DNA of 35,653 nucleotides from Ruminococcus sp. (GTDB lineage: Bacteria > Bacillota > Clostridia > Oscillospirales > Ruminococcaceae): assembly GCA_024403995.1 (NCBI GenBank), contig JAKSQT010000019.1:1-35653 (forward strand), given 5' to 3'. Position numbers and translations under genes: made by a program. Of the stretch, positions 1 to 35,653 are shown piece after piece. The notes under the pieces were generated by a model, which was not told the DNA's origin, searched no databases, and was given only the letters and a program-made list of their open reading frames with translations. Numbering within the stretch: the stretch's first letter is position 1; each line of letters starts with the position of its first letter.

Positions 1-1127
1 CTGAATATGATTACGGCGATGATCATTGCTACTTTTTCGCTCCGTGGATAGGTCCGAAGCCTTTAAATGTCGGAAATGCCATGAAAAATGTTGTGGAAAA
101 TATTTCTTCCCATACTGACAAACTTGAAGTTTTCTACTCCACTCCTGCGGTACAGCTTATTACTGAAAACGGCAGAGTAACAGGCGTTATCGGAAAAGAC
201 AGCAATGGAAAATATATAAGATTCAATGCATCCAAAGCGGTTATCCTCGCATCCGGAGACTATACGAACAACGATGCTATGGTTGCAAGATGGTGTCCAG
301 ATATAAAAGATTTTGACAAAAAGCAGTTCCATAAAACAGGTGACGGACACATCCTTGCCATATCCGCAGGCGCTGTTATGGAAAACACAGGACATACAAA
401 AATGATGCATGACTTTGATTCCGCTCTGATGTTTGAAGAACCGTTTTTATACCTTAATATGCAGGGCGAACGCTTTACAAATGAGTATACAGGTTTTGTC
501 TACATGGGAAATATACTGAGAGATCAGCCTTCATACAAGGGCAGCAATGTAGATGCAAATCATCCTGACGGCTCTAAGGGATGGTACTGCACGATTTATG
601 ACAACAGCTATATGTCTTGGTCGGATGATGATTTTGTTGATGGTAAAGTACCGCCTCAGGTCATGGAGAAATTCATTCCGGGATATGTTGAGAATCCCAA
701 GGGAGTCTTTAAAAACCTCATAGATCTTCACAGAGCCGACACGCTTGAGGAACTGGCTGAAATGCTTGACATTCCGTTTGAAAAAATGAAGGAATCAATT
801 GACAGATACAATGTACTCTGTGAAAAAGGCTGCGATGAAGATTTCGGAAAGCCATCGAAATATCTTCATAAAATCGAAAAAGCACCTTTCTGGGGAGCAA
901 GAAAGCATATACGTGTATCATCAGAGGTGTCAGGCGTTAATGTGAATGAAAACGCTCAGGCTTTGAACTCCGACGGAAAACCGATCGACGGGCTTTACTG
1001 CGTCGGAAATCTCGGCGGAAACTTCTATGGCGGCGCTGACTATCCGTTCCATCAGACAGGTCTTTCACTCGGAAAATGCTACACTTTCGGCATGATCGCT
1101 GCTAAACACGCTCTTGGAAAAATGTAA
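1..1127 (+). CDS. FAD-dependent reductase, fumarate reductase/flavocytochrome c type (5' truncated)
   Basis: The reading frame is open from the window edge (first full codon at base 3) to TAA at 1125-1127, so only the C-terminal part of the protein is present. The sequence resembles FAD_binding_2 flavoproteins (fumarate reductase, urocanate reductase and 3-ketosteroid dehydrogenase relatives). It has a beta-strand followed by ASGDYTNN, as at the end of the FAD-binding half, then a capping/substrate domain. Near the end, GLYCVGNLGGNFYGG and the closing HQTGLSLGKCYTFG are the FAD-contacting C-terminal elements of this family. The first methionine inside the window (base 81) is internal, because upstream codons are in frame and protein-like. 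The FAD dinucleotide-binding GxGxxG and any N-terminal FMN or heme domain lie outside the window. The substrate cannot be told. A MITE-like element and a terminator follow. Confidence 0.8.
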   Translation, partial: EYDYGDDHCYFFAPWIGPKPLNVGNAMKNVVENISSHTDKLEVFYSTPAVQLITENGRVTGVIGKDSNGKYIRFNASKAVILASGDYTNNDAMVARWCPDIKDFDKKQFHKTGDGHILAISAGAVMENTGHTKMMHDFDSALMFEEPFLYLNMQGERFTNEYTGFVYMGNILRDQPSYKGSNVDANHPDGSKGWYCTIYDNSYMSWSDDDFVDGKVPPQVMEKFIPGYVENPKGVFKNLIDLHRADTLEELAEMLDIPFEKMKESIDRYNVLCEKGCDEDFGKPSKYLHKIEKAPFWGARKHIRVSSEVSGVNVNENAQALNSDGKPIDGLYCVGNLGGNFYGGADYPFHQTGLSLGKCYTFGMIAAKHALGKM

Positions 1128-1150
1128 ACACAAATATAACCGGTGAAAGT

Positions 1151-1316
1151 TTAAGGGCACCTCTGAAAATCCCTTCTGAGAAAAAGCAGCTATGTACAGC
1201 ATCTGTTGCGTCAAACCCTTTCGTAGTGCGAAAGTACGCCTTCAAGGGCTTTTCTTGCATCTACTGCACCTATCTGTTTTTTCTTACTCAAAACGGGTTT
1301 TTAGAGGTGCCCTTAA
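1151..1316. mobile_element. MITE-like element with about 30-bp imperfect terminal inverted repeats
   Basis: The left end begins TTAAGGGCACCTCT and the right end finishes AGAGGTGCCCTTAA, a perfect 14-bp terminal inverted repeat. Similarity continues inward (GAAAATCCCTTCTGAG against its imperfect complement at 1283-1302) with about four mismatches. The 166-bp element has no convincing gene; the short frames at 1192-1408 are not protein-like. It sits between the flavoprotein gene and the hairpin that probably terminates it, with the last two bases overlapping that hairpin. The end bases TTAA could include a target duplication. Only one copy is in the window, so mobility is inferred from structure alone. 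Confidence 0.6.
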
Positions 1317-1367
1317 AACAGTACCGTACAAAGCCGACATCCGTGCTTTGTGCAGTGCTGTTTTTTT
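1315..1367 (+). terminator. Intrinsic terminator; member of dispersed hairpin family H1
   Basis: The arms at 1315-1334 and 1343-1362 pair over about 19 positions with one mismatch and two G-U pairs, around a short CGACATCC loop, and are followed by a run of seven T. The arms match the hairpins at 20181-20234 and 29383-29422 (shared core CACAAAG ... GTGCTTTGTG). It probably terminates the flavoprotein transcript. Confidence 0.75.
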
Positions 1368-1368
1368 A

Positions 1369-1387
1369 TATTGCTCTACCAAATAAA
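1369..1387 (+). repeat. Possible solo end of the 158-bp MITE
   Basis: TATTGCTCTACCAAATAAA matches the left end of the MITE at 6259 and 32080 (TATTGCTCCACCAACTAAA) at 17 of 19 positions, including the flanking TA. No partner end is seen nearby, so it would be a remnant or a chance match. Confidence 0.3.
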
Positions 1388-1428
1388 AAATGCCAAAAGA
1401 CAAAGTGACTAAAATTTTACAAACAATG

Positions 1429-1457
1429 TTGATTTCAAACATCATATGTGGTATAAT
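1429..1457 (+). promoter_or_regulatory. Sigma-A-type promoter for the dockerin esterase gene
   Basis: TTGATT at 1429-1434, a 17-base spacer, and TATAAT at 1452-1457, about 80 bases upstream of the start codon. Confidence 0.7.
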
Positions 1458-1536
1458 CTGAATAAGCCCAAAGTATTGAGCGACGAAAAATAATCAATAA
1501 CGGCACTTCTGAAATTATATGAACGGAGATGATCAT

Positions 1537-4278
1537 ATGAAACGATTTCTGGCGCTTGCACTTTCATTGACGGCAATAACGTTTTCTATGCCTGTAAAAA
1601 CAGGCGTGTCGGCTGAAAAACTTGTCTCATACAAGTTTGATTTCGGCGGACTTGGTACTGAAAATGGTTACATAGGTGTATCTGCATCTGACGGATACAG
1701 TTCCTCAAAGGGGTACGGCTTTGCAAAGACCGACGCTGTGGAAAATGTCAAGGCAAACGGAACAGGAGCACTGGCGGATGCAGTACGGTTTAAGTCAGAT
1801 GTTCCGAATCACATATTCAATGCTGACCTGCCGAAAGGTGTCTACAAAATCACGGTTACGACCGGAAATGACCAGTCAACCACTATTTCAGCAGAGGGCA
1901 GATCACAGCTGTATTTCCTGACAGGAAACAATGCAACAGATTCATTTACCATCCCTGTAACAGACGGTCAGCTTAATATATATGCAACCAACGGTGTGGG
2001 AGAAAGCCATTCTTTCAGTACGCTTGAAATTGAGCAGATATCCGCAGATACGGTCACAAAACCAACTATATGGCTGTATGGCGATTCGACTGTCTGCAAT
2101 TATTACAATGTTCCTGACACTAATGCACATGGCTGGGGACAGGCGCTGAGCAAGTATATCGATACCGATAAGTATGATGTGCGGAATATGGCTATCAACG
2201 GTATGAGTGCCGCAAAGCTTGCAGCGCATGACAGTTTTGAAGTGTCGGAATATTACGGAAAATCAGGGGATATCCTCCTTATTTCCATTGGTATCAACGA
2301 TTACAGGGAAAATGAAAAGAATAATAAGGATTCATCAGAATATGAAGCGGCAATGACTGATATGGTCAGACGTGCCAAAGCAAAGGGCATGACAGTTTAT
2401 CTTGTTAAACAACAGGGTATGCTTTATGACCATATAAAATATCCTGTCATTACAAATCAATGGTATGGTGATAAGGTTGAGAAAATTGCAGAATCCGAAA
2501 ACGTCGGCATAATTGATCTGTTTCAGCCTTGGCTGGAATTTTGTCTGGAGAAAACATATTACTGCGTACCTGATTACTATCAGTCGTATGAGGACGGAAG
2601 TGTGAATGAGATTCATCCAAACAAAAAAGGTGCTGATATACTGGCAGAAATGGCGGCTGAACAACTGTTTCCGTCACCGCTTCCGCCTGATGATACCGAT
2701 ACCGGTTTATCTGAAGGATTTGATAATGCTCAGACAGTTGTATACAAAACCGAAGTTTCAGAAGGCCCGATCGCCAATCCTCATAAGGGATTTGTCATGG
2801 AGATAACCGATCCCGCTCAGTTTGAGCCATCATATCGCTATGGTATTGGCGGCGAATATAACAATCACGCATGGGATGTGGTAAAGGTTTGTTATGACGT
2901 GCTTTTCTGGAAGGATCTGAATCCGTCAGAGGGCGTATATAAATGGGATGACATTGACGAAATGCTTGAAGCCTGTGAAAAACACGGCATGACATACGGA
3001 ATAAGAGTCCTGCCGTATTCTACTGGTGCGGGTTCGGATGACAATTATGGAGCAACACATAATTTTGTGCCTCAGTGGGTTTTTGATAAGGGTGCAAAAA
3101 TGGACGTTGCAACATATAAGTACGGCGATCCTTCCGTTAAGATAAAGATACCTGACTGGTCTGACCCTGTCTATATTCAGGCGTACAAGGATTTTATCAC
3201 GGCAATGGCTGAGAGATATGACGGCGATCCCCGTGTGGAATTTGTTGAGATACGTGCATTCGGCAATTTCGGAGAGTGGCATACTTCTCAGTTTATAGGC
3301 AACGAAATGCCGTCAATAGAGCTTCAGAAGGATATGCTCGATCATTTTGCAGCAGTATTTGATACTACAACCCTTTGTGCATTGTCAGATGTAAAGGGAG
3401 AGATCTATGATTATGCACTTTCTATCGGCATTACCAAGCGAAACGACGGTCTGATAATGACACCGAATGAGGAATGGGATCTCCGTCCTGTTTACAGAGC
3501 AAATTATCCGGTTATGGGGGATTATCATAACGAGTATAATTACATGAAAAATATAGCCCCTGATAACTCAGAAAATTATCTGCCGTGGACAGAGACACGT
3601 TTCCGTGAGACTATTGAGATTCCGCATCTGACTATGTTATCTATAGATATGGACAGTACATTCGGATATCAGATATATCGTGAAAATAAGGAGCTGCTTG
3701 ATGAGATGTCGCATCGTCTTGGTTATAATTTTACCGTGACATCGGCAAAGAGAAACGGCAAAAAGCTTTTGGTCACAATAAAAAATACAGGTCTTGCGCC
3801 TGCATTCTTCAATATTGATCTGTGTGCAGAAATAACCGATAAAGACGGAAACAAGCTGAGATCATTCGGCAAGCCCGTCAGAATTGAAAAAGGCACTTTC
3901 CGTGATGATGAAGAAAAGGCATTTCTGTTTGAATATGACGGTAATTTGGATGAAAAATCAATAATCTGCCTTGCTATGTATGATGCTGATAATTCACTCG
4001 CAGAGGGAAAAGATCCGACTGTAAAGTTTGATAACAAGAATACTTTATCTTCAAACCGATTCATGCTTTCTGCGGATGTTCCGGATGGTGATGTGAATGC
4101 TGACGGCGAATTCAATATTGCCGATGCAGTAACTATGCAGAAATGGCTTCTTGCATCAACGGAAGTTACCGTAAAAAACTGGAAAGCCGGTGATCTGTGC
4201 GAGGATAATGTGCTTGATGTATCTGACCTTTGCATTATGAAACGTATGCTTATATATGAAAAAGCTGCGAAGCAATAA
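1537..4278 (+). CDS. Secreted SGNH/GDSL esterase plus glycosidase-like module with type I dockerin
   Basis: This is a cellulosomal-type multimodular enzyme of 913 residues. I start at 1537 because GGAG at 1525-1528 sits 8 bases upstream and the signal peptide then begins MKRFLALALSL; an in-frame ATG at 1519 is the alternative. Modules: signal peptide (about 1-26); N-terminal beta domain of the rhamnogalacturonan acetylesterase kind (30-170); SGNH hydrolase (177-378) with block I GDST (Ser184), the block II glycine in NGMS, block III GIND and His360 in NEIHPN; a beta/alpha-barrel-like module (about 400-740, DUF4832/GH42-like by pattern); a beta domain; and a dockerin (about 855-913) with DVNADGEFNIAD and a weaker second loop DLCEDNVLDVSD. 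The Asp expected three residues before the catalytic His is Asn. It probably deacetylates pectin or hemicellulose outside the cell. The function of the second module is not known. Confidence 0.85.
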   Translation: MKRFLALALSLTAITFSMPVKTGVSAEKLVSYKFDFGGLGTENGYIGVSASDGYSSSKGYGFAKTDAVENVKANGTGALADAVRFKSDVPNHIFNADLPKGVYKITVTTGNDQSTTISAEGRSQLYFLTGNNATDSFTIPVTDGQLNIYATNGVGESHSFSTLEIEQISADTVTKPTIWLYGDSTVCNYYNVPDTNAHGWGQALSKYIDTDKYDVRNMAINGMSAAKLAAHDSFEVSEYYGKSGDILLISIGINDYRENEKNNKDSSEYEAAMTDMVRRAKAKGMTVYLVKQQGMLYDHIKYPVITNQWYGDKVEKIAESENVGIIDLFQPWLEFCLEKTYYCVPDYYQSYEDGSVNEIHPNKKGADILAEMAAEQLFPSPLPPDDTDTGLSEGFDNAQTVVYKTEVSEGPIANPHKGFVMEITDPAQFEPSYRYGIGGEYNNHAWDVVKVCYDVLFWKDLNPSEGVYKWDDIDEMLEACEKHGMTYGIRVLPYSTGAGSDDNYGATHNFVPQWVFDKGAKMDVATYKYGDPSVKIKIPDWSDPVYIQAYKDFITAMAERYDGDPRVEFVEIRAFGNFGEWHTSQFIGNEMPSIELQKDMLDHFAAVFDTTTLCALSDVKGEIYDYALSIGITKRNDGLIMTPNEEWDLRPVYRANYPVMGDYHNEYNYMKNIAPDNSENYLPWTETRFRETIEIPHLTMLSIDMDSTFGYQIYRENKELLDEMSHRLGYNFTVTSAKRNGKKLLVTIKNTGLAPAFFNIDLCAEITDKDGNKLRSFGKPVRIEKGTFRDDEEKAFLFEYDGNLDEKSIICLAMYDADNSLAEGKDPTVKFDNKNTLSSNRFMLSADVPDGDVNADGEFNIADAVTMQKWLLASTEVTVKNWKAGDLCEDNVLDVSDLCIMKRMLIYEKAAKQ

Positions 4279-4404
4279 CGTTGATACCATGTAGAAGTAT
4301 TATACTTATTATTGAGGGAAAACCTTTCCTCAGAAAGGTTTTCCCCGATAAATAGTACCAATTTCTATATGATTATCGGCATTTTTCTGCTCCGCAGCTT
4401 TTTC
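4258..4404. repeat. 147-bp imperfect palindrome covering the 3' end of the esterase gene
   Basis: Outer arms 4258-4274 and 4388-4404 are complementary over 17 bases with one mismatch. Weaker pairing continues inward (for example CATGTAGAA against CATATAGAA on the other strand) to the perfect core hairpin at 4316-4345. The left arm encodes the last codons of the dockerin protein. It may be a decayed foldback element. Confidence 0.5.
4316..4345. terminator. Bidirectional terminator-like hairpin; family H2
   Basis: A perfect 13-bp stem, GGGAAAACCTTTC with loop CTCA, lies between two convergent genes. There is no clean T-run, so termination efficiency is uncertain. The minus strand, including flanking TTTATCGGGG, matches the hairpin at 35499-35535. 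Confidence 0.5.
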
Positions 4405-4416
4405 GTTATTTGATTA

Positions 4417-5562
4417 TCATGTCAGTGAGTTAAACATTTTCAGTGTAATGTCATAGCAGTCGTCATCAGACAGGCAGCCTGTGACTGCTGAAATATAGGT
4501 CTTTCCGTTCTTGCTGAATGCCGAGAGCAGACAGCTTCCGCCGTCATCGGTCGTACCTGTCTTGATACCGATGCATTCGGGAATATAGCGGGCACTTTGA
4601 GCGTTTAAAAGTTGGTTTGTGTTTATCCAATCAGTGTACTGACCTGTCTGGAAAGTAACATATTTATAATGTGTACTTACGATATCGCTGAGCTGCGGGT
4701 CGTTCAGTACATAGTCGGCAAGGCGCATGAGGTCAGAAACTGTGGTGTACTGATTCGCATCGTCCCAGCCGTCGGGATTTGTGAAGTTTGTGTTGTACAT
4801 TCCGATGTTGTATGCAAATTTATTCATAAGATCAACGAAACAGTCTACAGCTTCGGAATCTGACAGATCGGCATCAGGTTCATAAGCTCTTGCAGTTGAG
4901 ACAGCTATCGTGTATGCCGCATCATTTCCGGAAGCTATGAGCATTCCTGCGATAAGGTCATTCATCGTCAGAATGTTTCCCTGAGCAAGATCGGCACGTA
5001 TTGCATCTGAATCGACAAATTTCATTTCAGAACCTACGGTAAAACTGTCCGAAAGTTCAGTGTATTTCAATGCTGTTGCCGCAGTTGCAAGTTTGACAAG
5101 ACCTGCGGGGGCAATGCACATATTTATGCTGTCGGAATACAGGTATGAATCATCATTTCTGCAATAGAATGCAGCAGATTTGCACTGGGGAAGCTTCTCT
5201 TTTGTCAGGCTTGCAGCGATTTCTGTTGTAGTAGTCTGTGTTGTTGTTGCAGCCGTGGAGGCAGTGGTACGTGGCGGAGCAGATGTTGTCTGTACAGCGG
5301 CAGAAGTTGCTGCTGCGGCTATTGCAGCCGTTTGTACAGGTGCGGCAGTGACGGCAGCGGTTGACTGAACGACCGTGTCTGATGCAATGTACGCAGTGGC
5401 AGTTGTCTGGGTCGAGACAGCGGAAGTAGTTGCTGAGAGCGTTGTCGTTGATGTTGTTATTACAGAAACAGGTTTTCGTGGAACACGTTCAACAGTTTTT
5501 CCGCAGGATGTCAGTGATATAAGAACACAGCAGCCTGCAGCAAAAAATTTCCTTATACCCAT
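4417..5562 (-). CDS. Lipoprotein of the D-Ala-D-Ala carboxypeptidase (S11) family, catalytic Ser replaced
   Basis: A 381-residue protein with a lipoprotein signal (LTSC, acylated Cys20), an Ala/Thr-rich flexible linker (about 30-120) and a peptidase S11 domain (about 125-381). The family cleaves the terminal D-Ala of peptidoglycan stem peptides using SxxK, SxN and KTG motifs. SGN (211-213) and KTG (334-336) are present. The SxxK position reads PAGLVK, so the nucleophilic serine is Gly154 (codon GGT) while Lys157 remains. As read, it should be inactive as a carboxypeptidase or beta-lactam target and may bind peptidoglycan instead. The frame is otherwise intact. AAAGGAG lies 7 bases before the ATG, and a near-consensus promoter is at 5606-5634. 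There is no C-terminal membrane helix; anchoring is by lipid. Confidence 0.85.
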   Translation of the reverse strand: MGIRKFFAAGCCVLISLTSCGKTVERVPRKPVSVITTSTTTLSATTSAVSTQTTATAYIASDTVVQSTAAVTAAPVQTAAIAAAATSAAVQTTSAPPRTTASTAATTTQTTTTEIAASLTKEKLPQCKSAAFYCRNDDSYLYSDSINMCIAPAGLVKLATAATALKYTELSDSFTVGSEMKFVDSDAIRADLAQGNILTMNDLIAGMLIASGNDAAYTIAVSTARAYEPDADLSDSEAVDCFVDLMNKFAYNIGMYNTNFTNPDGWDDANQYTTVSDLMRLADYVLNDPQLSDIVSTHYKYVTFQTGQYTDWINTNQLLNAQSARYIPECIGIKTGTTDDGGSCLLSAFSKNGKTYISAVTGCLSDDDCYDITLKMFNSLT

Positions 5563-5605
5563 GTAGAGACTCCTTTCGTTCTGAAATCTTCCTCTCTTGA
5601 TGTAT

Positions 5606-5634
5606 ATTATATCACTTTACTGCGTATATGTCAA
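5606..5634 (-). promoter_or_regulatory. Consensus sigma-A promoter for the S11-like gene
   Basis: On the minus strand, TTGACA (5629-5634), a 17-base spacer and TATAAT (5606-5611) match consensus perfectly, about 45 bases from the start codon. Confidence 0.85.
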
Positions 5635-5659
5635 TAACAACGGTTGAAATTGCACAATT

Positions 5660-5695
5660 AAGGCAGCACTGCATGAAGATAATGCGGTGCTGCCT
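5660..5695 (-). terminator. Terminator hairpin, short member of family H1
   Basis: Arms AAGGCAGCACTGCAT (5660-5674) and ATGCGGTGCTGCCTT (5681-5695) pair over 15 positions with one G-U pair. It lies just 3' of the 5719-6231 gene. The outer arm is identical to that of the hairpin at 20181, but the inner CAAAG segment is absent. Confidence 0.65.
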
Positions 5696-5718
5696 TCATC
5701 GATATCTGCTTTTGATGT

Positions 5719-6231
5719 TTATTCTTTACAAACGAGGTTGAGTGTGAAAGTTCCCATGCTATAGTATGTTTCGGGTTCATAGAAAAACACTTTTACGGCG
5801 ATTTTCTGACCAGCCGAAAGCGGCGAATCGGTGTGGACGGTCTGTATATAGGAGTCCGTTTTTATAACGCCGCTTGTACCGAGCAGATTTCCGTTTTCGT
5901 CATGTATTTCCGCTCTCATCCATGCAGGATTGACTGCGAGATTTGTCAGCCACAGGGAAGCACCGTCATCTGTTGCCTCGGGTTCTCCGCAGAGCTTGAA
6001 AGAAAAGTCAGCCATATTCAGAACCTGAAATGTCTCATCATTGACATTCTGCGGTTCGCCGCTGACGGCATCATCATCAAATTCAGGTGCGGAAAACGGG
6101 GCGATAACGACCGATTTTTCATGTGACTTTGGTTTGTTGTGCTGTTTTGCAGTCAATATGCCGAGCATGATGACCATTATGCCGAAAATTGCCGTCATTA
6201 CAGCAAGAATATTTTTTTCACGTTTGCTCAT
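5719..6231 (-). CDS. Small membrane-anchored protein with extracellular beta domain
   Basis: A 170-residue protein with an N-terminal membrane helix (about 8-27), a charged linker, and an outside domain (about 66-168) with alternating strands. The pattern LAVNPAWMRAEI, then DENGNLLGTSG, then LSAGQKIAVKVFFYEP resembles the C-terminal domain of the protein at 7209-8075. The frame is open further upstream to 6399, but those codons lie in the inserted MITE; GGAG seven bases before ATG at 6231 fixes the start. The nearest upstream gene (6495-7151) is separated by a hairpin and the MITE, so transcription may start in or next to the MITE. Function is unknown; context suggests a part of the surface locus to its right. 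Confidence 0.75.
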   Translation of the reverse strand: MSKREKNILAVMTAIFGIMVIMLGILTAKQHNKPKSHEKSVVIAPFSAPEFDDDAVSGEPQNVNDETFQVLNMADFSFKLCGEPEATDDGASLWLTNLAVNPAWMRAEIHDENGNLLGTSGVIKTDSYIQTVHTDSPLSAGQKIAVKVFFYEPETYYSMGTFTLNLVCKE

Positions 6232-6258
6232 TATATTTCTCCGATTGTTAAAGTGTAT

Positions 6259-6420
6259 TATTGCTCCACCAACTAAATCTTGAATTTTTCTGCTTGTCCT
6301 GAAGAAGAAATTCTGCGTCAGAAAACCTTGAAATACGTTAGTATTCCTGCGGCTTTCTTCCTTGACTTTCTCCTTCATTACTTCGCATAAAATATTCAAG
6401 ACTTAATTGGCGGAGCAATA
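6259..6420. mobile_element. 158-bp MITE, copy 1, flanked by TA
   Basis: Element 6261-6418 starts TTGCTCCACCAACTAAA and ends TTAATTGGCGGAGCAA, which are inverted complements with a few mismatches extending about 28 bp. A TA dinucleotide on each side (6259-6260 and 6419-6420) looks like the target duplication of Tc1/mariner or IS630-type transposases. The copy at 32082-32239 is identical except at one base. No transposase is encoded. Read on the minus strand it has a chance frame that extends the 5719 gene. Its inner end is 28 bases from that gene's start codon. Confidence 0.9.
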
Positions 6421-6429
6421 TCAGTATAA

Positions 6430-6459
6430 TACGGCGGTGTCAGAAACAACACCGCCGTA
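6430..6459 (-). terminator. Hairpin terminator after the 218-residue secreted protein gene
   Basis: Perfect 11-bp GC-rich stem (6430-6440 with 6449-6459) and 8-base loop, about 35 bases 3' of the stop codon of the 6495-7151 gene. The following T content on the minus strand is modest. The MITE lies directly beyond it. Confidence 0.6.
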
Positions 6460-6494
6460 ATAATATTCAAGGGGTTATGCGTTTAAATGCTAAC

Positions 6495-7151
6495 TTATGT
6501 GGTTCCGTTGCTGATTGGAGCATTAGATGTACCATTACCATCAGGTGTAATTTTTACAGTAATTTTGCCAAGTGTGAAATCCTCAGTTGTAGTTACGTCG
6601 CCGGCTGTTACGGTAACATCTATTGTATTAGATGGAACGTCATCGTCTGCAGCGCCGATAGGGCAGGCATTTATAGATGTTTCATCATAATTATCTAATG
6701 TTGCAGTAAAGCCGTTAAGTTCTACTGTATTTGAAGTACCAAATGCTGCACTTGACTTGACAGCCCAGTTTGAGTGGTTTTTAACAGTGATCGAACCTGT
6801 ATTCTTATCATTTGCCCAACCTCCGTCGGATGTATAGGTATGATTGTCAGGATCCCAAGTACCGCCGTTATATGTAAATGTAAGATCAGTCCATGTTACA
6901 TCAACTTTATAAACTGCTCCGGCTTTATTATAAGCATCCGGGTATGAGTTGTTGTTGATCTTAATATATACATCACCAGTAGATGTTGCACCATTGGTTA
7001 TATCAAAGGTTGCTGGATCTTCATCGCTTCTGTACGTATCTGTTCCAGCTGCACGACCATCAGCAAAAGCCGAGGAAACAGGGATAGCAAACATAAGAGC
7101 GGCGGTTGTAATAGCGGTTAAAGTTTTAAATAAATTAGTTTTTTTCATCAT
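6495..7151 (-). CDS. Secreted beta-sandwich surface protein sharing a WDP module with the 1771-residue protein
   Basis: A 218-residue exported protein with signal peptide MMKKTNLFKTLTAITTAALM and cleavage near SSAFA. The mature part has a module with KVDVTWTDLTFTY, then TWDPDNHTY, then GSITVKNHS, which matches the C-terminal module of the protein at 8263-13578 (VNVTVDWSSLVF, TWDPEQHFY, GTITVTNGS). A second half with TVTAGDVTTTEDFTLGKITV closes the protein. There is no LPXTG, dockerin or membrane anchor. I chose ATG at 7151 because AAAGGA is 8 bases upstream; an ATG at 7160 would touch the ribosome site. It lies 57 bases after the 7209 gene and is probably co-transcribed. It may be the soluble partner of the anchored proteins; function unknown. 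Confidence 0.75.
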   Translation of the reverse strand: MMKKTNLFKTLTAITTAALMFAIPVSSAFADGRAAGTDTYRSDEDPATFDITNGATSTGDVYIKINNNSYPDAYNKAGAVYKVDVTWTDLTFTYNGGTWDPDNHTYTSDGGWANDKNTGSITVKNHSNWAVKSSAAFGTSNTVELNGFTATLDNYDETSINACPIGAADDDVPSNTIDVTVTAGDVTTTEDFTLGKITVKITPDGNGTSNAPISNGTT

Positions 7152-7208
7152 AACAGTCATCCTTTCGTTATAAATATCAAATCTTTCGGTTAATGAAAGA
7201 AATTCGGC

Positions 7209-8075
7209 TTAATTTGTGACAGTGATCTTAACATTTGTGAGTTCGGATTCAACAATGGCTTTTTCACCTGTTGACGGATTATAGTAGCTTACACGGTAAA
7301 GACCTGTGTAAATGCCCTCGGAAATAACGATATTATCAAGCTTCAGGTTCATTTTCTGCAAACGTGTACCGGAAGGCAGAAGACCTGATTTTGCAATGCT
7401 GAAAACATTTCCGTCTGATTGTATCAGCAGTTCAAGAGTTACTGCCTGATTTGATTCCGAAGGATTTTCAAACATCATTGTGATACTTCCGCTGGAAAGT
7501 GAAACATCTGCTGCAAGGGTATATGACATTGAAGCAGAGCCGACAACATCTGTATCATTGTTTGATTTTGAGCTTTTAGAGTCTACATTGCTTGCTACCT
7601 CCTCTAAATTTTCGTCTTTTTCCGGCAGTGGAAAATCAGGAGCGACAGAAATTATTTCGGTTTCTGATGTCACAGTCTGTCCGACCGGTTCACTACTATT
7701 GTTAATAAGACTTCTGATTCCGAGCCATACAGGAATAACAGCGGCTATAAGCAGAAGAAATATGATGAGGAATGGTATTCGGCTTTTAAATATCAGAATG
7801 TACTGATTTTCGCCGACAGCAGCATAGCCGACTTTACGGAAAAGAAGTTTGTTCACGTCATCCGGCTTAAAAACTTTAAGGCTGCATCCTGCGCTCATAA
7901 CAAGTATTCCTATTTCGTTGTTTCCGTCTGCTTTTGCTGCACCAAGGAGTTCATATTCGTTTGCTGACCTATACAATTTGTTGAATTTCTTAGTAGAATA
8001 TGAGAAAAATGTTTTGCTGTCAATGTTCAGCTTTTCATCATAATCATTTTTTAAAACGAATTGAAATTCTTTCAA
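7209..8075 (-). CDS. Single-pass membrane protein with cytoplasmic N-domain and extracellular beta domain
   Basis: A 288-residue protein. Residues 1-98 form a mixed alpha/beta intracellular domain, 100-121 are a membrane helix (IPFLIIFLLLIAAVIPVWLG), 122-178 a Ser/Asn/Asp-rich linker and 180-288 an exported domain with SITMMFENPSESNQ, LLIQSDGN, SGLLPSG and IYTGLYRVSYYNPSTGEKA. That outside pattern also occurs, shorter, in the 5719-6231 protein. The start is TTG at 8075: AAGGAAG lies about 7 bases upstream, and the nearby ATG is out of frame. It has its own near-consensus promoter (8127-8155) after the terminator of the giant gene. A role as membrane anchor or signal transducer for the secreted proteins is inference. 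Confidence 0.75.
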   Translation of the reverse strand: MKEFQFVLKNDYDEKLNIDSKTFFSYSTKKFNKLYRSANEYELLGAAKADGNNEIGILVMSAGCSLKVFKPDDVNKLLFRKVGYAAVGENQYILIFKSRIPFLIIFLLLIAAVIPVWLGIRSLINNSSEPVGQTVTSETEIISVAPDFPLPEKDENLEEVASNVDSKSSKSNNDTDVVGSASMSYTLAADVSLSSGSITMMFENPSESNQAVTLELLIQSDGNVFSIAKSGLLPSGTRLQKMNLKLDNIVISEGIYTGLYRVSYYNPSTGEKAIVESELTNVKITVTN

Positions 8076-8126
8076 AATTCATCTTCCTTACGCTGTTTTA
8101 TAAACAATAATATATTTTGTGATTTT

Positions 8127-8155
8127 ATTATATCATAACTTTTAGTATTTTGCAA
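8127..8155 (-). promoter_or_regulatory. Sigma-A promoter for the 7209-8075 gene
   Basis: Minus strand TTGCAA (8150-8155), 17-base spacer, TATAAT (8127-8132), about 52 bases upstream of the TTG start. Confidence 0.75.
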
Positions 8156-8206
8156 TACACAAATTACACAGTTTTTTTTAATTGTTTTTGTAGATTTGGA
8201 TAATTT

Positions 8207-8249
8207 AAAAGCAAGATAAATATACAAAGTGTATACTTATCTTGCTTTT
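8207..8249 (-). terminator. Strong terminator of the 1771-residue protein gene
   Basis: Arms 8207-8225 and 8231-8249 pair over 19 positions with one mismatch and a 5-base loop, 14 bases 3' of the giant gene's stop, with TTTT in the 3' arm on the minus strand. Confidence 0.8.
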
Positions 8250-8262
8250 TCTCAAATCGTAA

Positions 8263-11200
8263 TTATCCGCCTGCGGAAAGACTTACTACACACGTTCCGA
8301 CATTATATTCGCCGGGTTCAATAAATGAAATTCTGTTCTGTGGAGCAAAACGTATTTCGGCGCTTTCATCGGCAGGGACTACCACTGAACTGATAGTATT
8401 ATTATCTCTGTCAGTATATTTTGCCTGAATATTTTCATAGCTGAATTCAGGACTATATGACAGTGAAGCACGTATCGAAGTGCTGTTGGTAGAGCCGTTT
8501 GTAACGGTAATAGTGCCATATTCCATGTTGGTATCCTCAGTCAGATAGCTGTCAGCGTAATAGAAATGCTGTTCGGGATCCCATGTGACTTCCTGCGCCT
8601 CAAATACCAGTGACGACCAGTCAACAGTAACGTTAATTACAGTACCACGGCGGATAAAGCTTACATAAACCGTAGTATCGCCGTCCATAGTGCCCTCAAT
8701 GACACTTGGTGAAGCATAATGATTATCATATTTTGTTGCATTAACTGCTTCAGGTGTTCTTGCGTCGTGTTGATATTCTGTGCCGTATTTCACAGTGTAG
8801 CTATCTGTTACGCCTGAGATCTCACCGTCTTCGTCCTTGTACATAACTGTCAGCGTATAATTCTTACCGACGAAAATTACATTTACAGCTTTGTCAATAA
8901 AGCCCATAGTTACCGTATTATCGCACTGTGTTGTATAATGTTCACCGTTTGCAATATTTGTTCTTACATTTTCTGCAACGTTGTATAGCGGAAATTCAAC
9001 GCCGCTTGTCAAAGTAACGCCGCCTGGAGTTTCGGTATATGAAACAGCCTCAGCCGCTTCTGTGCCGTCCTCAAAGAAGTAATAAACCCTGAGTGTTACA
9101 GCATCAACTTCCCATTCTGCGGTCAGTGCTGCATTATCGGTCAGTGTGAATACAGTATCTTCCATGACAAATTCACCATTCAGCTTCCAGCCCTTAAAGG
9201 TAGAACCTTGCTTTATAGGTACAGGCAGAGCCTTGAATGTGTATTTGCCGTCTTCTTTTCCGCACCAGCCTATTTCCTTGCCGTAATATACAGTTCTATC
9301 CGAACTGTCAGCCGTTGAAAGTGAGCCGCCGTTTGCATTAAAAGCAAGCGTATAATCATTTGGAGAATAGGTGACTACCTGATATACACCGCCATTGGAA
9401 GGCATAGTGCCTGAAACAGCGTTAATGTCGGGAGTATAGCCTGTAATTGTCGGAGATACCGCATTATATGTGCTGCCTGCATCAATGGTTTCCTCATGGT
9501 TATCACACACGGTCTTGCCGTCCTCGTCTACATAAACAACAACGAGTTTGCCGACTATTTTCTCATATATAACGGTAATTTCAGTATTATCCTCAATAGT
9601 ACCGCTTACAACAGCAGTCTGCGGAATATGGTTTGCTACGGCAGGGGACGCTGCATTGTATTCGTCACCGTAGAGTAATGTCTGCTTATAGTCCTCTGCA
9701 AGGGTATTTCCGTCCGCATCCTGATAATGAATAGTCAGGTCATACTGATTAAAGCTGTATTTTCCGGTTACGAACCAGTTCTGTGCAGGCATTTCTGTAA
9801 TATGTTCTTCGCCTGTTTCGCCCCAGTTCCACTTGAAAGCCATGCCCGTGATCTCCTCAGCTTTAAAAGCATCATAGAATTCGCTGCGCCATGTAGAATT
9901 TGCATCAAATACCGTACCTGCGGGATAAGCAAATCTTTTTTCCATGAGCATCGAATTGTCGGCATCGGTATAATACCTGAATACAAGCTCATATGTTGGA
10001 ATCACAGCTTCTGCGGTAATTTTGATATTATTGTTGATTTTTTCCTTTGGAATGAATAATTCTCCTGTGTTTTTTGAATATCTGTAGCCGTTCAGAGGTG
10101 AAAGCACGGTATCTCCGCATTTCACGGTGATTGCTGACGGAAGTTCATAGCCTGATTCTGCTTTAAGAGTGGTGCTCAGGTCTTCATACATCGGAAGCTT
10201 TTCGTCTGCATCACAGGTGATATTCTTTAGTTCCGTTTCTACCTTGTAATTCACGGTAAGTTCGGCTTCCTGTGAATACTGAACTGCCGAAACAGGGGAG
10301 ATAACTGTCGCTTTTACGGCTGTTTCAGGAGTCAGCACCGCTGTGAGCGTGTACTTCTGTGAAGCCTTGGCAGTTCCGATATTCGGGTCATTACTGCCGC
10401 TTGGTGACGCAGTTAACTCATATTCAACAAAATCGTCAAGAATGCTTTCGGTATCAACAGAAAAATCCGATTCTATAAGGTCATCATGAACTGAGAAATC
10501 TTCACCATAGAATTTTTCAGCATCCTTTGCAGTAAATACAGGTTCAGCAACAGCAACATTGACATAATTAAGTGAATCGCTGTTTTTCAGCGGAATATTT
10601 TTTGCAGATGGTCTGCTGTCATAGGTGTATTTCAGATCAAGAGCATCATCCTTGAACAGCGGAACGTCATTGCCGCCGAGGAAACCGTCAACAGGATTTG
10701 CTGATATTGTTATTTCAAGGCTTGCATTCGCTGTAAAAGTATGCTTATCTGTATCTTCTGTTGTGTGGATTTCTGATGTGTCAAATTTTATGTTGCTTTG
10801 GCTTATAGTGCTGCCGTTGAAATATGGCGACCATTCGCCGCTGAGGTCAAAAGAGATGTTTTTGAGGATTGATTTTGCGGCTTCTTTTTTTTCGTCTTTG
10901 TCACTTATGTCAAAAGTTGGTGTTTCGGTAATTGGAGTAATGCGGACAGCACCGTTGCCGCTGTTGGGGTTAGTTGTACTGTCATGTGTCAATCCGCTTG
11001 CAGGCGCTTCTGAGAAGAAATTATTATTGATGTAATTTTTACCTGCCGTACCGCCTGTGCTGCTATTTTCTGTTGTAGCTGTGTTACTTTTGTTACCATT
11101 CCATTCGTTAGAATTATTGCTTGTGAGTGCATTGTTAACGTTTTCACCGCTTGCTACGTTGTCGTTCATAGCAGGTATCAATCCCCAACCTAACAAAGAA

Positions 11201-13578
11201 TAAGCATAACCTCCTGCACCGCCGCCGCCGCCGCCAGCACAAAGATACGTCGTTAAATTACTTGATATAATAGTTGCATTTCCGCCTTCTCCGTTTGTTC
11301 CGCTGCCATTCTTCTTACTACTTGGCTGTTCAGGAACTTGAGATATGTTAATATCAAATGTTATAGTATCGTCTATCAGTAAATATCCTGATTTATATCC
11401 TCCTGTACCGCCAGCTCCGCCAGAACTAGTATGGCTTCCTACATATGCATCTCCTCCGTCTCCGCCATTACAGCCCCAAGCTTCAACAAGATACCAACCT
11501 TTGGTCAAATCAATATTATTAGTAGAAGAAGTATATAATGAAGGAGTACCTAATGAATATATTGTTTCATATGTACCATACGGCACTTTCTTTGAAGAAG
11601 CACTGACCGTAATAACCGTCTGATAACTGCTGCCAGTATAATCAAGTGAACGTGAAGTTTTTATCTTAATATCAGAATTATCATCGTTCAGGTTTCCCGT
11701 AGGAGTATCCAGATTATCTGAATTGGGGACAAAAGTTGTGTCTTCCTCCTTGATATTTACAACAGCAGTGCCCGAATACGTTCTTTCATGCTGAACGGGA
11801 CCGACTTTTGCAGTTTTGTCCTCATTTGGCGTAACCGTATACGAAATATCAAATGTCTGAGTCGCCTGCGGTTTGTTGTATGGTGCTGTCAATGCAGGAT
11901 CCATGGTGACAGCAGATATAACATTTCCATATGCATCCGTCGAATCAGCTGTACAATTCATGCTGTAAAGCTCAGTTTCGGTAACAGGAGCATCCGCATC
12001 AGTATATTTGTCATGCCAGAATGAAAATGTGTCAAGAGTATACGCAAGCGGCACATTTACCTTATCCAGATCTTTGTCAGCATCAAATGCAGGCAGAGTA
12101 ACGCCTGTTGCAGACATACCGATTTGTCCGTCAAGAAGCGGAACATTGTTGCCGCCCGGAAATGTATCTTTTGCAGTAAAAGTCAGTGTGATATCTGCGT
12201 GATTATTCTCTCTGCCGTGTTTGTCAGGGGAGATATCCACGCCTGTTATGGTATTATCTGCTGCATTCCATGTGCCGTTTCCGTTAGTTTCAGCAGACAC
12301 GTTGAAATAATCCGAAACAGGTATACTGAAATTGACACTTTCGTATACTGACAAATTCGGCTGTTCACTGCTGAGATATGCAATATTACAGTATCCGCCC
12401 TGAGATGAATTTGATTTCTCAGAGAGACTATTATTATACATTACTTGTTCGGATTCCGACAATTTGGAGAGATCATTTGTCATATATTCAGCGCTTGCGA
12501 GGAATGACGAACCGCCGCCGCCTCCGCCTGTATTGTCGTTATTGAGCAGTGCTTTCATTGTGCCGCCTGAGCCGCCGCAGTAGCCTGCACCGCCTGCGCC
12601 GCCGTTAAGGTTGCCTGCGCCGCCCGAACCGCCGTCAACATCCGGGAGAGATATGCGGAACCAGTCGTTTCCTGATTCACTATTGCTTCTGACGTTGCCG
12701 ACAAATAAAATATAAGTCGAATCAGAAGTTACAGCCGCACCCGGTTTATATGTGCCGCCTTTTCCGACATAAGCCTGAGAAGTGCCGCTTGATTTTCCGT
12801 CAGAGCCTGCAAAATATGTGCCCGGAACGGCAGAATCACTGATAACTCCTGATGCAGAAGTGCCCATATGACCGCCGCTGCCGCCGTCAGGGAGGTTTGT
12901 ACGGAAAAACAGCGAATCAAGTTCAAATCCGCCGCCGCCTCCGCCGCCGCCTGCGATCATGATATATCTGCTCATACGGTCAGCTTCGCTTGGTCTGATT
13001 GAGCCGTCAAAAGTTCCCTTGGGGTAATAATAGACTGCGGAAAAACCGCCGCCGCCGCCGATATGCAAAGAACCGTCATCACCATGAGCGCCGCCGTTAC
13101 CATTTACACCGCCGCCCGTATCCTCACGAACTGTCGAAGTACCTTTTGTGCCGATGTTATACAGCAGAACGTCACCTTTTTCAAGTGTCACGATGCTCCA
13201 TACATAGCCGCCTGCGCCGCCCTTGCCTGAAACATATTCAAAGCTGTTTCCGTCACCGCCGTCGCCGCCCCATAACTGAACAAGATATTTTCCGTCATAT
13301 GGTGCAGTGTAATAATTATCCTCAGACTGCTGTGTACTTGCCGGCGAATAACCGTTTGAAAAATACGAAGCTGCATCAAGCGTCATAGTGTAGCTTCTGC
13401 CGCCGGCATAAGCGAGAGTACGTTTCTGATCGATCATAAAAGTATTCTGGGTGTCCTCGGCGAATGCTGTATTGTTGATCTCATGAACTGTGCCCATAGC
13501 TTCAGCAAAAAGACAGCAAGCTGTACATACTGCGGCTATTCTTTTGAAAATTGATATATTATTATGGTGTATTCTCAT
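8263..13578 (-). CDS. Giant secreted glycine-rich surface protein with MucBP/InlB-like repeats
   Basis: 1771 residues with a signal peptide (about 1-40, ending NTAFA). Two glycine-rich domains (about 88-400 and 690-880) have LVQLWGGDGGDG or LVEAWGCNGGDGG near the start and runs of 6-8 Gly. This pattern is like the bacterial glycine-rich family related to the ALK/LTK glycine-rich fold. Beta domains with FPGGNNVPLLDG or FLGGNDVPLFKD follow each one, so the Gly-rich plus beta unit is duplicated. Next come MucBP-like repeats (IHYQDADGNTLAEDY, VVYVDEDGKTV, VMYKDEDGEISGV), one InlB-like repeat (FNANGGSL to GWKLNG) and a C-terminal WDP module shared with the 6495-7151 protein. No sortase motif, dockerin or membrane helix is seen. 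AGGAGG lies 9 bases before the ATG. It is probably an adhesin or matrix protein. Confidence 0.85.
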   Translation of the reverse strand: MRIHHNNISIFKRIAAVCTACCLFAEAMGTVHEINNTAFAEDTQNTFMIDQKRTLAYAGGRSYTMTLDAASYFSNGYSPASTQQSEDNYYTAPYDGKYLVQLWGGDGGDGNSFEYVSGKGGAGGYVWSIVTLEKGDVLLYNIGTKGTSTVREDTGGGVNGNGGAHGDDGSLHIGGGGGFSAVYYYPKGTFDGSIRPSEADRMSRYIMIAGGGGGGGGFELDSLFFRTNLPDGGSGGHMGTSASGVISDSAVPGTYFAGSDGKSSGTSQAYVGKGGTYKPGAAVTSDSTYILFVGNVRSNSESGNDWFRISLPDVDGGSGGAGNLNGGAGGAGYCGGSGGTMKALLNNDNTGGGGGGSSFLASAEYMTNDLSKLSESEQVMYNNSLSEKSNSSQGGYCNIAYLSSEQPNLSVYESVNFSIPVSDYFNVSAETNGNGTWNAADNTITGVDISPDKHGRENNHADITLTFTAKDTFPGGNNVPLLDGQIGMSATGVTLPAFDADKDLDKVNVPLAYTLDTFSFWHDKYTDADAPVTETELYSMNCTADSTDAYGNVISAVTMDPALTAPYNKPQATQTFDISYTVTPNEDKTAKVGPVQHERTYSGTAVVNIKEEDTTFVPNSDNLDTPTGNLNDDNSDIKIKTSRSLDYTGSSYQTVITVSASSKKVPYGTYETIYSLGTPSLYTSSTNNIDLTKGWYLVEAWGCNGGDGGDAYVGSHTSSGGAGGTGGYKSGYLLIDDTITFDINISQVPEQPSSKKNGSGTNGEGGNATIISSNLTTYLCAGGGGGGAGGYAYSLLGWGLIPAMNDNVASGENVNNALTSNNSNEWNGNKSNTATTENSSTGGTAGKNYINNNFFSEAPASGLTHDSTTNPNSGNGAVRITPITETPTFDISDKDEKKEAAKSILKNISFDLSGEWSPYFNGSTISQSNIKFDTSEIHTTEDTDKHTFTANASLEITISANPVDGFLGGNDVPLFKDDALDLKYTYDSRPSAKNIPLKNSDSLNYVNVAVAEPVFTAKDAEKFYGEDFSVHDDLIESDFSVDTESILDDFVEYELTASPSGSNDPNIGTAKASQKYTLTAVLTPETAVKATVISPVSAVQYSQEAELTVNYKVETELKNITCDADEKLPMYEDLSTTLKAESGYELPSAITVKCGDTVLSPLNGYRYSKNTGELFIPKEKINNNIKITAEAVIPTYELVFRYYTDADNSMLMEKRFAYPAGTVFDANSTWRSEFYDAFKAEEITGMAFKWNWGETGEEHITEMPAQNWFVTGKYSFNQYDLTIHYQDADGNTLAEDYKQTLLYGDEYNAASPAVANHIPQTAVVSGTIEDNTEITVIYEKIVGKLVVVYVDEDGKTVCDNHEETIDAGSTYNAVSPTITGYTPDINAVSGTMPSNGGVYQVVTYSPNDYTLAFNANGGSLSTADSSDRTVYYGKEIGWCGKEDGKYTFKALPVPIKQGSTFKGWKLNGEFVMEDTVFTLTDNAALTAEWEVDAVTLRVYYFFEDGTEAAEAVSYTETPGGVTLTSGVEFPLYNVAENVRTNIANGEHYTTQCDNTVTMGFIDKAVNVIFVGKNYTLTVMYKDEDGEISGVTDSYTVKYGTEYQHDARTPEAVNATKYDNHYASPSVIEGTMDGDTTVYVSFIRRGTVINVTVDWSSLVFEAQEVTWDPEQHFYYADSYLTEDTNMEYGTITVTNGSTNSTSIRASLSYSPEFSYENIQAKYTDRDNNTISSVVVPADESAEIRFAPQNRISFIEPGEYNVGTCVVSLSAGG

Positions 13579-13659
13579 AAATTTCTGCCTCCTTTAAAAA
13601 AAGGATTGATATAGTAATATTACAAAGAGTTATATTCGATTTAGTCTTTTTCATATTAT

Positions 13660-13688
13660 ATTATATCATTTTACACAGTGACAGTCAA
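13660..13688 (-). promoter_or_regulatory. Sigma-A promoter for the giant glycine-rich protein gene
   Basis: Minus strand TTGACT (13683-13688), 17-base spacer, TATAAT (13660-13665), about 80 bases before the start codon. Confidence 0.8.
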
Positions 13689-13783
13689 GAAATATTATCA
13701 ATTTTGTCATATTAAACAACGTAAGCAAACGCAATATAGCGATTTTAACAATGGATTTGCTGTGCATCAGTAAGAGTTGGTAT

Positions 13784-13818
13784 CTGTGTTATTACATATT
13801 GTTTAGGCAATAACACAG
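13784..13818. repeat. Hairpin in the 13579-13922 gene-free stretch
   Basis: CTGTGTTATT (13784-13793) and its exact complement (13809-13818) enclose 15 bases. It lies between the peptide gene terminator and the giant gene promoter. No gene is seen in 13579-13922 apart from these regulatory elements. Confidence 0.4.
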
Positions 13819-13854
13819 TGTACAAAATGTATAATCAAATAAAGATATGACAAA

Positions 13855-13891
13855 AAATAAAGGATAACCATTTTGTGGTTATCCTTTATTT
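13855..13891 (-). terminator. Strong terminator after the 35-residue peptide gene
   Basis: A perfect 16-bp stem (13855-13870 with 13876-13891), 5-base loop, and T-rich tail on the minus strand, 32 bases beyond the stop of the peptide gene. Confidence 0.85.
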
Positions 13892-13922
13892 CTGATTGAC
13901 GTTTTATAACGCCTTTGAGATA

Positions 13923-14030
13923 TTAGCCGATTGTTCCGCCGCCTTCTCCAATATCAGGATTAGAAGTTGCGATAACATCTCCTGCATCAAAAGTAACAAT
14001 CTCAAGCTTTGCCTCTTCGTACTGTGTCAT
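13923..14030 (-). CDS. 35-residue acidic/glycine-tailed peptide (hypothetical)
   Basis: A short frame missed by usual length cutoffs: ATG at 14030, TAA at 13923-13925. It begins MTQYEEAKLEIVTFDAGDV and ends TSNPDIGEGGGTIG. GGAGGTGA, a near-perfect anti-Shine-Dalgarno match, is 7 bases upstream, and a strong terminator follows, so it is very likely translated as the last gene after the 1888-residue protein (65 bases between). The layout, Y-x-x-x-x-x-E then hydrophobic residues then D-V-I-x-T-S then a Gly/Asp tail, resembles short clostridial peptides, some suspected to be RiPP precursors; that is recalled, not tested. It has no signal peptide or membrane helix, and no modifying enzyme is adjacent. 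Confidence 0.75.
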   Translation of the reverse strand: MTQYEEAKLEIVTFDAGDVIATSNPDIGEGGGTIG

Positions 14031-14095
14031 TGTGTGTTCACCTCCATATACGCTTAGCATTTCCCCGTGTTGCCGATAGGTCAGCAGATATATGC

Positions 14096-17000
14096 TTATT
14101 TTACAGTTACATTAGATGCAACATCACCATATACAGTAAACTCCTTGCCGGAAGAATCCTTGTATACGAGATAAGGTCTTACATACCATGATTTTTCATA
14201 CATTGCATTTTTGATGCTGAGTGTATATCTGAAGTTGTGAGCAGTGATATTTGTGTTGTAGAGTGTCTTGTATTCAGAATTGTCGATTGTAAGATTTTTT
14301 GAATCATCGTAATTTGATGTAGCCACAACGCCTGACTTTAAGATCGTGCAGTCTGCCGGAACACTTGTCATTGTGACAAACTTGAATACCTTGTTTACGC
14401 TGTCATCTTCAATTGATTCCATAACAGCTGTACCAACGATCTTATCTTCGTGGATAGTTTCATATCCTTCAAGATCTGCCTTTGTAAGGTCGCTGTAAAC
14501 GGTCTTTACGTTGCCGTTTGCATCCTCATATTCAAGATATCCCTTGACATACCATGTCTTCAGTGCCTGGTCGTTCTGAATTGTAAGAGTATATCTGTAG
14601 TTGTGGGCTGTGATGTTTGTCTTGTACAATGTTGTGTAGTCTGAATTATCAATTGTCAGATCCTTTGCCTTGGCTTCGTCTGCTGTTGCAACAACACCGG
14701 CTTTCAGTATCTTGCAGTCTTCCGGAACGTTCAGCAGTGAAACGAATTTCATCTTCTGGTTTTCCTTGTCGATGTCTACGCTTTCTATTGCTGCATTTCC
14801 GTATCTTTCGATATCATCTGTATCCTCTACATATACTGCTTCAAGTTCAACATCATCTGTCGGAACATAGAAAGTATACTTATTATTATATGAGATAGTC
14901 TGTCCGTTTCTCCTCCAGTAACCGAACTTATAGCCTGCCTCCGGCGCATCGGCTGTTACTGCGGCTATTTCGCCTGCCTTGAAGGATGCAGAAGTTGACT
15001 TATCAGCAAATGTTCCGTTCTTGACTGTTACATTGAAGCTTGCATTATCAACAACTACTATAGCCTCTGCGAAACCTGTATAATTGCCGATACCTTCTAC
15101 CTGAACCGAGAAATTACCGTCTCTCTTGGTCTTGGTTGCAGAAACGAATAAGAAATCAGTACCGTTATATTCTCCGGTAGCCTCATCGTAAACAGGACGT
15201 TCAAGTTCAACTTCCTCACCGTTTACAATGCCGATAACCTTGATGCAGTCTCCCGGGTATGACCAGCCGTCATCCTTAAATCTGCAGTCACTTATTACTA
15301 TGATATTTTCATCAGTAAGTTCCTGCGGCAAAACTGTAAATGTACCATCGATAGACAGATAATAGTTGCTGTCATCAATTTCAATCGTACCAAGGGTAAA
15401 GTCATATTCACCAACGTTTGCTTCATAGTCAGCAAGACCATATTCACCTGTAATTTCCGGTGTTTCGCCTTCGATGAATTCATCTTCATCATAGCTGTAA
15501 TCTGCCCAGTCAGGATCAGCAGCACCGAATATCTTGTTTTCAGGTGCATTAGGAGTAATAGCGATCTCCTTCTGTGTGATCTCATAATCCACGTATACAG
15601 TATTGAACGAATAAACCTTTGCGGCTGCGCTTACTGCAAGGCGATACTGACCTGCATCCTTCGGAGCGCCGTCAAGTTTGGTCATATGACCTTCTTCATC
15701 AACCGAGTAGTATGTATAAGTGTATTTCAGATCCTTGATGCCATCGAAAGGAGTCTTTGATGTATCGGCTGTTTTATAGATGAATACTTCAGGTTCATCA
15801 GCCTTGCCGTCATAAACTTTGCTTTCAGGAAGTGAAGCATAGATAGAATATGTCAGAATCGGCTTGATCTGCCAGTCATATGTTACTAAGCCCTTGTAAT
15901 TGCCCTGTCCGAAGAATTCAACTGTGTATGTTCCGGGGAGAACAGCGTGGTCTGTGCCGCCCTGAATGAAATCATTGGAAGTAAGCTTAGGTGTATGCGG
16001 TGTGTCAAGGAAAGTTCCGTCATCAAGAGTAAAGTCAGGAGCCTTTTTCTTGGTAGCGTCATATGTATAGTCTTCATCATCTACTATGAACATATCCGCA
16101 CTCAGTTCCTTTGGCTCAATTGTAAATACAGCGTCACCGTCAAGAACTGCCGTATAGTTGTCAAATTCCTCAGTGGTGATACCATATTTATATGTACCTG
16201 CATCATTCACGAAGTGATTATAATCAAAGTCTCTGAGAGCAAGGGCAGGAGAGAAGTCGATTTTCTCGATATCTGAAGGAATAACGCCTGTCTTGGTATC
16301 CCATTCGTTGTTTTCATCTTCATCAGCAGCAGTTTCAAGATCAAAGGTGAGAATCGGCTTTTCTAATGTGCCGTAAACGATCTTCTGATCTTCCTTAGGT
16401 GTGATCTTGAGTTCACGCTTCTTGATTTCAAATTCAACAGGGAGTTCCAGCTCATTATAGTTTTTGAATTTGAGAATGATGGTTGCATTATGCTTACCTG
16501 CATTGGTAAGTTCATTGATAAGTTTTTTGGATGAATTACTTGAAATAGTTACTTCTGTTTCAGGATAAGTTTCTGTATCATTTACAAGTGCAGCGTCATT
16601 TCCTGTAAAGATGAAGTCTGTTATATCGATCTCGCTTCCGTCGTAAACGATATTTTCAACAGGAGCAACTTTGATATCTGCATTGCCCTTTTCGATGCTC
16701 CAGTTTACAGTAAGTGAACCTGTATAGAATTTGCAGTCATCTTTTGTTGTGAATTCAGCAGAATAAGTTCCTACATCTGTCTTGGCTTCAAGAGTATCTG
16801 TATATTCATCAGCAGTCAGAACTGTCTCTGTTCCGTAAACATTGTTCTTGATAACGATTACAGGCTTCTGTTCGTTAGCGTTATATGTGAATGTTTTTTC
16901 CGGAATCGTAACTGCGCCGTCCTTGACTTCCAGTGGAATCAGTTCTTCGCCATTCTTCAGGTATATATCACACATAGTGAGCGGACGCTTTTCATAGCTT

Positions 17001-19762
17001 ATCGGCTGTTCAATATAGAATACCTGTGCATCAATATTAGGATCTTCAAGTACAGCAGAATTATCAACTGTAACGTCTGCGGCGAGGAAATAATTTTTTC
17101 CGACCTCAGGCGTGTCAACAATTGCGCCTTCTTCTTCTGCAAAGTATACGTCTGTTACGGAGATAATGCCTGCCTTTTTGTCTTCGTCCATTTCCAAGCC
17201 GTCAGTGATAGTGATAGCATCATCAGGAACGACATCGCCGTAGTAGTATGTATCATTGCCCTTGATATATGCGCCGAGAATGCTGAAATCGTTGTCTTCA
17301 CCGATATACAGTTTGCCTTTTTCGCTTGCCTTTACCACACCTCTCCAGTTATTGTTATGTGACAGGATATAGCTTTCAGATGGTTCAAACGGAACGTTAA
17401 TTGTATAGCGGTACTTATATGTCTTGTTATTGTATGTCTTATTTGATTGTAAAGAAATACCAAGCTCTTCTGTTGTCACGCTGTCGGCGATGCTCTTATC
17501 TGTATAGATATAGTAAGACTTCTTGTTGGTGAGAGTGTACTTGCCGTCATTCGGAGTCAATATGTTTCCATTGTTATCAGTAACTGCATATTCGCCGAGA
17601 TTGATGAGGGCAAGCACCGAATTATATACGCTTTCAAGGTAAATCTTGCCATCTGATGTCTTTACATAGGTTGCCTTCTGCGGTACGATAAAGATATTTG
17701 CGGCATCTTTGTCTGAATCGTCGAAATTAACCGTAAAATCGTCGCCGTTCTTGAAAAGTGCAGTATCAGCTTCAATGACATCTCCTGCCTTGAGATTGTT
17801 GATATCTACAGGTGTCTGGAGATAAACCTTGCCGTTTTCGATTTTCCTGAATACTAAATTATTTGCAGTATATGCTGTGCTTGCATCAATAGTTCCGACT
17901 TCATTTCCGTCAAGTACTATCTTTAATTCAGCTTCAGGAGAAATAATACTGAGGTTGATAAGGCTGTCCGGGGTTAATGTATTTACATCAGCAGCAGCAT
18001 CCTTGAATGTTACAGATTTTGCGTCAAAGAGACCGATTAATGTATTGTCTACGAGTAAATCTGCACTTGATTTGTAATAATTAACCCAAGTGTCAGCACT
18101 GCCATAAGGAACAACGATGGTAATGTCGTTCCCTCCAAATGGAACACGATCAAAATAAATCTTGCTTGGGTCTGAGATACCTAAACGAATTTCTGATAAA
18201 TAATCTGAATAAAATGGACTATGATGAATATATTCCAATTTACTACAAGCAGATAAATCAAAAGTTGATATTTTTGTTCCCGCAAAAGCATAATCACTAA
18301 TACCTCTCAAAGTTGTACATTCAGAGAAATCTGCTTCTGTTATATTGGACATACCTTCAAAAGCAAACAAAAATATTTCTGTTATTCCGTCCTTGAATAC
18401 AACTTTCGTTACATTTTCTATACCTGGGATATTCCTAACAAATCTTTCATCAACCATGTCAACAGTGCCTGAAATAGTAAGCACATTGCCATTGATTTCA
18501 TACTCGGGTTCGGTAAATGTTACAGAATTTGCACCAAAGAGACCGCTGAATGTATTGCCTTCGGGTGTATTTCCTTTTTCTGTGTAATATTTAACCCAAT
18601 CGTCAGCACTGCCAACCGGGACAGAGATAGTAACATTATCAACATCAGCAAGGAGTGTGCTTAATGCATCATCAGCAATTGTAATCTTACTTGGGTCTGA
18701 GATACCAAGAGAAATTTTAGATACTTTAGAGTTGGAAATAAAACTAGAACCTATATATTTCAGTTTTTTACAAGCAGAAAGATCAATACTGGTGAGTTTT
18801 TTCTGGGAACAAATAGAATGCTTTTCAAGTCTTTCTAAATTTGTACAATTAGAAAAATCAAATTCTTCGACGCCCATTATACCATAAAGTGAATCATAAT
18901 TAATAATTTCTACGCTATTTGTATATACAACTTTTTTAATACTATTTTTTGTTGCATCATCAAAAGGAAGACCTTTGCAGAATTCATAACCAATACTATT
19001 ACCTGATAAAGTAAGTGTACCGTCGTCAGTTAATTCCCATTTGACACCTTCATATGTGCCTGTTAATGGGTCACTTTTAAATGTTACAGATTTTGTACCA
19101 AAGAGATTGCTGAATTTATTGCCATCGGGTTCCTTTCCTTGATTTTTGTAATAATTGACCCAAGTGTTAGCACTGCCAATTGGAACAACGATTTTAACAT
19201 CATTTATACCGATATTTTCAGGGTTAAATGCTGATTCATTAATAACAATGTCCTCCGGATTTGAGATGCCTAAACGAACTTCAGAAAGATTACTTGAAGC
19301 TAATGAACCATAATTTAAAGTTTTCAGGCTTGTACAAGCGGAAAAATCAAAAGTTGATATGTTTGTTCCATCAAAAGCACCATCATCAATAGATTCCAAA
19401 GTTGTACATTCAGAAAAATCTGCTTCTGTTAAATAGGATAACATATCAAAAGAAAAACCACCTATTGCTTTTATGCCGTCCTTGAATACAACTTTCGTTA
19501 CTTTTCCACTAAACTTTCTATCCAAGTAATCACTACAAAAATTCCTGGGAATTTCTGCCGTTTCCTCTGTTGGTGATAAAGTAAGTGTACCATCGTCAGT
19601 AAATACCCAATTGATATCATCAATTACGCCTGATTGGGTTTCCGCACTTGCCGTGATACAGATAGATCCGTCCTTATTAATTTTCCCCGGCAGATATCCT
19701 GCAACCATTACGAGTGCGAATGTACCTGCAAGTACTCTTTTGATGTAGTTTTGTTTAGCCAT
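14096..19762 (-). CDS. BspA-type leucine-rich-repeat surface protein with Ig-like/MBG domains
   Basis: 1888 residues. A signal peptide (about 1-41) is followed by three homologous LRR blocks (about 46-230, 236-416, 421-588), each with LRR_5-type units (EADFSECTTLESI, SACTSLKTL), SEVRLGIS and a closing VPIGSANTWVNYY plus KSVTF segment. Then come beta domains, a run of MBG/YDG-like Ig domains (about 1000-1560, for example IVYDGSEIDITDF, KVYDGKADEPEVF), an InlB-like repeat (about 1575-1650, GYKFGYWRRNG) and two tandem copies of an unnamed domain of about 115 residues (1652-1774 and 1775-1888; both with LTIDNS, TLYxTNITAHN and SWYV or TWYV). No cell-wall anchor is visible. AGGAGG precedes the ATG by 11 bases. 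It is likely an adhesin; the peptide gene follows in the same direction. Confidence 0.85.
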   Translation of the reverse strand: MAKQNYIKRVLAGTFALVMVAGYLPGKINKDGSICITASAETQSGVIDDINWVFTDDGTLTLSPTEETAEIPRNFCSDYLDRKFSGKVTKVVFKDGIKAIGGFSFDMLSYLTEADFSECTTLESIDDGAFDGTNISTFDFSACTSLKTLNYGSLASSNLSEVRLGISNPEDIVINESAFNPENIGINDVKIVVPIGSANTWVNYYKNQGKEPDGNKFSNLFGTKSVTFKSDPLTGTYEGVKWELTDDGTLTLSGNSIGYEFCKGLPFDDATKNSIKKVVYTNSVEIINYDSLYGIMGVEEFDFSNCTNLERLEKHSICSQKKLTSIDLSACKKLKYIGSSFISNSKVSKISLGISDPSKITIADDALSTLLADVDNVTISVPVGSADDWVKYYTEKGNTPEGNTFSGLFGANSVTFTEPEYEINGNVLTISGTVDMVDERFVRNIPGIENVTKVVFKDGITEIFLFAFEGMSNITEADFSECTTLRGISDYAFAGTKISTFDLSACSKLEYIHHSPFYSDYLSEIRLGISDPSKIYFDRVPFGGNDITIVVPYGSADTWVNYYKSSADLLVDNTLIGLFDAKSVTFKDAAADVNTLTPDSLINLSIISPEAELKIVLDGNEVGTIDASTAYTANNLVFRKIENGKVYLQTPVDINNLKAGDVIEADTALFKNGDDFTVNFDDSDKDAANIFIVPQKATYVKTSDGKIYLESVYNSVLALINLGEYAVTDNNGNILTPNDGKYTLTNKKSYYIYTDKSIADSVTTEELGISLQSNKTYNNKTYKYRYTINVPFEPSESYILSHNNNWRGVVKASEKGKLYIGEDNDFSILGAYIKGNDTYYYGDVVPDDAITITDGLEMDEDKKAGIISVTDVYFAEEEGAIVDTPEVGKNYFLAADVTVDNSAVLEDPNIDAQVFYIEQPISYEKRPLTMCDIYLKNGEELIPLEVKDGAVTIPEKTFTYNANEQKPVIVIKNNVYGTETVLTADEYTDTLEAKTDVGTYSAEFTTKDDCKFYTGSLTVNWSIEKGNADIKVAPVENIVYDGSEIDITDFIFTGNDAALVNDTETYPETEVTISSNSSKKLINELTNAGKHNATIILKFKNYNELELPVEFEIKKRELKITPKEDQKIVYGTLEKPILTFDLETAADEDENNEWDTKTGVIPSDIEKIDFSPALALRDFDYNHFVNDAGTYKYGITTEEFDNYTAVLDGDAVFTIEPKELSADMFIVDDEDYTYDATKKKAPDFTLDDGTFLDTPHTPKLTSNDFIQGGTDHAVLPGTYTVEFFGQGNYKGLVTYDWQIKPILTYSIYASLPESKVYDGKADEPEVFIYKTADTSKTPFDGIKDLKYTYTYYSVDEEGHMTKLDGAPKDAGQYRLAVSAAAKVYSFNTVYVDYEITQKEIAITPNAPENKIFGAADPDWADYSYDEDEFIEGETPEITGEYGLADYEANVGEYDFTLGTIEIDDSNYYLSIDGTFTVLPQELTDENIIVISDCRFKDDGWSYPGDCIKVIGIVNGEEVELERPVYDEATGEYNGTDFLFVSATKTKRDGNFSVQVEGIGNYTGFAEAIVVVDNASFNVTVKNGTFADKSTSASFKAGEIAAVTADAPEAGYKFGYWRRNGQTISYNNKYTFYVPTDDVELEAVYVEDTDDIERYGNAAIESVDIDKENQKMKFVSLLNVPEDCKILKAGVVATADEAKAKDLTIDNSDYTTLYKTNITAHNYRYTLTIQNDQALKTWYVKGYLEYEDANGNVKTVYSDLTKADLEGYETIHEDKIVGTAVMESIEDDSVNKVFKFVTMTSVPADCTILKSGVVATSNYDDSKNLTIDNSEYKTLYNTNITAHNFRYTLSIKNAMYEKSWYVRPYLVYKDSSGKEFTVYGDVASNVTVK

Positions 19763-19861
19763 TTTTTAGTTTCCTCCTTAGTGAATTGAATTGAAAAGTG
19801 TGAATAGTAAAGCTCAACAAGGCAGATTATACGCTCCTTGTCTTTCACTTCTTAATTATAT

Positions 19862-19905
19862 AAATATCAGTCTGTGCCGTATCATTATACTGCCAACTGA
19901 TATTT
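19862..19905. promoter_or_regulatory. Inverted repeat around the -10 box, possible operator
   Basis: AAATATCAGT (19862-19871) and its exact complement (19896-19905) flank 24 bases holding the -10 hexamer of the likely promoter of the LRR gene. The rest of the gene-free stretch 19763-20180 is AT-rich and has only a weak 9-bp inverted repeat at 20107-20138. Confidence 0.35.
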
Positions 19906-19912
19906 GAAACAA
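19884..19912 (-). promoter_or_regulatory. Probable promoter of the LRR protein gene
   Basis: Minus strand TTGTTT (19907-19912), 17-base spacer, TATAAT (19884-19889). A second TATAAT nearer the gene (around 19825) has a poorer -35. Confidence 0.5.
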
Positions 19913-20180
19913 AATAAATAATAATAAACGTGAAGCGGATGAAATTGAATAATATAAAACATTAAAATACGGATTTATCAATATTTTGAATATGATACTA
20001 TTAATATACCATATGTAAAATCATAAGTCAATAGATTTTGTGAATAATATTATATGAAAAATTATCAACATTTTGGATAAAATAACCTATAAAGATCTGC
20101 GTTTATTGTTGAAATTGTGATAACCGATGATTTCAACACAGGAATAAAGGCATTTTACACAAAAAATTGCAGAAAACAGA

Positions 20181-20234
20181 TTAAGGCAGCACTGCACAAA
20201 GTCATCAGACGTGCTTTGTGCGATGCTGCCTTAA
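20181..20234 (-). terminator. Terminator hairpin, long member of family H1
   Basis: Arms of 21 bases (20181-20201 and 20214-20234) pair with two imperfect positions. The 3' arm edge is 2 bases from the stop codon of the methyltransferase gene. The loop TCATCAGACGTG is nearly the same as in the 29383 copy. Confidence 0.75.
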
Positions 20235-20236
20235 AT

Positions 20237-21046
20237 TCATTTTGGGTTCGGGGCGTTTCTTAGCTCCCAGAATGCAATTGCGCTTGCGGCGGCAACGTTT
20301 AACGAATCAACTTCGTTTGACATCGGTATTTTTACAGTGTAATCGCATTTGTCTATTGTTGTCTGCGGCAGACCGTCACCCTCGTTACCAAGTACGATCG
20401 CAAGTTTGTCCTCGGCGGCAAGCAGAGGGGAGTCGATGCTTACAGAGTTGTCGGTGAGAGCCATTGCAACTGTTTTGAAGCCGATATTCTGCAATTCGTC
20501 AAGCTCCTCGGATTTGAGAAATGTCCACGGCACATTGAATACATTTCCCATGCTTACACGAATGGAGCGGCGGTAAAGCGGATCTGCACACATGGGCGTG
20601 AGAATGACTGCATCCATGAAAAGTGCAGAGGCAGAGCGGAAAATTGCTCCTACATTGGTCGGATTTTCAACATTTGCAAGGACGGCTATCCTGTGAGCGC
20701 CTGAGCATACTTCGGAAATGTCAGGGAGCTTTTTGCGCCGCATTGCACACAAAGCTCCGACAGTAAGCTTGAATCCGAGAAGTTCGGATAAAACACCTAT
20801 CTCGGCGGTATAAACGGGAATGTCGCCGAGCTTGTCGGCAATGTCGGCAAGTTCTGTTTCAATGCGCCTTGTTTCAACTACCATTGAAAGCGGTTCATAG
20901 CCTGCATTAAGCGCACGTTTTATCACCTTCGGACTTTCTGCGATGAATATGCCGAGATCAGGTTCGTAATAATGCAGGAGCTGAGGCTCGCTTGTGATGG
21001 AATAAAGCGAAATACATTCAGGACTGAAATTTTTAATAATATTCAT
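20237..21046 (-). CDS. SPOUT (TrmH/SpoU) family RNA 2'-O-methyltransferase
   Basis: 269 residues, usual for the family. These enzymes methylate ribose 2'-OH groups in tRNA or rRNA using S-adenosylmethionine bound in a trefoil knot. The three SpoU motifs are present: motif 1 ENPTNVGAIFRSA (about 127-139, with the catalytic Arg), motif 2 AIVLGNEGDGL (about 217-227) and motif 3 IPMSNEVDSLNVAAASAI (about 240-257). The N-terminal 110 residues form the substrate-binding domain. AGAGG lies ahead of the ATG, and a promoter (21097-21125) with a CGGACAG hairpin in the leader (21063-21081) precedes it. The target nucleotide cannot be told from sequence. Confidence 0.9.
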   Translation of the reverse strand: MNIIKNFSPECISLYSITSEPQLLHYYEPDLGIFIAESPKVIKRALNAGYEPLSMVVETRRIETELADIADKLGDIPVYTAEIGVLSELLGFKLTVGALCAMRRKKLPDISEVCSGAHRIAVLANVENPTNVGAIFRSASALFMDAVILTPMCADPLYRRSIRVSMGNVFNVPWTFLKSEELDELQNIGFKTVAMALTDNSVSIDSPLLAAEDKLAIVLGNEGDGLPQTTIDKCDYTVKIPMSNEVDSLNVAAASAIAFWELRNAPNPK

Positions 21047-21096
21047 AATTACCTCTTTGATTCGGACAGTGTTGCTGTCCGCAGTTTGATGTTTAT

Positions 21097-21125
21097 ATTA
21101 TACCACACTTGCTCTGAAAAGCCAA
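21097..21125 (-). promoter_or_regulatory. Promoter of the SPOUT methyltransferase gene
   Basis: Minus strand TTGGCT (21120-21125), 17-base spacer, TATAAT (21097-21102). Confidence 0.7.
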
Positions 21126-21198
21126 GCTTTTTCCGTTGAAAGTATGCTATTGAATTATACTATTTGTTTATATTTCAGATGCTTGTTTTATTAAAAAA

Positions 21199-21309
21199 AT
21201 GAGCGAAAATAACGTGCAGATTTATGTTAACCAGTACTGCAATGGCGTACTTGCTGACTTCGGTTCGATCACAAAGGATCTCGATTACGATTACTATTGG
21301 TGGAACTAA
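21199..21309 (+). CDS. Possible 36-residue aromatic-tailed peptide or gene remnant
   Basis: ATG at 21199 to TAA at 21307-21309. It starts MSENNVQIYVNQYCNGV and ends DLDYDYYWWN. Composition is protein-like and a good terminator follows 20 bases later, but there is no Shine-Dalgarno sequence and the frame is open without a start back to 21154, so it may be the surviving C-terminus of a lost gene. It lies about 820 bases upstream of the kinase/PqqD pair on the same strand, separated from it by the minus-strand pseudouridine synthase gene. Confidence 0.35.
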   Translation: MSENNVQIYVNQYCNGVLADFGSITKDLDYDYYWWN

Positions 21310-21328
21310 TATAATATTGTAAAAGCGA

Positions 21329-21370
21329 AAGCCTCGTCGATTTTTTCGGCGGGGCTTATTTTATTTTTTT
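21329..21370 (+). terminator. Terminator between the small ORF and the pseudouridine synthase gene
   Basis: AAGCCTCGTCGA (21329-21340) pairs with the arm ending GGGGCTT (to 21357), with G-U pairs, then a T-rich tail. It overlaps the last codon and stop of the convergent minus-strand gene and may work in both directions. Confidence 0.65.
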
Positions 21371-21955
21371 GAGCATTGACACTTCTTCATCAGTAAGCGG
21401 ACGGAAATGCCCCTGTTCAAGGTCATCATCCAGCCTGAGCATACCAATGCTGTCACGGCGCAGATAGAATATTTTGCAGTTCACAGCCTCAAGCATTCGT
21501 TTTACCTGATGCTTTTTGCCTTCGTGAATGGTAAGTGATGCCGAAAAAGCAGAACCATCGGGATTTTTCATGTAGCGCTCACGCAGTTTTCCGGGAATGA
21601 ATTGTTCAAGGTCACGCATATGATATACATTATTAAATGTGAATACGGCGGATTTTGAGATGAATCCTGCCATAGCAATGCCGCTTTCAAGGCGTTGCTT
21701 TTTTTCGTCATCCATAGTTCCTGCAGCATAGAAAAAATATGTCTTGCTGATATGGCGGTCAGGCTGCATGATTTTGAAGTCGAGGTCTCCGTCATCTGTC
21801 AGAATAAGCAGTCCGCAGGTATCCTTGTCGAGTCTGCCTACTGGATGAAGTTTTGCCGCAAGTTCAGGTGGAAAATAATCCATGACGGTCTTGTGTATCA
21901 TGTCAGAACGGGCAGTAACGCAGCCCTGCGGTTTATTGAACATATAGTAAAGCAT
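21356..21955 (-). CDS. RsuA/RluE-type pseudouridine synthase without S4 domain
   Basis: 199 residues. The enzyme isomerises a uridine in rRNA to pseudouridine. The catalytic motif GRLDKDTCGLLILTDDG is present with catalytic Asp43, as are the family's opening MFNKPQGCVTARSD and the later HEGKKHQVKRML. The usual N-terminal S4 RNA-binding domain of RsuA/RluB is absent, so the domain layout is that of RluE. A GTG at 21973 would extend it by six residues, but AAGGGA lies inside that extension at the right distance for ATG 21955, which I prefer. A promoter with TTGACA and TATACT precedes it, divergent from the kinase gene. Confidence 0.88.
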   Translation of the reverse strand: MLYYMFNKPQGCVTARSDMIHKTVMDYFPPELAAKLHPVGRLDKDTCGLLILTDDGDLDFKIMQPDRHISKTYFFYAAGTMDDEKKQRLESGIAMAGFISKSAVFTFNNVYHMRDLEQFIPGKLRERYMKNPDGSAFSASLTIHEGKKHQVKRMLEAVNCKIFYLRRDSIGMLRLDDDLEQGHFRPLTDEEVSMLKKIK

Positions 21956-22005
21956 AATTCTGTTTCCCTTCACAGCTTGCTGAAATGTTTTTTGTCAGCG
22001 TATTC

Positions 22006-22034
22006 AGTATAGCATTCTCAGGTGTGATTGTCAA
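22006..22034 (-). promoter_or_regulatory. Promoter of the pseudouridine synthase gene
   Basis: Minus strand TTGACA (22029-22034), 17-base spacer, TATACT (22006-22011). Confidence 0.75.
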
Positions 22035-22056
22035 TCTTTAATTTTTCAAATAAAGA

Positions 22057-22085
22057 TTTACAAATCTGTTATGATATGTTATAAT
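22057..22085 (+). promoter_or_regulatory. Promoter of the kinase/PqqD operon
   Basis: TTTACA (22057-22062), 17-base spacer, TATAAT (22080-22085), 40 bases before the start codon, which is preceded by TAGGAGG. Confidence 0.75.
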
Positions 22086-22125
22086 ATTATGGCAAACGAT
22101 GATATTGCCTTAATAGGAGGAATGT

Positions 22126-22860
22126 ATGTTTAACAAACGATACAGAATTGCAGAAAAAGTTATTGCCATAAGCTCACTTCATCAGCGTGTTCACGAGCTT
22201 TGTGCCGATTATCTCACAGATGATGAACCCGATTTTGAAGTTGTTATGTCACAGGACGACATTGAATATGAGCGCATAAAATCCGAAAAGGAAGATATTG
22301 CCGAAGGTCATGAGGTTCGCCGCTTTCCCGACGATTACCTCGAAGAACTTGGCGTTTACCGAAAAATAGCTACTAAAATGGTAGAATTCGATACGTTCCT
22401 GTTCCACGGATCTGTGATAGCTGTTGACGGCGAAGGCTACCTTTTCACAGCCAAAAGCGGTACCGGAAAATCTACCCACACAAGGCTTTGGAGACAGCTT
22501 TTAGGCGATAAGGCGGTCATGATAAACGACGACAAGCCGCTTATAAAATGTGACGGCGATAGTGCAGCCGTTTTCGGAACACCGTGGGACGGCAAACACA
22601 GACTCAGCACCAATACAAGCGTGCCGCTGAAAGCAGTGTGCATTCTTGAACGTGCCGAAAAAAACCACATAGAAAAGATAAGCAAGAAAGACGCATATAA
22701 TATGCTCGTTCAGCAGATATACAGACCGAATGACCCACAGAAGCTCATACGCACCCTTCAGCTTATAGACAGGCTTGCAGGCAGCGTGACACTCTGGAGA
22801 CTCGGCTGCAATATGGACATCGAAGCAGCAGAAACCGCATATAACGCTATGAAAGGATGA
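22126..22860 (+). CDS. HPr kinase/PEPCK-like P-loop protein paired with PqqD-like protein
   Basis: 244 residues, soluble. An N-terminal alpha/beta part (1-85) is followed by FLFHGSVIAVDG and a P-loop AKSGTGKSTHTRLW (109-122) of the kind seen in HPr kinase and PEP carboxykinase, then MINDDKPLI (probable metal-binding acidic pair) and FGTPWDGK. True HPr kinases carry further conserved C-terminal motifs that I do not see, so this is the short HprK-like group found beside PqqD in RiPP loci; in the paeninodin lasso cluster a kinase of this general kind phosphorylates the precursor. TAGGAGG precedes the ATG. The stop overlaps a possible ATG of the next gene, so the two are translationally coupled. 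The substrate is unknown. Confidence 0.75.
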   Translation: MFNKRYRIAEKVIAISSLHQRVHELCADYLTDDEPDFEVVMSQDDIEYERIKSEKEDIAEGHEVRRFPDDYLEELGVYRKIATKMVEFDTFLFHGSVIAVDGEGYLFTAKSGTGKSTHTRLWRQLLGDKAVMINDDKPLIKCDGDSAAVFGTPWDGKHRLSTNTSVPLKAVCILERAEKNHIEKISKKDAYNMLVQQIYRPNDPQKLIRTLQLIDRLAGSVTLWRLGCNMDIEAAETAYNAMKG

Positions 22861-22865
22861 TCAAC

Positions 22866-23243
22866 ATGAAACTTAAAGATACATTTATTATTTATACCGA
22901 AGGAAATGACAATATTCTCATGGATTCAGCGGCTGAATTTTCCGGCATGGTACACTGCAACCCGACTGTTGCATTTATTCTTGAATGCCTGAAAACCGAG
23001 ACAACACAGGAAGAAATAGTCGCAAAAATGCTTGAAAAATATGATGCTGACGAGGCAACTATCTCAAAGGATGTGGCTCATGTTCTTGAAGAACTCGGAA
23101 AAATCGGCGCATTTGAGGGCACAGAGCCTGTTATCGGCAATGCTTCTGCAAAGGAAAAAGAGAAGAATCAGCCGAAAACCGAAAGCAAACCTGCCGAAAA
23201 CAGCAAAAAGGGCGGATTTTTCAGCAAGCTGTTCCATAAATAA
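22866..23243 (+). CDS. PqqD-like (RRE fold) protein with lysine-rich tail
   Basis: 125 residues. Residues 1-85 look like PqqD: short beta-strands (DTFIIYTEGNDNILMD), AEFSGMVHCNPTVAFILECL, then helices of a winged-helix fold (TTQEEIVAKMLEKYD, VAHVLEELGKIGAF). Such RiPP recognition elements bind precursor leader peptides and deliver them to enzymes. Residues 90-125 are a Lys/Glu-rich tail ending KKGGFFSKLFHK, perhaps a membrane- or partner-binding amphipathic end. I prefer ATG 22866 because AAAGGA is 8 bases upstream; ATG 22857 would add three residues. No radical SAM, protease or transporter gene is adjacent. Confidence 0.75.
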   Translation: MKLKDTFIIYTEGNDNILMDSAAEFSGMVHCNPTVAFILECLKTETTQEEIVAKMLEKYDADEATISKDVAHVLEELGKIGAFEGTEPVIGNASAKEKEKNQPKTESKPAENSKKGGFFSKLFHK

Positions 23244-23257
23244 GTTTTTCGGCAGAT

Positions 23258-23312
23258 TGTATAGAAAAATCGGTTCAATTCCGCAGATGAACGCTTTTTT
23301 CTGTATAGTTTC
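23258..23312 (+). terminator. Weak terminator-like hairpin after the PqqD gene
   Basis: GTATAGAAAAATCGGTTCA (23258-23276 approximately) pairs imperfectly with TGAACGCTTTTTTCTGTAT (23288-23306). It lies just downstream of the stop codon, but the T-run is inside the stem. Confidence 0.35.
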
Positions 23313-23378
23313 AACTAAAAAATGAATATAATTCACGAAAACTAACATATTATATGCTGCGTATAATGTCTGTTTTAC

Positions 23379-23407
23379 TTGACAAACTGTAAAAAATATG
23401 GCATAAT
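23379..23407 (+). promoter_or_regulatory. Promoter of the GH9 cellulase gene
   Basis: TTGACA (23379-23384), 17-base spacer, CATAAT (23402-23407). The leader contains a small GGAGCAATGCTCC hairpin (23439-23451) before the ribosome site GAGGAG. Confidence 0.8.
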
Positions 23408-23480
23408 ATCGGTGTATAGCAATGTATGCTCGTGAGGGTGGAGCAATGCTCCGAATATTTTATGAGAGGAGAGTTTTACA

Positions 23481-26006
23481 ATGCTTAAAAAATTAACAAG
23501 CGGTCTGCTTTCTGTTGCAATGCTTGCCGCTTCAACTGCATTTTCTGTTCCGGCAGTTACTTCCGTGGCTGCTTCTGACCAGAATTATGCTGATGCACTT
23601 GACAAGTCACTTTTCTTCTATGAGGCTCAACAGGCAGGCCCGCTTCCTGACTGGAACAGAGTTGAATGGAAGACGGATTCTACTATGACCGACGAAGTTC
23701 TCGGAGGCTGGTATGATGCCGGTGACCACGTAAAGTTCAATCTGCCGATGGCTTATTCGGCTTCAATGCTCGCATGGGGACTCTATCAGTACCCTGACGG
23801 ACTTGAAAAGTCCGACCTTATGGGCACATATGTCAATAACCTTGAATTCGTTCTCGATTACCTTGCAGAATGCGATAAAGGCTCACAGGTCGTTTATCAG
23901 GTCGGCAACGGTACTGTTGACCATACTTGGTGGGGTCCTATCGGCCTTATCGAATACGGCATGGCTGACAACGGTTCATCTGTTGCCGAGGCTCGTGCAA
24001 CTCTGAAATCTTCCGAGGGATGCTCCGCTGTATTCGGCGAAATGGCTGCTGCTCTTGCCGCAGGTTCTGTTGCCCTTAACGGCAGGATCGACTCCTCAAA
24101 GACCGCTGCATATCTCAAACACGCTGAAAATATCTTCAAGCTTGCCGATGCTTCAAAGAGCGATAAAGTTTATAATAACAGCGACGCTTCAGGCTTCTAT
24201 CGTTCAAGCCACTTCTATGACGAGCTTTTCTATGCCGCTAACTGGCTGTATATCGCTACAAAGGACGAAAGCTATCTTGACCTTGCAACAAGTTATATCC
24301 CTCACCTCGGTACTATGCTCGGTGAAGGCGATACACTTGCTTACGGCTGGTCACATTGCTGGGACGACAATATGCAGGGCGCTATGCTCCTTTATGCTAT
24401 CAATACAAATGACAGCAAATACGTAGCTCACGTTAAGAAGCACCTTGACCGCTGGGTAAACGGCGACGAGGCTAAGATACTTCCGGGCGGTCTGCGCTGG
24501 CTCTCAACATGGGGCTGCCTCAGATATGCTAATACTTCTGCATTTATTGCATCAGTTGCAAGCGATACCATTTTCAAGAATGAGGATACTTCAAAGTATG
24601 TCGAATTTGCCGAAGCACAGGTAAATTATGCTCTCGGTGACAACCCTGACAAGAGAAGCTATGTTGTCGGCTACGGCAATAATCCTCCTGAAAATCCTCA
24701 CCACAGAACTGCTCACGGCTCATGGAAAAATGACCTTGCAGTTCCTGATAAAAACCGCCATATCCTTTACGGCGCTCTCGTAGGCGGCCCTGATGAATCA
24801 GGAAAATACGTTGATGACCGTCAGAACTATATCAACAATGAGGTAGCTACAGACTATAACGCTGGCTACACTGCTATGCTCTGCAAGATGCTTGATAAAT
24901 ACGGCGGAACAAAGGATCCGTCATTCCCTGAACCTGAGGTTCATGACGGCCCTGAATTCTATGTTGAATGTCAGTCAAAGGGCGCAGAGTCAAGCGGTAT
25001 GACAGTCAGCTTCAAGATCACAAACCACTCCGCATGGCCGGCAAGAGTACAGGATAATATCTCGTTCCGCTACTATATGGATCTCAGCGAAGTAAAAGCC
25101 GCAGGCGCTAACCCTGAGGACGTTGTTATCCGCTGCGACCGTGACCAGTCCAAGATGTATGCAGGCGTTACACCTGCCGAAATTTCAGGCATCAAGCACT
25201 ATGACGGAGATATCTACTACGTTGAGGTAAATCTCCCTGACGGACGTGCAGTTCTTCCTATTTCTGAAGGTATGCAGCAGTGTGAGATTCTCCTTGCACT
25301 TGTTATGCCTAACTATGGAAGCGGCTGGGATGCAACAAATGACTTCTCCAACAAGGATATCCTCGGCGGCAAGACTACAACTTCCGCTGACGGTACTGTT
25401 CACGGCATTGTAACTCCTTATGTTCCTGTTTATGTTGACGGCAAGCTCTATTACGGCGAAGAACCTGACGGCACTAAGGCTGACGGTCTCGGCGGAACAG
25501 GCGACAGACCTGTAAAAACTACTGCTGTAACCACAAAGCGTGTTACTACAACTACCACAACAGTTACAACAGAGTCTGAAACCACCACAACAACTACAAG
25601 CACAACTACAACAACAGAAACCACCACAACCCGTGCTACAACACCTGTAACAAGACCGGTTTCTGAAACAACAATGCCGATAGATGTTGATCCTGTCACT
25701 ACAACAACTAAGATCAACAGCGGCGAGTATCCGATCGGTGATCCGCAGTCTTCGGTAGATTCACAGACACTGTGCGGCGATGCAAATAATGACGGTCAGA
25801 TCAATCTTGCTGATACAGTTATGATAATGCAGGCACTCGTAAATTCACCAAAATACGGTCTCAACGGCTCGGATGCCAGCCATATCACTGCTCAGGGCTG
25901 GGCTAATGCAGACTGTGCAGGCAATAAAGACGGTGTTACCAACCTCGATGCACTTGCAATTCAGAAATATAAACTTGGTTTAATCAAATCACTTCCTGAA
26001 ACATAA
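23481..26006 (+). CDS. GH9 endoglucanase with CBM3 and type I dockerin
   Basis: 841 residues, secreted. Signal peptide (about 1-31); GH9 catalytic domain (about 35-472) with GGWYDAGDHVKF (nucleophile-assisting Asp79/Asp82), HHRTAHGSW (about 407-415) and the general acid Glu454 in INNEVATDYNAG; then a family 3 carbohydrate-binding module (about 490-670), in the position of CBM3c of processive theme B GH9 enzymes; a Thr-rich linker (about 675-750); and a dockerin (about 765-841) with DANNDGQINLAD and a second loop DCAGNKDGVTNLDAL. All catalytic residues I can check are present. It cleaves beta-1,4-glucan of cellulose and is probably carried on a scaffoldin. It has its own promoter and terminator, so it is monocistronic. 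Confidence 0.95.
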   Translation: MLKKLTSGLLSVAMLAASTAFSVPAVTSVAASDQNYADALDKSLFFYEAQQAGPLPDWNRVEWKTDSTMTDEVLGGWYDAGDHVKFNLPMAYSASMLAWGLYQYPDGLEKSDLMGTYVNNLEFVLDYLAECDKGSQVVYQVGNGTVDHTWWGPIGLIEYGMADNGSSVAEARATLKSSEGCSAVFGEMAAALAAGSVALNGRIDSSKTAAYLKHAENIFKLADASKSDKVYNNSDASGFYRSSHFYDELFYAANWLYIATKDESYLDLATSYIPHLGTMLGEGDTLAYGWSHCWDDNMQGAMLLYAINTNDSKYVAHVKKHLDRWVNGDEAKILPGGLRWLSTWGCLRYANTSAFIASVASDTIFKNEDTSKYVEFAEAQVNYALGDNPDKRSYVVGYGNNPPENPHHRTAHGSWKNDLAVPDKNRHILYGALVGGPDESGKYVDDRQNYINNEVATDYNAGYTAMLCKMLDKYGGTKDPSFPEPEVHDGPEFYVECQSKGAESSGMTVSFKITNHSAWPARVQDNISFRYYMDLSEVKAAGANPEDVVIRCDRDQSKMYAGVTPAEISGIKHYDGDIYYVEVNLPDGRAVLPISEGMQQCEILLALVMPNYGSGWDATNDFSNKDILGGKTTTSADGTVHGIVTPYVPVYVDGKLYYGEEPDGTKADGLGGTGDRPVKTTAVTTKRVTTTTTTVTTESETTTTTTSTTTTTETTTTRATTPVTRPVSETTMPIDVDPVTTTTKINSGEYPIGDPQSSVDSQTLCGDANNDGQINLADTVMIMQALVNSPKYGLNGSDASHITAQGWANADCAGNKDGVTNLDALAIQKYKLGLIKSLPET

Positions 26007-26020
26007 TCATTAACAATTTT

Positions 26021-26049
26021 GGGCGGAGTTCACAACTCCGCCTGTTTTT
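26021..26049 (+). terminator. Strong intrinsic terminator of the GH9 gene
   Basis: GGCGGAGTT (26022-26030) and its exact complement (26034-26042), 3-base loop, then a run of six T. Confidence 0.9.
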
Positions 26050-26083
26050 TCTTTTACAAAATGTAAATTTTTCCGAAATCCTA

Positions 26084-26112
26084 TTGAAATATCAGCTTTA
26101 TAGTGGTATAAT
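26084..26112 (+). promoter_or_regulatory. Promoter of the diguanylate cyclase gene
   Basis: TTGAAA (26084-26089), 17-base spacer, TATAAT (26107-26112); start codon 33 bases downstream with CGGAGGA. Confidence 0.8.
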
Positions 26113-26144
26113 ACTAATATACCTTTTTTTATTCGGAGGACATT

Positions 26145-27263
26145 ATGAATTTACAAGCAGTCATAGCAACAAATCTACTCGGTTTTGCTATGCTGGTCGT
26201 TCTGCTGATTACGAGCAGAAGCGCCCGGCTGCGAGGGCAGAACAGTGATAAAATATTTACTTCTGTAATTATAGTAACAGCTTTTGCGTGTATCATCGAG
26301 ATGATATCCTTTATGGTCGACGGTCATAACTCGATTTTTTCAAGAGCCGCCAACATGATGACGAACAGCCTTCTTTATATGGCGAATATCATCGATTCAT
26401 ACCTGTGGTGTGTCTATGTCGATCAGCGTCTTAACGGAAGTGAGCGTACATCGCCAAAGCTGTATCTGATACTTGCGATACCTGCATTAGGCGGTATGAT
26501 CGAACTGCTCCTGAATTTCAGGTTCGGTTTCCTTTTCTCGTTCGACAAGGGGAATTTCTATCACCGTGAGCCGCTTGGGTATTCGCATCTTGTTATTACA
26601 GTCATCTATCTCGGTCTGAGTCTGCTGATAAAGTTCCAGCATTACCGAAAAAACGGCAAACTAAGGTTTTTCCCGATATGGATGTTCCTTTTGCCGGTCA
26701 TTATCGGCGCTGTTACTCAGATATTCATGTACGGCGTTTCAATTGTCTGGTGCTGCGTGGCGCTCGGTCTGATAGGTATTCATATGTGTCTCCAGAATGA
26801 ACTTGCTTATATGGATCCGCTTACAAAGCTCTATAACCGCACGTACATGAATTTCATCATTGCGAATATGGAAAGCAAATACAGGGAAGTCGGCGGAATT
26901 ATGCTCGATATGGACTACTTCAAGGCTATCAATGATACGTATGGCCACGAGGCGGGCGACAATGCACTGAGCGATATCTCATCAATAATCAGGAAATGCA
27001 TACCAGACAACACTATCCCGATACGCTTTGCAGGCGATGAATTCATAATCTTCTGTCCTGAATACAACGAGGATAAAATGGATACCATTATCGGTGATCT
27101 TCGTTATGCTGCCGACCAGTTCAATAAAAAAGGCGAGCGTGAATATAAGCTTTCGTTCTCCGCAGGCATCAGTATTCTTGACGAAAGTAAGAATATTGAC
27201 GTTTTTCTTAAAGAACTTGACGATAGAATGTACGACGAAAAGAAGACAAAACACCGTAAATAG
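26145..27263 (+). CDS. Membrane-bound GGDEF diguanylate cyclase
   Basis: 372 residues. About six or seven membrane helices (1-215), including segments at 8-24, 38-58, 107-126, 150-163, 179-195 and 198-215, are followed by a GGDEF domain (220-372). It condenses two GTP into cyclic di-GMP. Conserved parts: DPLTKLYNRTYM, LDMDYFKAINDTYGHEAGD (metal- and GTP-binding) and the signature RFAGDEF (296-300 read AGDEF, a variant found in active enzymes). The RxxD inhibitory site normally just upstream is absent (sequence CIPDNTIPIR), so product feedback at that site is unlikely. The membrane part probably senses a signal. It lies between the cellulase and the tRNA-Leu/glgB genes; a role in surface attachment is inference. 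Confidence 0.9.
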   Translation: MNLQAVIATNLLGFAMLVVLLITSRSARLRGQNSDKIFTSVIIVTAFACIIEMISFMVDGHNSIFSRAANMMTNSLLYMANIIDSYLWCVYVDQRLNGSERTSPKLYLILAIPALGGMIELLLNFRFGFLFSFDKGNFYHREPLGYSHLVITVIYLGLSLLIKFQHYRKNGKLRFFPIWMFLLPVIIGAVTQIFMYGVSIVWCCVALGLIGIHMCLQNELAYMDPLTKLYNRTYMNFIIANMESKYREVGGIMLDMDYFKAINDTYGHEAGDNALSDISSIIRKCIPDNTIPIRFAGDEFIIFCPEYNEDKMDTIIGDLRYAADQFNKKGEREYKLSFSAGISILDESKNIDVFLKELDDRMYDEKKTKHRK

Positions 27264-27270
27264 CCAAAAA

Positions 27271-27368
27271 CCTGACTGCTTTAAAAAAAATCAAAAAAAA
27301 TTTGAAAAAATTTCAAAAAAGGGGTTGACAAACCCGAAAATATCTGATATAATATTAAAGCAGTCAGG
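27271..27368. repeat. 14-bp perfect inverted repeat enclosing the tRNA-Leu promoter
   Basis: CCTGACTGCTTTAA (27271-27284) and its exact complement (27355-27368) flank a 70-base A-rich stretch that contains the -35 and -10 boxes. The left arm is next to the stop of the cyclase gene and runs into an A-tract. Confidence 0.55.
27325..27353 (+). promoter_or_regulatory. Consensus promoter of tRNA-Leu
   Basis: TTGACA (27325-27330), 17-base spacer, TATAAT (27348-27353), both exact consensus; the tRNA begins 48 bases downstream. Confidence 0.85.
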
Positions 27369-27401
27369 TGAGGCAATAAAAAAACTTCACTGATAGTCAA
27401 T

Positions 27402-27486
27402 GCGAGTGTGCTGGAATAGGCAGACAGGCACGTTTGAGGGGCGTGTGTCGAAGGACGTATGGGTTCAAGTCCCATTACTCGCACCA
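27402..27486 (+). tRNA. tRNA-Leu (anticodon GAG)
   Basis: Acceptor stem GCGAGTG pairs with TACTCGC; the anticodon arm CACGT-TTGAGGG-GCGTG gives anticodon GAG (codons CUU/CUC). A long variable arm (TGTCGAAGGACGTA) marks a class II tRNA, followed by a T-arm with GGTTCAAGTCC and an encoded CCA end. 85 bases in all. A consensus promoter and a terminator bracket it. Confidence 0.95.
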
Positions 27487-27488
27487 TT

Positions 27489-27521
27489 AAACCATTTGCT
27501 TTAAGCAGATGGTTTTTTTGT
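27489..27521 (+). terminator. Terminator after tRNA-Leu
   Basis: AAACCATTTGC (27489-27499), 5-base loop, GCAGATGGTTT, then a run of T; one G-T pair in an 11-bp stem. Confidence 0.85.
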
Positions 27522-27556
27522 TTTATCAGAATGTTTTGACAGAATGGAGTGATCTT

Positions 27557-29377
27557 ATGGACATCAGCAAATTCTATAATGGAGACTGTTTTGACGCTTA
27601 TGAATTTCTCGGCGCTCACGTCTCCGATAAATCTACAATTTTCAGAACTTATGCTCCAAATGCTGTTAAAGTCTCAGTCATAGGAGATTTCAGCAAATGG
27701 AAGGATATCCCCATGAAGCCTGCCGCAGACGGTAAATTCTATGAAGCCGAAATTCCCGAAGCCCTTGAGGGAATGCGCTATAAATACCGTATCTACGACA
27801 AAAAAGGCGGCTTTACAGATCACTGTGACCCATACGGCTTTGGCATGGAAGTCCGTCCCGGAACGTGCTCTGTGATACGCAGAATCGATGATTTTCACTT
27901 CACTGATGACGAATGGCTTGAAAAACGCACTGACGGACATGACAAGCCTATGAATATATATGAGGTACACCTCGGCTCATGGCGCAGAAAAAATGCCGAT
28001 GCCGACTCGGAGGACATTACCGTACAGGAGGGCTGGTACAGCTATTCCGGAATTGCTGATGAGCTTGTGGAATACGTTAAGGAGTTCGGCTATAATTATA
28101 TTGAACTGATGCCGATAAACGAACACCCCTGCGATGAGTCGTGGGGATATCAGAGCACGGGATTTTTTGCTCCGACTTCACGCTATGGCACGCCCTCTGA
28201 GCTTATGGAATTTGTGGACAAATGCCATAAAGAGGGGATAGGCGTTCTGGTCGATTTTATCCCTGTGCATTTCGCTGTTGACCACTATGCGCTAACGGAA
28301 TATGACGGCACTAAATTATATGAATACCCGAATGACGAGGCAGGCTACAACGAATGGGGCAGCCGCAATTTCAATCATGCCAAGGGAGAGGTTCGCTCGT
28401 TTCTCCAGTCTGCTGCCGATTACTGGCTGTCTGTCTATCATTTCGACGGTCTGCGTATGGATGCGGTACGCAACGTCATTTTCTTCAACGGTGAGGAATA
28501 CCGTGGCGAAAACAGGCGTGGAATTGAGTTCATCAAGGCTATGAACTGCGGTCTGAAAGCACGTCATCCGTCTGCTGTTATTGCTGCTGAGGACTCCTCC
28601 GCATACCCGAAGGTAACTGCTCCGGTTTTTGACGGCGGTCTTGGTTTTGACTATAAATGGGACTTGGGCTGGATGCATGATACGCTTGAATATTTCCAGA
28701 GTGCGCCGATGTACCGTACCCGTGACTATCATAAGCTTACTTTTTCAATGCTTTATTTTTACAATGAGCATTTCATTCTTCCGCTTTCACATGATGAAGT
28801 AGTACATGGCAAAGCTACCATCGCCCAGAAAATGAACGGACAGTATGAGGATAAATTTCCGCAGGCGAGGGCGATGTATATGTACATGATGGCTCATCCC
28901 GGAAAAAAACTCAATTTTATGGGAAATGAGTTTGCGCAGCTCCGTGAATGGGATGAAAAGCGTGAACAGGACTGGGATATGCTGAAATATCCTATGCATG
29001 ACTCGTTCCGTGAGTATGTAAAGGTGCTGAATCAGATATATCTTCAGTATAACGCACTTCACTATGACAATGATCCGACCAATTTCATGTGGGATGACTG
29101 CAATTCTGCGGAGCGCTGCATCTATGCAATACGCCGCAAAAGTGCTGACGGAGATATACTCGCCGTGCTGAATTTTTCGGACTGGTTTCAGGCTGACTAC
29201 ACGGTCACTGTCGGGGAGGGCTTTGAGGCTGAACTTCTTCTTGACTCAGACAATCAGCTATACAGCGGGCATACTCCCGACGGCAGAACTGTCTGGAAAT
29301 ATTCAAAGGATAAGATGTATATGGATATTCCGCCGTTCAGCGGCAGGATGTTTCTGTTGAAAAAAATCGAGACATAA
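27557..29377 (+). CDS. glgB: 1,4-alpha-glucan (glycogen) branching enzyme
   Basis: 606 residues, slightly short for GlgB. A CBM48 domain (about 15-105; FLGAH, IFRTYAPNAVKVSVIGDF) is followed by a GH13 barrel: FIPVHFAVD, FDGLRMDAV with nucleophile Asp302, IAAEDSS with acid/base Glu345, and LSHDEVVHGK with the third catalytic Asp; then FMGNEFAQLREWD and a C-terminal beta domain. It cuts alpha-1,4 glucan chains and rejoins them as alpha-1,6 branches during glycogen synthesis. GGAGTGA precedes ATG 27557; the frame is open upstream but that part is in the tRNA terminator. No other glg genes are adjacent, so it stands alone after the tRNA. A family H1 hairpin ends it. Confidence 0.93.
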   Translation: MDISKFYNGDCFDAYEFLGAHVSDKSTIFRTYAPNAVKVSVIGDFSKWKDIPMKPAADGKFYEAEIPEALEGMRYKYRIYDKKGGFTDHCDPYGFGMEVRPGTCSVIRRIDDFHFTDDEWLEKRTDGHDKPMNIYEVHLGSWRRKNADADSEDITVQEGWYSYSGIADELVEYVKEFGYNYIELMPINEHPCDESWGYQSTGFFAPTSRYGTPSELMEFVDKCHKEGIGVLVDFIPVHFAVDHYALTEYDGTKLYEYPNDEAGYNEWGSRNFNHAKGEVRSFLQSAADYWLSVYHFDGLRMDAVRNVIFFNGEEYRGENRRGIEFIKAMNCGLKARHPSAVIAAEDSSAYPKVTAPVFDGGLGFDYKWDLGWMHDTLEYFQSAPMYRTRDYHKLTFSMLYFYNEHFILPLSHDEVVHGKATIAQKMNGQYEDKFPQARAMYMYMMAHPGKKLNFMGNEFAQLREWDEKREQDWDMLKYPMHDSFREYVKVLNQIYLQYNALHYDNDPTNFMWDDCNSAERCIYAIRRKSADGDILAVLNFSDWFQADYTVTVGEGFEAELLLDSDNQLYSGHTPDGRTVWKYSKDKMYMDIPPFSGRMFLLKKIET

Positions 29378-29382
29378 AAATC

Positions 29383-29422
29383 AGCACCATACAAAGTCGT
29401 CAGACGTGCTTTGTGTGGTGCT
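29383..29422. terminator. Bidirectional hairpin between convergent genes, family H1
   Basis: AGCACCATACAAAG (29383-29396) pairs with CTTTGTGTGGTGCT (29409-29422) with one G-U position and loop TCGTCAGACGTG. It lies 5 bases after glgB and 5 bases from the stop of the opposing lipoprotein gene. Confidence 0.75.
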
Positions 29423-29427
29423 GCTAT

Positions 29428-30402
29428 TTAATTATTATTATTTCCCTGACTCTGCGTCAGATTATTTCCTGCATCCGGCAAAATGTCCGTGGGAGTTCCG
29501 TTTTGTTTTTTGCTCGTTAAACGTACAGCCAGACATATCAGAAATGCCAATGCAATAAAAAATGGTATTGAACTGTAAAGTGTGAAAAGGGTGAATATTT
29601 CATATTTTTCATCAAATATAGATGCATTTTTGCCGCTGACTACTGAATCCATAATGAAATAATAAAGACGGCACATCATGTAGCTGACAAACGAAATGGA
29701 CGGTATCAACAGGATAAATGTCTGTTTCTGGGTAAGCCATGACATTTTTTTTGAATCGTTGGAGATGAACATTGCAATTACCATAATAAGCGAAACGATC
29801 GGCATGACAAGCGATAATAACTCCGAACTGATAAGTATCATATCAAAGTTGTCAGTAGAGTAATATTCACACTCATATTCAAGCGTATTTTCTGACAGGT
29901 GATAGTCAATTTTATCGCTCAGATATACATTTCTCGTTTTTCTTGCGTCATATGTCGGAGATACCTGAAGTACATTTCCTTTTTCATCGAACAGTGCGAT
30001 TCTGAATTTTTTGTATTTCTCCATCATTCTGATAAATTCTCCCTCATCCGCAAAGCTGATATCAAAAGAACTGTCAGTTTCAGGAATGTCCGGCGGATAA
30101 TACTCAAAAAGTTCATAGTGGAAGAAAAGACTGCGGAAACCGTCCTCGTCATATCTTGAGATCTCGGTTTTCATAAGGTCATGAGGTTCAAGCTCAAAAC
30201 GGTATTTTGCTATGCTGGTATGATCACGCCACATCTCGTCGGTATTGTCTATCGGCATGAGGATATCCAGATATTTTCCTTTCGTTATGGGGGCATCACC
30301 TTTGACAGTTATGTGGTAGCTGTTGTCGCATCCGCCGAAAATGCAGAGTGCCGCAGCCGCAATTATACCCAGAAGAAAAAGTTTTATTTTGTTCCGTGTC
30401 AT
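29428..30402 (-). CDS. Predicted lipoprotein with three C-terminal membrane helices (hypothetical)
   Basis: 324 residues. A lipoprotein signal (IFGGC, Cys at about 25) is followed by an extracellular region of about 160 residues rich in charged and aromatic residues, then three hydrophobic segments (about 187-212, 224-250, 267-293) and a polar Asn/Gln-rich tail. I do not recognise a family. It is the last gene of a minus-strand operon after the nucleotidyltransferase (30 bases between). Its first codons and ribosome site (36 bases, 30385-30420) recur 1200 bases upstream at 31585-31620, where only a six-residue remnant survives. Confidence 0.7.
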   Translation of the reverse strand: MTRNKIKLFLLGIIAAAALCIFGGCDNSYHITVKGDAPITKGKYLDILMPIDNTDEMWRDHTSIAKYRFELEPHDLMKTEISRYDEDGFRSLFFHYELFEYYPPDIPETDSSFDISFADEGEFIRMMEKYKKFRIALFDEKGNVLQVSPTYDARKTRNVYLSDKIDYHLSENTLEYECEYYSTDNFDMILISSELLSLVMPIVSLIMVIAMFISNDSKKMSWLTQKQTFILLIPSISFVSYMMCRLYYFIMDSVVSGKNASIFDEKYEIFTLFTLYSSIPFFIALAFLICLAVRLTSKKQNGTPTDILPDAGNNLTQSQGNNNN

Positions 30403-30420
30403 GATAAATTCTCCTTTTCG
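30385..30420. repeat. 36-bp direct repeat, copy 1
   Basis: Matches 31585-31620 at 34 of 36 positions, exactly 1200 bases apart. It covers the ribosome site and first codons of the lipoprotein gene. The two copies bracket the nucleotidyltransferase gene. Confidence 0.85.
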
Positions 30421-30432
30421 GCACAGTTTGCC

Positions 30433-31527
30433 TTAATATTTTTTTACAGCTTTTACCGTTTGTCTGAGCAGACCACGATTTTTTATCAGAACACGGCAGC
30501 ATCTCCAGATAACGCCTATGGGGTACAGCAGAGGACTTGCGGCAGTAAACGGCACAGAGTATTTCATCAGCTTCCATGGAATGAAGATGTTCTGTATCCA
30601 GAAGGAAAGCTTGCTTTGATTTTTAAGACTTTTGGCTACTTTGTTTTCAACTGAACCATAAGTTCCCGAATCAAGATAGCAGTTCAGCATTTTTAATTCG
30701 GCATCTGTGAATTTATCTAAATCAGGCTCATGTTCAAATAATTTCAATGAAAGCTCTCTGCTTTCTTTTTCATACTCAGCGATACCAAGCTTCTGACATT
30801 CTGCTTCTATGTAATTCAAGTCAAGATCCTTGTTCTTTATGAATACATATCTGTCGGCAAGTGAGCGAAGTCCGGTTCCGTTTCTTGAAAAATGCTTGTA
30901 TTCGTGTGTTGTGATGTAGATATAAAAATCATCATCAGAAAAATGATAGCCATATTGATTATCCTGATCTTTTATCAGCCTGTTCTTTATGTCTGAATAG
31001 TAATCTGCCCATACAGAATTAATATACTCTCCGAACAGATCATAGTGCATTTCAAAATTCAGAACAGGCGGTTTCATGTAAATATCATGATTTTTTTTCC
31101 CGTATAAAAACACTTCATATCCGAGAGATTCAAAGTATTTCCTGACATCTTCACGATATGTAATATCATAAAGGATATCGTTATCAGCCATCTGACGCAT
31201 TCCGTATTCAGGATAGATGTCTTTCAGAATACTGCCTTTCAGCGGCATATACCATATTCCTTTATTTTCACAGAAAGCAAACAGTTTTTTGCGTTCAGTG
31301 TCAAGGAAAAGATTTTTTCTTATAGCTTTTTCTTTTGCATCATCAAATCTGCTGTTGTAAATATCGGCTGTTTCAAGAGCAAAAGCGGTCAGTGATACCA
31401 ATGTCTGATGTCTGCTGACGGCAAAAAGCTTTTCAAGGTCGGTATTACTGATTCTTTCCTTATCGGGAACTACTCTGTTTAACGAGCAGTAAGTCAGATA
31501 AATAAAGTCTTTATATACATTGTTCAT
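30433..31527 (-). CDS. Nucleotidyltransferase-fold protein (PF14907 type)
   Basis: 364 residues, soluble. The core YMPLKGSILKDIYPEYGMRQMADNDIL (88-119, quoted in parts: LKGSIL, then RQMADNDILY) fits the uncharacterised NTP_transf_5 family, with DND (115-117) as the likely metal-binding acidic pair, followed by FESLGYEVF and a strand with NFEMHYDLF. The rest is helical with many aromatic residues. Substrate is unknown; relatives are found in polysaccharide and in some lasso-type RiPP clusters (recalled). ATG 31527 is chosen for AAAGGA 7 bases upstream; a longer frame to 31569 runs into a hairpin-repeat remnant. It sits between two 36-bp direct repeats. Confidence 0.72.
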   Translation of the reverse strand: MNNVYKDFIYLTYCSLNRVVPDKERISNTDLEKLFAVSRHQTLVSLTAFALETADIYNSRFDDAKEKAIRKNLFLDTERKKLFAFCENKGIWYMPLKGSILKDIYPEYGMRQMADNDILYDITYREDVRKYFESLGYEVFLYGKKNHDIYMKPPVLNFEMHYDLFGEYINSVWADYYSDIKNRLIKDQDNQYGYHFSDDDFYIYITTHEYKHFSRNGTGLRSLADRYVFIKNKDLDLNYIEAECQKLGIAEYEKESRELSLKLFEHEPDLDKFTDAELKMLNCYLDSGTYGSVENKVAKSLKNQSKLSFWIQNIFIPWKLMKYSVPFTAASPLLYPIGVIWRCCRVLIKNRGLLRQTVKAVKKY

Positions 31528-31570
31528 ATTTTGTTCCTTTCTGAAAAAGGTGATCGTCTGTCTCGCCAAT

Positions 31571-31584
31571 GCCGTGCTGCCTTA
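31571..31584. repeat. Solo arm of hairpin family H1
   Basis: GCCGTGCTGCCTTA matches the 3' arm of the 5660 and 20181 hairpins (GCGGTGCTGCCTT, GCGATGCTGCCTTAA) without its partner arm next to it. Confidence 0.5.
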
Positions 31585-31602
31585 TATTTTGTTGCGTGTC
31601 AT
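31582..31602 (-). pseudogene. Six-codon remnant of a second lipoprotein-gene start
   Basis: ATG at 31602 reads MTRNKI then TAA, the same first six residues as the lipoprotein at 29428-30402 with the same leader, after which the sequence runs into an H1 hairpin arm. The ATG overlaps the TGA of the 31599-31832 gene. Confidence 0.6.
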
Positions 31603-31620
31603 GATAAATTCTCATTTTCG
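31585..31620. repeat. 36-bp direct repeat, copy 2
   Basis: Same as 30385-30420 with two mismatches. It covers the last codons and stop of the 77-residue membrane protein and the remnant start. Confidence 0.85.
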
Positions 31621-31832
31621 TCAGTAATAGTTTCAGGAGTATCTGAAATAATGCCTTTCTTTTTCAGTACAGAAACATGTATTATATATGCTGTAAGTAT
31701 AAATAACGGGCAAAGAAGCAAAAGAACATCTTTTACTGAATGAAAAAATAAAACATTGTCGGTGTTTCCGGCAACAATGTTATTCATTATAGCAGAAAAA
31801 ATAACAAACAATAAAAGAAAATATTTTTTCAT
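31599..31832 (-). CDS. Small two-helix membrane protein (hypothetical)
   Basis: 77 residues: MKKY then a hydrophobic segment LLLFVIFSAIMNNIV, a short loop, a second segment LLLLCPLFILTAYIIHVSVL, and an acidic tail. No family recognised. A TTG at 31838 could add two residues; neither start has a clear ribosome site. The last codons come from the duplicated 36-bp segment, so the natural C-terminus may have been replaced. It is first in the operon with the nucleotidyltransferase and lipoprotein, downstream of a TTGAAA/TATAAT promoter. Confidence 0.55.
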   Translation of the reverse strand: MKKYFLLLFVIFSAIMNNIVAGNTDNVLFFHSVKDVLLLLCPLFILTAYIIHVSVLKKKGIISDTPETITDENENLS

Positions 31833-31859
31833 TTTCAAACTTCATCACGCCCTTCTTTT

Positions 31860-31887
31860 GACAACACCGCATAAAGCACGTCTGACG
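31860..31887. repeat. Solo half of hairpin family H1
   Basis: GACAACACCGCATAAAGCACG followed by TCTGACG matches the 3' arm and loop of the 29383 hairpin on the opposite strand with only a few differences. The complementary arm is missing. Confidence 0.55.
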
Positions 31888-31943
31888 AAAAATCCAATCG
31901 TGTCTCCGGCGTATACTCTTTGTGAGGTATTGACTTTATAATA

Positions 31944-31972
31944 ATTATAACAATATCTGACATGAATTTCAA
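31944..31972 (-). promoter_or_regulatory. Promoter of the small membrane protein operon
   Basis: Minus strand TTGAAA (31967-31972), 17-base spacer, TATAAT (31944-31949). The gene-free stretch 31833-32365 also holds the H1 half, the second MITE and the repressor gene promoter. Confidence 0.65.
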
Positions 31973-32079
31973 GATGATTTCAATTAAAATAAGATGAAAA
32001 AAAGTATGTTATTTTGTTACATTTTGATGATAAGCAAAGCTGCGTGTTATTGAGAAAAATGCTGTTGCTGCGGCGCTAT

Positions 32080-32241
32080 TATTGCTCCACCAACTAAATC
32101 TTGAATTTTTCTGCTTGTCCTGAAGAAGAAATTCTGCGTCAGAAAACCTTGAAATACGTAAGTATTCCTGCGGCTTTCTTCCTTGACTTTCTCCTTCATT
32201 ACTTCGCATAAAATATTCAAGACTTAATTGGCGGAGCAATA
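32080..32241. mobile_element. 158-bp MITE, copy 2, flanked by TA
   Basis: 32082-32239 is identical to 6261-6418 except for one base in the middle (ACGTAAG for ACGTTAG), in the same orientation on the plus strand, with TA on each side. Its right end is 10 bases from the -35 box of the repressor gene. Confidence 0.92.
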
Positions 32242-32251
32242 ATAAAAAGTA

Positions 32252-32280
32252 TTGAATTTTTTTTTGTTTTGTGATATAAT
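32252..32280 (+). promoter_or_regulatory. Promoter of the dtxR-murL-murD2 operon
   Basis: TTGAAT (32252-32257), 17-base T-rich spacer, TATAAT (32275-32280). Two palindromes follow in the leader: TCTGAAA/TTTCAGA (32295-32312) and TCGGT/ACCGA (32327-32340); the first, at the likely transcription start, could be an operator. Confidence 0.75.
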
Positions 32281-32365
32281 GATAAAAGGGATTTTCTGAA
32301 AAAAATTTCAGATCATACGACATTTATCGGTTTGTACCGAAATATCATGGTAAAGGAGATTAAGA

Positions 32366-32767
32366 ATGGCTATAACTGAAGCAGTTGAAAACTATCTTGA
32401 AACTATCCTCATTCTTTCAAGAAAACAGCCTGATGTTCATGCGATAGATATTTGTTCATATCTTGGCTATTCGAGACCTACCGTTTCTATAATACTGAAA
32501 AAAATGAAGGACGAGGAGCTTGTCATCGTCGATAACGACAACCACATCCAACTTACCGAAAAAGGCAGAAGCATCGCCGAAACTATCTACGACCGCCATA
32601 CTGTCCTTACGGGATTTTTTGAGATGCTTGGCGTTGACCGTGACACTGCCGCCGAAGATGCCTGCAAGGTTGAGCATGACCTTTCCCAGAAAACCTATTC
32701 ATGTCTCAAAGAATACTATCTCGGTCTTTCCGATAAAACGGAAAGCAGCGGAGGAAATAATGAATAA
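32366..32767 (+). CDS. DtxR/MntR-family metal-dependent repressor
   Basis: 133 residues, MntR-sized with no C-terminal SH3 domain. A winged helix-turn-helix (about 1-65; DICSYLGYSRPTVSIILKKM is the recognition region) is followed by a dimerisation/metal domain. By alignment to MntR, the ligands Asp8, Glu11, His77, Glu99, Glu102 and His103 correspond to Asn9, Glu12, His78, Cys100, Glu103 and His104. The Cys is DtxR-like, whereas Asn9 fits neither, so metal choice (Fe or Mn) is open. AAAGGAG precedes the ATG. Its end overlaps the start of murL by 8 bases, tying a metal sensor to a wall-synthesis operon; it may autoregulate. Confidence 0.88.
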   Translation: MAITEAVENYLETILILSRKQPDVHAIDICSYLGYSRPTVSIILKKMKDEELVIVDNDNHIQLTEKGRSIAETIYDRHTVLTGFFEMLGVDRDTAAEDACKVEHDLSQKTYSCLKEYYLGLSDKTESSGGNNE

Positions 32768-34142
32768 ATTCGATAAATTCAGAAGCGAAAATCCTGTTTT
32801 CGTCTATAAGTCATACAATGTCACTGAAACTGATTCCGAGATCGAAGTCAGCTTTGATTTCTCAATACCGTCTCTTGCCGATTTCAAGCCGTCATGGACA
32901 TTCTCAAAACCGCAGGGTGTAAAGATAAGCGGCAACCGTACCCTCGAAAGAATGTTTTTCTCTCTCGGCATGGCTGAGGCTGTAAGCTACTGGAAGGCTG
33001 TCTGTGCGCCTGAAATGCGTGTGGAGTGCGGAGAGCTTGACAGCGAACAGGTGAAATGGTGGAAAAAGCTCTATTTCATGGGACTCGGCGAGTTTTTCTA
33101 TGTTAACGGCATCTCTGCCGATCCCGACAGCTTTATCAATATTGTTCCTGTTGGCAGCTTTGACAGCTCGTCAGAGGAATGTCCCCGTGAGCTGAAAGGC
33201 TGTCTCGTACCTATCGGAGGCGGCAAGGACTCTGCCCTCACTATCGAAACACTAAAAAATGCAGGCATGGAGTGCCGATGCTACGCCATAAACAAACGCT
33301 GTTCCATTGAAGCTACCGTCAGTGCGGCAGGTCTGCCTGAAGATGCACTGATAATCTCAAAGCGGCATTTTGACCGTTCACTCATAAACCTGAATAATGC
33401 AGGCTATCTCAACGGTCATACGCCTTTCTCGGCTATTGTTGCGTTTTCAGCCGAAATTACGGCATATCTGAACGGTCTGAAATACGTGGTGCTCTCAAAC
33501 GAGTCAAGCGCAAACGAAAGCACCGTTGCAGGTCAGGACGTTAATCACCAGTATTCAAAAAGTTTTGAGTTTGAACGTGATTTTCATTCGTATGAGGAAA
33601 AATACCTTAAAAGCGGCGTTTACTATTTCAGCTTTCTGCGTCCGCTTGCCGAATTCCAGATCGCTGAGATGTTTGTGTCACACCGCAAATATCTTCCTGT
33701 TTTCAGGAGCTGCAACCTCGGAAGCAAGGTCTCGCCCGATATATGGTGCGGAGAGTGCCCGAAATGCCTTTTTGTATGCCTCATTCTCTCGCCGTTTCTT
33801 AGCAGTGATGAGCTTATTTCAGTGTTCGGGCGTGATATGCTGAATGACGAAAAAATGCTTGAATATTTTATCGAGCTTATCGGTCAGTCTGACCATAAAC
33901 CGTTTGAATGCGTCGGCAGTATCGATGAGGTCAATCTTGCGGTATCACTTGCGATACGCAGAATGAATGCAGACGGAGAAGAACTGCCGCTTTTGTTCAG
34001 GGAATACATGGAACGCAGACTTTATGACATCGGCACTATCGACAGCAGATATGAAGCGTGTCGTAAATCGTTCAACAATGAAAATCTTCTGCCTGAACAA
34101 TTCAGGGATATTTTAATTAAAGAAATGGAGCGTTTGCTTTGA
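32760..34142 (+). CDS. murL: UDP-MurNAc-L-Ala-L-Glu epimerase
   Basis: 460 residues. The match is to MurL, which uses ATP to invert the terminal L-Glu of UDP-MurNAc-L-Ala-L-Glu to D-Glu, releasing AMP and PPi. Visible signs are the ATP-binding-like VPIGGGKDSALTIETLK (GGGKDS at 153-158), SNESSANESTV, and a Cys cluster WCGECPKC about 330 residues in. Identification rests on recalled family features and on the neighbour, a MurD-type ligase overlapping by 4 bases, which is the known murD2-murL pairing. GGAGG just before ATG 32760 fixes the start; the frame is open further upstream but that lies inside dtxR in another frame. Confidence 0.78.
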   Translation: MNKFDKFRSENPVFVYKSYNVTETDSEIEVSFDFSIPSLADFKPSWTFSKPQGVKISGNRTLERMFFSLGMAEAVSYWKAVCAPEMRVECGELDSEQVKWWKKLYFMGLGEFFYVNGISADPDSFINIVPVGSFDSSSEECPRELKGCLVPIGGGKDSALTIETLKNAGMECRCYAINKRCSIEATVSAAGLPEDALIISKRHFDRSLINLNNAGYLNGHTPFSAIVAFSAEITAYLNGLKYVVLSNESSANESTVAGQDVNHQYSKSFEFERDFHSYEEKYLKSGVYYFSFLRPLAEFQIAEMFVSHRKYLPVFRSCNLGSKVSPDIWCGECPKCLFVCLILSPFLSSDELISVFGRDMLNDEKMLEYFIELIGQSDHKPFECVGSIDEVNLAVSLAIRRMNADGEELPLLFREYMERRLYDIGTIDSRYEACRKSFNNENLLPEQFRDILIKEMERLL

Positions 34143-35470
34143 ATAAATTCGCAGAATATATAAAAAATTATACAAATGGAAAATCCGTCTGTATTCTCGG
34201 TTTCGGACGTGAGGGAAAGGCAACTTACAAGATATTTGAAAAATACTGCGCACCAAGCGAGCTTGTTATCGCAGACCTGAATAATATTGACCGCCTTGCA
34301 AATAATCTGCCTGAACACGTAGGGCTGATATGCGGCAAGGATTACCAGAAATGCCTTGATACTTATGATATCGTATTCAAAAGTCCGGGAATCGTTCTTG
34401 AAAAAAAACCGTCGGAACTTTCCTGTGAGATAACATCGGAAACACAGGTGTTCTTCTCCGTTTTCCGTGAACAGATAATCGGTATTACAGGAACAAAGGG
34501 AAAAAGCACCGTAACATCGCTTATCTATCATATCCTCAAAGAATCAGGCAAGGATACACGCATTGCCGGCAATATCGGCATTCCTGTGTTCAATATCGCT
34601 GATGATATCAATGATGATACCATTATAGTATGTGAACTTTCATGCCATCAGCTTGAATATATGACGGTTTCTCCGGCAAAGGCAGTTTTCCTCAATCTCT
34701 ATGAGGAGCATCTTGACCACTACGGCACTATGGAGAATTACTACAATGCCAAGAAAAATATCTATCTTCACCAGAATCCCGAGGATATGCTGTGGTGTGA
34801 TGTCAAGCTGAAATCTGACGATATGCCGTCAAATGTGGTTACAGTTTCAGGCAAGCCAAATAATGCTGATGTTTTCATTGTCAAGGGCAAGGTCTATGAT
34901 GCTTATGACGGAGAATATGATATACCTGTTAATGAAATGAAGCTTCTGGGTGTTCACAATCATTACAATATTGCTGTTGTATGGGATATCTGCCGCAGTA
35001 TTGTTTCAAGACAGCAGTTTACCAATGCGCTTATCAGTTTCAGACCGCTTCCGCACAGACTTGAATACGTGGGTACTTTCAAGGATATCCGCTGGTATGA
35101 CGACTCTATCTCTACTGCCTGCGCTACGGCTGTTGAGGCACTGAAAAGTGTGCCGAATGCATCAACTATCCTCATAGGCGGCATGGACAGAGGTATCGAC
35201 TACAAAATGCTTGCAGACTATCTCCTGTCGCATGACTACAACGTTATCTGCATGGAGGCTTCGGGAAAGCGTGTCTATGATATGATAAGCGATGCAAAGC
35301 CTGAACTTTTCCACTATGTTCCGCACCTGAAAGATGCTGTCGAGCTTGCCGCCGATATCACGCCAAAGGGACAGAGCTGTATTCTTTCACCTGCCGCCGC
35401 AAGCTACGGTATATTCAAGAATTTCGAGGAACGTGGCGACGCTTTCCAGAAACTCGTTTCCGAACTGTGA
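34139..35470 (+). CDS. murD2: MurD2-type UDP-MurNAc-L-Ala ligase (adds L-Glu)
   Basis: 443 residues, normal Mur ligase length. The N-terminal Rossmann part (CILGFGREGKATY) binds the UDP-sugar; the central ATPase domain has GITGTKGKSTVTSL (P-loop 118-124), CELSCHQLEY and HLDHYGTMENYYNAK; the C-terminal domain has LLGVHNHYNIA, LPHRLEYVG and the DDSISTACATAVEAL segment of MurD enzymes. MurD normally adds D-Glu to UDP-MurNAc-L-Ala; with murL next door this is most simply the L-Glu-adding MurD2. The start is TTG 34139, overlapping the murL stop, with GGAG 8 bases upstream. Which Glu isomer is used cannot be proved from sequence. Confidence 0.78.
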   Translation: MNKFAEYIKNYTNGKSVCILGFGREGKATYKIFEKYCAPSELVIADLNNIDRLANNLPEHVGLICGKDYQKCLDTYDIVFKSPGIVLEKKPSELSCEITSETQVFFSVFREQIIGITGTKGKSTVTSLIYHILKESGKDTRIAGNIGIPVFNIADDINDDTIIVCELSCHQLEYMTVSPAKAVFLNLYEEHLDHYGTMENYYNAKKNIYLHQNPEDMLWCDVKLKSDDMPSNVVTVSGKPNNADVFIVKGKVYDAYDGEYDIPVNEMKLLGVHNHYNIAVVWDICRSIVSRQQFTNALISFRPLPHRLEYVGTFKDIRWYDDSISTACATAVEALKSVPNASTILIGGMDRGIDYKMLADYLLSHDYNVICMEASGKRVYDMISDAKPELFHYVPHLKDAVELAADITPKGQSCILSPAAASYGIFKNFEERGDAFQKLVSEL

Positions 35471-35498
35471 TGCTTTTACAGAAAATTTATACTGTTTA

Positions 35499-35535
35499 TC
35501 GGGGAAAACCTTTCTGAGGAAAGGTTCTTCCCCGA
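35499..35535 (+). terminator. Terminator-like hairpin of family H2 after murD2
   Basis: GGGGAAAACCTTTC pairs with GAAAGGTTCTTCCCC around TGAG with one bulged base. With flanking TTTATC it matches the minus strand of 4316-4345. Confidence 0.6.
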
Positions 35536-35568
35536 ACCCCTTTCCAAAGACTTTTAATATTAAAAAAT

Positions 35569-35601
35569 AAACCTGTATGGAAATTAAGTCCATACAGGTT
35601 T
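35569..35601 (-). terminator. Terminator for a minus-strand gene beyond the right edge
   Basis: A perfect 13-bp stem (35569-35581 with 35589-35601), 7-base loop; on the minus strand it runs into TTTATTTTTTAA. No coding frame is recognisable in 35602-35653. Confidence 0.75.
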
Positions 35602-35653
35602 CAGTCTGTTGAAAAAGTCGAAATAATTTCGTTAAGCAAGGGCTGTCGAGGGT

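Follow-up and report, generated by a model that had tools for sequence, protein, structure and literature searches.

A predicted strand-specific hairpin core in a probable IS630-type MITE of Ruminococcus sp. also occurs in MITEs with unrelated ends

MITEs are usually regarded as two ends plus arbitrary filler, and REP elements have conserved mismatches. RUP of Streptococcus pneumoniae, in the review section devoted to it, is a 107-bp repeat mobilised by IS630-Spn1 (PMC2229807). In the passages available on other short repeats, the effects of ERIC on mRNA stability depend on orientation, and for NEMIS the transcripts have been put forward as targets of RNase III. For bcr repeats, the account consulted gives presence in mRNA as 50.9% and 40.0% in two B. 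cereus strains (PMC3446304). REP and REPIN elements are described in the cited passages as short palindromic repeats, some of which occur as inverted pairs (PMC3116915, PMC3733652, PMC2817692). A literature search, mostly of open-access text, returned no paper on the Ruminococcus repeat analysed here or on a core common to several MITEs. Possible likenesses to SRP RNA, kink-turns, attC sites, single-strand origins and bridge RNA were considered and dropped.

The window, which is the whole stretch of 35,653 nucleotides analysed, contains two 158-bp repeats, and the claim of the preliminary description that they differ at one base and have TA on both sides is confirmed. Their sole mismatch (T at 6339, A at 32160) is position 79 of the element and falls within the predicted hairpin's terminal loop of 4 bases. 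The terminal inverted repeats, previously put at about 28 bp, are present in an imperfect form, with 25 of the first 29 positions matching. The features are as follows:

6259..6260, TA target-site copy to the left of MITE copy 1
6261..6418, MITE copy 1, 158 bp, TTGCTCC...GGAGCAA; more stable hairpin on the minus strand
6294..6383, minus strand, conserved hairpin core of copy 1 (matched by covariance model R1 with 97.6 bits and E 2.5e-22; R1 was trained on 22 sequences, among them this copy as L004)
6419..6420, TA target-site copy to the right of copy 1
5719..6231, minus strand, gene downstream of copy 1, with an ATG at 6231, about 28 bases from the element (start picked by eye; the ORF listing gives a longer ORF from 6399); the Pfam scan gave no match
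32080..32081, TA to the left of copy 2
32082..32239, MITE copy 2, 158 bp, TTGCTCC...GGAGCAA; the folding strand is the minus strand
32115..32204, minus strand, conserved hairpin core of copy 2 (covariance model R1, 97.3 bits, E 3.0e-22)
32240..32241, TA to the right of copy 2
32252..32280, plus strand, promoter-like site beyond copy 2 (TTGAAT, 17 bases, TATAAT)
32366..32767, plus strand, gene downstream of copy 2, a member of the iron-dependent repressor family (PF02742 E 1.4e-13, PF01325 E 1.1e-8)

A 162-bp query matches at least 40 distinct places in the genome, a lower bound since scoring covered 40 of the 92 first-look candidates, and 34 of these matches span the full length at 98-100% identity. 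In the same genome, the end pattern was counted 51 times in the forward and 49 times in the reverse direction, against 0 for the reversed-pattern control. These counts show that the repeat did not arise by chance. The consensus is identical in 11 copies (36 ungapped comparisons); the outliers among the 36 sequences are a copy interrupted by an element of a second family (L121, 11 differences) and a copy with an indel (L122, 30 differences). TA flanks both sides of 34 of the 35 copies examined in this genome, the interrupted L121 being the only exception, and a duplication of exactly 2 bases was found in 33 of 34 copies, although a TA duplication looks the same as an insertion that splits T and A and duplicates nothing. 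The family is short, non-coding, near identical and present in high copy, as MITEs are, and the earlier MITE reading is supported. The empty TA sites that this reading predicted were found in part: paralogous repeats of the same genome keep one TA where the copies in L026, L023 and L025 are inserted, but orthologous empty sites, sought at three joined insertion junctions, did not turn up, since none of these junctions was spanned by an alignment with a relative. In relatives, none of the 29 loci examined has the insertion that lies behind one sigma-factor-like gene. Plasmid relatives of the window element were searched for and none was found; in viral contigs, one stretch matched. In two drafts (G037, G038), many copies lie at contig ends, suggesting that such repeats may break assemblies.

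As had been noted, the window contains no transposase, and no IS630-type enzyme was found in the source assembly, which is 86% complete. The IS630-type element with the same ends that had been anticipated is found in congeners: two of them carry IS630-family elements whose ends are of the same type, and a full-length cognate enzyme is present in only 2 of 125 genomes of the genus. At one congener locus (L159, 1373-2502), a 347-aa transposase is encoded (NF033545 E 4.3e-74, DDE_3 E 7.5e-42), this element matching the window MITE at 22 and 21 of 28 bases and its right end matching a MITE of G027 at 26 of 28 bases, TA counted. The right end of the other element (L088) matches either end of the window MITE at 25 of 28 bases, TA counted. 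Candidate autonomous elements were rejected. Paired ends 1.07 kb apart at G175:C117 enclose a 318-aa ORF in which no transposase was recognised. For the second family, nine inverted end pairs lie 0.6-2.6 kb apart in the loci analysed, and in the two inspected (L267, L307) no transposase was seen among the ORFs. For Paenibacillus-like elements, whose end pattern (up to 1 mismatch) occurs at 28 places in G510 and 13 in G551, no inverted pair of transposon length was present among the matches.

A conserved, strand-specific hairpin core common to other MITE families did not appear in the preliminary description. The minus-strand RNA of copy 1 is predicted to fold at -79.8 kcal/mol (z -13.65), and the plus strand folds more weakly (-51, z -9.08). 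The predicted core has two internal loops of the C-AA-G opposite C-GCA-G type, in inverted order, and a UNNC-type terminal loop. In alignment A1 (22 sequences), 89.0% of cells pair and, for 23 of the 29 pairs, both partners vary; none of 500 shuffles reached the percentage paired or the covariation score, and 7 of 500 reached the number of further pair types, one of five measures. In alignment A2, which has 95 distinct rows and was fitted to the model, all 29 pairs change on both sides. By sequence, the core has covarying pairs with conserved loops and folds strand-specifically (weaker when counted by arm family), as would a structured RNA. The core has no Rfam match at gathering thresholds, and a known Rfam RNA was rejected as its identity; across the loci, the Rfam matches are four tRNAs elsewhere in L040 and L044, and the remainder fall below threshold.

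The core is also found inside MITEs whose ends are unrelated and whose target duplication differs. The second MITE family carries it (L192, 60.7 bits), with TTAA-like target duplications that are 4 bp long in 24 of 29 copies. Model R1 matches in 75 of 149 genomes of the genus and the order, the source genome included, and the core occurs in other families of the order and of the phylum; a cultured strain, Ruminococcus flavefaciens FD-1, is among the carriers. Repeats of 280-300 bp in other families of the order hold two cores that point apart and lie, by eye, within terminator-like hairpins. The presence of one core in MITEs with unrelated ends and a different target duplication suggests that selection acting on the folded strand would maintain it and that it would be passed between, or common to, different MITE types. 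The interior of the element is, as modelled, not filler; it is a folded strand with a conserved core. With a probability of roughly 0.7, the repeats are copies of a non-autonomous IS630-type MITE bearing a hairpin module that is common to several MITE types and kept by selection, action at the RNA level being a guess within this reading.

The strongest competing explanation, which we consider unlikely, is an ordinary MITE whose interior is a leftover palindrome, in which case the paired changes would stem from template switching between the arms or from gene conversion at the DNA level, and the common core would reflect descent only. Palindromes can undergo arm-to-arm correction, IS630-type transposition does not need interior sequence, and the cores of the different MITEs are indeed related in sequence. 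However, arm correction should clear G·U and A·C mismatches equally, whereas 211 G·U and 87 A·C are found in the outer arms, where 47 of 61 clusters favour G·U and 9 favour A·C; the ratio in an offset-pair control is 1.03-1.37. The excess is smaller when the core is counted in too (339 vs 191). Grouping by common outer arms leaves few independent families and a modest G·U excess, which this explanation would accommodate (15 families, 12 vs 3, p 0.035). Hairpins with an arm-pairing score below 45 were left out of the mismatch count, and those below 60 out of the arm-family grouping. In addition, the unpaired bases of the inner internal loop are 82-93% conserved in A2 (GCA 90, 93, 87%; AA 82, 92%) although most stem pairs vary, the outer internal loop being less conserved (about 50-78%), and the core is kept while the MITE ends differ.

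It is also improbable, in our judgement, that the hairpin acts as single-stranded DNA, as in REP/REPIN or IS200-type elements, with the extruded strand recognised by a nuclease or transposase. A strand-specific hairpin with conserved mismatched bases would fit such a role, and the divergent core pairs in the 280-300-bp repeats of other families recall REPIN architecture. Against this, the element has IS630 ends in the studied genus and is flanked there by TA on either side, G·T in DNA is less tolerated than G·U in RNA, and the absence of an orientation bias to genes argues weakly against a replication-strand bias. A conserved host RNA gene or cis-regulatory leader, for which structure and conservation across genera could speak, is very improbable and already largely refuted, as the near-identical copies lie scattered between TA flanks, are nested with other repeats, are missing behind the homologous sigma-factor-like gene in relatives, show no bias in orientation and have a core without an Rfam match at gathering.

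The earlier placement of both copies beside gene 5' ends holds for the window, where copy 1 lies close to an ATG and the -35-like hexamer at 32252 begins 10 bases past the end of copy 2, but not in general. The promoter-like site has 10 of 12 consensus bases and is to be read as a consensus match only, since 2 such sites were found against 1.2 expected in shuffles. In family 1 (33 copies), orientation was the same as that of the upstream gene in 15 cases and opposite in 16, and 19 and 13 for the downstream gene; in family 2 (29 copies), the counts were 11 and 18 upstream and 16 and 13 downstream. Copies with less than 600 bases of flank were dropped, and 10 of 40 family 2 places were left out as they had no locus sequence. 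Thus, no orientation bias to neighbouring genes was found in the 33 + 29 copies of the two families, which gives no support for cis regulation, and cis-regulatory placement was dropped because orientation to the neighbouring gene is inconsistent.

For the non-autonomous IS630-type MITE that we favour, an IS630 transposase would recognise the ends of about 28 bp and place the element at intergenic TA sites; such an enzyme may have been present in the lineage recently, or may be missing from the draft assembly. Our best guess is that the core acts as RNA in element transcripts, binding a protein or being processed, and that it might thereby help the element to persist or spread, rather than regulating the adjacent gene. 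The occurrence of the hairpin in unrelated mobile elements of other bacteria suggests a common function. More tentatively, and with less than even odds, the core may be a mobile structured RNA module of a class not yet described, sporadic in the phylum, which hitch-hikes from vehicle to vehicle and has a function of its own. It would be carried by MITEs of several unrelated transposases (IS630-type with TA, a second type whose TTAA-like duplications are 4 bp long, and further ones in Paenibacillus-like genomes) and would occur in other families as a divergent pair in terminator-like hairpins. That MITEs with different ends in several related genomes retain one folded, strand-specific core raises the testable question of whether the interior of a MITE does anything for its spread or for the host, and covariance model R1 can be used to annotate such repeats in gut genomes.

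Among known systems, the IS630-family IS of the congeners has a transposase and matches this MITE in its ends and TA; the complete IS (L159), by eye, leaves too little space between its ends and the gene to hold the hairpin core, and the MITE bears the right-end type of IS630 sequence at both termini. RUP is likewise a short intergenic repeat with a TA target and ends resembling those of an IS630 element, but the review section on it gives no other structure or function signature and no core common to other MITEs (PMC2229807). ERIC, NEMIS-Correia and bcr1 are similar as short intergenic repeats with stem-loop transcripts, to which the hairpin predicted here would correspond; the passages available on them describe no core common to MITEs of different transposases, and they are set apart by description, not by sequence. 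REPs, in the passages cited, are 20-40 bp and tied to tyrosine transposases (PMC3116915, PMC3733652, PMC2817692), whereas the present element is 158 bp long with IS630 ends and TA.

The repeat is present twice in the window, where the preliminary description reported two near-identical, TA-flanked copies with inverted-repeat ends; both copies fold on the minus strand.

6261-6418, repeat copy 1, 158 bp, between TA dinucleotides
32082-32239, repeat copy 2, 158 bp, between TA dinucleotides

Only element position 79, a base of the predicted hairpin's terminal loop, differs between the copies, and the inverted-repeat ends are imperfect, 25 of 29 positions pairing. Further copies, expected of a mobile repeat, are abundant in the source genome (2.58 Mb, 179 contigs, 86% complete): a sequence search located the repeat at 40 or more places (40 of 92 candidates scored). 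Among the 40 scored, 34 are full-length with 98–100% identity and 6 are divergent, interrupted or truncated at a contig end. An independent count of the end pattern gave 51 forward and 49 reverse occurrences (control, 0). In 36 ungapped comparisons, 11 copies are identical to the consensus, with two outliers (one interrupted copy, one with an indel). This near identity suggests that the family (family 1) spread recently.

TA stands on either side of 34 of 35 examined copies, the exception being an interrupted copy, and in 33 of 34 copies the two flanks agree over TA and no further. The prediction of empty TA sites was borne out in paralogous repeats of the source genome and not in relatives. 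Copies at three retrieved loci (L026, L023 and L025) lie inside other repeats whose unoccupied versions elsewhere are continuous with one TA; one more paralogue (L028) has a base change at the site. When three joined insertion junctions were searched in 125 genus genomes, no match crossed any of them. Another copy follows a sigma-factor-like gene (function judged from translation), and no copy was present within 400 bases behind its homolog in 29 of 29 relatives' loci examined, the intergenic DNA there not being alignable. MITE copies are also inserted in another palindromic repeat, of AAACCCTTTTCAAAAGGGTTCCCC type (L020 1330-1421, L026, L028). A third repeat of the genome (L019, about 366-468, and relatives) has ends like CCTCTAAAAACCC, by eye also with CAAG...TTGACGCAG; the L025 copy sits within a relative of it.

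The preliminary reading, that a Tc1/mariner or IS630-type enzyme encoded elsewhere would be needed, holds. DDE_3 is present in 17 of 120 genus genomes and was not found in the source genome (E 1e-5 in both cases; assembly 86% complete). With the transposase of locus L159 as query (E 0.001), matches were obtained in 17 of 125 genus genomes and none in the source genome; two are full-length, in G089 (L159 itself, 347 aa) and G032 (L088, 76% identical), the others being pieces or distant. The former lies in a complete insertion sequence, assigned by score to the IS630 family:

L159 1373-2502, complete insertion sequence: TA, left end TATTGATATACCAA..., gene, right end (TATTGCTCCCCCAATTAAACCTTGCC on the opposite strand), TA

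With TA counted in, 25 of 28 bases are shared by the right end of L088, in a congener, and the window MITE, and 26 of 28 by the right end of L159 and a MITE of genome G027; L159 and the window MITE share only 21-22 of 28. The two insertion sequences, as judged from their ends, correspond to two MITE subtypes. By eye, both MITE ends are of the right-end type. An IS630 transposase would mobilize the family-1 MITE in trans.

As RNA, the element is predicted to fold at -51 kcal/mol on the plus strand (z -9.08) and -79.8 kcal/mol on the minus strand (z -13.65), the latter being more stable because the arm mismatches are G·U when read on that strand. Congener elements have widely different arms and a common core. 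In an alignment of 22 core sequences, 89.0% of cells are paired (35.0-51.8% for slid structures) and both sides change in 23 of 29 pairs; four of five measures were reached by 0 of 500 shuffles, and the fifth, further pair types, by 7 of 500. In 97 model matches (95 distinct), an alignment biased toward the model, 90.9% are paired, both sides change in 29 of 29 pairs, and the majority consensus (RNA sense) is CAAGGAAAAAnnnCGCAGGAATACTGnCGTATTTCAAGGnnTTTTnACGCAG. Inner-loop bases are 82-93% and outer-loop bases about 50-78% conserved. One reading of the core is a single type of internal loop, C-AA-G facing C-GCA-G, occurring twice with the order inverted. The core had no Rfam 15 match at the gathering score (window and 12 loci) nor a family match in looser searches (14 loci each), and no description was found in a literature consisting mostly of non-subscription papers.

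Strand preference was assessed in 169 distinct hairpins (arm score of at least 45) from retrieved loci, forming 61 clusters at 80% identity; G·U and A·C were weighted alike. Outer arms contain 211 G·U versus 87 A·C, with 47 clusters toward G·U and 9 toward A·C (sign test, 2.6e-7); arms plus core give 339 versus 191 (clusters, 44 versus 11), and, as a control for composition, offset pairs have ratios of 1.03 to 1.37. Stricter grouping by common outer arms, applied to 156 hairpins from more loci with a raised score cut-off, yields 15 families, 12 G·U versus 3 A·C (p 0.035). This excess indicates that folding of one strand is favored; the preference is clear at the cluster level and modest at the family level.

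The core is also carried by other elements. Family 2 of the source genome (172 bp, ends GGCAACACCGC) occupies at least 40 places (40 of 192 candidates scored) and includes the core (L192, 60.7 bits). Of 29 end pairs of this family, 24 have flanks matching over 4 bp (14 being TTAA), suggesting that family 2 is probably moved by an enzyme other than that of family 1. Family-2 elements have inserted in family-1 copies, leaving 4-base duplications (L181, L185); at L024 1005-1310, a first-type MITE arm holds a family-2 MITE with a TTAA duplication. Window positions 31857-31890, gacaacaccgcataaagcacgtctgacg, resemble by eye a decayed family-2 end (GGCAACACCGCACAAAGCACGTCTGACG).

The core model matches 75 of 149 genomes of the genus and order (source genome counted; up to 29 candidates scored per genome), 56 within the genus and 19 outside; 17 of the latter were searched again, with matches at E 0.001 in 16. 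Ruminococcus flavefaciens FD-1 is a named carrier among the matches listed in a pattern scan. In a phylum sample, the second covariance model (R2) matches 10 of 398 genomes, source genome counted, six outside the class. Genomes G510 and G551, tentatively Paenibacillus-like by a single 79.8% match in a Paenibacillus cellulosilyticus replicon, have the core between GGGCGTGTCTGAAAACTCC-type ends; 4 of 6 elements shown are flanked by TA at either end. In other families (G037, G038, G132, G146), two cores point apart within ~250-300-bp repeats, the second frequently matching weakly (E 1e-8 to 0.007), and the flanks resemble by eye two halves of terminator hairpins. Near-palindromic ~280-300-bp repeats at L356, L376, L350 and L361 have two divergent cores between terminator-like halves (by eye), and no TA duplication was seen in them. 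In one viral-collection contig, the core motif is close to the very end (L409 49-72).

Neighboring genes were called by a simple longest-ORF rule for 33 family-1 and 29 family-2 copies with sufficient flank, of which 1 and 0, respectively, lie within an ORF of at least 150 aa. Relative to the folding strand, upstream genes are 15 same/16 opposite and downstream genes 19/13 for family 1, and 11/18 and 16/13 for family 2. Orientation in these copies is thus unbiased and lends no support to regulation of the adjacent gene. Most genes in Bacillota are on the leading strand, so the lack of bias also argues weakly against a replication-strand preference of the element. The window further encodes very large proteins at 8263-13578 (1771 aa, glycine-rich and MucBP domains) and 14096-19762 (1888 aa, BspA-type leucine-rich repeats), a family 9 glycoside hydrolase with CBM3 (23481-26006) and a GDSL esterase with dockerin (1519-4278); the last two fit a cellulolytic gut bacterium.

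These data establish a MITE family that has IS630-type ends, TA flanks and a conserved, strand-preferring core, which is also present in other MITE types. Selection on the core would act at the level of the element, and the core might, as a guess, act as RNA. Recognition as single-stranded DNA is a possible alternative, and mere upkeep of a palindrome is another. The repeat itself is an IS630-type MITE, and its new feature is a core common to several MITE types.
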